Part shown: positions 1 through 64,000 of the stretch, piece after piece | Position numbering within the stretch: position 1 is the stretch's first letter | How the letters are laid out: every line of letters begins with the position of its first letter | NCBI GenBank assembly: GCA_029747015.1 | Contig: JAKOGI010000349.1 | Location: forward strand, 391,001-455,000 | Source: Carnegiea gigantea | Taxonomy: Eukaryota > Streptophyta > Magnoliopsida > Caryophyllales > Cactaceae | Length of the DNA stretch: 64,000 nt | Direction of reading: 5' to 3' | Notes under the pieces: model-generated | What the model saw: only the letters and a program-made list of their open reading frames with translations | Database searches by the model: none | What the model was told of the DNA's origin: nothing | Made by a program: the position numbers and the translations under genes

Positions 1-299
1 GCGTGTTCCAAACATCAGTGCACTTTATCATTAAGTTTTTTTAATTGTTTGCTGAAGGAAAAGCTTATATTTGCCTCAAAATCTATAGAAAGTAAAATTT
101 CCTAAATCTAGTGATTTTTCTTACATATTTCTCACAAAATTTGATGACAAATACATAAAAGAACAAGAATGCTATTTGTTTGATTGATATTTGTGAATGA
201 TAAACTTGAGGGCCATCATAGCATATTATTGATACATTATAGGGAAACAACCCTTTCCTAGTACTATCTGTTACCTAAACCCTTACTTGTCAAAACTAT

Positions 300-1095
300 A
301 TGTGATACCTTCTTAGGTTGTCTATCTGCTAAGCTCATGGAACATCATCCCCTTTAAGTGTGACAAGTTAGAACGTTCCTGGATGCACTTTAGCAATCAT
401 GTATAGGCCTTCCCACTTAGAAGTTAGTTTTTTCTTGGATCACCCCCTTCGTATGACCTCCATTTTCCTTAAGACCAAATCTCCCTTCGTAAGAGCACAC
501 TCTTTGACTTGATGACTACTAAACAACATCACATTTTCGCTATGTTCATGAAAGTATGCATCACCCTTCAGAATGAGTGAAAAGATTAGGAGCTTCCCAT
601 GGGTCCTTGTTGTCTAGTTATTCCTAGAAAGTGGTGAGTTTATAAGTATTGATGGCCAACTAAACTAGGACCACATCCTCAGAGCCATACATTAGCATAA
701 AAGGAGTCTTACCAATGGCTTTGATCTCAGTTATCCTGACTGAGCTTAGCATAGCTGGTAACTCATTCGCCTAAAGCCCTATAGCATTATCCAACTTGTT
801 CTTAAGTTCACCTAAAATTTGCTTGTTGGTAGATTCAGCTTGACCATTTGTTTGAGGTTGAGTGACCACTGGTGAATCTTGTTTGAATATCATACTCAGC
901 ACAATAATCTCAAACCTTGTCATTATTGAATTGGCGACCATTAAATAATATAGCTTTGGGGATCCCAAACCTTGTGATGATATTTCTCCAAATGAATTTG
1001 TCGGCTCCTTATCGTAACTGAAGTGACAACCCTAACTTTCGTCCATTTGGTAATGTAGTCGACAGTGATGAAAAGGAACTTGCACTGTTTATTTG
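300..1095 (-). pseudogene. Ty3-type integrase remnant (core end and C-terminal domain)
   Basis: Read on the minus strand, 1095-1020 gives an integrase core segment of the type F-I-T-V-D-Y-I-T-K-W. The stretch 968-771 contains QTNGQAESTN, the signature that ends the catalytic core in plant Ty3 integrases (its Glu is the last DDE residue). Further on, about 520-300, come GDLVLRK and KWEGLYMI, typical of the integrase C-terminal domain. Several stops and frame changes separate these pieces, so no enzyme can be made. Integrase would insert the element cDNA into the genome. Confidence 0.8.
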
Positions 1096-1269
1096 CTTTA
1101 GGAGAGGGAAAAAATACTGATTGCCCCCTTGAAAGGAAATAGTGAGTAAATGGTGGTTAGGAGGGTAGATAGATGCTAGGGGCAGTTAGTTCTAGATAGG
1201 TTCTTTCATGCTCCTCAGCCATAGTGAAGAACACTACTAGCATCTCTGTTGCAGGTTTCTTGCCTTTGC

Positions 1270-1595
1270 TCTTTCATCAGTAGGATTCTACTAGGTAAGT
1301 TTCGTCTTCCTCACTTAGGAATTTCAAGCTGACATAATAGCATTCTCTTACCATCTTCAGATCCCCATATAGCTGTCCCAACTTAGCATTGTCCTACTCG
1401 AATTACATGAGTAAGAAGTGAGATATCACTACCGCTATGATAGCTCTAAAAGGTGGCCGATGCAATATGGCATTATAGCCTATGGGGACATTAGCAGCTA
1501 AGAAGTTCACTTCAAATGTCCAGGTGTTCCCTATCTCTCCCACTCGGACTAGTAACTTCTTTCTTCGAGTCGGTGTATTTCTTGTCCACAAATCC
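1270..1595 (-). pseudogene. Ty3-type retropepsin region, end of protease
   Basis: The minus-strand frame 1591-1403 contains YNAILHRPPFRAI, matching the conserved YNAILGRP segment near the end of plant retroelement aspartic proteases. The frame then continues with a D-Q-K-M-V-R-E-C-Y stretch that normally follows the protease in this group. The active-site Asp motif is not recognisable upstream. Reverse transcriptase, which should follow directly, is missing. Confidence 0.65.
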
Positions 1596-1780
1596 TTATG
1601 ATTAGTGCTTTCATACTTCTAAGTCCTTCTCATAGTGCAACTTCTTAAGGCAAGTAGGGGAGATGATATTTACTGAACTTTCAGTATCAACAAAGATTTG
1701 ATGAATCATTGTCCTTGAGATGTATTACTATATGATCATTATGAGGGCCTCGTAATGAGTTGCATGTCATCTAATCAAAC

Positions 1781-2240
1781 ATCATCATAGGCCCTATCAT
1801 TTACTTCAACCTGTTGGTGAGTATAACTTAGCTAAGCCTATGAATTAGTGCTTTTCGATATCCCACATTCAACTTCTATTTATCTACCCTTCCAACTATA
1901 GCCACAATTATCTCTATGTCCCAATCAAGATCAATGACTTTGCTTTCTTTGAGGTTGTGACAATCGGGATATCCCCTCGTCCTTGCCTTAGAAAGCGGTT
2001 GAGCTGCCCTATCATCATAGGCCCTATCATTTACTTCAACCCGTTGGTGAGTGTAACTTGACTAAGCCTACGAATTTGGGCTTTTTGATATCCCACATTC
2101 AACTTCTATTTATCCACCCTTCCAACTATAGCCACGATTATCTCTGTGTCCCAATCAAGATCAATGACTTTGCTTTCTTTGAGGTTGTGACAATCGAGAT
2201 ATCTCCTCGTCCTTACCTTAGAAAGCGGTTGAGCTGCCCC
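1781..2240. repeat. 230-bp tandem duplication inside the Ty3 gag/pol remnant
   Basis: The segment 1781-2010 recurs at 2011-2240 with a constant 230-bp offset and only scattered mismatches. Both copies begin ATCATCATAGGCCCTATCAT and end near GAAAGCGGTTGAGCTGCCC. It duplicates the distal gag region of the retrotransposon. Confidence 0.9.
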
Positions 2241-2249
2241 TCATTGACC

Positions 2250-3104
2250 AACTCATTCAAAGTCTTTTTCAACTTGCGACATTTAAAGGTAGTGTGGTCA
2301 TAATCTTTATAATACTCACAATACTTGCATGTGTTTTTTAATCGAGCGGGAAACCCAATTGGCCTGGGTGAGACTACCCTTAATCTACATTAGAAAGTCC
2401 TTATGCTTAGTGCAAAAATGATTAGGTTTCTCTTCTTCTCTAGAGTGCTTGCCTAATCTGAAGGAATTGTATTCCTCCCGTCCTCACTTCCTACCATCAT
2501 GCCAAGTGAAGTCATCACTGTTACATGTGTCCATAGCTTGTATAAAATGCTAAGCTTTCCATAGAATCTTAGACAGGGTGGTTACGTTACTTTTTATAAG
2601 GGAGAGCTTAAACCATCCATGAAGTAGTCCTTTGAGAAAGGCTATGTAGGCTTCCTCGCCTTGTAAATTAGGGATGACTACTGTTTCTGTATTAAATCTT
2701 TTAATGTAATCCTTTTGGCCTTCCCTATTGCTATGCCAAATATTGGAGCGATGGAAGTTAGTCCTCTTTTCCCTTTTGCTTACGATGAAATGTGCATTGA
2801 ATATTTTGGTAACTTGAAGGAAGGAGGTGATACTATCGTTGGAAAGGCTATTGAACTAGTTTTGAGTGATTCATTTCAATGTGGCAGGAAAGTACCTGCA
2901 ACAGGTTATGCCATCCACATCTTGAATGTACATCTGTGCCTTGTAAACATCAAGGTGGTCATCCATATCAGTGGTGCCATCGAAGGGGTCATTGGTCGGC
3001 ATTCTCACCTTCTTGGGGTGTAACACCTCCGTGATCTCTCTGTTGAATGAAGTTGAGAATAAGGTGAAGGTTTTTCTCTCTGATAATCCCCCAATCCTTA
3101 ACAT
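2250..3104 (-). pseudogene. Ty3-type gag remnant
   Basis: The minus-strand frame starting at 3104 carries a P-F-D-G-T-T-D-x-x-D-H-L segment, then a Y-K-A-Q-M and an F-P-A-T-L-K block. This is the retrotransposon gag (capsid) pattern of plant Tat-type elements. Shifted frames to about 2600 continue with Y-I-K-R-F-N-type sequence. Near 2290-2230 an H-x-T-x-x-C-R-x-L-K segment resembles the distal gag region. Many stops and frameshifts make it a pseudogene. Confidence 0.7.
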
Positions 3105-4814
3105 AAGGTACTAAGTTCAATCTACCTCAGCTACTTATAGTGTGATGATGCTTGGATGCTACTACTCGCTTCTAGCCCCTCTTGGCCCAAGCCATTCATA
3201 GATGAGCTAAGTGCTCAAGATTTCATTTTAGCTATTTCGGTAGATCTAGCTAGGAATGGGGGTCTTTCTTCCAAGCTCCCTCGTTTAGAGTAAAGGATTT
3301 TTGAGGACTCCTCCTATCCTCCATACCATCTAGCACACTCACTTTCACTCGGTGTTGCAACCAACTAGGATAAGAAATTATTGTGAGCATTCCTGATTTG
3401 TTGTTTTGCTTTGATGATCTTATAGGCATTCCCTTCCCACAGGGTATTTGGTCCTTCTGCCATATGTTAATTGCAGTCCTTTTAGTAAAGACGGGTGTAA
3501 CTTGGCTCACACTCGAATCCCTTGACTGGTGCTGAATCATACCTAGGCACCTTCATATTCTCACACACTTCATTGATTGTTGTCTCTTGCAATTGGTGTT
3601 GTGATTTTAGTAAACATAAGTTTTAACCACAAGCGCATCGTAGTTAGTTGTAGCACTTGAGGTTCGATACACAAAGATGAGTTATGAATTTACGTCTCCC
3701 AAAGTTCAAAGTAAACAATGACAATTGACTTACAAATAAAAATTAAGCTAGTGAATAAAAATTAACATTTAGATCTTATAAACAACTTAAAGGTCAACAC
3801 CTATTAAACGAACCAACCCAACCAATGAAAATGACAAGAGTAACATTAAGGTGATTTATTCATGTACATACAAACTATATTTAGCTGTAAGCAGCAGGGA
3901 AAGAAAATGAACCACACACTTATAATCTTAACTCAACAATCTGAACTTCTCTCCAATTAAACAAGACCAAAATCCAATTAAATGAATCTTGAGAACCTAA
4001 AAATTTGATCTAAAACTATAAAACCAAAACAAGAGGAAAGGGGAAAAAAAAAAATAGAACTAAAACTAAGCTCCCCCTCTTCTTGTTCGACCCTTCCTTT
4101 AATTTTATGGCCCCCAGATTCGAGTCCCCTTTGCTGTTGTTTGCCTCTATTAATCAATAATTAAAGCTTGGCCATCACTTGTAATTGTTGAATATTCAAT
4201 GCCCAAATTGATGAAGTGAGATAGACTACGAATAGTGAAAAGACAAGAGATAATGAATGAGATAATAATAGTATTGATGGTGAAGATGGATAGGCAAAGG
4301 GGTAGGACTCTGTGCATTACCGGGTGCGAGGCTGGGGAGAGAAACTCGGCTAGCTCCCGTGATCCACGCGTGAGATAGAGCTAGACCAGGCTGCTTGGAG
4401 TTGGGCTTGTAGGCGTTGGGTTGAGTTTCCTCTCTCTCTTCTTTCTTTTCCTCTTCAACTTGAAACAATCCATGATTAATTGAGAAAATTATCTATTTTT
4501 CTCTAAATATTCCAATTCCTACAAAATAAACAAAAATATTATTAAAATCCTAATTTAATTATTTATTTTGAGCAAATATTAGATAATAAAGGGGTATAAA
4601 ATAACATAATTTCAAGTTGAACAGTTGCCTTAGTACATTCCCCAATTGTTGGATGATCATGAGCTGCTGAGCGGAGGTGGCCCACTAAGTTTTCACCTAA
4701 ATCCTTGTCGAGGAAGTTGACGTGATCTCTTAATGTATGCAAATTTGACTTCCTTCTACCTTTATCTCCTTGTTTTGAGGTTTTAGACTGAGTGTCAACT
4801 ATATTTGTCGAATC

Positions 4815-4838
4815 TCCCTGTAGATAGCGCCAACCTAT
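4815..4838 (-). other. Possible primer-binding region of the Ty3-type element
   Basis: The minus strand reads TTGGCGCTATCTACAGGGAG here, close to the TTGGCGCCGTCTGTGGGA sequence found just after the 5' LTR in many plant Ty3 elements. Its position upstream of gag and its orientation agree with the other remains. No LTR boundary was identified beside it. Confidence 0.45.
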
Positions 4839-5335
4839 TTTTGAAGAAACTTAACTGAGTTAGAGATGGAGGAATCAGACTTACAAACAGAAATAGAACT
4901 GGGTTACAAGATCATTGGGAATCGAACCTTGGCCCGGACGAACGAACCTGGCCGGGTTACCTAGTTAGAGCCAGATCCAGTTCCTTGGCTTGGTCTCAGC
5001 CAGTAGCTCAGTCTGGCCTAGAATCTACACACATCACTGATCCAGGACCCGGCTAGATTCTTGGGGTAGTTCCAGTCCTGAATTCTGGTCCAAACATGCC
5101 CTACTGTCAGGATCCAAATCACTTAATTACCAGGATCCGAGTCACTTAATCTAATTACAAAAGCGTACGAAAGAGGAAGTAGGTGAAATAATAAAAAAAA
5201 GCATTAAACTTTAACTAATATAATTGTGAATTTCCTCTTGCTTTTTGTTTAAATTAACTTAATACAATAGTGTTATACAATTTATTAGTATTTATATTCA
5301 TGTAGTAAATCATTTGTGTTAAGATCACATTGGTG

Positions 5336-5429
5336 TTGTAGTAGTAGTAGTACTAGTAGTAACATCAACACCAACAATAGCAACATCAGTACTACTAGTA
5401 GTAATAGTAATAGTAGTAGTAATAACAAC

Positions 5430-5463
<34 letters not shown>

Positions 5464-5472
5464 ATAATTCTT
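5336..5472. repeat. Trinucleotide microsatellite, TAG-type then AAC-type
   Basis: A run of TAG/TAC trinucleotides is followed by an interrupted stretch and then a run of AAC repeats with a single GAC. Simple-sequence DNA between the Ty3 remnant and the LINE. Confidence 0.9.
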
Positions 5473-5749
5473 AATAATTGTGTATTTATAGTAAATATGA
5501 TCTGTAACTATCATCACATTGTATCTAATATCCCTAATACTCCATATTTATAGTAGTAAAAATCCTTTATTTTCATTATTTTATTTTAAAATAATAATTT
5601 ATGTGGCTTAAAGTTAGGTGTCAAATGAGGTTAGGAAAAATCCAAACCTCTCAAAATTTGACGCATGGCATATATTAGCTTAAGGAGATTTTATTTCAAT
5701 ATACTTTGTTTTTGTAAGGAAGGTAAGCAATACAATCTAAGCAGTGCTT

Positions 5750-7866
5750 GTATCGAAGGTTCTTCCTAAATTATCTTCATAGAGGATGCAAAGAAGGTTC
5801 CTATGTAGGAATTCATTCCACACTGCCGTGGAATGTAAAGACATACCATATCTTGTCAGCTAGTCGACTGCATAATTGCATTGTCTAAAAATATGAGTAA
5901 TAATATTATTATTAAAAAGTTTAATGTAATTGTAAATATTTTGTATCAAAACCTGGATCTCCCTTGGCACTTGAAAGTGACCTTCAACTACTTGAATAAT
6001 AATTTTGTTACCTCCCTCAATACGGATATCAGTAATAATGCTGCTTTGATGTTGTTTCTCATAGTTGTTGCTTCTGCTATTAAAACTGACGTTGTTCTCA
6101 AGCTGAATGTTGTGTTTAAACAAGTCTTCCTTCCCGATTGCAAATAATGAAGCCTCTCACTGCTCCTTGTAACGTTTTGAATCCATCGAAAATGATTTTG
6201 ATGTACCTATCTCCATACCACCCAATGAATCTTCTTACAATTGTCATGTGACAACGGATTGGGGTTGGTGGGCGCAGGGTTTGCGTGGGTTTATGTCTGA
6301 TGCGTCAATCAACGCTAATTTTTTTAACTCTCATTAATGTACTTCTTTAATTAGGCATTTCATTACACAACACCTGTTGTTTCTTATTTTCTATATACTT
6401 CAAAGTAGCACAGTTATTCTATTCACTTTCACTAAAGGAGTAGCAGATCTAGCACTACATTGCATCTGTAAGATGCTAGTCTATTGGTTGGAAAGAAAAC
6501 TACTATCTATTTAGTTATGGGAGATTGCTAGCCTCCAACACTCTCCGTAACATGGCAATGCGGAAAACAAAAAGAAGATGATTTGCATCCTCAATTTCAG
6601 ATTGATAGAAATGATAAAGTGGATCAATATTCATACTTCTTTTAAATAGAGTTCCTCTTGTAGGAAGCAATGGCTAGAAAAGTTACGATAGAAATTTTTT
6701 TAACTTTAGCATGATGTCTAATTTCCAAATTAATTATATTCTCACACTAATGCATTCACAAAATCTAAACCTTCTGCTACCCAGGTTGCTGATTTTGTAG
6801 AGAAATCACCATTGAATGGAAGTCCCTAACATATTGAGTTGAGAATTGGATTAACGAGGATAGATGTTGCAAAAATTAACTACAGTTAGACTGGGCCTAC
6901 TAGTGGTTGAAGTCTGGCAACATCCAATTTCTACTCCCTAAGATGAAATGTGATACCTTTAGAGAGGTATCAATAAGGCAGGTATCAATAAGGTAATGAT
7001 ATGTAATATCTAGCCATAAATTGATATTTGTTCCACTACCTACTTTCCATCAAATTCCTTTGTAAAATTGTTGCCAATTCTTGAGCATGCACTTCTAGGC
7101 CCAAGAATCCAATCTTTTTGGTTTTGTAGAAAAAAATTCTCATCAATTGGATATTGCACTTGCATTTGTTCTACCCAGAGGCTTTGATCATGGAACAGTT
7201 TTCAGGTTTATTTGCTAAGGAATATACTATTTACTACCTCCATCTTCCTTAACCCAAGCCCTCTAGCCTTCTTGGGTCAACATACCTAGTCCCAACATAC
7301 CATCCAAACCTTTATTCGATTTTTTCAGGAAGAAATCTCTACTAATCTTATTATTCTAGTGTTTCTCTAGGTAATTGGAAGTATTGCATATATGTGCAGA
7401 CATAGATTTAACGTTGGCCTGGGCAAGCGCCACTCTCCCTGCTTTGAAAACATGCTTTGTTTTCTAAGTTTGCAAATTTTCAGATGTTCTATTCACCAAT
7501 TCTAAGACAGTTTCTATTATTGGTCTATTGTCAAAAGCTAGGCATCTAAGATACTTGCCATAATTATCTTTGTATGTAATGTTGAAGATCGATGATACAA
7601 AATGTTTGTCATGTGTTGTAGCAATACTAGAGAATGTTGTTGATGATTTATGAAAGTTAATAAGTTGACCACAATTTTAGCAGAATTTATTCATAAGTAA
7701 ACTAAACTCCTAACAAGATTCAAGGTTAGTTCTATAGAAAAGAAGGGTATGATCTGCACAAAGTAAGCATGAAATTTTTGACGCTCTAATAGAGGTTACA
7801 TGTTTGCAATTCAGCAAAGGAATTGAAAGAAATAATTTAAAACATTATAGTGGATAGGGACCAACC
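5750..7866 (-). mobile_element. 5'-truncated LINE (plant L1 type), reverse-transcriptase end to RNase H
   Basis: Read on the minus strand from 7866, the pieces follow the order of a plant L1 ORF2. First comes a D-P-L-S-like stretch, then F-M-L-T-L-C-R-S in the place of the F-A-D-D active site, which is lost here. A K-S-S segment and the blocks K-Y-L-R-C-L-A-F and A-G-R-V-A-L-A-Q (about 7560-7430) follow. Then comes a G-S-G-T-N-I-N-L-W-L-D segment (about 7040-7010), and a C-terminal RNase H-like domain at 6123-5860 with QVPREIQVL and THIFRQCNYAVD. Stops and frameshifts are frequent. The endonuclease and the first part of the reverse transcriptase are absent, as is usual for LINEs truncated during insertion. 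Confidence 0.7.
5860..6123 (-). pseudogene. RNase H-like C-terminal domain of the LINE
   Basis: An open stretch of 87 codons has the features of the RVT_3 RNase H-like domain that ends many plant LINE polyproteins: a Q-V-P-R-E-I-Q-V-L-I-Q helix, then T-H-I-F-R-x-x-N-x-A-V-D, where the domain normally has H-x-x-R-E-x-N-x-x-A-D. A stop follows at once where Trp is expected. It lies downstream of the reverse-transcriptase remnants on the same strand. Confidence 0.6.
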
Positions 7867-8870
7867 AACTAAAGATTACATGTTTACCAAAACCCAAAAT
7901 TAAATCGAATAAAGAGAAAAAGAATAGATACAAGAAGTAAAGGGGTATACTAGGTTATCCCCTTAGGATGACCCATCTGATTCATCTAAGAACCCAGCAA
8001 ACGAACGTGCCTTTAAGATCAATCAATTTCTCGCTCTTAATGCGTCTCAAGTTTTGGAGTATTTTCTCTCAAATTCTTCCTATAATTTTTTAACATCTCT
8101 CTAGGTTTCTCTCTAATATTTCTGATCCTTTACTCGATTTTTTTATGGCGACTAATATCCCCCTTTTTATAGCGCTTAATGGTGATAAATCAAGTTGGCT
8201 AAGAAAAAGAATATCTAGTTCAATTCCTAGAGTGGCCAAGGTTCAATGATGTGAGATGGCCTCCTAAATCATAACTCAGATTAAAATCAACAAATAAACA
8301 TGTCTCACATAGATTTAGGACATGGCTATCAACATGTATCAAATAATCATAAGATTGAGTCAAAAAGCTAGACCAAGAATGCCTAGACCAACATGTAAGT
8401 CTCACATACCATGGTAGAGCATGGTTAGTAAATGTTTAATATAAAAAAATCCAAAAATGTGGATAAATAGGCACATCCCATCACTAACAGAATTCAAATT
8501 CACTATAAAAACAGTAGAAAATATATACCAATACTAAGAGCAATTTGTTCAAAGTCAAGATCATACTAACCATACAAATTTTAGCTTTTCTATAATTGAA
8601 TTCCAGGAGCCATACCAGAAATAATTTTTTTCAGAGTCGACATCATATAAACCATACAATGATCAATTTTTTATACTCGAATTCCTAGAGAGATACAAAG
8701 AACAATTTTTCTAGAATCTGTATTGACCATGCAAAGATCAATTTTTGAGAACTCATTTCAAGTAAATGGACGAAAAATATATCAAGACATGGTAAAGGTA
8801 GTTGGGCATCCCAAAATTGCACACTACAACACATCAATATTGTAGCTATACATATCAGAACAACATGCAT
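7867..8870. other. Non-coding stretch between LINE and MULE
   Basis: AT-rich DNA with no recognisable gene, RNA or repeat boundary. Short open frames on the minus strand (for example 8220-8405 and 8685-8870) show no family signature. Confidence 0.5.
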
Positions 8871-9025
8871 AAGTTCTTTGGTCAGACTGGCACTACTATT
8901 TTCAATTTTATCTAGTTTTTCACTGAGGTTTCATTTAGGTCTCATATGTCATTAGCATATGTTTTGTAGTCTAATATGCCACTGGTTGGCACGTCGGAAC
9001 TGGTTACAGTGTGCAATGTATTTGT
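8871..9025 (+). repeat. Left terminal inverted repeat of the 8.9-12.8 kb MULE
   Basis: Pairs with the reverse complement of 12670-12820. The most conserved block is at about 8900-8918 (TTTTCAATTTTATCTAGTT) and a second is near 8970 (TCTAATATGCCACT). Confidence 0.8.
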
Positions 9026-10651
9026 TTTATTTGTTGAGTGAAATCGAGAATGTGGAAGAAGGGGGGAGCGACTAAAAATAATAAAATCAAAGAAACTTCA
9101 ATCCTCTCTTCAAAACTTCCCTCATCACTCATCTCCCGACTATTCGCCCCCTCAAAACCCTAGAAATTTCTTAGCAATTTCATGTCCAATTCTGTAAAAT
9201 TCCATACAGGCTTGAAATTTTCATTTGATTTTGAAACCCAGCTACCAAAAAGAATGTCATGTTCAGCCACGAGAAGTTCAACCCACACGTGCAGATCATG
9301 CCTTTGTTATTCTGATTAGGAGAGGATATGTCATTATGGTTTTAGATGCATGATCATAACTAGCATGACCGTGAAAAATTCGATTTGAAGATATGTCATG
9401 TGCAAAAGATTTGACAAGTCTGGGGGATGTATTTTTTCCAATGGGTGGGTGATTCACTCTGTGACAGAGTAAGATCAAATTTAGTAGATTTAATGCTAAA
9501 AAATAAAACTTTACTTGTAGAAAACAAGCTAAAAATGAAGCTAATGAAAGATTGGGAAGTTGACAAATAGATTTTGGCGAGGATGGAGTAGAATAGCAGT
9601 GCATCGAAGATAGAGGTAAAAGCATGCCACAATAAAGAGAGGTCAGTGAACTCGGCAATGTTGTTATTTGTTGTTATTATTGCAGGCAAAGGCGTGATGA
9701 TTTGCATAACAAAATCAAACATATGTAAAATAAAATCTAATTGAGTCTAAAAAATGTTCAAATGAGCATCGTACTTGAGATGCACAACCAGACAAACATT
9801 TTGCTCTTCTAATACACAAATCACAACCATGAGCTTAGCACAGGGTCTGTTACATAAATCACAACACCATATTTGAGATGTCCAAACAAATTATCAAATG
9901 AGCACTATATTTGAGGGCATTGTATTCAAAGTAATAAGCTTAGCATTTGGTATGTTGCCAAAGTAACTGGTGTAACTCAATTCAAATATTTAAGAGCCCT
10001 GAATAGCCCGTGAAGTAAGACCTAAGCAACCTGCCTAAAATAGCTTGTCAAGAAGGACCAAAGAACTGAAAAAGATGAAAACCAAATCTAAATAAAAAAT
10101 AAACAAGTGCAAATCAAAGAAATCCATAATTTCCCCAAGAAGGCATAACATTTGCAAGGTCAACCATCATTAACAACAATAACAAACTCCCAATATAGGT
10201 CCCACTTATGCGCTGTTGCCTGTAGAGAGGGCTATTCCAAAAGACGCATGAAAAGTTTTGGGAGCCCAAATGGAAAATGTTTGCCTCTCCTAGGTTGGAA
10301 TGACCTCTCCATTTTGATAACTCCTCCCTGGTGCTTGCTTAACTAGGAGCTTTCCCACTTGATACTAATCAAAGGCATAAGCAACCCAAGAGGATTGACC
10401 ATTAACTTTAACACGATCTAGAGGAGAAGCAGCAGCATCATTAGCAATAGGTGTAGAACCAATGAGAGGAGCAACATTAGGTATATAGCCAATAACATGA
10501 ATAAAGCCAGCACCATTAGAAAAAGAGAAACTGAGGGGCTAAAAAAATAAAATGTGTACAATGATTAGTTATATTATTTACAACAAAGGGCCTAAATCAA
10601 GCAAATACGACATATATGAAAAAAATTTAGACATCTATAAAAGAAATTAAA

Positions 10652-12330
10652 TCATGTTATTGGTAGCACGTATTGCTTACATGTCGTCTTATCATGGCCA
10701 TAGCCGCCACAAGTAGAATACTTGACTATCCTTCTAGATCTCAGTATAATTTCATACGGCCCATGAGCTTTTATTGCCCTTTCCTCTCGCTTTCTTATGA
10801 AATTATAGTAACCTCTCTTTTTATTTTCGAATTTGGGGGCAACAATGGGATCATGTTGAGATGGAGCCCGCATGTTTGAAAACATTTATAGGTTGCAATG
10901 TATGTGTGTAAGTGTTTCTTAACTTCTTAATGTTTTGACTGTCATGGACGAATTGAATTGGATTTAACTTCTCCTCCCTCATCACTGCTAAGGCATGACA
11001 ACATTACCACTCAACAGCCATGCTTAATAGGTGCAAGTCTTATCCAAGATGTCCATCATAAATCCTTGACTATCATGCATGACATCATACATACCATTTT
11101 CTCCTGGGCTTGCTGGCCACCACCTTGATTGATTTTTTCGTTCTCTAACTTCTTCAGAATCATAGGCCATATAGGTTAATCTAAATGATAAGCAATCTTA
11201 TCCTTTGAAGCAAACCTAGTCATGATGGAGTAGAAGATATCTTCAAGCATGGTAATAATAGGCTTAAATCTATACTCTATGATGAATGCATTCAAGATCT
11301 CAGCCATGTCTTGTCAACAGAGTCACATTTGACATATTTTTTTAAGAATACCATAACAAAATGATTGAGAGCCTTATTTTCCAATAGTCGTCATGCACCA
11401 ATATAAAGATATTGCATCTCGTTCACATGTTTGTTGTAGTGTACTTCATTGGATGACTTTGCAATTTACCAAAACAAACATGTTATTGCAACCCTTTGTA
11501 TTTCTTCCTTAAATTTGCATATACATGTCGTGCACATAATCTATGTTCTGCTTAAGGTTCGAAATGTACAATCACATCGACAATGTCGTAAACAACACGT
11601 AAACTTAAAAGTCATTACTTATAAATATAAAATATGAATTTGTAAGGTTAAATATAAGTAAACATAAGAATCAAATTTTACCTTTTTTTGGTCTAATATT
11701 ATAGTCCATCCTTGTCCATCCCTCATATCCAAGTCAACATGCAAGAACTATAGAATCTACAACTATATCTCCTTACTCTCCATGTGTGCTACATCCCAAG
11801 CAACGAGATACATTTGGTTGTTGACATCTCAACCAACATCACATAACACCTAGCCATTCCAAGGGCCCTTTAAGAAACATCCTTCTAAAGAGAGTACTCT
11901 TCTACATCTATATAGGAATCCACTCTTCAAAGCACTATGACAAATGTAGGTGCCCTTGAAAATATGTGTTTCTTTTTGCACGTCAATCTTGACAGTTGAA
12001 CCTTTGTTCTTCTTGAGAAGCTCATTAGTATTTGCTCTTATCATACTAAACTGTTCACTATAATTCCCTAGGATGGATGCCAAAGTCTTTGCTCGAGTTT
12101 TTACACATGTAGACATTGATGACTTATAGTTATACTTCTTCTCCACAATATATCATAGATCTCTCAACCTTAATCTTGGTTGCAACCATTCACAAAGCAT
12201 ACTTCCCTACAAGATTCAGCTAAAAAAATTTAGCCCTTTTTTGTATACAAACTTTCAACCACAAAATAGAGCTTCATGAGAAAATTACCTATACTAACTA
12301 CGTCTATTCAGGCTTTTCATATATTGATAT
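10652..12330 (-). pseudogene. MULE (MURA-type) transposase, broken
   Basis: A transposase that would cut and rejoin element ends. On the minus strand the conserved parts come in family order. 12146-11850 holds the segment before the DDE domain and its start, including G-S-T-V-K-I and the block G-F-L-Y-R-C-R-R ending in L-x-G-C-F-L-K-G-P. About 11800-11700 gives M-Y-L-V-A-W-D-V and then W-T-I-I-L-D-Q, the second catalytic Asp region. About 11600-11520 gives H-R-L-C-A-R-H-V-Y-A-N. About 11290-11220 gives K-P-I-I-T-M-L-E. The C-terminal zinc knuckle C-x2-C-x4-H-x4-C (STCGGYGHDKTTC) is at about 10710-10670. Stops and frameshifts break the frame repeatedly. An N-terminal MuDR-like Cys region may lie near 12330-12150. 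Confidence 0.85.
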
Positions 12331-12669
12331 AGCAAATTTACATTCTTTAATTGGACGTTGCATTTGTTTGAACATTGCATCTGAAATCATACCTACTGAT
12401 TTCGTTGTCTTCTTGTTGATCAAACAACACAATTTCAGACGAAACCAACTTAGAATTGCCACTTCTTCATCTTTTTGCTAGTAAGACTTTAGTTTTAGGG
12501 TTTATTATTAGAGGTAGATCGCATTCTAGAGTTTGAAAGCAAGTTTGGATGTTTAGGGCATATGGCAAGCAAAATCGTATAGGGTAGAGGTAGGAAGGGA
12601 AGGTAAAAAATCACATTTATTAATTTTTAACTTTTTCCAATTTTTAAAATTTGGTTTAACATGTCAATG

Positions 12670-12820
12670 AAAATATTAATGATAATTACCTACTGTTTGC
12701 CATTTCCAGGGGGTCCACTAGTGGCATATTAGACTATATGTTAATGGAATATTAGACCTAGATGGAACCTTAATTAGTAGCAAACTAGATAAAATTGAAA
12801 ACATCAATGATAGTCGAACC
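12670..12820 (-). repeat. Right terminal inverted repeat of the 8.9-12.8 kb MULE
   Basis: Inverted copy of the left repeat, with small insertions and deletions between the two. Confidence 0.8.
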
Positions 12821-12844
12821 AAAGACCTTATCTTTGTAGCTATA

Positions 12845-14346
12845 TTCTAAATAAACAATGAACAATAGCAATAGATAAGACAAGTACTGTTATCATGCTT
12901 TCAAACGACAATCATTGTTTATAAAGGGGACTAAAAGAAGCGGCATGTTCAACCATAGCCATTTCACAAGAGGTGCTTGAGTACACCCCAAAAAGGAAAT
13001 AATTCCATTTAAGTATCTGAACTTTAACTTTCAAATTGAGTGTTAAAGCAATAAACAGAAGCAACATAGGCACAAATCGAAGGTTATCAAGCAAAGAGCT
13101 AGACCTTAAGATCTTGAAAATAATCAAAGAAAGATTAGGTTACTTACTTGGGGTCTGAAGTAGAAGTAGGGATGGCCCGTGAGATTGCCTGTTGTAGATC
13201 TGGCAAAACAGAAGTGGATTGTTCAATTAGCAGCAGTGGAATCTCAAATTGGATGAGGGTGAAATAAGTTAGCACCTAGGCGGTAGCTGGCGCGGCAGCA
13301 ACAGTGGGAGCCAAAATGTTTCTGGGGATGACTATGGGCTTTAGGCCAGGAATCTAGATTTGCTTACAGATCCGCGACCACGATATATCAAAATCAGATC
13401 TAACTTTTGGGTTTCTAACAGAGAAATGCCTTTCACAAAAGGGTAAATTAGCATGGTAGACAGGTTTGACAATAAAATCTCACAGTATCCTAGGAATTCA
13501 CTTGTGTACGAATGCAACTAGCTGACTTTCAAATCTAAAAGAAGCAGGTTCAAGAAAGCAAGATGAATTAGCATAAAGAAGCGACAAGGAAAGTAGACAG
13601 AGCGACTGGGTAATAAATTGAGTTTTAGGTGAAGTCAAAAGCAAACGAAACAAGAGGAGTAGTCGAATATGGTGGAATAGGCTGGCTAGGAAGGGTAGAT
13701 GATCAAAATTAACTAGTCCAACAAAGGCCATCTTGATAATTTTAGGCAATTCTAAGGCAAAGCCAGAGGGGTTCAACCCCCAGGGTTGGTTGTCTTAATG
13801 TTAGGGCTTCAATTTGGTTAGATGAAGAAAAGGACTAGTAGAAGACTTAGGGTTACACGAACACGGTCATGTGATGGGACTAGGGGCAATCTCTCTCCAA
13901 CTTCTCTCACTAAAATTTTCAATTTGCATTTAGATAGTTTCAAGGAACAATTAAACAACACAATTTCTTATCACCGTTAAAGTTATTAATAGTATTGCTT
14001 ATCAGACTTTCTTTCAATAATTTGATCAATCGATCATCTTATTTCCACTTTCTCCCCGTCCATGAAAATCGCCCTACCCTTTGGTCGGTTTCCTTTTTCT
14101 ACCCATCCATTAAAATCTCGCAACGTTTTTCATTTTTTAAATCATTAGATTTCTTTTTTTTTTTTGAGGGGAAAAAAGGAAAATGCAACTTTAGGGTTTC
14201 TGGACTTTTTGAGCGGGCAAATTCGGGAGTATATACGAAGTGAAAATTTGAGCGGAGCCTTGCTCTGGTTTCCAGCATTCCACGTCCATTTCATCCTGGC
14301 TCATCACGGATGGTCTGGGACGAACACGCAGAGGAGAGAGAGAAAA
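12845..14346. other. Region upstream of the SKA2-like gene
   Basis: No gene is recognised here. Minus-strand open stretches (12912-13127, 13498-13776) show no family features. The part next to the start codon, about 14000-14346, is the probable promoter and 5' leader of the SKA2-like gene. It has a T-run near 14150 but no convincing TATA box. Confidence 0.5.
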
Positions 14347-16790
14347 ATGGGGCAGCATCAACATCAACATAACCAGCAGTACCAACATCACCCAGCAGTA
14401 GACGGCCTACTGAGCCTCTTCATCAAAGCTCACCATGATCTCTCCCTTGTTCATCTCAAACTCGACAAAGAATTCAACCAGATTTATCCCGATAATGTCA
14501 GAGTTCTTCAACGTTCTTTGTTCCTCATTTCCCCCAACTCAGCTTGATTGGCATGGCACTTACAATTTTATTTCATTCTTTTGCTTTCTTCATAGTTTGA
14601 TGTTTCTGGGTATAAGTTAGTACGAGAGTTTTGGTAAAAAAAATTTGTGGGTTTTCCAAATTTCAGGCGAATCCTATGAAGCTGATAGCTCGGATTAAGA
14701 AAATCCAAGATGAGTTATCGTCTCTCAAAGATCAGTGTCGCGAGCTTCTCACTGCCAAGCAGGTGAAGAAGTTGAACCCTTTTGAAATCAATGCGGAAAG
14801 AGCTGTATTTTGAGTTTCAGTTTGCGCTGTGCCAAACAGTTGGTTTGATGAATTTTTCAATCGTAGTCTTTTCTGCTTAATTATCTGTGTCGCGTGGTGT
14901 TGGTCTTTTCTGAGATTCAGATAAAAAGTTGGCAACGCACAGATGCCTGTCTAAATTTGTTTTACATGTTCTAGCATGAAGATAATACAAACATATGATA
15001 ACATTGACGTTGAACGGAGGCAATTGGTGTGTAAAATTTACAGAAAATGGTTGTGAAAGTTCTTCTCGATCTCGGAAAGCCGTGTCATCTTCTGCTTGTC
15101 TCTGGAAATGAAATGATTGCAGTTGAGCATTATGTACTTCTATTGATGAATTCGATTGCAACACTAATCAGCTAAGAGCCTAAGAGGCTTTGGTTCGAAT
15201 GTATTATGAGGTTTACAGAGGGAATAATTAGGTACATTGTACATAACTTTATTGGTGTGCCTTGACTATGTTAGCAGGCCTTAACCATGCTTACTAAACT
15301 ACTAATGGAATCTAATGGTTATCAAGATCGCAAGAGCACGGAACTTTCCCTGTGACAGTACTCATCGAACCTATGGGTTTGAATTGGCCATGTGTTTTCT
15401 TTCCAACTGCAACGCCCTGGAATTACTAGTGGGTTCAACTGTTCAAGTGACTCGTATATGAGTATTCTGTTATTTAGACAGTTGTTCCTGCTGCGGGAGG
15501 ACATTGTTTTGTTAATTCTGCTTTTCAACATACAGGAGTTGATTGATAAGGCAAGTTCTATTCTAGTTGGCAATAGAAGCATGTTACAGCGCATGCAAGC
15601 ATCTGTTGGCATTTCGATGACCAGCAGTTCCGAGGATCCTGCTTATTCCAGCTTTAATCAGGTCAGTTTGCTATGCTGTATTGTTTGGTTAGGTTTGTTA
15701 GGGTACCTAGCGTTTTCTGCCGGAGACCTTGTGCTTTAACAATCATAGTAATGATTTGTCCATATATGAACAAAATTTACTAGTACTACTAAGAATTAAA
15801 CAACCCATTTTTGAGATGGCGTTTCACTACCTCCATTGTGTTTGTGCCTCATTTTCATCGAAGGTTGTGTTCTTCCAAGTGGTGTTTGGAGACTTTGCAC
15901 CACTTGCCAGCAAGCAACCAAAAACAAATCATTGTAAATGGCCAGGCTCTGACAGTGACTGCTAGCGGCGAGCATCCTCTAGTTGGTTCCAGGGGCCTTG
16001 CTACATTTCCTATTTTCCTACGCCTTCATGTTTTGCCATGCTTCATATGAATCAATGGTTGTTATGCAGTAAACTACAAAACTTAGGTGACCCATTTGTT
16101 TAACATCTTGAATTTATCTGCACAGATCATTGAGGAGTGGACAGCTCATGTTAGATCAGGAACAGGTATGAGTGAGTATGACCCTTGAATATCGAGTTCG
16201 TCTTGAAAATTTCCGTATTAACTCATGTGCAATAAACATAGGCCTGGAATTGGGTGCCTTTGACAGAAAAATTACTGCAGTGGTTGTTTTCATGATTTTC
16301 CTCTTGCTGCTTTGGTGCTCCTTAGACCCCGCGAATGCGCGACCCACAGTGGGAGGCATTGTGTTTGTTGTTGTGCTTTGGTGCTGCCCATCAATGGAAG
16401 GCATCTGACCATGTTACTTAAGTGTATCTGGATTTTCATATATACGTTCCGCTCAAGAACTGTTTTGTGGTGCCGTACAGTATAATACCTGGATTTTGGG
16501 TCGGCCAAGTCATACCGCATGTCATGGTACAGGAGTATAGCTTGCTACTTAGTTACCTTAATTTAGTCTAATTTAGGCTTCCAGATGAAGATTCCTGTAA
16601 GCGGATAACCTGGAATAGTTGGCAAAAGGGAGAAAGGGCTGTGGTTGAGTTTCCCCAATAACTTTTTGTACAATCAGTTCAAAGATGTTTGATCGGATCT
16701 ATGTTTGACACTGCAGGCAACGAGGATGATGAAACTGCACCAGAGGATATTAACAACCTGCTGTTTGCATCAATTGTACGGAGCACGTGA
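14347..16790 (+). CDS. SKA2: SKA2-like spindle and kinetochore-associated protein, five exons
   Basis: Exons are 14347-14496, 14667-14762, 15536-15661, 16126-16165 and 16717-16790. All introns are GT-AG; the first three are phase 0 and the last is phase 1. The joined frame has no stop and encodes 161 residues, starting MGQHQHQHNQ. Residues 18-50 (V-D-G-L-L-S-L-F-x-K-A-x-x-D-L, L-D-K-E-F, Y-P-D-N) and 51-110 (N-P-M-K-L-I-x-R-I-K-x-I-Q, long amphipathic helices) match the coiled-coil layout of SKA2 and the plant proteins annotated spindle/kinetochore-associated. In animals SKA2 joins SKA1 and SKA3 at kinetochores and helps hold microtubules during mitosis; a similar role here is inferred. The plant form has a Gln/His-rich start and an acidic tail (NEDDETAPED), and is longer than the roughly 120 residues of human SKA2. 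It appears to be the only intact host gene in the window. Confidence 0.88.
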
Positions 16791-17084
16791 CTCCTATTGG
16801 CGATTAATTTCCAACAACATCAACCAGTTGTAATAGATCAAAGTTCTGTACAGCTGAATGATTAATGTTTGTGCAGTATTTGTAGAGATGAAGTATGTAA
16901 GCAGTTTCTCTTTATGTGATTGTTGCTATGTGCATTAACAATAGCGTGTTTGCATCTAGGCATTTGAACTTAGGATGGTGTGATTAGTTATACTTTTCAA
17001 CGTATCGCAAGAATATCCCTTATTCTTGGTCATCTCCTTCATCTGGTTTATCTCATTTTATTTCTTGAACAATAGGGTTGTCTT

Positions 17085-18225
17085 TAGACCTGACAAAAAT
17101 TGACTTGACTCGAAAATCCGACCCGAACTCGCCCGAAAGTTTTGGATTTTGAATATGATTTTCTCGACCCGAACCCGAAATAAACCGAACTTGAAAAATC
17201 CGTAAATTTTTGTATTAAACCTGACCCGAATCCGAACCTGCCTGCTCAATCAGAATATGATATACTTACTTTTTATTTTCTTTAATTTTTTCTCTGAACA
17301 ATAATAGTTTTTTATTATAACAAATCGTTTAGAAAGGTGTTATACGATTACCATATTCCTTTGCAAATTAGAAAATGCTTCCCATCTTTTCTAATAAAAC
17401 GACGTCGTATACAACTTATAAATGGTTCAATTTTTGAAAATGGCCATGAAACAACTCTAATATTAAGAAAAATAATTTAGAATTAGATAAGTATTGAAAA
17501 TATGCAAGTCATATTATTATATTCTTCGTAAAATAAAGATGTTTCACCGCATTTTAAATAAGATTATTCTATAATAATCTAAAATTTTGGTTTTATAATC
17601 AATAGATAATTATAATATCTTGCGCGTATATAATATTTTTTTGTTTAGATTTCTTCTAATTGGCCTCAAATATAATGCAATGTTGGGCAATGGACCAACT
17701 TGTGTTCGTGTTAGGATCGACGTACTAATAAAGCAAGCCTGATTAGGTAATACTAGGTTAATTAAAGAAACATCAAATTATTAAATGGGCTATTAACGGG
17801 GTTCCGACTTGTTTACATGCTTTAGATGGGTCGGCCCATGAATGACCCGACCAATTATTAATATTTTAATATATGGGTCAACCTATCCAAACGCGACTCA
17901 TTGTCCACCTGCACATGAATTTTATATATCATGTTAAAAAGTTCGGATATTTTTGATATTCTTTGAAAAAATTACAATTACAATGCTTGTTCATTAAATG
18001 CCGACAATTTTAAGTAATAAATATGCCAAATTTTTGATTTTGACAAAAAAAGAAATAATTCATTAAAAAGGTGCTTCAAACCCGTTGGGTTGATCTAAAA
18101 TCCGTAAAACCGAAATACGCTGGACCGTATTTCACTCGAACCCAAAATACACCAAACCCGTATTTTATCTGAACCTGTATACACACGACCCGTATTTTAC
18201 CCACTCGTCCGAGTTGACAGGTCTA
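17085..18225. mobile_element. Non-autonomous hAT element, 1141 bp
   Basis: The element begins TAGACCTGACAA and ends with the inverted copy TTGACAGGTCTA, so 11 of 12 terminal bases pair. It is flanked on both sides by the 8-bp direct repeat GTTGTCTT (17077-17084 and 18226-18233), the target-duplication length of hAT elements. The ends are rich in ACCCGAACCCG-like sequence. No transposase is present, so it would depend on one supplied elsewhere. It lies about 300 bp downstream of the SKA2-like stop codon. Confidence 0.9.
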
Positions 18226-18233
18226 GTTGTCTT

Positions 18234-19640
18234 GCTAGTCCTTGATTGTATCAAGGGTTTCCTATTATTTATATATTGTTTCTAGTGACAAAGCCTTTCT
18301 CTATTATATATGTATCAAAGGCTTTTCAGCTCTAAATCGGTTTTCTCAAATTCTTTTGTGGATCTATTAGAATCGGTCTTTTTGTGGATAGTGATACCTG
18401 CAAAGGTAAAACCAATTACTTTTGAATCTCCCCAGATCTTGTGTAAGCGGACTCACACTGATTGTTGTACTCTGCTTAGTTTTCTAGTGAATAATCCCAT
18501 GTGTTTTAACTGAAGTTACAGGTTTGACTTCCGCCTACACAATCTTGGTGCAATCATCTTTGTTGCTACTAATTGTCTTATTGTGGTAAAAACGATGTAG
18601 GGTTAGGAATTTCCATGTCTAGTTTACTCTTGCATTGACCATGGTGATGGAGTTGCTCAATATCTTCCCTTCTACTGTGGATGATTAGCCTTCTCATTGT
18701 TGAATTACTTAATAATACCTTTCCCTTAGGAAAAGAGAAGCAGCAAATTTGCTGAACAAACGTAGCAGAAAAATGGTGATATTTCCCCGAGGCGGGGGGC
18801 GCTGGGAAGGATAGTTTTGTTATGAAGATCAACAAATTGTTATAGCCTTGTTCGTTTAAATTTGGAAGAAACTAAGCTTAACACTGACGGAAATTGGAAA
18901 TGACTAGAAGAAATGGAACATCTTAGAGGGTTGGTTGAAATTGGAAGAACATGAAGTAGAAAAAATTGATAGAAACATAACTGAAAGGTTAGAAAACAGT
19001 GGACCGATGGCTGGTTAGCACATAGTTGTTGCTCAACTTGCAAAACTAGTTTGGGTCCTTGCTTTACACGGTGCATATTGAAATCGACATTTTGTAGATA
19101 TGTTATCGAAATAATAAATGGATAGTTAGCGTACACATATTTAATATTATAATTTAGAGAAGATAATGGATAAACTCAATAAAAAAGTTAAGTATACAAC
19201 AATTTCGTGCATAACAACTAGGAGTAACAATTAAGAACTATATGATTGTAAAAAAGGTCTATATACATATGATAGAGACGGTAGATAGTGAATTTGGTAC
19301 AAAACACGCTAAATGGGACGATGATAAGTCAATCTATGACACCAATGACGAAGAATCCAGCTCCTCCTCTTGTACCTACAAAAAGAAAAGATTTAGTGAT
19401 AATTTATTTAACAATGATAGAATTGAAGTTTATATATACCCATTATCTACCTAGTGTACCTAACATTAGTATGTCGTATGTAATGAACCTCTTCCTCCCA
19501 ATTGACTAGAGCAATAAGAGCGATAGGAGTTTCTATTTCATGGCAGCGTGGAGGCTCCAAAATGAAAGCTCCAAGGTTTACCTATGTAATCATCTATGAT
19601 AGATGACCATATGGATGTGGACAATATTAACATGGGTTAG
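18234..19640. other. Unassigned stretch between the hAT element and the nested region
   Basis: No gene could be recognised. Two overlapping open stretches near 19242-19509 encode Asp/Ser-rich peptides with no known signature. A GC-rich hairpin, CCCCGAGGCGGGG, lies near 18787. If the Helitron model is right, the Helitron 3' end should lie in this stretch, but no clear CTRR terminus beside a hairpin was found. Confidence 0.4.
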
Positions 19641-19725
19641 TCAACAATAAAATAATAAATTGTGTAAACGTGATAAGCATTGAAAATGATAATACCTGTG
19701 TTGCATACATATCAAACTAGGTAGT

Positions 19726-20000
19726 TGTCATATGTAAAAGAATTCGCACATCCTCATGAAGAACAGTGAACTCTCTATAGCCGGTAGTATCTTGTAAGAC
19801 AACTCTAAAGATGTACCTATAATTTTGAATAGAGAAGGATGATTACACCAATGCAAACATGCAATTGGGAAAGTATAACAGAGTTTCAAACAATACACAA
19901 TCAAGTATGCAAACCTATTGTGAGTCAAACTTGGAGGTCGGCATGTGCAGTACGGTACATTAAGCGCGAATACGTAAGTATGGACACTTTTGTTGCAATT
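19726..20000 (-). pseudogene. Probable RPA-like OB-fold C-terminal fragment
   Basis: On the minus strand 19817-19726 reads as one exon: R-Y-I-F-R-V-V-L-Q-D-T-T-G followed by F-T-V-L-H-E-D-V-R-I-L-L. This pattern resembles the last DNA-binding OB fold of replication protein A large subunits (basic strand, D-x-T-G, then a hydrophobic F-x-E/D and L-L). Upstream on the same strand, about 20000-19838, come W-Y-R-T-like sequence and then Y-C-L-K-L-C, which could be what remains of the zinc-binding insert. An AG acceptor precedes the exon. The frame is broken. Plant Helitrons often carry RPA-like genes, and a second RPA-like piece lies at 58.75-58.97 kb on the same strand. Confidence 0.42.
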
Positions 20001-20532
20001 AGTTCAAGCGTCATAAAACAGTCAGTTAGTATGTAGTCCACCCGACTGTATAATTACAATTACACAACCGGGCCCACAAATTGTTCATTTGGCGCGCCAG
20101 GTACATAAAGCAAAGAAAACCGCCGCAAAAAAAAAAAAGCGCTCATAACTACAACCATCAGTTCAAATCACGACCCACGAACTTCCGCTCACTTTCTCTC
20201 TATGAAACTGCTCAAATTCGTGCTTGATTTGGAGAAATTGTGCTACGTTTGCTCACGGATTTTACCAAGAAATCTTCGAAAAATCATCATTGAAGCTTGA
20301 TCCAAACACTTCGATGTAAGTTTTAGCAGCAAACGAAATTTATTTGCATGTTTGAAACAAAACAATGAATTCGCTTGCCATTCTAAGTTTTAACAAAATC
20401 GCGCACTTATAATCTCGTTTTTCAAATGTTTGTAGATAGAAACTCACCATTCATCAGCAGCGAAGAAGAGATCTGCTATTGATGAATCGAACACTGCTCA
20501 GAAAAGGTATATTGAAAACCTTAAACCTAATA

Positions 20533-21205
20533 TTAGTGAGCCAGCATACATCGCCAGTGAGCAGTAACCACGAATACCTGATTCTGTCAACGCATTCACA
20601 ATGAACACTTTTACCTTGATGTTGATTAATACATGCAAAACACTTTGACCTTGACTCTTCTGGTTTTGCTGTATAGTGAGTTGTACCTTATATTGTAGTG
20701 AGCTATGGCTTCACTTTATTGAGCTGTTAGTTATATTCCAGTGGCTGTCAACATATGCATGCTATAGTGAGTTGTGCCTTATAATCTAGTGAGCTGCGGC
20801 TTGAATTTAGTAAGCCATGACAAAAATTTACTGAGCTGTGAATTATATGCTAGTTCCTATCAACATATGCATGCTGCAATAAGTTGTGCCTTATAATATA
20901 GTGAGCTATGGCTTGAATTTAGTGAGCCATGACAATAATTTAGTGAGCTATGAATTACATGCAAGTTCCTCTCAGCATATGCATGCTATAGTGAGTTGTG
21001 CCTTATATTATAGTGAGCTGTACTTTACATCCTAGTGTCTCGTACCTTAAATTTAGTAAGTGGTACCATACATTCAAGTGTTCAGTCTAAAACTCCAATC
21101 TCTTTTCATATACTGTTTCACATATATAGTGAGCTATATCTTATATTATAGTGAGCCATGATATCATTGTAGCGAGCTGTACCTTTTATTCTAGTGTGCT
21201 ATCAC
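20533..21205 (+). repeat. AGTGAGC motif cluster 1 (intron of Ulp1-type gene)
   Basis: About ten exact AGTGAGC heptamers, mostly as TAGTGAGCT, and many one-base variants (AGTGAGT, AGTAAGC, TTGAGC), spaced some 20-60 bp apart. All are on the plus strand, within a probable first intron. Confidence 0.85.
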
Positions 21206-21600
21206 ATTTCCTATAATATTAACATTACATGTAATACTATTTGATAGATCGAAGACAGAAGGGTCAAGCTCAAGCCCTCAAGAGATAATTATGCAAGTTG
21301 TCAGAGACATCTCTTCCGATCAAGTGAACTTTAGGTAATTACCACTTTAAATATATCCAAACAAACACAGTATGGTTCACTATACTAACATTGTCTTTTA
21401 TTTTTTATTGAAGCCCAAAGGATCAAAATAAAACAAATGAAACAAATTAAGGAATGCAAGAGGATATTACTCGTAATTTAGGCCAAGGTATGGCTACATT
21501 ATGCAAGTTTATACGTAATCATCTGAATTGGATATGTACTGAGCAGGGGAAATTGTATTCAAAGGACCTGTACATTATATTTTATGTTAATTCCCGTCAA

Positions 21601-21960
21601 TTAGTGAGCCATAATCTATGCTTTGGTAAGCTATTACAAATGTCCAGTGAGCAATATATACAATTATATTTTGGTGTACCACCATGTAAAGTTAAACATT
21701 CCAATACCTTTTGGTGCGACAGTTCCTATATCTAGTGAGTTTATAATCTCATATTTTAACACTTAGTAAAACTATACATCTACAATTATATTTAGTGAGT
21801 TGAACTGCATTTGTAGTGAGCAAACAATTATGTTTAGTGAGCTGAACTGCAATTGTAGCGAGCAGACAACTATGTTTAGTGAGCTGACCTGTAATTCTAC
21901 AGCAGACAACTATGTTTAGTGAGCTGACCTGTAATTCTAGTGAGCATATAGTTTATTTTT
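21601..21960 (+). repeat. AGTGAGC motif cluster 2
   Basis: Seven exact copies plus variants, between the second and third coding pieces of the Ulp1-type gene. The cluster contains a 40-bp direct duplication (21861-21900 and 21901-21940), each copy carrying one motif. Confidence 0.85.
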
Positions 21961-21970
21961 ATGAGTTGAA

Positions 21971-21972
<2 letters not shown>

Positions 21973-22037
<65 letters not shown>

Positions 22038-22062
22038 GACACACACACGAGCATACGTGCAT

Positions 22063-22087
<25 letters not shown>
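21973..22087. repeat. AC dinucleotide microsatellite
   Basis: About thirty uninterrupted AC units, then a short interrupted part, then a second AC run that passes into TATATA. It lies in an intron of the Ulp1-type gene. Confidence 0.95.
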
Positions 22088-22099
<12 letters not shown>

Positions 22100-23699
22100 G
22101 AGCTCTAGGTTAGATTAAACATTGCACATTTATTTAGTTATACATCTTATTCATTTATACAAAGTACCATGCACAGCTGCAGAAGAAGCAACCAAGGAAG
22201 CTCAACCAAAGGAGCAGGAAAACCTGTCCACACCAAGGGATAAAACATCTGAAGGAAAAACCAGCTCATCAAGTACTACTGCAAAGAAAAGAAGGGTGAA
22301 ACAAGAAGTTAAGAAGAACATAAATATTTGCAGCAGTCCAATCAGTTCAGAAGATGAACAACTCCAAGCTCCCATAGCAGGAGAGAAACAAAAGGCGGTG
22401 ATGGAAAAACAAACTATACATGCTGTGCAAGAATCACAGCCTGCTCAATAGGGAGAGAGAGAACAAAAGCAACAAAAAACAAGAGAACCATCTCAATAAA
22501 ACACTCCAATAGCAGGGCAAAAACAAAAGGTGGTGTTGGAAAAAAGGAAACTAACGCATAATAGAAAATTGGCAACACAGAACAACTAAAGGGGGAAATA
22601 AGAATTCATAACAGAAAATCCCCCAATGTTCCCAAAAACATTGCCCAAGAAAGCTTCGAAAAAATAATCATCGACATTCATCAACAACTTTCAGAGGAAA
22701 CAGATGACACTGTAGAGGAAACCACTTACAAAATGCCTTCCCCTCGGCATGATGATGAATCTGACTCTGATGATGAAGTGTTAGTGAAGAGAATCAAGAA
22801 GATAAAACAAGCAACAAAGTCCAGACCAAAGCAAATGCAAGTGAGGTCAAAAAAGTCTGTTAAGGCATAAGCTGAAAAGAAGAGGCAGGTTACCCAGAAG
22901 AGTCTAAAAACTCTTATAAAGCGTGGACGTCTCTTGGTTTTGAAACATGAAAAAGAACATAGATGCTTAAAATAGCACATAAGTGCTACTGTCCGTGTTC
23001 AAGACCCCAAGTCTGTACAATCTGTGCCAAAGCCTATAGAGCTAGACACATAACCAAAAAGATCTTTCGAACCAGAATGTCATAATCAGGGTTTGTTGTA
23101 ATGATTGACAATTTCAATGAGGCACAAATACAAGCAATACGAGATACAGGGTTTGAAGGATTCCTTCATTTATAAGTAAATGAATTACCGGGGGATTTAT
23201 GCAAATGGCTTGTAGGTAGATTTGACCCAGACTCAGTCACCTTGTACATATCACCTGACAAAAGGATTGAGATTACACCAATTGATGTGCATCTCACATT
23301 TGCACTCCCCATTGGTGGAAGGAAAGTTGAGGAGTTTATGGAAAAAAGCCAAAAGATGCCAAATACAATGAAGTCCTTACTGCATGGAGAAAAGAGTGGA
23401 ATCTGCAAGATGGGACCCCTAAGCTCAGCCAAATACCACAATACATACTAAGCCAAATTGATGCAGGGGAAAGTTTCAAGGGAAACTCTGTGCTATACAT
23501 GGTCTCTTGCTTTTTCAACGATTCACCCTATTTTACTAAGAATGTTGCTAATGTTGAAGGCATAGCAACAATTGATTGGTGTTAGTACACCATCGACAGA
23601 TTGTATGAATATGTCAAAAAGAGGGTTTCAAACTTTGATGGGCCTATTCTCTTCTTGATGGTAAGTTCTTTCCATTCTATTAGAATATCATGTTTTCAA

Positions 23700-24345
23700 T
23701 GAGCACAAACTCACTTTTAGTGAGCTCAATAGATATCCTTAGTGAGCAAACAACATTTTCTATGAGCTGAACATATATCATGGTGTGCAGACCATTTACT
23801 TTAGTGAGCACAACATACATTTTAGTGAGCAAAATATGTATTTTAGTGAGCACAACTTAGTGAGCAAAATATGTATTTTAGTGAGCACAACAATAATTTT
23901 GGTGAGCTATGGAGAACTTGATCACATGTGACAATTGTCTATTACATTGATCTATAATGACCATTTTGGTGAGCACACATCACGTAGCACACATACATAT
24001 AGGAATTATTGTTACGAAACATTACTTCATTTTAGTGAGCTGCAATATATTTTAGTGAGCAGAACAAAATCTTTACTAAGTAGAGGACTATTTTAGTGAA
24101 CAGACCATATAACTTAGTGAGCATGACATGTCTTTTAGTGAGCAACAGTTTAACTTTGGTGAGCTCTAAATGACTCGTTCATAGATGAAAATTGTCTGTT
24201 ACATTAATCTATGTTAACAAATTTAGTCAGCCAAATAAAAATTATTATTAGACAACATTAGTTTATGTTAGTGAGGTAGTATACATTTCTGGTGAGTAGG
24301 AACTATATTTTAGTAAGCATAGATTCATTTTTGGTGAGCTATATA
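23700..24345 (+). repeat. AGTGAGC motif cluster 3
   Basis: About eleven exact copies, mostly as TTTAGTGAGCA, with GGTGAGC and AGTAAGC variants. It sits in the intron between the G-P-I-L-F-L-M and L-Y-F-Y-G-V coding pieces. Confidence 0.85.
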
Positions 24346-24931
24346 GAACTAATTACAATGAACATTTCTATTACAGATGCTATATTTTTACGGAGTTCTC
24401 TTAACAAGAAGGACGGTTGAGAGGCAATTCCCAACCATCAAAGGCTGGACAATAGATTAAGGGAAAGAGTCAAAGAAGAGAGAAAGGCTAATCAAGTTGG
24501 TGCAAAAGAAGTGCCAAAAGGATTTGGAAAGGGTAGAGTAGAGCCTCCAATACAAACAACCATAGAAGTGCATGTTGAACCACAACCACAAAAGGAACCT
24601 CAGCCACAACAGGAAGAACAGTCAAGATGTTTTCACAAAATGATGAAACATCAGAGTTGGAGGTATCATTTAATTCATTTGTAATAATTAAGCAGAATGA
24701 AAGAATATAAACAAACATCTATCTAACATCATACAATACTTGAATGATGTCCACGTTGCAGAAAGATATGGAAAAAGTGGCTGAAGTAACAAAGGCTTTA
24801 GCAAGTGCATTCACGACGTACAAAACCTTCGTGGACTACTTGGCAAAAAGGCACCAAAATAAGGAAACACTTAAGAAAATAAGAGATAAGATAATAAGCA
24901 TGTTCTCTTTATACTGTGAGGCTCAAATCTC

Positions 24932-24992
24932 AAAAAGGGGATGAAAATCCTGAGATACCAAAGAGAAAAAGGGGATGAAAATCCTGAGATAC
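24932..24992. repeat. 34-bp tandem duplication in the Ulp1-type gene
   Basis: AAAAAGGGGATGAAAATCCT with the bases that follow it occurs twice with a 34-bp offset. A 34-bp change would shift the frame if coding. Confidence 0.85.
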
Positions 24993-25134
24993 TATCATTC
25001 AGTTAAGATGATGAATGGTGGAACAGAGCTACTGTACTTGAAGCGATAATTGAATTGGAGAATGCTTTGGTAAGGCAACAAAAGACCAGCAGCACCACCA
25101 ACAAAAGTTCTGCATCAAGGCAAGGGGCAATGAC

Positions 25135-25510
25135 ATGCCCAGTTTTAAATTTATTGACGATAGCCAATGCCCAGCTCTTGCAACACCAGTAATACTAGTA
25201 GCACTTCACACACCACCTTCCTCCCTACCTGCAAAAATAGATCAGATACCACCGCCCTCCGTTTCTGCAAAGACACATCAGACATCACCACCTTCCCCCT
25301 TACACAGACACATCAGACACTACCACCCCCCCAAAAATACTTCAGACACCACCACCCTCCCCCTACATAGGCACTACATACACCACCACCCTCCCCACCA
25401 CAACACCCACCACGAATTCTTGAGACACAACCACCACATGAATCATCTCAAACACCACCACCACCACCAATTCCAGAAACACAAACAGAGCAGCAAGAAG
25501 GGCAGAAAAT
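25135..25510 (+). pseudogene. Pro/His-rich low-complexity linker of the Ulp1-type gene
   Basis: The CACCA-rich DNA is open in more than one frame and encodes Pro/Thr/His-rich sequence. It lies where plant Ulp1-type MULE genes have a variable linker before the protease domain. Which frame was used cannot be told. Confidence 0.5.
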
Positions 25511-25604
25511 AACTGAAGGAGAGTAAAAATCTCCTCGCAGAGAAGATGGAAAAAAAAGAAATCAGCAAATAAAGCTGGTAAGGATTTTCAGAGAGCAGAC
25601 AATT

Positions 25605-25990
25605 ACTTTCAGTGAGTAGACTGTTACTTTCAGCGAGTAGAACATACTTTTTAGTGAGTTGTGTGCAAATTGTTGATAAAATGATAATTTTATGTCACAG
25701 TGAGCTTGTGAGCCTACATGACTTTTCGATGGCTTTAAGAACAAGCAAAGAGGACCTTGTTAATATTCAATATTTTTTTTTAGTCAGCTGGTGTGCATTG
25801 TCAGTGAGTAGAAGTTAAATTTTAGTGAGCAGATATTATAACTTGGTAAGCAGAACATATATGTTAGTGAGCAGAACATATAGTTTAGTGAGTTATGAGC
25901 AACAATCTCTTTTTGATGAGCACAAGAAACATCTTAGTGAGCATAACATCTATTTTAGTAAGCACTTATACATGTTATATGTTCATTGAG
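25605..25990 (+). repeat. AGTGAGC motif cluster 4
   Basis: Exact copies (TTTAGTGAGCAG and similar) with AGTGAGT, AGCGAGT and GGTAAGC variants, in the intron before the protease coding pieces. Confidence 0.8.
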
Positions 25991-26729
25991 CTCTATTGTC
26001 ATCATCTCTGATATAAACTTTTGCAGAAGAAGAGCATAGCAAGAAGGCAAGACATCAACTGAGGAGAGAGAAAGGGTCAATAACAGAGCCCTTCTGCTCT
26101 CCTTTTGTGTAAAGAATAACAAAGATTATAGGGGAGTTGTCAGCCCAGGAGAAGATCGTTGTTGAATATGTATTTCATCCATTACAAGACCTTGATTCAA
26201 AGTAAGCCCAAAACTATCAAACGGAAAACACTTACAAACACTTAAATTATAATGAATATGTCTTTACATTTTTTTTCCGTTTCTTACTAAATCAGTGAAG
26301 AATTGTTTGATATCGAAACACATGTTGCACATTGGTATCACATGTTAACTATGCATCCAAGAGAGTACATTGATGCACATGTGATCAATGTCTGGGCTGC
26401 TATCCTCAATAACTTGGAAAGAAAAAGAAGTGAAGGATCTTGAAGAAGATTTTTTACACTAGTTGGTGCAAAGTAAATATATACTTATTTTTTTTTTTCA
26501 CAAATACAAATGATCAAACACCTAATAATACTACTCTAAAAATGCAACCAACTTTGGACCCTTGATAAAAGCAGCAAAATCAGAGAAGGCAAGGTACATT
26601 GATTTTGTAAGAGCTCTTCAGAGAGAATTCCAAAGATGTGATAAATGGATATCAACAAAATAATTCTAGCTGGTAGGCATTAATCTAATACATTTTAATT
26701 GTACATTAAAAGACCACATTATATAATAT

Positions 26730-27360
26730 TAATCATTCTCCAATTTAAATTTTCGGTATGTCACAAGAAGCACTTCTTCATCTTTTGCGTTGATTTAAAG
26801 GAGGAAAGACTTGATATTATGGACAACATTCACATAACTACTCCATACAAAATAACATATGAAGAAACACATCTATTAGTAGTATGTTCAAATGCTCATT
26901 GATTCATTTACTTTATAATAAATCAACACACATCTGGCGAGCTGACAAATTTGGTGAGCTAAAACATATTCCTGGTGAGCTAACACATAATCTTGGTGAG
27001 CTAACACACGTATTTGGAGAGCTAAGAGATATATGTAGTGAGCTAAGACACATATGTCATGTGCTGAGCTAACACATATTCTTGGTGAGCTAACACACAT
27101 ATTTGGTGAGCTATTAACCAATTCCACTGAGCTGAACAAGGTTGTTTGTTGTACACAGGCAAGAGCTTTTGGGAGATTTCTTCGAGAGAGTGTTGGCCAC
27201 CCCAAACATGAAATTGTGAAGAAGATGAAACTAGTATGAATGAGAATGCCATGGAGAACAATAGATAATGTCACAGACTGTGGAATTTTTTGCATAAGGC
27301 ACATGGAGTCTTACTTTGGCGAAGCAGATATATGGGATTGTGGTTTTAAGAAAAATGAAG
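26730..27360 (+). pseudogene. Ulp1 catalytic domain, His-Asp-Cys residues still visible
   Basis: The piece near 26766-26825 encodes K-K-H-F-F-I-F-C-V-D-L-K and then D-I-M-D-N, which hold the catalytic His (codon 26771-26773) and Asp. After an intron with AGTGAGC repeats, 27156-27360 encodes W-R-T-I-D-N-V-T-D-C-G-I-F with the catalytic Cys codon at 27279-27281, then M-E-S-Y-F-G and W-D-C-G-F. An in-frame TGA at 27237-27239, upstream of the Cys, breaks the chain. The WRTxxNxxDCGIF form is typical of plant transposon Ulp1 domains rather than of cellular SUMO proteases. Confidence 0.8.
26936..27135 (+). repeat. AGTGAGC/GGTGAGC motif cluster 5
   Basis: Here the form GGTGAGCTAACACA predominates and repeats every 20-30 bp, with one exact AGTGAGC. 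It lies in the intron that separates the His/Asp piece from the Cys piece of the Ulp1 domain. Confidence 0.8.
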
Positions 27361-27774
27361 TAAGTCTACCAAAAATACTTTCTCTACAAAAGTATCTTAA
27401 AATAAATACAACACCTATTAATGGTTTGTTTCCTTTTTTTTTCCGGTAGGAAAAAAATATGTTTGATGTAATGCAAGCACAATACTGCTATGAGATAATC
27501 AACAAGGAAGAAAATATATGCAGGAATAGAGTGAAGAGGCTCACAAAGGAGTTCCATGATAAACAACAAGCAGAAATGAAGGCAAAATCAGGCCAGTCTC
27601 AAGTGCCAACAACATCAGTAATCAACCTTGCTTTAAGTTCGACTAATTTTAGGAACGTATGTAACCAATACTCTCAAATGAACACTATTACTATGCTTAC
27701 CTTTAGTCATGGTGAAGTACTAGTATCCAACATTTACTATTGGATATTTTATATCTTTTGATATGCTTAATTCT

Positions 27775-28520
27775 AGGGAGCTAGTAGACCAAACCAGTGA
27801 GCTATCAGCCAAACCTAGTGAGCTATTTCTTTTGCTATGCTTAATTCCAGTAATGAATGCAAAATCAAACTAGACTGATATTTTTTTTTACAATGTTAAG
27901 TCAAATGTGAAAGTGTACAAAATGTCAATATCATAGAATGCTACATTTTGATGATGTTAAATAATCAAACAGATGAAAATAGTTGTGTAAAATATACTGA
28001 GCTAACAGATGAAGCTAGTAAGCTATGAATCTTCAGCAGTGAGCAACGTATTAAATGTCAAAAGTATTCACCCTATTATAAACTTCAAAATTATTCAACA
28101 TGATTTACTTAATTTTCAAATACAAAATTAATTCTCATCACATCACATCACAAAAAAATAAGAACATCATAATCAATAAGAATACAAGTGTGAAATTTAT
28201 TAATCAAAATACAAATGTACATTTGACATTTTGCTCAAAAAAACTATTGAGTAGCCCAAATACAAAAACTTCATTAATGCTAGAAGCCAATGCCCTTTCT
28301 CACGATACCAAAATTTCATGCAGCAACAACCTAAATCAATTCAGAAAACACGTATTTTTAATGAGCATATACATGTATTTAGTGAGCAGCGCATAAATGT
28401 AGTGAGTGGAACTTGTAAGACTAACAATGTGAGAACCGTAAAATGTAGTAATCCAGTACATATTTTTAGTAAGTAAACACACTATATTAGTGAGCATATT
28501 AACACTTTCAATGAGTCAGA
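27775..28520 (+). repeat. AGTGAGC motif cluster 6 (spacer between the two MULE genes)
   Basis: Five or so exact copies (two near 27801 and 27819, others near 28040, 28382 and 28489) with variants, spread more loosely than in the introns. It lies downstream of the last Ulp1 coding piece and upstream, on the plus strand, of the transposase 3' end. Confidence 0.7.
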
Positions 28521-28582
28521 ACACATAATATTTTTGCTGGCCTTAGCAAACTCCAAAAACATATTACTACAAGAAACATAAC

Positions 28583-28694
28583 TTATTCAATCAGATTGTT
28601 AATAGAATTTAACTTGAGGTTGAGATACATCTCCTCCATTCCTTGAAGAAAATCTTGTCTTCCTTGATCTAACAATGTTTGATATCTTCTTCGA
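28583..28694 (-). pseudogene. 3' end of the MULE transposase, cut off by the array
   Basis: On the minus strand this stretch is open from the array junction to a TAA at 28585-28583. It encodes a helical, Glu/Leu-rich tail (Q-T-L-L-D-Q-G-R-Q-D-F-L-Q). Placed directly after the frame that ends at 54761 (K-S-T-S-D), it continues with no frame change. This marks the original continuity of the gene before the array was inserted. Confidence 0.55.
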
Positions 28695-29663
28695 TGTTAG
28701 CTTTCTTAAAGCTCACATTGAGTTTTTTAATATGTTTTGATGAAAGACAAAAAAGAGATTAATCAATTCACATATTCATCATGTTATATTTGTATGATCT
28801 TGAGATTATAATGCTAATTATAATTGATAAAATTATGATTGATAGTATCCTTTTTGGTTATGGTTGCTTCCTTATTATTAGGGATCCTTATGTGGTAAAT
28901 ATTTAACTTTCAAGATTTAAATCCTTGATATTTGCCTTGACTATGGAAAGGATTGTAAATCATCTCAAAGAGATTCTCAATCAACTAAAAATGGAAGTAG
29001 TCGTTGAAAAATCTTCATCAGCCCAAAATAAGGAAATCGTAGTTAAAATAATCTCAAATCAAGCCAAAATTAGCCTTCTAGCCTTTGGTTGCTGAGATTA
29101 CGAACATTGCAAAGACACTGAATAGTAGTCCACGGCATTGAATTAAAGCTGGATTCCAAGGGCTTGAAGATCAGCTGAAAATTTTCCTTCCATATTTGAA
29201 TGTAACGGTTACTTCCTTTTTTTGTAATAAAAAGGAAAGACTTTCCAGCTGAGTAGTACACACAAGAAAGAGAGCACAAGCAATTGTCATACTCAATATT
29301 CACTTACATACATTGCGCTTTAACTTGCTTTACGTTTATTCAAGTTGTATTGTTCAAATTGCAAGTAGGGTGGGATTATAGAGTTGAAGGGCCAGCTCTA
29401 CCAATAACTTATTAAAGGTTCAACTTGTAGCTTGAAACTTAGAGTAAGTGTATTCTAGAGTTGTGTAATCACTCCTAATAAAATTGGGTTAATCTTAGAG
29501 TTAGGAAACTTTAGGTGGGGACTAAGTCTGGTTGAGGTTAACCTCGTTAAAATTGCTTGTGTCTTGTCTACATTTACTTTCTGTATTTCTATTTTGATTA
29601 TTTTGAGACTTTGATCTCAGTCCACCCTCTAAGGTGATTTAACTAGCCAAAATTAGGCCAACA
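28695..29663 (+). repeat. LTR 1 (left end of array)
   Basis: 969 bp, TG...CA. It begins TGTTAGCTTTCTTAAAGCTC, like LTRs 6-10. It has an AATAAA at about 29477 and a TATA-like TAATAAAAAGG near 29223. Confidence 0.9.
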
Positions 29664-29721
29664 ATTGGTATCAGAGCTAGTACTATTTTTATGAGACTTC
29701 ACCGTCTAATAGTTCGATCCC

Positions 29722-30688
29722 ATGCCTACTTATGATTGTGACTCTGACTACCCTTCGCTTTTTAAAGGTACTAATTATTTTTTGTGGTAGGAAACAATGA
29801 AACATTATATCAAGCACAAGGGTCTCGATTTTTGAAAGATCATGGTCAAATGTCCAATAGTTATTGGGAAACCCGAAAAATGAATATGCTGAAGATGATT
29901 ACAAGCGGATATCCAAAAATTTTAAAGGATAGACATTTTATATTGTGCTCTTACTGTTGATAGTTATGAGTTTATCTCACATTGCAATAGTGCTAAGAAA
30001 ATTGGGGAGACTCTTTATAATTTATATGGCACTAATCAAAATGTGGTATTAAGTGAATTTGTGGCACAGGATGAACTAATCATGGAAGGAAATAGTAAGC
30101 AAGTTGAGGATCACCAACTACATGTAGAACAAAAGCATGAAAATGATGATCCAATTCAACGATTGATACATAATGATGTCAAGCATACCCAAATTGAGGA
30201 ATTTCTTGAAAATGGTGAGAAAAATAATGATTCTAGTTAGTCATCTATTCTCCAAATTGGTAATGATGAGGTAACATCTATAATTGAATTTTCCAATAAT
30301 AGTTTTTTCGCCAAGTGGTCATATTTCTTATGATTTAAATGCCACACCAAATTTTTAACTTTCAAAAGTTCTTAATTGTGGTGTTAAATCAAAAAAATGT
30401 GTTAAGATTGAGGGAAAGAAAAATTTTATCTCATTAATTTTTTTTACTTCTAACAATTTTGAATCCAAGAAAAAAAGGGCATGAAGATTTGGTTGAGTAG
30501 CTTCATTCTTGAAGAAATCAAAAAAGAATGCTCATGTTTGCGGGATATTATTGATTCCTCATTTACGTACTAATAATGAATTTTCAATAGAATTTGATCC
30601 TCTTGAAAATTTTGGTGGACAAGGAAACATTGGAGCTTTGCAAAGGCATACGAAAAGTTATGGTTTGCCAAAAGTAAAGACAAACTAA
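29722..30688 (+). pseudogene. Unit 1 gag-like frame, strongly broken
   Basis: Begins M-P-T-Y-D and F-K-G-T-N-Y-F but has a stop in place of a Gln (TGG-TAG), a stop after G-L-D-F and a one-base frameshift near 29872. Only 30043-30240 stays open. The most decayed of the left-hand units. It is preceded by an intact primer-binding site at 29664. Confidence 0.75.
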
Positions 30689-31489
30689 GTTCATTTGTTT
30701 TGTCATTGCTTAGATTTCAAGACCCTGAAATACAGTTCAAGACCTTAAACTGTAGGCTGAAACTCGAAATTTTTGGGGTGACTGAACGAAGGGCTTGAAT
30801 TTCTGTTTCAACAACATGAATAGAATTCAAAATTTGAATTCTTACCAAATGGAAGATGTTATCTTTGCATGATTTACTTCCTATTTGAGAAATTTTGATT
30901 TTCAAATTTTTGAATTTTAATTTGTTTTATTATCTTTGGAATGTGAGCATGCTTAATATTCCAATATATCTTATACTATTATGACATGTCATTATGCACA
31001 TATGATCACAATGTTTTTGTCCATAATTATTATGTTCCACAATACTTGCATAAATGATACTACTGGTTTCTATAAGGGAAAAAGTATATCACTTGATCAT
31101 TTTTCAATAGCCTTGATTTGCTCTTGATAGGGGGAGAAATTTGTTACTATATGTTAATCCCTTGTTACATCCTTATGTTGCTTACGAAAATTTCAAGTCA
31201 ACGGGATTAGCGTATGTGATTGGTTTTGTTGTTGGTATCTAACCCCTTATATGTTTTTTATGAGTGCCACAGATTAAGGGGGAGTATTTTTCATTGATTT
31301 TTAAGGGGGAGCTATATATGTTTACTATAATTTTTGTGCTTCAATTTTTCCCTCTCCTCTAGTGCTATCTTTTTGATGAAATGCAAAAAGCGGGAGAAGT
31401 ATTTGGAAAACTTTTCATGGTGTGTCATTCAAAATTGTATAGATATGTTATTTTTATTGGGTTTTGTCTTTCATCAAAATGGGGGAGAT

Positions 31490-32451
31490 TGTTAGATTTT
31501 CTAAAGCTCACATTGAGGTTTTTAATATATTTCGACCGAAGACAAAAAAGAGATTAATTAATTGACATATTCATCATGTTACATTTGTATTATCTTGGGC
31601 TTACAATGTTAATTATAATTTATAAAATTATGATTGATAATATCCTTTTTGGTTATGGTTGCTTCCTTATTATTAGGTATCCTTATGTGGTGAATATTTG
31701 ACTTTCAAGATTTAAATCCTTGATATTTGCCTTGACTATGGAAAGGATTGCAAATCATCTTAAAGAGATTTTCAGTCAACTAAAAATGGAAATAGCCGTT
31801 GAAAAATCTTCATCACCTCAAAATATGGAAGTGGCAGTTGAAAGAATCTCAAATCAAGCCAAAATTAGCCTTCTAGCCTTTGATTTCTGAGATTGCCAAG
31901 ATTTCAAAGACACTGAATTAAAGCTAGATTTCAAGGGCTTGAAGATCAGCTGAAAATTTTCCTTCCATATTTGAAAGTAATGGCTGCTTCAACTCTTTTT
32001 GTTATAAAAAGGAAAGAGTTTGCAACTGAGTAGTACACACAAGAAAGAGAGCACAAGCAATTGTCATACTCAATACTTACTTGCATACATTGCGCTTTCA
32101 CTTGCTTTACGTTTATTCAAGTTGCATTGTTCAAGTTGTAAGTGTGGTGGGATTATAGAGTTGAAGGGTCAGCTCTACGAGTGACTTATTGAAGGGTTAA
32201 CCTATAGATTGGAACTTAGAGTAGGTGTACTCTAGAGTTGTGCAATCCCTCGTAAAAAAATTGGGTTAATCCTAGAGTTAGGGAACTCTAAGCGGGGACT
32301 AATTCTGGTTGAGGCTAACCTCATTAAAAATTACTCGTTTCTTGTCCACATTAACTTTTTGCATTTCTATTTTGATTATTTTGAGACTTTGATCACAACC
32401 CTATCTAGTCCCCCCTCTAAGGTGACTTAACTAGCCAAAGTTGGGCCAACA
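31490..32451 (+). repeat. LTR 2
   Basis: 962 bp. It begins TGTTAGATTTTCTAAAGC. The poly(A) signal position reads AAAAAA rather than AATAAA. Confidence 0.9.
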
Positions 32452-32509
32452 ATTGATATCAGAGCTAGTACTATTTTTATGAGACTTTACCGTCTAATAG
32501 TTCGATCCC

Positions 32510-33473
32510 ATGTCTAGTTATGATTTCGACTTTGACGACCCTCCGCTTTTTAAAGGTACTAATTATTTTTTGTGACAGGAAACAGTGGAATGTTATATCA
32601 AGCTCAATGGTCTCGATCTTTGGGAGATCATGGTCAAAGGTCCGATAGTTATTCAAAAATCGAAAAATGAATACACTGAAGATGATTACAAGCTTATATC
32701 CAAAAATTTTAAAGCTATAAACATTTTATATTGTGCTCTTACTGATGGTGTTTATGAGTTTATCTCACATTGTGATAATGCCAAGGAAATTTGGGAGACT
32801 CTTTATAATTTATATGTACTAATCAAAATGTGGTATTAAGCGAATTTGTGGTGCCGGATGAACTAATCATGGAAGGAAATGGTAAGCAAGTTGTGGATTA
32901 CCAACTACATGAAGACCAAGAACATGAAAATGATGATCCAATTCAACGGTTAATACATAATGATGTCAAGCATGCCCAAATTAAGGAATTTCTTGCAAAT
33001 GGTGAGAAAAATAATGATTCTAGTTAGTAATCCATTCTCCAAAGTGGTAACGATGAGGTAATATCTATAATTGAATTTTCAAATAATAGTTTTTCTCCAA
33101 GTGGTCATATTTCTTATGATTTAAATACGACACCAAATTTTCAACTTTCAAAAGTTCTTAATTGTGGTGTTAAATCAAGAAAATGTGTTAAGATTGAGGG
33201 AAACAAAAATTTTACTTCATTAATTTTTCTTACTTCTAACAATTTTAATCCAAGAAAAAAGGAGCATCGAGATTTGGTCGAGCAACTTCATTCTTGAAGA
33301 AATCAAAAAAGAATGTGCATGTTTGTGGGATATTATTGATTTCTCATTTAAGTACTAATAATGAATTTTCAATAGAATTTGATCCACTTGAAAATTTTGG
33401 TGGACAATGAAACATTGGGGCTTCACAAAGGCATATGGAAAGTTATGGTTTGCAAAGAGTAAAAACATGCTAA
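32510..33473 (+). pseudogene. Unit 2 gag-like frame, broken
   Basis: The ATG at 32510 is kept, but the conserved Trp of F-L-W-Q is a TGA. A one-base deletion near 32815 shifts the frame after L-Y-N-L-Y. The stop of the first part (AGTTAG) is at 33025-33027. The primer-binding site is mutated to TGATATCAGAGC. Confidence 0.8.
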
Positions 33474-34273
33474 GTTCATTTGTTTTATCATTGCTCAGAT
33501 TTCAAGGCTCTGAAATACAGTTCAAGGGCTTAAACTGTAGGCTGAAACTCGAAATTTTTGGGGTGACTGAATGAAGCGCTAGAATTTCTGTTTCAACAAC
33601 ATGAATAGAAATCAAAATTTGAATTCTTACCAAATGGAAGATGTTATCTTTGCATGATTTACTTCCTATTTGAGAAATTTTGATTTTCAAATTTTCAAAT
33701 TTTAATTTGCTTTATTATCTTTGGAACGTGAGCATGCTTAATATTCCAATATATCTTATACTATTATGACATGTGATTATGCACATATGATCACAATGTT
33801 TTTGTCGATAATTATTATGTTCTACAATACTTGCATAAATGATACTACTTGTTTCCATAAGGGAAAAATATATGACTTGATCATTTTTCAACAGCCTTGA
33901 TTTGCTTTTGATAGGGGGAGAAATTTGTTACTATATGTTAATCCCTTGTTACATCCTTATGTTGCTTACGAGAATTTCAAGTCAACGGGATTAGCGTATG
34001 TGATTGGTTTTGTTGTTAGTATCTAACCCCTTATATGTTTTTTATGAGTGCCACAGATTAAAGGGGAGTATCTTTGATTGATTTTTAAGGGGGAGCTATA
34101 TATGTTTGCTATAATTTTTGTGCTTCAATTTTTCCCTCTCTTCTAGTGCTATCTTTTTGATGAAATACAAAAAACGGGAGAAGTATTTGGAAAACTTTTC
34201 ATGGTGTGTCATTCAAAATTGTATGGATATGTTATTTTTATTGGGTTATGTCTTTCATCAAAATGGGGGATAT

Positions 34274-35255
34274 TGTTAGATTTCCTAAAGCTCACATTGA
34301 GGTTTTTAATATATTTCGACGAATGACAAAAAAGAGATTAATTAATTGATATATTCATCATGTTATATTTGTATTATCTTGGGCTTACAATGTTAATTAT
34401 AATTTATAAAATTATGATTGATAATATCCTTTTTGGTTATGGTTGCTTCCTTATTATTAGGGATCCTTATGTGGTGAATATTTGACTTTCAAGATTTAAA
34501 TCCTTGATATTTGCCTTGACTATGGAAAGGATTGCAAATCATCTCAAAGAGATTCTCAATCAACTAAAAATGGAAATAGTCGTGGAAAAATCTTCATCAG
34601 CTCAAAATATGGAAGTGGCAGTTGAAAGAATCTCAAATCAAGCCAAAATTAGCCTTCTAGCCTTTGATTACTGAGATTGCCAACATTTCAAAGACACTGA
34701 ACAGCAGTCCAAGGCACTGAATTAAAGCTGGATTTCAAGGGCTTGAATATCAGTTGAAAATTTTCCTTCCAAATTTGAAAGTAACGGCTGCTTCAACTCT
34801 TTTTGTTATAAAAAGGAAAGAGTTTGCACCTGAATAGTACACACAAGAAGGAGAGCACAAGCAATTGTCATACTCAATACTCACTTGTATACGTTGCGCT
34901 TTCACTTGCTTTATGTTTATTCAAGTTGAATTGTTCAAGTTGTAAGTGTGGTGGGATTATAGAGTTGAAGGGTCAGCTCTACGAGTGACTTATTAAAGGG
35001 TTAACCTATAGCTTGGAACTTAGAGTACGTGTACTCTAGTGTTGTGCAATCCCTTCGAAAAAAATTGGGTTAATCCTAGAGTTAGGGAACTCTAGACGGG
35101 GACTAATTCTGCTTGAGGCTAACCTCGTTAAAAATTACTCGTGTCTTGTCCACATTTACTTTATGCATTTCTATTTTGATTATTTTGAGACTTCGATCAT
35201 AACTCTATTCAGTGCCCCCTCTAAGGTGACTTGACTAGTCAAAGTTAGGCCAACA
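34274..35255 (+). repeat. LTR 3
   Basis: 982 bp, TG...CA, of the same group as LTRs 2, 4 and 5 (TGTTAGATTTCCTAAAG start, no AATAAA). Confidence 0.9.
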
Positions 35256-35313
35256 ATTGGTATCAGAGCTAGTACTATTTTTATAAGACTTTACCATCTA
35301 ATAGTTCGATCCC

Positions 35314-36278
35314 AAGCCTAGTTATGATTTTGACTTTGACAGCCCTCCGCTTTTTAAAGGTACTAATTATTTTTTGTGGCAGGAAACAATGGAACGTTAT
35401 ATCAAGCTCAAGGGTCTCGATCTTTGGGAGATCATGGTCAAAGGTCCGATAGTTATTCAAAAATCGAAAAATGAATACGCTGAAGATGATTACAAGCTTA
35501 TATCCAAAAATTTTAAAGCTATAAACATTTTATATTGTGCTCTGACTGATGGTGTTTATGAGTTTATCTCACATTGTGATAGTGCCAAGGAAATTTGGGA
35601 GACTCTTTATAATTTATATGGTTCTAATCAAAATGTGGTATTAAGCGAATTTGTGGTGCAGGATGAACTAATCATGGAAGGAAATGGTAAGCAAGTTGTG
35701 GATTACCAACTACATGAAGACCAAGAACATGAAAATGATGATCCAATTCAACGGTTAATACATAATCATGTTAAGCATGCCCAAATTAAGGAATTTCTTG
35801 CAAATGGTGAGAAAAATAATGATTCTAGTTAGTAATCCATTCTCCAAAGTGGTAACGATGAGGTAACATCTATAATTGAATTTTCAAATAATAGTTTTTC
35901 TCCAAGTGGCCATATTTCTTATGATTTAAATGCCACACCAAATTTTCAACTTTCAAAAGTTCTTAATTGTGGTGTTAAATCAAGAAAATGTATCGAGATT
36001 GAGGGAAAGAAAAATTTTACCTATTAATTTTTCTTACTTCTAACAATTTTGAATCCAAGGAAAAAGGGGCATCAAGATTTGGTCGAGCAACTTCATTCCT
36101 GAAGAAATGAAAAAAGAATGCGCATGTTTGTGGGATATTATTGATTTCTCATTTACATACTAATAATGAATTTTTATTAGAATTTGATCCTCTTGAAAAT
36201 TTTGGTGGACAAGGAAACAGTGGGGGCTCGCAAAGGCATATGGAAAGTTATGGTTTGCCAAAAGTAAAAACAAGCTAA
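35314..36278 (+). pseudogene. Unit 3 gag-like frame, start codon lost
   Basis: The ATG used in the other units is AAG here (35314-35316), but the frame then stays open to 35832. It holds the UBN2-like part (W-Q-E-T-M-E-R, L-W-E-I-M-V-K-G, I-L-Y-C-A-L) and the acidic part (H-E-D-Q-E-H-E-N-D-D). The first in-frame ATG is now at 35389. Beyond the 35830 TAG the same frame resumes until a deletion near 36020. Confidence 0.8.
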
Positions 36279-37080
36279 GTTCATTTATTTTGTCATTGCT
36301 CAGATTTCAAGGCCCTGAAATAAAGTTCATGGCCTTAAACTGTAGGCTGAAACCCGAAATTTTTGGTGTGACTAAGTGAAGGGCTTGAATTTCTGTTTCA
36401 ACAACATGAATAGAAATCAAAATTTGAATTCTTACCAAATGGAAGATATTATCTTTGCATGATTTACTTCCTATTTGAGAACTTTTGATTTTCAAATTTT
36501 CAAATTTTAATTTGTTTTATTATCTTTGGAACGTGAGCATGCTTAATATTCCAATATATCTTATACTATTATGACATGTGATTATGCACATATGATCACA
36601 ATGTTTTTGTCCATAATTATTATGTTCCACAATACTTGCATAAATGATACTACTTGTTTCTATAAGGGAAAAAGTATATCACTTGATCATTTTTCAACAG
36701 CCTTGATTTGCTCTTGATAGGGGGAGAAATTTGTTACTATATGTTAATACCTTGTTACATCCTTATGTTGCTTACGAGAATTTCAAGTCAACGGGATTAG
36801 CATATGTGATTGGTTTTATTGTTAGTATCTAACCTCTTATATGTTTTTTTATGAGTGCCACAGTTTAAGGGGGAGTATCTTTCATTGATTTTTAAGGGGG
36901 AGCTATATATGTTTGCTATAATTTTTGTGCTTCAATTTTTCCCTCTCCTCCTGTGCTACCTTTTTTATGAAATACAAAAAGCGGGAGAAGTATTTGGAAA
37001 ACTTTTCATGGTGTGTCATTCAAAATTGTATGGATATGTTATTTTTATCGGGTTCTGTCTTTCATCAAAATGGGGAAGAT

Positions 37081-38060
37081 TGTTAGATTTCCTAATGCTC
37101 ACATTGAGCTTTTTAATATATTTTGACGAAAGACAAAAAAGAGATTAATTAATTGACATATTCATCATGTTATATTTGTATTATCTTGACCTTACAATGT
37201 TAATTATAAGTGATAATTATGATTGATAATATCTTTTTTGGTTATGGTTACTTCCTTATTATTAGGGATTCTTATGTGGTAAAGATTTGACTTTCAAGAT
37301 TTAAATCTTTGATATTTGCCTCGACTATGGAAAGGATTGCAAATCATCTCAAAGAGATTCTCAATCAACTAAAAATGGAGGTAGCCGTTGAAAAATCTTC
37401 ATCAGCTCAAAATATGGAAGTGGCAGTTGAAAGAATCTCAAATCAAGCCAAAATTAGCCTTCTAGCCTTTGGTTGCTGAGATTGCCAACATTTTAAAGAT
37501 ACTGAACAGCAGTCCAAGGCACTGAATTAAAGCTGGATTTCAAGGGCTAGATGATCAGTTGAAAATTTTCCTTCCATATTTGAAGGTAATGGCTGCTTCA
37601 ACTCTTTTTGTTATAAAAAGGAAAGACTTTGCAGCTGAGTAGTGCACATAAGAAAGAGAGCACAAGCAATTGTCATACTCAATGTTCACTTGCATACATT
37701 GAGCTTTCACTTGCTTTACGTTTATTCAAGTTGCATTGTTCAAGTTGCAAGTATAGTGGGATTATAGAGTTGAAGGGTCAACTCTATGAACGACTTATTG
37801 AAGGATCAACCTATAGCTTGGAACCTAGAGTATGTATACTCTAGAATTGTGCAATCCCTCCTAAAAAAATTGGGTTAATCCTAGGGTTAGGGAAGTCTAG
37901 GCGGGGACTAATTCTGGTTGAGGCTAACCTTGCTAAAAATTACTCGTGTCTTGTCCACATTTACTTTCTGCATTTCTATTTTGACTATTTTGAGACTTTG
38001 ATCTTAACCCTATTCAGTCGCCCCTCTAAGGTGATTTGACTAGCCAAAGTTGGGCCAACA
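37081..38060 (+). repeat. LTR 4, with TATA box
   Basis: 980 bp. A clear TATAAAAAG lies at 37612-37620, at the same relative position as in the other LTRs, so transcription would start roughly 560 bp into the LTR. It is followed by an unmutated primer-binding site. Confidence 0.9.
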
Positions 38061-38118
38061 ATTGGTATCAGAACTAGTACTATTTTTATGGGACTTTACC
38101 GTCTAATAGTTCGATCCC

Positions 38119-38637
38119 ATGCCTAGTTATGATTTTGACTTTGACGACCCTCCGCTTTTTAAAGGTACTAATTATTTTTTGTGGCAGGAAACAATGGAAT
38201 GTTATATCAAGCACAAGGGTCTCGATCTTTGGGAGATCATGGTCAAAGGTCCGATAGTTATTGAAAAATCGGAAAATGAATATGCTGAAGATGATTACAA
38301 GCTTATATCCAAAAATTTTAAAGCTATAAACATTTTATATTGTGCTCTTACTGATGATGTTTATGAGTTTATCTTACATTGTGATAGTGCCAAGGAAATT
38401 TGGAAGACTCTTTATAATTCATATGGTACTGATCAAAATGTGGTATTAAGCAAATTTGTGGCGCAGGATGAACTAATCATGGAAGGAAATGGTAAGCAAG
38501 TTGAGGATCACCAACTACATGAAGAGCAGGAACATGAAAATGACGATCCAATTCAACGGTTAATACATAATGATGTCAAGGATGCCCAAATTAAGGAATT
38601 TCTTGAAAATGTTGAGAAAAATAAGAATTTTAGTTAG
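38119..38637 (+). CDS. Unit 4 gag-like ORF, 172 codons, best preserved start
   Basis: ATG to TAG without interruption. Residues 1-100 (W-Q-E-T-M, G-L-D-L-W-E-I-M-V-K-G, A-I-N-I-L-Y-C-A-L, A-K-E-I-W-x-T-L-Y) match the start of the copia-type gag polypeptide (UBN2-like fold), which builds the virus-like particle. At about residue 106 the normal gag continuation is replaced by an acidic region (E-E-Q-E-H-E-N-D-D-P-I-Q) that I do not recognise. The TAG is an AGTTAG for AGTTAT change relative to unit 5, where the frame reads on, so the 172-codon product is probably a truncated form. A role as a functional protein is doubtful. Confidence 0.6.
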   Translation: MPSYDFDFDDPPLFKGTNYFLWQETMECYIKHKGLDLWEIMVKGPIVIEKSENEYAEDDYKLISKNFKAINILYCALTDDVYEFILHCDSAKEIWKTLYNSYGTDQNVVLSKFVAQDELIMEGNGKQVEDHQLHEEQEHENDDPIQRLIHNDVKDAQIKEFLENVEKNKNFS

Positions 38638-39885
38638 TCATCCATTCTCCAAAGTGGTAACGGTGAGGTAACAACTATAATTGAATTTTCAAATAATAGT
38701 TTTTCTCCAAGTGGTCATATTTCTTATGATTTAAATGCCACACCAAATTTTCAACTTTCAAAAGTTCTTTATTGTGGTGTTAAATCAAGAAAATGTGTCG
38801 AGATTGAGGGATAGAAAAATTTTACCTCATTAATTTTTCTTACTTCTAACAATTTTGAATCCAAGAAAAAAGGGGCATCAAGATTTGGTCGAGCAACTTC
38901 ATTCTGGCAGAAATCAAAAAAGAATGCGCATGTTTGCGGGATATTATTGATTCCTCAGTTACGTATTAATAATGAATTTTCAATAGAATTTGATCCTCTT
39001 GAAAATTTTGGTGGACAAGGAAACATTGGAGCTTCGCAAAGGCATACGGAAAGTTATGGTTTGCCAAAAGTAAAAACAAGCTAGGTTCATTTGTTTTGTC
39101 ATTGCTTAGATTTCGAGACCTTGAAATACAGTTCAAGGTCTTAAACTGTAGGTTGAAACTCGAAATTTTTGGCGTGGTTGAATCAAGGACTTGAATTTCT
39201 GTTTCAACAACGTGAATAGAAATCAAAATTTGAATTCTTACCAAATGGAAGATGTTATCTTCACATGATTTACTTCCTATTTGAGAAATTTTGATTTTCA
39301 AATTTTCAAATTTTAATTTATTTTATTGTCTTTGGAACGTGAGCATGCTTAATATTACAATATATCTTATACTATTATGATATGGGATTATGCACATATG
39401 ATCTCAATGTTTTTGTCCATAATTATTATGTTCCACAATACTTGCATAAATGATACTACTTGTTTCTATAAGGGAAAAAGTGTATCACTTGATCATTTTT
39501 TAATAGCCTTGATTTGCTCCTGATAGGGGGAGAAATTTATTACTATATGTTAATCCCTTGTTACATCCTTATGTGGCTTACGGGAATTTCAAGTGAATGG
39601 GATTAGCATATGTGATTGGTTTTGTTGCTAGTATCTAACCCCTTATATGTTTTTTATGAGTGCCATAGAATAAGGGGGAGTATCTTTCATTGATTTTTAA
39701 GGGGGAGCTATATGTGTTTGCTATAATTTTTGTGCTTCAATTTTTCCCTCTCCTCCTGTGCTGCCTTTTTGATGAAATACAAAAAGCGAGAGAAGTATTT
39801 GAAAAACTTTTCATGGTGTGTCATTCAAAATTGTATGGATATGTTATTTTTATTGGGTTCTGTCTTTCATCAAAATGGGGAAGAT

Positions 39886-40865
39886 TGTTAGATTTCCTAA
39901 TGCTCACATTGAGGTTTTTAATATATTTTGATGAAAGATGAAAAAGAGATTAATTAATTGACATATTCATCATGTTATATTTGTATTATCTTGAGCTTAC
40001 AATGGTAATTATAAGTGATAATTATGATTGATAATATCCTTTTTGGTTATGGTCACTTCTTTATTATTAGGGATCCTTATGTGGTAAAGATTTGACTTTC
40101 AAGATTTAAATCTTTGATATTTGCCTTGCCTATGGAAAGGATTGCAAGTCATCTCAAAGAGATTCTCAATCAACTAAAAATGGCAGTAGCCGTTGAAAAA
40201 TCTTCATCAGCTCAAAATATAGAAGTGGCAGTTGAAAGAATCTCAAATCAAGCCAAAATTAGCCTTCTAGCCTTTGGTTGTTGAGATTGCCAACATTTCA
40301 AAGACACTGAACAGCAGTCTAAGGCACTGAATTAAAGCTGGATTTCAAGGGTTTGAAGATCAGTTGAAAATTTTCCTTCCATATTTGAAAGTAACAGCTG
40401 CTTCAACTCTTTTTGTTATAAAAAGGAAAGACTTTGCAGCTGAGTAGTGCACAGAAGAAAGAGAGCACATGCAATTGTCATACTCAATACTCACTTGCAT
40501 ACATTGCGCTTTCACTTGCTTTACGTTTATTCAAGTTGCATTGTTCAAGTTGCAAGTATCGTGAGATTATGGAGTTGAAGGATCAACTCTACGAACGACT
40601 TATTGAAGGGTCAACCTGTAGCTTGGAACTTAGAGTAGGTATACTCTAGAGTTGTGCAATCTCTCTTAAAAAAATTGGGTTAATCATGGAGTTAGGGATT
40701 TCCAGGCGAGAACTAATTCTGGTTCAGGCTAACCTCGTTAAAAATTACTCGTGTCTTGTCCACATTTACTTTCTGCATTTCTATTTTGATTATTTTGAGG
40801 CTTTGATCATAACCCTATTCAGTCCCCTCTCTAAGGTGACTTGACTAGCCAAACTTGGGCCAACA
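39886..40865 (+). repeat. LTR 5
   Basis: 980 bp, TG...CA. It is followed by a primer-binding site with one change (TGGTATGAGAGC). Confidence 0.9.
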
Positions 40866-40923
40866 ATTGGTATGAGAGCTAGTACTATTTTTATGGGACT
40901 TTGCTGTCCAATAGTTCGATCCC

Positions 40924-41883
40924 ATGCCTGCTTATGATTTTGACTTTGATGACCCTCCGCTTTTTAAAAGTATTAATTATTTTTTGTGGCAGGAAACAAT
41001 GGAACGTTCTATCAAGTACAAGGGTCTCGATCTTTGGGAGATCATGGTCAAAGGTCCCATAGTTATTGAAAAATCGGAAAATGAATATGCTGAAGATGAT
41101 TGCAAGCTTATATCCAAAAATTTTAAAGCTATAAACATTTTATATTGTGCTCTTACTAATGATGTTTATGAGTTTATCTCACATTGTGACAGTGCCAAGA
41201 AAATTTGAGAGACTCTTTATAATTTATATGATACTAATCAAAATGTGGTATTAAGCAAATTTGTGGTGCATGATGAATTAATCATGGAAGGAAATGGTAA
41301 GTAAGTTGTGGCTCACCAACAACATGAAGAGCAAGAACATGAAAATGATCATCCAATTCAGCGGTTAATACATAATGATGTCAAGCATGCCCAAATTAAA
41401 GAATTTCTTGAAAATGGTGAGAAAAATAATGATTCTAGTTATTCATCTATTCTCCAAAGTGGTAACGATGAGGTAACATCCATAGTTGAATTTTCAAATA
41501 ACAGTTTTTCTCCAAGTTGTCATATTTCTTATGATTTAAATACCACACTAAATTTTCAACTTTCAAAAGTTCTTAATTGTGGTATTAAATCAAGAAAATG
41601 TGTCGAGATTGAGGGAAAGAAAAATTTTACCTCATTAATTTTTCTTACTTCTAACAATTTTGAATCCAAGAAAAAAAGGGCATCAAGATTTGGTCGAGCA
41701 ACTTCGTTGTTGAAGAAATCAAAAAAGAATGCGGCAGGGATGTTATTTATCCCTCATTTACATACTAATAATGAATTTTCAATAGAATTTGATCCTCCTG
41801 AAAATTTTAGTGGACAGGAAAACATTGGAGCTTCGCAAAGGCATATGGAATGTTATGGTTTGCCAAAAGTAAAGATAAGATAA
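40924..41883 (+). pseudogene. Unit 5 long gag-like frame, 319 codons with two stops
   Basis: The frame from ATG 40924 to TAA 41881-41883 keeps one phase over 320 codons and is broken only by a TGA (41206-41208, where other units have TGG) and a TAA (about 41303, where others have CAA). It shows that the full product was about 319 residues. It had a UBN2-like N-terminal third, an acidic middle and a Lys/Ser-rich C-terminal half (K-S-K-K-N-A, F-S-I-E-F-D-P, G-L-P-K-V-K) of unknown origin. Confidence 0.75.
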
Positions 41884-42673
41884 GTTCATTTGTTTTGTCA
41901 TTGCTCAGATATCAAGGCCCTAGAATACCGTTCAAGGCCTTGAACTGTTGGCTGAAACTCGAAATTTTTTGTGTGACAGAATCAAGGGCTTGAATTTCTA
42001 TTTCAACAACAAGAATAGAAATCAAAATTTGAATTCTTATCAAATGGAAGATGATGTTATCTTTGCATGTTTTACTTCCTATTTGAGAAATTTTGATTTT
42101 CAAAATTTTCAATTTTAATTTGTTTTGCTATCTTTGGAATGTGAGCATGCTTAATATTCCAATATATCTTATACTATTATGACATGTGATTATGCACATA
42201 TGGTCTCAATGTTTTTGTCCATAATTGTTATGCTCCACAATACTTGCATAAATGATACTACTTGTTTCTGTAAGGGAAAACGTATATTATTTAATCATTT
42301 TTCGATAGACTTGATTTGCTCTTGATCGGAGGAGAATTTTGTTACTATATGTTAACCTCTTGTTACATCCTTGTGTTGCTTACGAGAATTTCAGGTCAAT
42401 GCGCATTAGCGTATGTGATTGATTTTGTTCTTAGTATCTAATACCTTATATGTTTTTTATGAGTGCCATAGATTAAGGGGGAGTATCTTTCATTGATTTG
42501 TTAAGGGCGCTATAATTTTTCTGCTTCGATTTTTCCGTCTCCTCTTATGCTACCTTTTTGATGAAATACAAAAGAGGGAGAAGTATTTGGAAAACGTTTC
42601 ATGGCGTGTCATTCAAAATTGTATGGATTTGTGATTTTTATTGGGCTTTGTCTTTCATCGAAAAGGGGGGGAT

Positions 42674-43654
42674 TGTTGGCTTTCTTAAAGCTCACATTGA
42701 GTTTTTTTAATATATTTTGACTAAAGACAAAACAGAGATTAATCAATTGACATATTCATCATGTTATATTTGTAGTATCTTGAGATTACAATGCTAATTA
42801 TAATTGATAAAATTATGATTGATAATATCCTTTTTCGTTTATGGTTGCTTCCTTATTATTAGGGATCCTTATGTGGTAAATATTTGACTTTCAAGATTTA
42901 AATTCTTGATATTTACCTTGACTATGGAAAGGATTGCAACTCATCTAAAAGAGATTATCAATCAGCTAAAAATGGAAGTAGCCGTTGAGAAATCTTCATC
43001 AGCTCAAAATATGAAAGTGGTAGTTGAAAGAATCTCAAATCAAGCCAAAATTAGCCTTCTAGCTGTTGGTTGCTGAGATTGTCATCATTTCAAAGACACT
43101 GAACCGCAGTCTAAGGCATTGAATTGAAGGTAGATTCCAAGGGCTTGAAGATCAGCTGAGGATTTTTCTTCCATATTTGAATGTAACTACTTCAACTCTT
43201 TTTGTTATAAAAAGAAAAAACTTTACAGCTGAGTAGTACACACAAGAAAGAGAGCACAAGCAATTGTCATACTCAATACTCACTTGCATACATTACGCTT
43301 TAACTTGCTTTACGTTTATTCAAGTTGTGTTGTTCGAGTTGTAAGTAGGATGAGATTATAGAGTTGAAAGGTCAACTCAACCAACGACTTATTGAAGGGT
43401 CAATATATAGCTTGGAACTTAGAGTAGGTGTACTCTAGAGTTGTATAATCTCTCCTAATAAAATTGGGTTAATTCTAGAGTTAAGGAACTCTAGGCGGGG
43501 ACTAAGCCTAGTTGAGGCTAACATCGTTAAAAATTGCTCGTGTCTTGTGCCCATTTACTTTCTGCATTTCTATTTTGATTATTTTGAGAGTTTGATTATC
43601 ACCCTATTCACTCCCCCCACTAAGGTGATTTAACTAGCCAAAATTGGTCCAGCA
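42674..43654 (+). repeat. LTR 6
   Basis: 981 bp. It begins TGTTGGCTTTCTTAAAGC and ends CCAGCA. AATAAA is present at 43457-43462. Confidence 0.9.
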
Positions 43655-43712
43655 ATTAGTATCAGAGCTAGTACTATTTTTATGAGGCTTTACTATCTTA
43701 TAGTTCAATCCC

Positions 43713-44733
43713 ATGCCTATTTATGATTTTGACTTTGACTATCCTCCGCTTTTTAAAAGTACTAATTTTTTTGTGGTAGGAAACAATGAAACGTTATATC
43801 AAGCACAAGGGTGTCGATCTTTGAGAGATCATGGTTAAAGGTCCAATAGTTATTGAAAAATCGAAAAATGAATATGCTGAAGATAATTACAAGCGGATAT
43901 CTAAAAATTTTAAAGGTATAAACATTTTATATTGTGCTCTTACTGTTGATATTTATAAGTTTATCTTATATTGTGATAGTGCCAAGGAAATTTAGGAGAC
44001 TCTTTATAATTTATATCGTATTAATCAAAATGTGGTATTAAGCAAATTTGTGGCGCAGGATGAACTAATGATGGAAGGAAATGTTAAGCAAATTGAGGAT
44101 CACCAACTACATGAAGAGCAAGAGCATGAAAATGATGACCCAATTCAATGGTTTATACATAATGATGTCAAACTTGCCCAAATTGAGGAATTTCTTGAAA
44201 ATTGCGAGAAAAATAATGATTCTTGTTATTCATCTATTCTTCAAAGTGGTAAGGATGAGGTAACATCTATAATTGAATTTTCAAATAACAGTTTTTTTCC
44301 AAGTTGTCATATTTGTTATGATTTAAATACCACACCAGATTTTTAACTTTCAAAAGTTCTTAATTGCGGTGTTAAATCAAGAAAATGTATCAAGATTGAG
44401 GGAAAGAAAAATTTTACCTCATCAATTTTTATTACTTCTAACAATTTTGAATCCAAGAAGAAAAAGGCATCAGGATTTGGTTGAGCAACTTCATTATTAA
44501 AGAAATCAAAGAATGCGCATGTTTGTGGGATATTATTGATTGCTCATTTACGTATTAATAATGAATTTTCAATGGAATTTGATCATCTTGAAAATTTAAG
44601 TGGACAAGGAAATATTGGAGCTTGGCAAAGGCATATGGTAAGTTATGGTTTGCCAAAAGTAAAAATAAGGCGAGTTCGTTTATTTTATCATTGCTCCGAT
44701 TTCAAGGCCCTGAAATATAGTTCAAGGCCATGA
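43713..44733 (+). pseudogene. Unit 6 gag-like frame, broken
   Basis: The ATG at 43713 is kept, but a short deletion before the conserved Trp and a TGA after G-V-D-L break the start. 44032-44346 and 44536-44733 stay open. Units 6, 7 and 8 share these same defects. Confidence 0.8.
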
Positions 44734-45480
44734 ACTGTAGGCTGAAACTCGAAATTTTTGGTGTGACTGAATGAAGGGCTTGGATTTCTATTTCAACAAC
44801 ATGAATAGAAGTCAAAATTTGAATTCTTACCAAATGGAAGGTGATGTTATCTTTGCATGATTTACTTCCTATTTGAGAAATTTTGATTTTCAAAATTTTA
44901 AATTTAATTTGTTTTGTCATCTTTGGAATGTAAGCATGCTTAATATTCCAATATATCTTATACTATTATGACATGTGATTATGCACATATGGTCTCAATG
45001 TTTTTGTCCATAATTGTTATGCTCTGCAATACCTGCATAAATGATACTACTTGTTTGTATAAGGGAAAACGTATATTACTTGATCATTTTTCGACTGTCT
45101 TGATTTACACTTGATCGGGGGAGAATTTCGTTACTATATGTTAGCCCCTTGTTACATCCTTATGTTGCTCACGAGAATTTCAAGTCAATGGGTATTAGCG
45201 TATGTGATTGATTTTGTTGTTAGTATCCAATACCTTATATGTTTTTTATGAGTGGCATAGATTAAGGGGGAGTATCTTTCATTGATTTGTTAAGGGCGAG
45301 CTATATGTGTGTGCTATAATTTTTGTGCTTCGATTTTTCCGTCTCCTCTTATGCTACCTTTTTGATGAAATACAAAAAGAGGGAGAAGTATTTGGAAAAC
45401 GTTTCATGGCGTGTCATTCAAAATTGTATGGATTTGTGATTTTTATTGGGTTTTGTCTTTCATCGAAAAAGGGGGGGAAT

Positions 45481-46461
45481 TGATGGCTTTCTTAAAGCTC
45501 ACATTGAGTTTTTTTAATATATTTTGACTAAAGACAAAACAGAGATTAATCAATTGACATATTCATCATGTTATATTTGTATTATCATTGAGATTACAAT
45601 GCTAATTATAATTGATAAAATTATGATTGATAATATCCTTTTTCGTTTATGGTTGCTTCCTTATTATTAGGGATCCTTATGTGGTAAATATTTGACTTTC
45701 AAGATTTAAATTCTTGATATTTACCTTGACTATGGAAAGGATTGCAACTCATCTAAAAGAGATTATCAATCAGCTAAAAATGGAAGTAGCCTTTGAGAAA
45801 TCTTCATCAGCTCAAAATATGAAAGTGGTAGTTGAAAGAATCTCAAATCAAGCCAAAATTAGCCTTCTAGCTGTTGGTTGCTGAGATTGTCATCATTTCA
45901 AAGACACTGAACCGCAGTCTAAGGCATTGAATTGAAGGTAGATTCCAAGGGCTTGAAGATCAGCTGAGGATTTTTCTTCCATATTTGAATGTAACTACTT
46001 CAACTCTTTTTGTTATAAAAAGAAAAAACTTTACAGCTAAGTAGTACACACAAGAAAGAGAGCACAAGCAATTGTCATACTCAATACTCACTTGCATACA
46101 TTACGCTTTAACTTGTTTACGTTTACTCAAGTTGTATTGTTCGAGTTGTAAGTAGGGTGAGATTATAGAGTTGAAAGGTCAACTCAACCAACGACTTATT
46201 GAAGGGTCAATATATAGCTTGGAACTTAGAGTAGGTGTACTCTAGAGTTGTATAATCTCTCCTAATAAAATTGGGTTAATTCTAGAGTTAAGGAACTCTA
46301 GGCAGGGACTAAGCTTAGTTGAGGCTAACCTCGTTAAAAATTGCTCGTGTCTTGTGCCCATTTACTTTCTGCATTTCTATTTTGAATATTTTGAGAGTTT
46401 GATTATCACCCTATTCACTCCCCCCACTAAGGTGATTTAACTAGCCAAAATTGGTCCAGCA
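45481..46461 (+). repeat. LTR 7
   Basis: 981 bp, nearly identical to LTRs 6 and 8. Its start is TGATGG instead of TGTTGG. Confidence 0.9.
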
Positions 46462-46519
46462 ATTAGTATCAGAGCTAGTACTATTTTTATGAGGCTTTAC
46501 TGTCTTATAGTTCAATCCC

Positions 46520-47480
46520 ATGCCTATTTATGATTTTGACTTTGACTACCCTCCGCTTTTTAAAAGTCCTAATTTTTTTGTGGTAGGAAACAATGAAACG
46601 TTATATCAAGCACAAGGGTGTCGATCTTTGAGAGATCATGGTTAAAGGTCCAATAGTTATTGAAAAATCGGAAAATGAATATGCTGAAGATAATTACAAG
46701 CGGATATCTAAAAATTTTAAAGGTATAAACATTTTATATTGTGCTCTTACTATTGATATTTATAAGTTTATCTTATATTGTGATAGTGCCAAGGAAATTT
46801 AGGAGACTCTTTATAATTTATATCGTATTAATCAAAATGTGGTATTAAGCAAATTTGTGGCGCAGGATGAACTAATGATGGAAGGAAATGTTAAGCAAAT
46901 TGAGGATCACCAACTACATGAAGAGCAAGAGCATGAAAATGATGACCCAATTCAATGGTTTATACATAATGATGTCAAACATGCCCAAATTGAGGAATTT
47001 CTTGAAAATTGCGAGAAAAATAATGATTCTTGTTATTCATCTATTCTTCAAAGTGGTAAGGATGAGGTAACATCTATAATTGAATTTTCAAATAACAGTT
47101 TGTTTCCAAGTTGTCATATTTGTTATGATTTAAATACCACACCAGATTTTTAACTTTCAAAAGTTCTTAATTGCGGTGTTAAATCAAGAAAATGTATCAA
47201 GATTGAGGGAAAGAAAAATTTTACCTGATCAATTTTTATTACTTCTAACAATTTTGAATCCGAGAAGATAAAGGTATCAGGATTTGGTCGAGCAACTTCA
47301 TTATTAAAGAAATCAAAGAATGCGCACGTTTGTGGGATATTATTGGTTCCTCATTTACGTATTAATAACGAATTTTCAATGGAATTTGATCATCTTGAAA
47401 ATTTAAGTGGACAAGGAAATATTGGAGCTTGGCAAAGGCATATGGTAAGTTATGGTTTGCCAAAAGTAAAAATAAGGTGA
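46520..47480 (+). pseudogene. Unit 7 gag-like frame, broken
   Basis: Nearly identical to units 6 and 8 and with the same stops. The open part 46839-47153 differs from that of unit 6 by only about two residues (H for L, L for F). Confidence 0.8.
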
Positions 47481-48286
47481 GTTCGTTTATTTTATCATTG
47501 CTCCGATTTCAAGGCCCTGAAATACAGTTCAAAGCCTTGAACTGTAGGCTGAAACTCGAAATTTTTGGTGTGACTGAATGAAGGGCTTGGATTTCTATTT
47601 CAACAACACGAATAGAAATCAAAATTTGAATTCTTACCAAATGGAAGGTGATGTTATCTTTGCATGATTTACTTCCTATTTGAGAAATTTTGATTTTCAA
47701 AATTTTAAATTTAATTTGTTTTGTCATCTTTGGAATGTGAGCATGCTTAATATTCCAATATATCTTATACTATTATGACATGTGATTATGCACATATGGT
47801 CTCAATGTTTTTGTCCATAATTGTTATGCCCTGCAATACCTGCATAAATGATACTACTTGTTTCTATAAGGGAAAACGTATATTACTTGATCATTTTTCG
47901 ACTGTCTTGATTTACACTTGATCGGGGGAGAATTTCGTTACTATATGTTAGCCCCTTGTTACATCCTTATGTTGCTCACGAGAATTTCAGGTCAATGGGC
48001 ATTAGCGTATGTGATTGATTTTGTTGTTAGTATCTAATACCTTATATGTTTTTTATGAGTGCCAGAGATTAAGGGGGAGTATCTTTCATTGATTTGTTAA
48101 GGGCGAGCTATATGTGTTTGCTATAATTTTTGTGCTTCGATTTTTCCGTCTCCTCTTATGCTACCTTTTTGATGAAATACAAAAAGAGGGAGAAGCATTT
48201 GGAAAACGTTTCATGGCGTGTCATTCAAAATTGTATGGATTTGTGATTTTTATTGGGTTTTGTCTTTCATCGAAAAGGGGGGGGAT

Positions 48287-49267
48287 TGTTGGCTTTCTTA
48301 AAGCTCACATTGAGTTTTTTAAATATATTTTGACTAAAGACAAAACAGTGATTAATCAATTGACATATTCATCATGTTATATTTGTAGTATCTTGAGATT
48401 ACAATGCTAATTATAATTGATAAAATTATGATTGATAATATCCTTTTTCGTTTATGGTTGCTTCCTTATTATTAGGGATCCTTATGTGGTAAATATTTGA
48501 CTTTCACGATTTAAATTCTTGATATTTACCTTGACTATGGAAAGGATTGCAACTCATCTAAAAGAGATTATCAATCAGCTAAAAATGGAAGTAGCCGTTG
48601 AGAAATCTTCATCAGCTCAAAATATGAAAGTGGTAGTTGAAAGAATCTCAAATCAAGCCAAAATTAGCCTTCTAGCTGTTGGTTGCTGAGATTGTCATCA
48701 TTTCAAAGACACTGAACCGCAGTCTAAGGCATTGAATTGAAGGTAGATTCCAAGGGCTTGAAGATCAGCTGAGGATTTTTCTTCCATATTTGAATGTAAC
48801 TACTTCAACTCTTTTTGTTATAAAAAGAAAAAACTTTACAGCTGAGTAGTACACACAAGAAAGAGAGCACAAGCAATTGTCATACTCAATACTCACTTGC
48901 ATACATTACGCTTTAACTTGCTTTACGTTTATTCAAGTTGTATTGTTCGAGTTGTAAGTAGGGTGAGATTATAGAGTTGAAAGGTCAACTCAACCAACGA
49001 CTTATTGAAGGGTCAATATATAGCTTGGAACTTAGAGTAGGTGTACTCTAGAGTTGTATAATCTCTCCTAATAAAATTGGGTTAATTCTAGAGTTAAGGA
49101 ACTCTAGGCGGGGACTAAGCCTAGTTGAGGCTAACCTCGTTAAAAATTGCTCGTGTCTTGTGCCCATTTACTTTCTGCATTTCTATTTTGAATATTTTGA
49201 GAGTTTGATTATCACCCTATTCACTCCCCCCACTAAGGTGATTTAACTAGCCAAAATTGGTCCAGCA
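48287..49267 (+). repeat. LTR 8
   Basis: 981 bp, nearly identical to LTRs 6 and 7. It begins TGTTGG and ends CCAGCA. Confidence 0.9.
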
Positions 49268-49325
49268 ATTAGTATCAGAGCTAGTACTATTTTTATGAGG
49301 CTTTACTGTCTTATAGTTCAATCCC

Positions 49326-50287
49326 ATGCCTATTTATGATTTTGACTTTGATTACCCTCCGCTTTTTAAAAGTCCTAATTTTTTTGTGGTAGGAAACAAT
49401 GAAACGTTATATCAAGCACAAGGGTGTCGATCTTTGAGAGATCATGGTTAAAGGTCCAATAGTTATTGAAAAATCGGAAAATGAATATGCTGAAGATAAT
49501 TACAAGCGGATATCTAAAAATTTTAAAGGTATAAACATTTTATATTGTGCTCTTACTGTTGATATTTATAAGTTTATCTTATATTGTGATAGTGCCAAGG
49601 AAATTTAGGAGACTCTTTATAATTTATATCGTATTAATCAAAATGTGGTATTAAGCAAATTTGTGGCGCAGGATGAACTAATGATGGAAGGAAATGTTAA
49701 GCAAATTGAGGATCACCAACTACATGAAGAGCAAGAGCATGAAAATGATGACCCAATTCAATGGTTTATACATAATGATGTCAAACATGCCCAAATTGAG
49801 GAATTTCTTGAAAATTGCGAGAAAAATAATGATTCTTGTTATTCATCTATTCTTCAAAGTGGTAAGGATGAGGTAACATCTATAATTGAATTTTCAAATA
49901 ACAGATTTTTTCCAAGTTGTCATATTTGTTATGTGATTTAAATACGACACCAGATTTTTAACTTTCAAAAGTTCTTAATTGCGGTGTTAAATCAAGAAAA
50001 TGTATCAAGATTGAGGGAAAGAAAAATTTTACCTCATCAATTTTTATTACTTCTAACAATTTTGAATCCAAGAAGAAAAAGGCATCAGGATTTGGTCGAG
50101 CAACTTCATTATTAAAGAAACCAAAGAATGCGCATGTTTGTGGGATATTATTGATTCCTCATTTACATATTAATAACGAATTTTCAATGGAATTTGATCA
50201 TCTTGAAAATTTAAGTGGACAAGGAAATATTTGAGCTTGGCAAAGGCATATGGTAAGTTATGGTTTGCCAAAAGTAAAAATAAGGTG
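49326..50287 (+). pseudogene. Unit 8 gag-like frame, broken
   Basis: Same defects as units 6 and 7. An extra two-base insertion near 49934 ends the second open part early (49645-49941), and a TGA appears near 50231. Confidence 0.8.
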
Positions 50288-51093
50288 AGTTCGTTTATTT
50301 TATCATTGCTCCGATTTCAAGGCCCTGAAATATAGTTCAAGGCCTTGAACTGTAGGCTGAAAGTCGAAATTTTTGGTGTGACTGAATGAAGGGCTTGGAT
50401 TTCTATTTCAACAACATGAATAGAAATCAAAATTTGAATTCTTACCAAATGGAAGGTGATGTTATCTTTGCATGATTTACTTCCTATTTGAGAAATTTTG
50501 ATTTTCAAAATTTTAAATTTAATTTGTTTTGTCATCTTTGGAATGTAAGCATGCTTAATATTCCAATATATCTTATACTATTATGACATGTGATTATGCA
50601 CATATGGTCTCAATGTTTTTGTCCATAATTGTTATGCTCTGCAATACCTGCATAAATGATACTACTTGTTTGTATAAGGGAAAACGTATATTACTTGATC
50701 ATTTTTCGACTGTCTTGATTTACACTTGATCGGGGGAGAATTTCATTACTATATGTTAGCCCCTTGTTACATCCTTATGTTGCTCACGAGAATTTCAGGC
50801 CAATGGGCATTAGCGTATGTGATTGATTTTGTTGTTAGTATCTAATACCTTATATGTTTGTTATGAGTGCCATAGATTAAGGGGGAGTATCTTTCATTGA
50901 TTTGTTAAGGGCGAGCTATATGTGTTTGCTATAATTTTTGTGCTTCCATTTTTCCGTCTCCTCTTGTGCTACCTTTTTGATGAAATACAAAAAGGGGAAG
51001 AAGTATTTGAAAAACGTTTCATGGTGTGTCATTCAAAATTGTATGGATTTGTTATTTTTATTGGGTTTTGGCTTTCATCGAAAAGGGGGAGAT

Positions 51094-52073
51094 TGTTAGC
51101 TTTCTTAAAGCTCACATTACGTGTTTTATTATATTTTGACGAAAGACGAAACAAAGATTAATCAATTGAAATATTCATCATGTTATATTTGTATTATCTT
51201 GAGATTACAATGCTAATCATAATTGATAAAATTATGATTGATGATATCTTTTTTTGCTTATGGTTGCTTCCTTATTATTAGGGATCCTTATGTGGTAAAT
51301 ATTTGACTTTCAAGATTTAAATTCTTGATATTTACCTTGACTATGGAAAGGATTGCAAATCATCTAAAAGAGATTATCAATCAGCTAAAAATGGAAGTAG
51401 CTGTTGAAAAATCTTCATCAGGTCAAAATATGAAAGTGGTAGTTGAAAGAATATCAAATCAAGCCAAAATTAGCCTTCTAGTTGTTGGTTGCTATGATTA
51501 TCATCATTTCAAAGACACTGAACCACAGTCTAAGGCACTGAATTGAAGGTAAATTCTAAGGGCTTGAAGATCAGCTGAGGATTTTTCTTCCATATTCGAA
51601 TGTAACTACTTCAACTCTTTTTGTTATAAAAAGGAAAGACTTTGCAGCTGAGTAGTACACACAAGAAAGAGAGCACAAGCAATTGTCATACTCAATACTC
51701 ACTTGCGTACATTGCGCTTTAACTTGCTTTACGTTTATTCAAGTTGTATTGTTCGAGTTATAAGTAAGGTGAGATTATAGAGTTGAAAGGTCAACTCTAC
51801 CAATGACTTATTGAAGGGTCAACCAATAACTTGGAACTTAGAGTAGGTGTACTCTAGAGTTGTGTAATCTCTCTTAATAAAATTGGGTTAATTCTAGAGT
51901 TAGGGAACTCTAGGCAGGGGCTAAGCCTGGTTGAGGCTAACCTCGTTAAAAATTACTCGTGTCTTATGCACATTTACTTTCTGCGCTTCTATTTTGATTA
52001 TTTTGATACATTGATCATCACCCTATTCGCTCCCCCCTCTAAGGTGATTTAACTAGCTAAAATTGATACAACA
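51094..52073 (+). repeat. LTR 9
   Basis: 980 bp. It begins TGTTAGCTTTCTTAAAGC. It is more diverged from LTRs 6-8 than they are from each other. AATAAA is retained. Confidence 0.9.
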
Positions 52074-52131
52074 ATTAGTATCAGAGCTAGCACTATTTTT
52101 GTGAGGCTTTACCGTCTAATAGTTTGATCCC

Positions 52132-53093
52132 ATGCCTATTTATGATTTTGACTTTGACTACCCTCTGCTTTTTAAAGGTACTAATTTTTTTTTTTGTGGT
52201 AGGAAATAATGAAACGTTATATCAAGCACAGGGGTCTCGATCTTTGAGAGATCATGGTTAAAGGTCCCATAGTTATTGAGAAATCGGAAAATGAATGTGT
52301 TGAAGATAATTACAAGCGGATATCTAAAAATTTTATAGGTATAAACATTTTATATTGTGCTCTTGCAGTTGATATTTATAAGTTTATGTTATATTGTGAT
52401 AGTGCCAAGGAAATTTAGGAGACTCTTTATAATTTATATCGTATTAATCAAAATGTGGTATTAAGCGAATTTGTGGCGCAGGATGAACTAATGATGGAAG
52501 GAAATGTTAAGCAAGTTGAGGATCACCAACTACACGAAGAGCAAGAGCATAAAAATGATGACCCAATTTAACGGTTTATACATAATGATGTCAAACATGC
52601 CTAAATTGAGGAATTTCTTGAAAATTGCGAGAAAAATAATGATTCTTGTTATTCATCTATTCTCCAAAGTGGTAAGGATGAGGTACCATCCATAATTGAA
52701 TTTTCAAATAATAGTTTTTCTCCAAGTTGTCATATTTGTTATGATTTAAATACCACCCCAAATTTTTAACTTTCAAAAGTTCTTAATTGCGGTGTTAAAT
52801 CAAGAAAATGTATTAAGATTGAGGAAAAGAAAAATTTTACCTCATTAATTTTTCTTACTTCTAACAATTTTGAATCCAAGAAGTAAAGGGCATCCGGACT
52901 TAGTCAAGCAACTTCATTATTGAAGAAATCAAAGAATGCGCATGTTTGTGGGATATTATTGATTCCTCATTTAAGTACTAATAATGAATTTTCAATAGAA
53001 TTTGATCCTCTTGAAAATTTAACTAGACAAGGAAACATTAGAGCTTAGCAAAGGCATATGGTAAGTTATGCTTTGCCAAAAGTAAAAATAAGG
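52132..53093 (+). pseudogene. Unit 9 gag-like frame, most decayed of the right-hand group
   Basis: The ATG at 52132 and the early residues are kept, but several added stops (for example in the acidic part and the Lys-rich part) leave no long open frame. The ancestral defects of units 6-8 are also present. Confidence 0.75.
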
Positions 53094-53901
53094 TACGTTC
53101 GCTTATTTTATCATTGCACCGATTTTAAGGCCCTGAAATACAGTTCAAGGCCTTGAACTATAGGCTGAAACTCGAAATTTTTGGTGTGACTGAATGAAGG
53201 GCTTGGATTTCTATTTCAACAACATGAATAGAAATCAAAATTTGAATTCTTACCAAATGGAAGGTAATGTTATCTTTGCATGATTTACTTCCTCTTTGAG
53301 AAATTTTGATTTTTAAAATTTTAAATTTTAATTTGTTTTGTTATCTTTAGAATGTGAGCATGCTCAATATTCCAATATATCTTATACTATTATGACATGT
53401 GATTATGCACATATGGTCTCAATGTTTTTGTCCATAATTGTTATGCTCCACAATACTTGCATAAATGATGCTACTTGTTTCTATAAGGGAAAACGTATAT
53501 TACTTGATCATTTTTCGACAGTCTTGATTTACTCTTGATCGGGGGAGAATTTGGTTACTCTATGTTAAGCCCTTGTTACATCCTTATATTGCTTACGAGA
53601 ATTTCAGGTCAATGGGCATTAGCGTATGTGATTGATTTTGTTGTTAGTATCTAATACCTTATATGTTTTTTATGAGTGCCATAGATTAAGGGGGAGTATC
53701 TTTCATTAATTTGTTAAGGGGGAATTATATTTGTTTGCCATAATTTGTGTGCTTCTATTTTTCCTTCTCCTTTTGTGCTACCTTTTTGATGAAATGCAAA
53801 AAGGGGGAGAAGTATTTGGAAAACTTTTCATAGTGTGTCATTCAAAATTGTATGGATATGCTATTTTTATTGGCTTTATCTTTCATCAAAATGGAGGAGT
53901 T

Positions 53902-54760
53902 TATTGGCTTTCTTAAAGCTCACATTGAATTTTTTAATATGTTTTGACGAAAGACAAAAAAGAGATTAATCAATTGGCGTATTCATCATGTTATATTTGT
54001 ATTATCTTGCGATTACAATGCTAATTATAATTGATAAAACTATGATTGATAATATCCTTTTTGGTTTCCTTATTATTAAAGATCCTTATGTGGTAAATAT
54101 TTGATTTTCAAGATTTAAATCCTTGATATTTGCCTTGACTATGGAAAGGATTGCAAATCATCTCAAAGAGATTCTCAATCAGCTAAAAATGGAAGTAGAC
54201 GTTCAAAAATCTTCATCAGCTTAAAATATGGAAGTGGCAGTTGTACGAATCTCAAATCAAGTCAAAATTTTCCTTCCATATTTGAAAGTAACGGCTACTT
54301 CAACTCCTTTTGTTTTAAAAAGGGAAGACTTTGCAGCTGAGGAGTACACACAAGAAAGGGAGCATAGGCAATTATCATACTCAATATTCACTTGCGTGCA
54401 TTGCGCTTTAACTTGCTTTACATTTATTCAAGTTGTATTATTTAAGTTGTAAGTAGGGTGGGATTATAGAGTTGAAGTGTCAGCTCTACCAACGACTTGT
54501 TGATGGGTCAACTTATACCTTGGAACTTAGAGTAGGTGTACTCTAGAGTTATGTAATCCCTTCTAATGAAATTGGGTTAATCCTAGAGTTTGAGAACTCT
54601 AGGCAGGGACTAAGGCTGGTTGAGGCTAACCTCGTTAAAAATTATTCGTGTCTTGTCCACATTTACTTTCCACATTTCTATTTTGATTATTTTGAGACTT
54701 TGATCATCACCCTATTCACTCCCCCCCAAGGTGATTTAACTAGCTAAAATTGGGCCAACA
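53902..54760 (+). repeat. LTR 10 (right end of array), with internal deletion
   Basis: 859 bp. It lacks about 120 bp compared with the others, with the junction near 54268-54272 at a short T-run shared by both sides. Its first bases are TA instead of TG and it ends CCAACA. The poly(A) signal is mutated to AATGAA. Confidence 0.85.
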
Positions 54761-56923
54761 TCTGATGTACTCTTCCTCCTTACATTCCTTTCACATTTCT
54801 TTCTCAAACCTTTAGGGTTACCAATGATTTTATTACTGGCACAAGACTGTTGATCATTTTTAGTGTCAGAGACATAAACTAAACCCACAAGAACACCAAC
54901 ATCAGCCTTTAACTTGGCAAAAGCTTCTTCATATAGCTTTCTTACTTGAGTATTTGATTCACTTGCAAGAAGCAACGCCTCAAATTACCTATGTAGCTAA
55001 ACCCTTTATGTGGAACTAGGAACACCAACTGTATTACCACTTGGAACTTCTTCTACAACTAGAGGGGTCTAGCTAGCCTAGTCCATCGTTTCAAAATATA
55101 TTGATCAGGGACTTTAGGCACACAATGAATGTTGAAAATCCGTAAACAGTGGAGGCAAAGAATACCACTCTCATTGTACTTTTTACAGTCACAAACAATA
55201 TTTTGGTCTAGAAGATTAAACTTAACCACAAACCCAAACTTCTTCGAAACGCAGTTCTCATACACAACATATGTACGCTCTGTACCGTAGGAGGTTTCAC
55301 TTGAGCTAAGGAGACCTTGATAGCACCCTTCTCCTTTAATGTATTCATTCTCTAACACTTTGTACAAGTTGTTCATATAGATCTTCGAAGCATGCTACAA
55401 AATGCTAACATGTGGCAAGTACATCTCGGGAAATCCATCCTTATTTTTCACATTTTCATGGTTTTCCTTAATCCTCCCCTCAGTAACAACATTACATAAT
55501 ATATTGTAAAAATCAAACAAACCACAAGTGGCATTGACTCTCTTTGACAAAGAAGCATTTGTTGACTCACTTCTTTGTGACGATAAAAGGCCACCAGAGA
55601 AAACATCCTTGCAAAAAGTTGGACACCAGTTTTCTTTCAATTGATACAATCTAACTAACTAAGCATTTTCAACACATTTATACTCTTCAACCAGCCTAAA
55701 ACACAAAAGCAGTGAGCAGAAAGTAATAAGTTAGTGAGCAGAAAAATGTATTGTGAGCAGAATGCATAGTCTAGTGAGCAGACACATATAACCTTGGTGA
55801 GCGGAGACAAGTAATGAGTGAGCACACAGTAATACCTTGGTGAGCATATTAATAAACAGAAAATAAAGAGGGGCTCACCTTTGCCAACAAAAATTAAACT
55901 CTACTTCTGTATTACATCTCATCAAAACATGGTCAAACTTATCAATAAATCCACCCAAAACCCTAGGATGACTAATATTCTTTTTTGAGTGTGTCAAGTA
56001 CACAACCCATGCTTTGCCATAGGGAAGACCTTTTCAATAGCATTTGCTATAGAAAATACTTGGTCCGTCCTCATAGTTTTGGGTTACACATTATCCATAG
56101 CTTCCAAAAATGTTTCATATAACCAAACAAAGCTCTCAATCTTCTCATTCATCAAAAATCTACACCCCACCATAACGTTCTTAGCATGATGATTCATACA
56201 AATAAAAGATACACATATCATCTCATAATGGTTGGTCCTATATGTCGTGTCAAATACAAGGAGATCACATTTCATTTCCAAAAGGAGCTCAACAAACAAT
56301 AATCCTTGTCCAATTTAAACTTATAAACAAATCTTGCTCGTTGACAGTCCTAGATTCTAAAATACACATCAAATGATTGGCATCGCCCCCCATCTAAAGT
56401 CTTCTTAACTTTATTTGCAATACTATCGTAGGCATCCCTTTCACTAAAATCGAGTAATAGCAAAGCCCCGACCTCATTTCTTAGAAGCCAATAAGCATGG
56501 GAAACTTTTACACTATTTCTTCTCATCTTTTACAAAAAATCCACTTCCCGGGACACCTTTTAGTACCATGTTTGCTGTAATAAAACTCCCTTGAACGAAC
56601 CTCTTGTGAACCCTCTCTCTTCCGTAACTTGTCACATCTAATGGAAAAACCCTTATGGAAAGTATAATCATTGTATATGTCAAATGCTGCATCTATAAAA
56701 CCGACTCTTTTATCAATCAACTCTAATTCATCAGCTTCCTTCACTTCAACAATACATTCATCACCATCTACACGTTTCTCTTTATCAATCACAACATAAT
56801 TAGATACACCACCAACAATATTACCGTCATTAGAAGCCACACCATTTTCTTTTAAAACACCAATAGGATTACACAAAATTCTAGCATAATTATCAACATC
56901 AATAGTCTCAGCAACAGAACGAT
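54761..56923 (-). pseudogene. FAR1-type transposase: catalytic and SWIM exons (right of array)
   Basis: Gives the main body of the transposase gene described at 28583-57907. Visible parts on the minus strand: FAR1 zinc-binding domain 56760-56523, DDE core 56299-55960, the L-Y-Q-L-K-E-N-W and R-S-E-S-T-N segment 55649-55560, SWIM zinc finger and Y-I-L-K-R-W-T at about 55200-55080, and a basic tail ending at the array junction. An intron full of AGTGAGC motifs separates the core from the R-S-E-S-T-N piece. Confidence 0.82.
55705..55850 (+). repeat. AGTGAGC motif cluster 7 (intron of transposase gene)
   Basis: Four exact copies and several GGTGAGC and TGTGAGC variants within 150 bp. The motif is on the plus strand and so antisense to the transposase gene. 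Confidence 0.85.
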
Positions 56924-56974
56924 CTAATGTAGATATTAAAAATGAAGTATCATATGCAAAAACAACATAGTTTT

Positions 56975-57505
56975 TATGGTGAGCACAATCTTAATTATAG
57001 TGAGCCAAACGCTTGTGTCAGTGACCAGAAAATGCTCTGTAGTGGAAGGCAACAGTTTTTTTTTATAGTGACCTATACTGATAGTGAGCTGTTATGTTCC
57101 CTGTTAGGTACAAGATTAATTATAGTGATTACATTTGGCAAGCAGAGAGCTGATTTGTGATTGCTGAATACAAGCTTAATCCCAATGAGCTAAATATATT
57201 TCTTTAGTGAGCCAAGGACTATATTTAGTGAGCACATAACTCATATTAGTGAGCTGTTGTTTCTCGTATATACATAGCAACAATGAAAATATCATCTAGA
57301 GAAACAAACATAATATTTATGGTGAGCTATAATACAAAATCGATGAGCACATAGTTCAATCCTAGTGAGCCAAAGGTTTCTTTTAGTTAGTAAAAAACTG
57401 CTTTGTGGTACAGGGCAACATATTTTTCATAGTGAGCTAAATGTATACCTTTAGTGAGCCAATGACTATATTTAATAAGCACATAACTCATAACAGTGAG
57501 CTATC
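56975..57505 (+). repeat. AGTGAGC motif cluster 8 (first intron of transposase gene)
   Basis: About nine exact copies and many variants between exon 1 and exon 2 of the transposase gene, again on the plus strand. Confidence 0.85.
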
Positions 57506-57509
57506 ATTT

Positions 57510-57840
57510 CTCATATGTCATAAACCAAAATTTACATACAACGAAGTATATTCAAGAATTAAAACTAAAAACATTGTACACTTGTATCTTAACCGGAATT
57601 AACACAATACATAACTCAAAATGCCAACCAAGCATTTAACCAAAAATGCAGAGCAACAAATCGCAAACAGTAACTATATATTCAAACCAACAATTACATT
57701 CTATTTTCAGAACATGATAGCATACCAATGAATGCAATCCAGTTCAAAAATCTCGAAATTAACTCATCAAAACTCAAAACTAACGCACATAACTTCCAAT
57801 CTCAAAAACAAAAATAGAGATTGAAAAAACACTATCGAAC
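57510..57840. other. Remainder of the transposase first intron
   Basis: AT-rich intron sequence with no AGTGAGC motifs and no other recognisable feature. Confidence 0.5.
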
Positions 57841-58132
57841 CTGACGAATGATTCTCTTTTGATGAAGATTCAACATCAATAGCGATGTCAAGATCAAACC
57901 CAGCCATTCAATAATTGCTGAATACTAAGGCAATTGAAGCAGCGAAGAGTAATCGAGCAACGGGGAGCATGAAAATCGCGATTTCAAAAAATTGAGAAGC
58001 ATTAATTTTTTTTTTTAAAAAGGGGGAGGGTTTAGCAATTGGAGGACTCAAAACCACTGGTGGTAGGCCCAAATGGACAATTGAGATGTCCACTCAGTTG
58101 TACATGATAAATTGCATAGAACAGTGGGTGGA

Positions 58133-58748
58133 TTTCAACAATATATGCAAAAATCTGAAAATATCTTGATATAGTGAAATTTGAAGACTATGTGATATTA
58201 AATGAATATATGTACATAAGTAACATTTGTATAATAAATTTGTAGCTTAAGTTTGGCGCAGCTACATATTCATCTAATCTAATCCTTTTAGCTACAAACA
58301 ACTTCTCTAGATTTTACATACATAATGTTCTTGTACGTATGAAATCAAAATGCCTCATCACACCTATAGTGCCGGAGTACCCAATATATGTGCGGAAAAT
58401 AACATGTGTGATGTCAAGTGTATATAACTTGCATGGAGAATGAAAACTAAAATTAATATTACATATTGTATATACCATCCTTCAAAGTCCTCTGTTGCTT
58501 GAATATCCTTCAAAGTCTTCTTGAAATGCATCAAGAAATATGAAAAAATATTAACTAATGACAAAACGTACTGTATGTCACAAAGTAATAATTTCCGTCG
58601 TGCAGTGCCCCTATCTCTTGTCCTTTCCAAAAAAGATATAGCAACTGCTATGCCGATGACGTCTATAGAACAACAGGAAATGGGAGGATTATAAAGATTC
58701 CGGAAGAAATTTATGCATAAATTTAGTTAGCAAACTTTTCAGTGTAAA
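58133..58748. other. Non-coding stretch between the MULE end and the RPA-like fragment
   Basis: AT-rich DNA with no gene recognised. It contains a perfect six-base inverted repeat (GTAGCT / AGCTAC, loop 12) near 58240, with no Helitron-type CTRR close by. Confidence 0.4.
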
Positions 58749-58972
58749 CAATATGAACAGACGACATTATCAGGTATTCGTAGACATCGGAGGACCTCGA
58801 TGAACGACACAAAAGGTGGTTGGTGCTGGTAGGGAATATCCTGACAATTATCAATGACGCCAAGAAGTCTCGTTCTCAGTGTAAAAACCAATTTGTTATT
58901 GCTGGTGACCACATTCCGTTCACTATCTGTAGCAGCATCAACTGAGAGTCCAGAGATGAGGTAAACCTTACC
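58749..58972 (-). pseudogene. Probable RPA-like OB-fold fragment linked to the Helitron
   Basis: The minus-strand frame from 58972 reads G-K-V-Y-L-I-S-G-L-S-V-D then V-V-T-S-N-N-K-L-V-F-T-L and continues open to about 58749. The G-K-V-Y-x-I-x-x-F/L and S-N-N-K-L-x-F pattern is that of the first DNA-binding OB fold in replication protein A large subunits. RPA-like genes are common passengers of plant Helitrons, and a helicase of Helitron type lies just upstream on the same strand. RPA binds single-stranded DNA. The C-terminal counterpart may be the piece at 19.73-20.0 kb, on the far side of the MULE. Confidence 0.5.
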
Positions 58973-59459
58973 AGCAGTGAGTATCGGGCTCCAACGGTAA
59001 TATCAGGATGACCTTCTATGATGCCGAAGATATCATCGCACTATAAAATAATTAAATGAGTTTGTAAGCAACATACATGTATATGTTATGGAATTTTCTA
59101 GCACAATATTTCAATACCTGGTAGTTCATGAATATAACTTTCCATAATGTATATCGCCCATATTCTTGAATAGACATTGCTCGCATGAGTCAAACAATTA
59201 ATATTACACATCTACTGCAAGGGTCGATGGTGCATACAGGTATAGAAGTATGTGCTAAAGATGTTACGTCTGTAATCCTAAAAAAATATACCCAAGTAGA
59301 ATGGTATGATAATAATGTAGTGAACACATCGTAATTGCAAAGGAAAGTATATTACTGTAAATAACACCATTATTATATGATTGAAAATAGATTAACCAAG
59401 CATCCAAAATGTAATGGGTGAAACAAATAAACTGTACAATATACTAATCTACAAATGGT
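58973..59459. other. Spacer between RPA-like fragment and Helitron helicase end
   Basis: No certain gene. The minus strand near 59200-59110 could hold another exon of the RPA-like gene, with a short stretch of the type Y-G-R-Y-T-L-W-K-V, but the support is weak. Confidence 0.35.
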
Positions 59460-60467
59460 TCAATACATCCTATGCACCACATTTTTTTTAACATCTACTG
59501 GAACTTCTCTCTTATTACAAAGTAGTACTTTTAATCTAGAAAAGGATGAAACACCTGACAGTGCAACATAAAGTTGGCCATGGCTAAACACAGGCCTTGG
59601 AAGGTATACGCCAACTCTATTCAATGTTTGCCCCTTGAATTTTGTTGATTGTCATTGTAAACGACAGTTTTAGAGGGAATTGTCTTCTTCTGATTTGTAG
59701 ATTTGGAATATTAGACAAGGTTAAATCGATTTTAGGTATTAGGATAGTCTCTCCAACTTTTGAGCCAGATATTACTTTGGCCTCAATTACTCTATCCCCT
59801 AACTTACTAACAATCAAGCGAGTACCTTTGCACAATCCTATTGACTGATTCAAATTTCTTAATAATATAACCAGCACACCGACTTAAGATCTAAGCAATG
59901 ATTTGGCAACCCAGAAATCTTTAAGGAATATAATAATTCAGGAGATCCCATGTCATTGAAAGGACCACAATTGTTAGCATTCAAAAGAGTGTCACAACTC
60001 AAATAGCTTTTCACATCTCTAGGGAGCATAGACGACATGATTGTATTTATTTCATCAACATCATCATTTGTTGGTGCAAGAATCCCTTGATTCATGAAGA
60101 TATGACCAATCTTCATATTTAGTATCGAAATCAGGATAAATTGATGTAAACAAATTGTGCAGACCATCCTCGTCATTTCGTATAAGAAATTCTTCTGGTA
60201 TCTTAATCCTAGTACTTGAACTTCCCCAACTTGTAATATCCATCGAGCAAATTCCTCTATAATTCGCATAGTCTCATTGGGTTCATCTATTCATTGCAGC
60301 CTCATGTTTATACGATAGTGCATAATACTACATTCATTGCAAGATGCTGCTCAATGGAGCATAGCCGCAACAATAGATTTGCGACTCCCGTGTGTAATCA
60401 CAAGAAGTATCTGTCTAAAATCTCCCCTAAAAAGGACCAGTTTTCCTCTAAAAGTATTTTGATTATT
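59460..60467 (-). pseudogene. Helitron PIF1-type helicase, C-terminal half
   Basis: Right after the insertion the frame reads G-K-L-V-L-F-R-G-D-F-R-Q (helicase motif III, about 60385-60450). Then come A-I-L/I-L-A-P-T-N-D-D-V (about 60085), G-L-C-K-G-T-R-L-I-V (about 59830) and F-T-M-T-I-N-K-I-Q-G (about 59640). A single extra G in the GGGG at about 59631 shifts the frame; the other frame then gives V-G-V-Y-L-P-R-P-V-F-S-H-G-Q-L-Y-V-A-L-S (motif VI) to a TGA at 59462-59460. Confidence 0.85.
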
Positions 60468-61703
60468 TGACACGTCCGCAAGCGCGCGGGTATCGTAGTA
60501 TGGATTAAAGATCATTCTCAGGGACCAAAGTAATCTATCGAGTTAATAACCTATTGAAATTGCCAAGCGATCAATCTTTTCAGAAGGGTTAATTTAAATA
60601 AACTAATTAACTATTTGGAAATCAATCAAAGTAAAACATCTAGGAATTTGATTCACCAAGTAAAGAGTTGGATCATAGATTTACGCATGCACTTTTCATA
60701 GATAGAACGATTCAAAGAATTGCAATTGAATTGAATTTAATCCGTTCTTTTGAAAATGAACTAAATTGCCTAGACAAATTCAACTAACATTATCTCAAGT
60801 GTCCTTAATTCAGTCTAGGTTAAAGGTCTATGAATGTTAAATCTCCTCTTAACAAACAATTCTCTATCGAGTTTCACTGAATCAAGTTCTATCAAGATGA
60901 TCAAGTAGCGAGTTTCACCTTTCAGTACTTCACCCTACTACCTAATATAAGGAAGCAAAATTGGTCAAATTCCACTCACAACGTTCAATTTCAAGATAGC
61001 CATGAATCATTCCAAACATGAAATAAGCATAAGTGTTAAGGATAAAGGATCTAACAATAATACTATGACTAACAAATCCCTAGATTAGATAAAACTACTC
61101 ACTCATGTTTCTAAATTCAACTAAAACAAGAGTCTAAAAGCAAATTCAAAGGAAGGAAGGAAGAATTTACAACAATGGCAGCTTTGAATTGTGCAACAAT
61201 CTTTGAGCTTCCAAGAGCAAGTTTCTCCCTTCTAATCTCAAAGAAAATTAAACTAAAACTAAACTAAACTGAGACTGTTGTGAGAGTAGGTTATGGTTGC
61301 TGCCAAAAAAACTCTCTTTTTTTACTTTGGAACATGCCTTTTAAGCAGCAAATAGATTGACCTTAGACGCACAACGAAGGAAGATGAAGAGGCTAGCAGT
61401 TACAGGCTTACCATGGTTCGTGGCAGCCACCACGGGCGAACCATGGTCTTAGCTTGAACTGAATTTTTCTACTCTTCTCCATAGGCATGGCACTCAGGGG
61501 CATCTGGGGAGGTCAACATATACTCAAATGAGGGTCAAGTGTTAGGTCAAATGGTCCAAAATCCTGCCAATATAATCAAAGAACCATAGCTAAGCATAAA
61601 ATGAGAATAAGAGTATAAATTATAGCATTAAGAACATAATTCTCCTTAAAAGGTGGCAAAATGACTCTAAAATGATATACACTTTAAGCACTTATAATTA
61701 TCA
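60468..61703. mobile_element. About 1.2-kb non-coding insertion in the Helitron helicase, possibly a solo LTR
   Basis: Helicase coding stops at about 61704 and resumes at about 60467 with the next conserved motif, so the sequence between is an insertion. On the minus strand it runs TGATAATTATAAGTGC to GGACGTGTCA, that is TG...CA. No exact target duplication was seen, no reading frame is recognised, and no primer-binding site adjoins it. A solo LTR is the simplest reading but is not proven. Confidence 0.55.
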
Positions 61704-62640
61704 CAAATGTCCTTGAGGTGAGATCAACTGCATCAAATGCTAAACGATTCGTCATTGGTGCTTCATCCCATATAAACATCGTTGTTTCACGGATGAGATC
61801 CCCACGTTCAGACCTCTTATCAAAATAACAAATTGGCATCTCATGAGGTTGTAAGGGTATTTTGAGCACTGAGTGGGCTGTTTTCCTCCTGTAGCAATAA
61901 AGAAGCAATTCCCAACGATGCTATAGCAAGGACAATATGCTTTTCTGTTTAGAACTTAGAGATTAAGGTATTCCATAGATAAGTCTTTCCCATGCCACCA
62001 CTACCATGTATAAAAAACAACCCCTCTTCACCTCTGTTATGAGTATCGAGTACTCATCTGTACAAATGATATTGATCTAAGTTCAACCTTATGAAGCTTT
62101 CAAATCTTAATGTTTTTATATTTGTATCATAATCAAGTTCATCAATAATGAGTCGATTTGTTGCATAAAGAGCAGCTTCAATAGAAGGGATCGGCATTGG
62201 AGGGAAATTTTGTACGTAGTGATCTTCCATTTCTATTCAAGACACGTTCTATTTCAAGTAGTCCAAGATTCTGAAGCATGGTAGATGATAAATCCATTTC
62301 TGGCATTCCTGTTTGCCACCGTATAACAAGTAGCAGGTCATCTGTTAGATGTGCCAAATGTGCATCCCACAACTTCATGGGGTCAACAATCTCAAAGAAC
62401 ATCAGCATGGAGCAAAACATATTTAGCAGTTGAACACCTAAAGCCCAGGTTGATGCTTTATTCAAGGCAGCATGCCATTCACCATCATCATCGAGCAACC
62501 CCAATGCCATGCATGCTGGCTTAAATGTTGGGTGTAGGACACCATGTATTGTATGAAAATCTTCAAAGGAAATTGCTCCACGGGCCTTTGTAAGAAGCAA
62601 TCTCAAATAATATCGTTCACCACAATTTGGATGTGCAAAC
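61704..62640 (-). pseudogene. Helitron PIF1-type helicase, N-terminal half
   Basis: 62606-62178 is the linker before the helicase (F-E-D-F-x-T-I-H-G-V-L-H-P-T-F, A-L-G-L-L-D-D-D-x-E-W). Then come the Walker A motif G-S-G-G-M-G-K-T (about 61980-62009) and Walker B I-W-D-E-A-P-M (about 61753-61779). One stop interrupts the frame just before Walker A. The frame ends at the 1.2-kb insertion, soon after the F-D-A-V-D-L-T-S-R-T segment. Confidence 0.85.
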
Positions 62641-64000
62641 GGAAGTCAACCAATTGAAGAACCTTTTTGACCTACCGTCAACCTTTTAGAAGAATGATTC
62701 CATGCTTATTGCATGGGGAAGTTAAGATACGTGATCTGTCGAGCTTTTGGGTACTCCTTATTTGCTTCAAACGACATGTCAACATTGTTTTCTGCACGTC
62801 TGGTTCATTTACAATACTAAAGACGTCATGTCTATCCCTAAACACGACCAATTGTTCTCGGGGCAAGTGGTATTGAAGTTTTTGCACAGAAGGATATTGA
62901 TACTGTAAGCTGAACTCAAAAATCCGCCAATGTGACTCCACTGCAGATATGTAGTGACAATTCAAATATTCTTGGATGTCATTCCTTTCTCTATGTTGTC
63001 GAGGTTGCTCACTATCATGATGTGTTGTATTGCCTTCAATGACAATAGTAGCACGATCATGATCCTTATGTACATATTTATATGGGTATTTGCTCACGCT
63101 ACGGACAGCTATGCACTCGACATTGATGTGAGCATCAGATTTTATGCATAGATCTCTATTGTATGGGACTACCCGTTGATTATCAATTACTCGATCATTC
63201 ATGACTACTCGTTGGGAAGTGCACCGCCTGTGGTATTGAGCGAAAACATGCTCATCAAATGTTGTTTGATTGTAAAATCTTTTTGGATAACATTTTGAGC
63301 ATTTCTCGTCGATCAAACATGATACATATGGGCAATGCATCATAAATCTTGGGACGATATCATATGCTGGAGGTTCTGTAGTCTGGTCAAGAATTTCACC
63401 ACTAATTAGCATATCAACATCTTCTAGGCATGCAAGCTTATCTTCTGGTGCTACTGTTAAGAGAATATGAGTGTGGGGAAGGCCATACTTTTGAAATTCA
63501 AAACATATACATTCTGCGAAAGATACAGTGGGTATAATTATCACATTGGATAGATTTTAAGGGAAAATAATGTGTATGACAATGTCAGGAACTCACTAGC
63601 AATGACTGTTCCAAAGATTTTTTTTTATTTTAAAATCATCGGCTGATTGTCGTAACTTGATTATGAAAACTCGAGCTATTAGATCTGGTATGTTCTCTGA
63701 TCATTGACTAGACAATAGCTCATTAGTGATTTCAGGCTAACTCGCATCACATGTGAATGTGACAAAGAAATTAGGAGGCCCCAGTGCATGACAAATTGCA
63801 ATTGTATCCTGATAATGCTGCATCATATAACGTGGCCCTCCAGCCAAAGAAGATGGTAGAATATATCTTCGCCCTATTGATTGTGCATTAATGTCACATG
63901 CGTTAAGTGCATCTTGAATGCCATTGTACAATTCTGTCCGCAGGCGAGCTTGATGATTTTGGTACCGTGTAAGCCTATATTGCTCAATGGCATCCTATGC
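62640..64000 (-). pseudogene. Helitron Rep (HUH) domain with N-terminal helicase-like domain
   Basis: 63931-63737 gives I-L-P-S-S-L-A-G-G-P-R-Y-M and F-V-T-F-T-C, the Helitron-like N domain. After stops, 63544-62678 is open for 288 codons. It has the metal-binding HUH motif as G-L-P-H-T-H-I-L (about 63458-63480), a Cys-rich segment, the tyrosine motif KYPYKYVHKDHDRA (about 63050-63092, with the two catalytic-type Tyr) and E-Y-L-N-C-H-Y-I. The enzyme would nick DNA and become covalently linked through Tyr. A stop in place of Arg or Gly near 62640 separates it from the helicase. Confidence 0.85.

Follow-up and report, generated by a model that had tools for sequence, protein, structure and literature searches.

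We found that a Mutator-like element in the genome of the saguaro, Carnegiea gigantea, carries in its non-coding parts tandem arrays of the heptamer AGTGAGC, all in one orientation and phased to the DNA helix. These arrays are probably the target sites of an anti-silencing factor encoded by the element itself, most likely its PMD/Ulp1-type accessory protein, which would act in the manner of the VANC proteins; we put the probability of this reading at slightly above one half. In Arabidopsis, the VANDAL elements are the case in which sequence-specific anti-silencing by a transposon's own protein has been elucidated.

The element lies in a 64-kb stretch of DNA (the window) at positions 20023 to 58115, wider limits than those of the first-pass annotation, and has degenerate ends: the left end is common to two other copies of the element, A and B, and the right end to copy B, copy A having an N gap there. 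It is flanked by the target-site duplication ATAAAACAGT (20013..20022) and ATAGAACAGT (58116..58125), 10 bp with one mismatch (9/10 bases identical), a length within the 9-10 bp typical of MULEs. Duplications were also seen in two short elements, L039 (10 bp, exact) and L040 (9 bp, exact), and in imperfect form in copy B. A nested tandem array of a Copia gag unit of ~2.8 kb occupies 28691..54760, and without this insert the element measures 12,023 bp. The coding copies inspected in detail, namely those of the window, copy A and copy B, were all broken.

Within the element the plus strand carried 51 copies of AGTGAGC and the minus strand a single one, with about 0.8 copies expected. In 300 dinucleotide shuffles of the element without its nested insert the forward count averaged 0.80 and never exceeded 3, and a chance origin of the motif copies was therefore rejected. 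The counts made by eye in the first-pass annotation proved exact: the stretch 20535-28489 holds 38 copies and 55711-57495 another 13, each of them on the plus strand. Forward copies were absent both from the window sequence beyond the element and from the 26-kb nested array, and the motif is thus ruled out as a feature of the Copia array. The reverse complement was present twice in the 64 kb, at 20187, in the left end of the element, and at 63007, beyond it; the claim that every copy lies on the plus strand thus held for the clusters and failed at the left end. When AGTGAGC and GGTGAGC were pooled, there were 64 forward and 2 reverse sites. Exons were as free of the motif as had been proposed: none of the 51 copies fell in the 5,618 bp of approximate exons, whose boundaries we placed by visual inspection of open frames and of segments that two further copies conserve.

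The 64 forward sites were distributed over eight intervals, all on the plus strand, in introns and spacer as first supposed. Five are introns of the Ulp1-type accessory gene: array 1 in intron 1 (20507..21245, 10 AGTGAGC) and array 2 in intron 2 (21340..22169, 7 AGTGAGC), both with approximate limits; array 3 in intron 3 (23661..24375, 15 [AG]GTGAGC, 11 of them AGTGAGC), for which a six-copy consensus was made (see below); array 4 (25541..26023, 4 AGTGAGC); and array 5 (26893..27157, 6 [AG]GTGAGC, 1 of them AGTGAGC). Array 6 (27662..28690, 5 AGTGAGC) is in the spacer 3' of that gene. The remaining two belong to the transposase gene, which is encoded on the minus strand: array 7 in an intron (55661..55875, 6 [AG]GTGAGC including 4 AGTGAGC) and array 8 in the 5' intron/upstream region (56975..57859, 11 [AG]GTGAGC including 9 AGTGAGC). 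Since the strand of the motif is the same across two opposed genes, it marks the element rather than a transcript, as had been suggested. That the majority of sites are intronic would suit a signal acting in RNA, e.g., a splicing or intron-retention element; however, plus-strand sites are also present in the spacer and in the minus-strand transposase gene, so that the signal would read differently in the two transcripts, and we regard an RNA signal as very improbable.

The spacing of the sites was more regular than the 20-60 bp given earlier, a range that is too loose, and consisted chiefly of 21 bp and its multiples. Among [AG]GTGAGC sites of the window, 25 of 54 neighbouring gaps measured 20-22 bp (1.9 expected). 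In the whole C. gigantea genome there were 4,026 motif pairs at exactly 21 bp and none of the reversed control, and an effect of base composition was rejected on this count. Helical periodicity of the motifs, which Sasaki et al. 2022 reportedly describe for VANC-type systems, is therefore also seen here.

Tandem Repeats Finder reported arrays of 21, 42 and 112 bp, as would be expected of a passive minisatellite, in which slippage amplifies a functionless unit of 21 bp within non-coding DNA, and such arrays are free to expand in introns. The consensus of the third intron argues against that origin, since it combines perfect cores with poorly alike spacers: from six copies (A and L053 dropped; L052, L054 and L058 not included) it had 22 perfect cores, with 17 of 21 gaps at 20-22 bp, and spacers that were 0.447 alike against 0.34 by composition. 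Across the eight intervals, moreover, a single core on a single strand is accompanied by differing spacers, and the motif is kept in all eight diverged copies (see below). On the other side, core columns were just slightly better kept than the others among present copies (0.848 vs 0.820, circular-shift p = 0.03), and when units separated by 21 bp were compared without selection, likeness was 0.61 for the core and 0.42 for the spacer, not far from values that neutral decay of a single ancestral unit could yield. Overall, we consider a passive minisatellite quite unlikely.

Diverged copies were chosen by protein alone, and all eight kept the motif in the same intron, with 66 of 66 sites in gene orientation and none reversed; conservation in relatives, which the first-pass annotation had left to be checked, was thus borne out for motif, intron and strand. 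The proteins of these copies are 61-69% identical. Targets of VANC proteins have been reported to change fast, whereas AGTGAGC was kept over this divergence. Five short elements of ~2 kb, selected by motif, had ends as in the large element and 16-22 forward sites each; unlike the one-orientation rule, they also had 1-5 reverse sites near one end. A search by terminus scored 40 places among 477 candidates, of which 2 fell in the stretch covered by the listing of motif pairs: the query itself and C1:4888494, which had a motif pair 318 bp upstream (1/1).

The transposase gene comprises a 3' exon region with a SWIM-like part (54769..55660, minus strand) and exons with MULE and FAR1 domains (55876..56974, minus strand), both broken in the window copy. 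The MULE transposase domain PF10551 was matched at E = 4e-24 in the copy B counterpart, FAR1 (PF03101) at E = 7.5e-9 in copy B and 6.1e-5 in the window, and SWIM (PF04434) at E = 0.0032, below cut-off. There were 107 transposase relatives, the named ones being mostly FAR1-related proteins. The presence of this DNA-binding domain, and of sites in short elements that need transposase in trans, would agree with a binder that is the FAR1-type transposase or transposition complex of the element, in the service of mobility and not of silencing. Against this, the outermost forward sites in the window are set back from the element's ends by ~0.5 kb on the left and ~0.6 kb on the right, and the sites fill introns far inside the element and are not within the shared terminal sequence; binding by the transposase is in our judgment improbable.

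In the accessory gene, a large exon region with a PMD-like part (22170..23660, plus strand) and C-terminal exons resembling Ulp1/C48 peptidases, with H, D and DCG blocks (26296..27661, plus strand), were recognized from open frames, again broken in the window copy. The PMD domain PF10536 matched the copy A counterpart below cut-off (E = 0.0074 and 15.9 bits against 34.9), and 4 of 26 family proteins gave weak matches to it. The Ulp1 label given earlier is weak: the H, D and DCG blocks of C48 type are visible by eye in the frames, and Peptidase_C48 (PF02902) matched a composite of two copies at E = 0.0022 and 18.3 bits, below the curated cut-off of 20.7, but a single-copy read-through (copy A) gave no match. 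DUF1985 was not matched in the accessory protein, judged on broken or partial sequences in which a remote relative could be missed. Two profiles run against the sequences of solved structures gave no match, and the predicted structure of one family protein (mean pLDDT 47.9) was too poor for comparison.

By its domains, the element appears to be a variant outside the VANDAL lineage and not a member of it, since it joins a FAR1-type transposase to a weakly PMD/Ulp1-like accessory protein without a DUF1985 match. For VANDAL transposases, SWIM/CCHC and no FAR1 are listed (PMC6446971). The saguaro transposase, N-terminal FAR1 plus SWIM-type, resembles in kind Jittery and the FAR1-type MULEs of group 36; the table entry for that group has one ORF, whereas the saguaro element adds a second, convergent gene and the motif arrays (PMC6446971).

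The parallel with VANDALs drawn in the first-pass annotation accordingly stands for layout and not for lineage. According to the report on VANC21, the VANDAL21 motif YAGTATTAY is nearly confined to the family and lies in introns and other non-coding parts, where its numerous copies form tandem repeats and share one orientation; VANC21 binds its targets both in vivo and in vitro, and methylation is lost around these (PMC5735166). AGTGAGC resembles these targets in its introns and spacers, single orientation and tandem repeats; the two cores also share AGT after a pyrimidine, which we take as a lead only. The difference lies in the FAR1-type transposase and in the weakly PMD/C48-like accessory protein without DUF1985 match. 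VANDAL6, whose motifs are given in that report as AGTTGTCC and AGTTGTAC (PMC5735166), is likewise similar in its tandem arrays in non-coding parts and in a core starting with AGT, and the saguaro element differs from it in the motif itself and in the points just named. The Ulp1-bearing VANDALs KIU and Kaonashi are also said to recognize their own motifs (PMC13317346); they share with the saguaro element the state of a MULE with an Ulp1-type accessory gene, and differ from it in being placed there in the VANDAL lineage, its own Ulp1 match being below cut-off and its transposase having FAR1. A strand-fixed, phased, non-coding motif would suit any cooperative DNA-binding protein, including a host protein, be it an activator or a chromatin factor, that is put to use by the element or serves the host in marking it. 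Yet within the window nearly every copy of the motif belongs to the element, and VANC21, the precedent with such a layout, is element-encoded; a host binder seems to us unlikely, if less so than binding by the transposase.

If the binder is, as we favour, the accessory protein, that of full-length members would bind TTTAGTGAGC or TTTGGTGAGC. Because one strand carries the sites at intervals of 21 bp, or two helix turns, neighbouring molecules would sit on the same face of the DNA and could bind jointly. Dense loading of the introns, the spacer and the transposase 5' region would remove silent chromatin marks or keep them off, so that both genes and the element ends would remain usable, and the non-autonomous short elements with arrays would be served in trans.

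Searches of the literature for AGTGAGC and transposons returned nothing about a transposon motif, as judged by title, and no paper was found on Mutator-like transposable elements of C. gigantea. For arrays of this kind in cacti, no report was found among titles and abstract openings, a scope that does not take in Sasaki et al. 2022, where arrays from other eudicots would most likely be described. We tentatively propose, as a possibility short of an even chance, that sequence-specific anti-silencing exists outside the VANDAL lineage: a cactus FAR1-type MULE with a PMD/Ulp1-like reader of phased AGTGAGC sites, short elements served in trans, and a motif kept while the proteins diverged, arisen either by independent invention or from a module moving between MULE lineages. 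If this is true, the helical phasing would be directly testable, and the motif and its protein would be a new pair with which DNA methylation could be removed in a directed way. The strategy itself, found with a different transposase and in a distant eudicot order, would then be wider than the VANDALs or mobile between lineages.

The ends of the Mutator-like element (MULE) were set by comparison with two other copies in the same genome, copy A (C6:582001-602000) and copy B (C9:515001-535000). The left end is common to all three, and the right border rests on B owing to an N gap at the right end of A. The element spans 20023-58115, flanked by ATAAAACAGT / ATAGAACAGT, and contains an insert (28691-54760) absent from both A and B. 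This insert is a tandem LTR-gag array and not an ordinary retrotransposon: a 2.8-kb unit with Copia gag is repeated about nine times in tandem, the units being 86-94% alike to unit 30001-32800, and primer-binding-like TTGGTATCAGAGC sites are also present. Beside the element, a minus-strand frame at 59862-60290 gave a weak, below cut-off match to Pif1 helicase 2B (E = 0.003) and is perhaps a Helitron remnant. Elsewhere in the window, an open frame at 14149-14544, possibly an exon of a host gene, encodes the N-terminal part of a SKA2-like kinetochore protein (PF16740, E = 2.1e-9), and 1781-2239 consists of two tandem copies, 93% alike, of a 230-bp unit.

An exact count over the whole window gave 51 AGTGAGC on the plus strand, 38 within 20535-28489 and 13 within 55711-57495, and two reverse complements, at 20187 and 63007. 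With the nested insert left out, the remaining 12,023 bp of the element held 51 forward sites and one reverse, against a mean of 0.80 forward (maximum 3) in 300 dinucleotide-preserving shuffles; together with the frequent variant GGTGAGC it held 64 forward and two reverse. With exon limits that are approximate and our own, all 51 forward AGTGAGC lay in the 6,405 bp of non-coding sequence and none in the 5,618 bp taken as exon. Eight intervals bear motifs. Five are introns of the accessory gene and one is the spacer; the remaining two belong to the transposase gene, namely one intron and its 5' intron or upstream part. Array 2 is adjoined by an (AC)n microsatellite (21973-22087, intron 2) about 56 units long.

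The sites are also phased. Considering gaps below 200 bp, 25 of 54 between neighbouring motifs in the window measured 20-22 bp, while uniform placing within the same intervals gave a mean of 1.9 and a maximum of 7 in 2,000 trials. The same peak was found in copy A (27/50), copy B (30/62), eight diverged copies (24/55) and 16 short-element loci (110/227). Genome-wide, the pattern TAGTGAGC - 13 bases - TAGTGAGC occurred 2,080 + 1,946 times and its reversed control 0 times. A distance of 21 bp corresponds to two turns of B-DNA.

The accessory gene (plus strand) contains a PMD-like exon (PF10536, E = 0.0074) and Ulp1/C48-like C-terminal exons (PF02902, E = 0.0022), both below cut-off, the latter on a two-copy composite; the single-copy read-through gave no PF02902 match, and DUF1985 was not found in the accessory protein sequences. 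A profile search with the accessory protein returned 113 proteins; all named ones came from Carnegiea gigantea, the saguaro cactus (Cactaceae, Caryophyllales), which we take as the host, and the others were ENA or JGI entries without a name. The PMD-like exon as query gave 151 matches, 150 of 1,413 candidates being scored. Among the places listed, 15 had ≤69% identity; eight of these were picked without knowledge of their sequence, and about 900 bp downstream was taken. All eight carried the motif there (66 forward, 0 reverse). Decay of dead copies accounts for part of the protein divergence.

Five short elements of 1.9-2.4 kb (L036, L037, L039, L040 and L045; approximate borders), inspected base by base, have the same termini, and on the right they correspond to the end of copy B on the transposase side. 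Clear flanking duplications were seen in L039 (10 bp) and L040 (9 bp). Forward sites number 16-22 in each of the five and reverse sites 1-5; of the 15 reverse sites in all, 13 lie within ~180 bp of the left end, a feature not present to that extent in the full-length copies examined. A terminus was found within 4 edits in 14 of the 16 short loci, and in L041 and L048 only within 5. These 16 were chosen by motif and are uninformative on the frequency of its retention. Searched by terminus alone, 477 candidates yielded at least 40 places, and the one independent place checked had a motif pair nearby.

Six copies (window, B and the diverged L051, L055, L056 and L057) were combined into a consensus of intron 3, which held 22 perfect [AG]GTGAGC cores, with no further core at one mismatch and none in reverse. 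Of the gaps between cores, 17 of 21 were 20-22 bp, and neighbouring spacers were 0.447 alike, versus 0.34 expected from composition. Since a decaying tandem repeat should not give both perfect cores and poorly alike spacers, we read the pattern as indicating that the cores were under selection while the family was active. In the aligned copies, core columns matched the consensus only slightly more than others (0.848 vs 0.820; circular-shift p = 0.03); this counts against selection on the cores, and would also be the expected outcome if the copies are by now dead. Units 21 bp apart, compared without selection, had identities of 0.61 for cores and 0.42 for spacers, a difference partly expected under neutrality because one unit was chosen for its perfect core.

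In copy B the FAR1 and MULE domains of the minus-strand transposase scored above cut-off; its SWIM match fell below. Of 107 related proteins retrieved by a search, most of those with names were called FAR1-RELATED SEQUENCE. The window copy, A and B are all broken. PMC6446971 assigns FAR1 plus SWIM or CCHC to the Jittery group (dicots and monocots); its entry for VANDAL has SWIM and CCHC, FAR1 not being listed. The transposase was checked for this VANDAL feature and lacks it, and the element was therefore not assigned to that group.

Targets of the Arabidopsis anti-silencing protein VANC21 are one-orientation motif arrays, bound in vivo and in vitro, around which methylation is lost (Hosaka et al. 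2017; PMC5735166). As described there, they resemble the cactus sites in being dense, same-strand, phased, intronic and present in elements of full length as well as short ones. A review (PMC13317346) states that VANDALs bearing Ulp1 likewise recognise motifs of their own. We infer that an accessory protein of the cactus family would bind the AGTGAGC arrays and counter silencing in cis and in trans. AGT at the core start is common to VANC21 (YAGTATTAY), VANC6 (AGTTGTCC, AGTTGTAC) and the cactus family (TAGTGAGC); this may serve as a lead, three letters proving little. The layout and probable logic of such a motif system are already known, and part of the cactus findings may already be in print; the differences from known systems are the lineage, the accessory domains, the motif and its stability. 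VANC structures, then unpublished, are mentioned in two meeting reports. Such structures would permit direct comparison.
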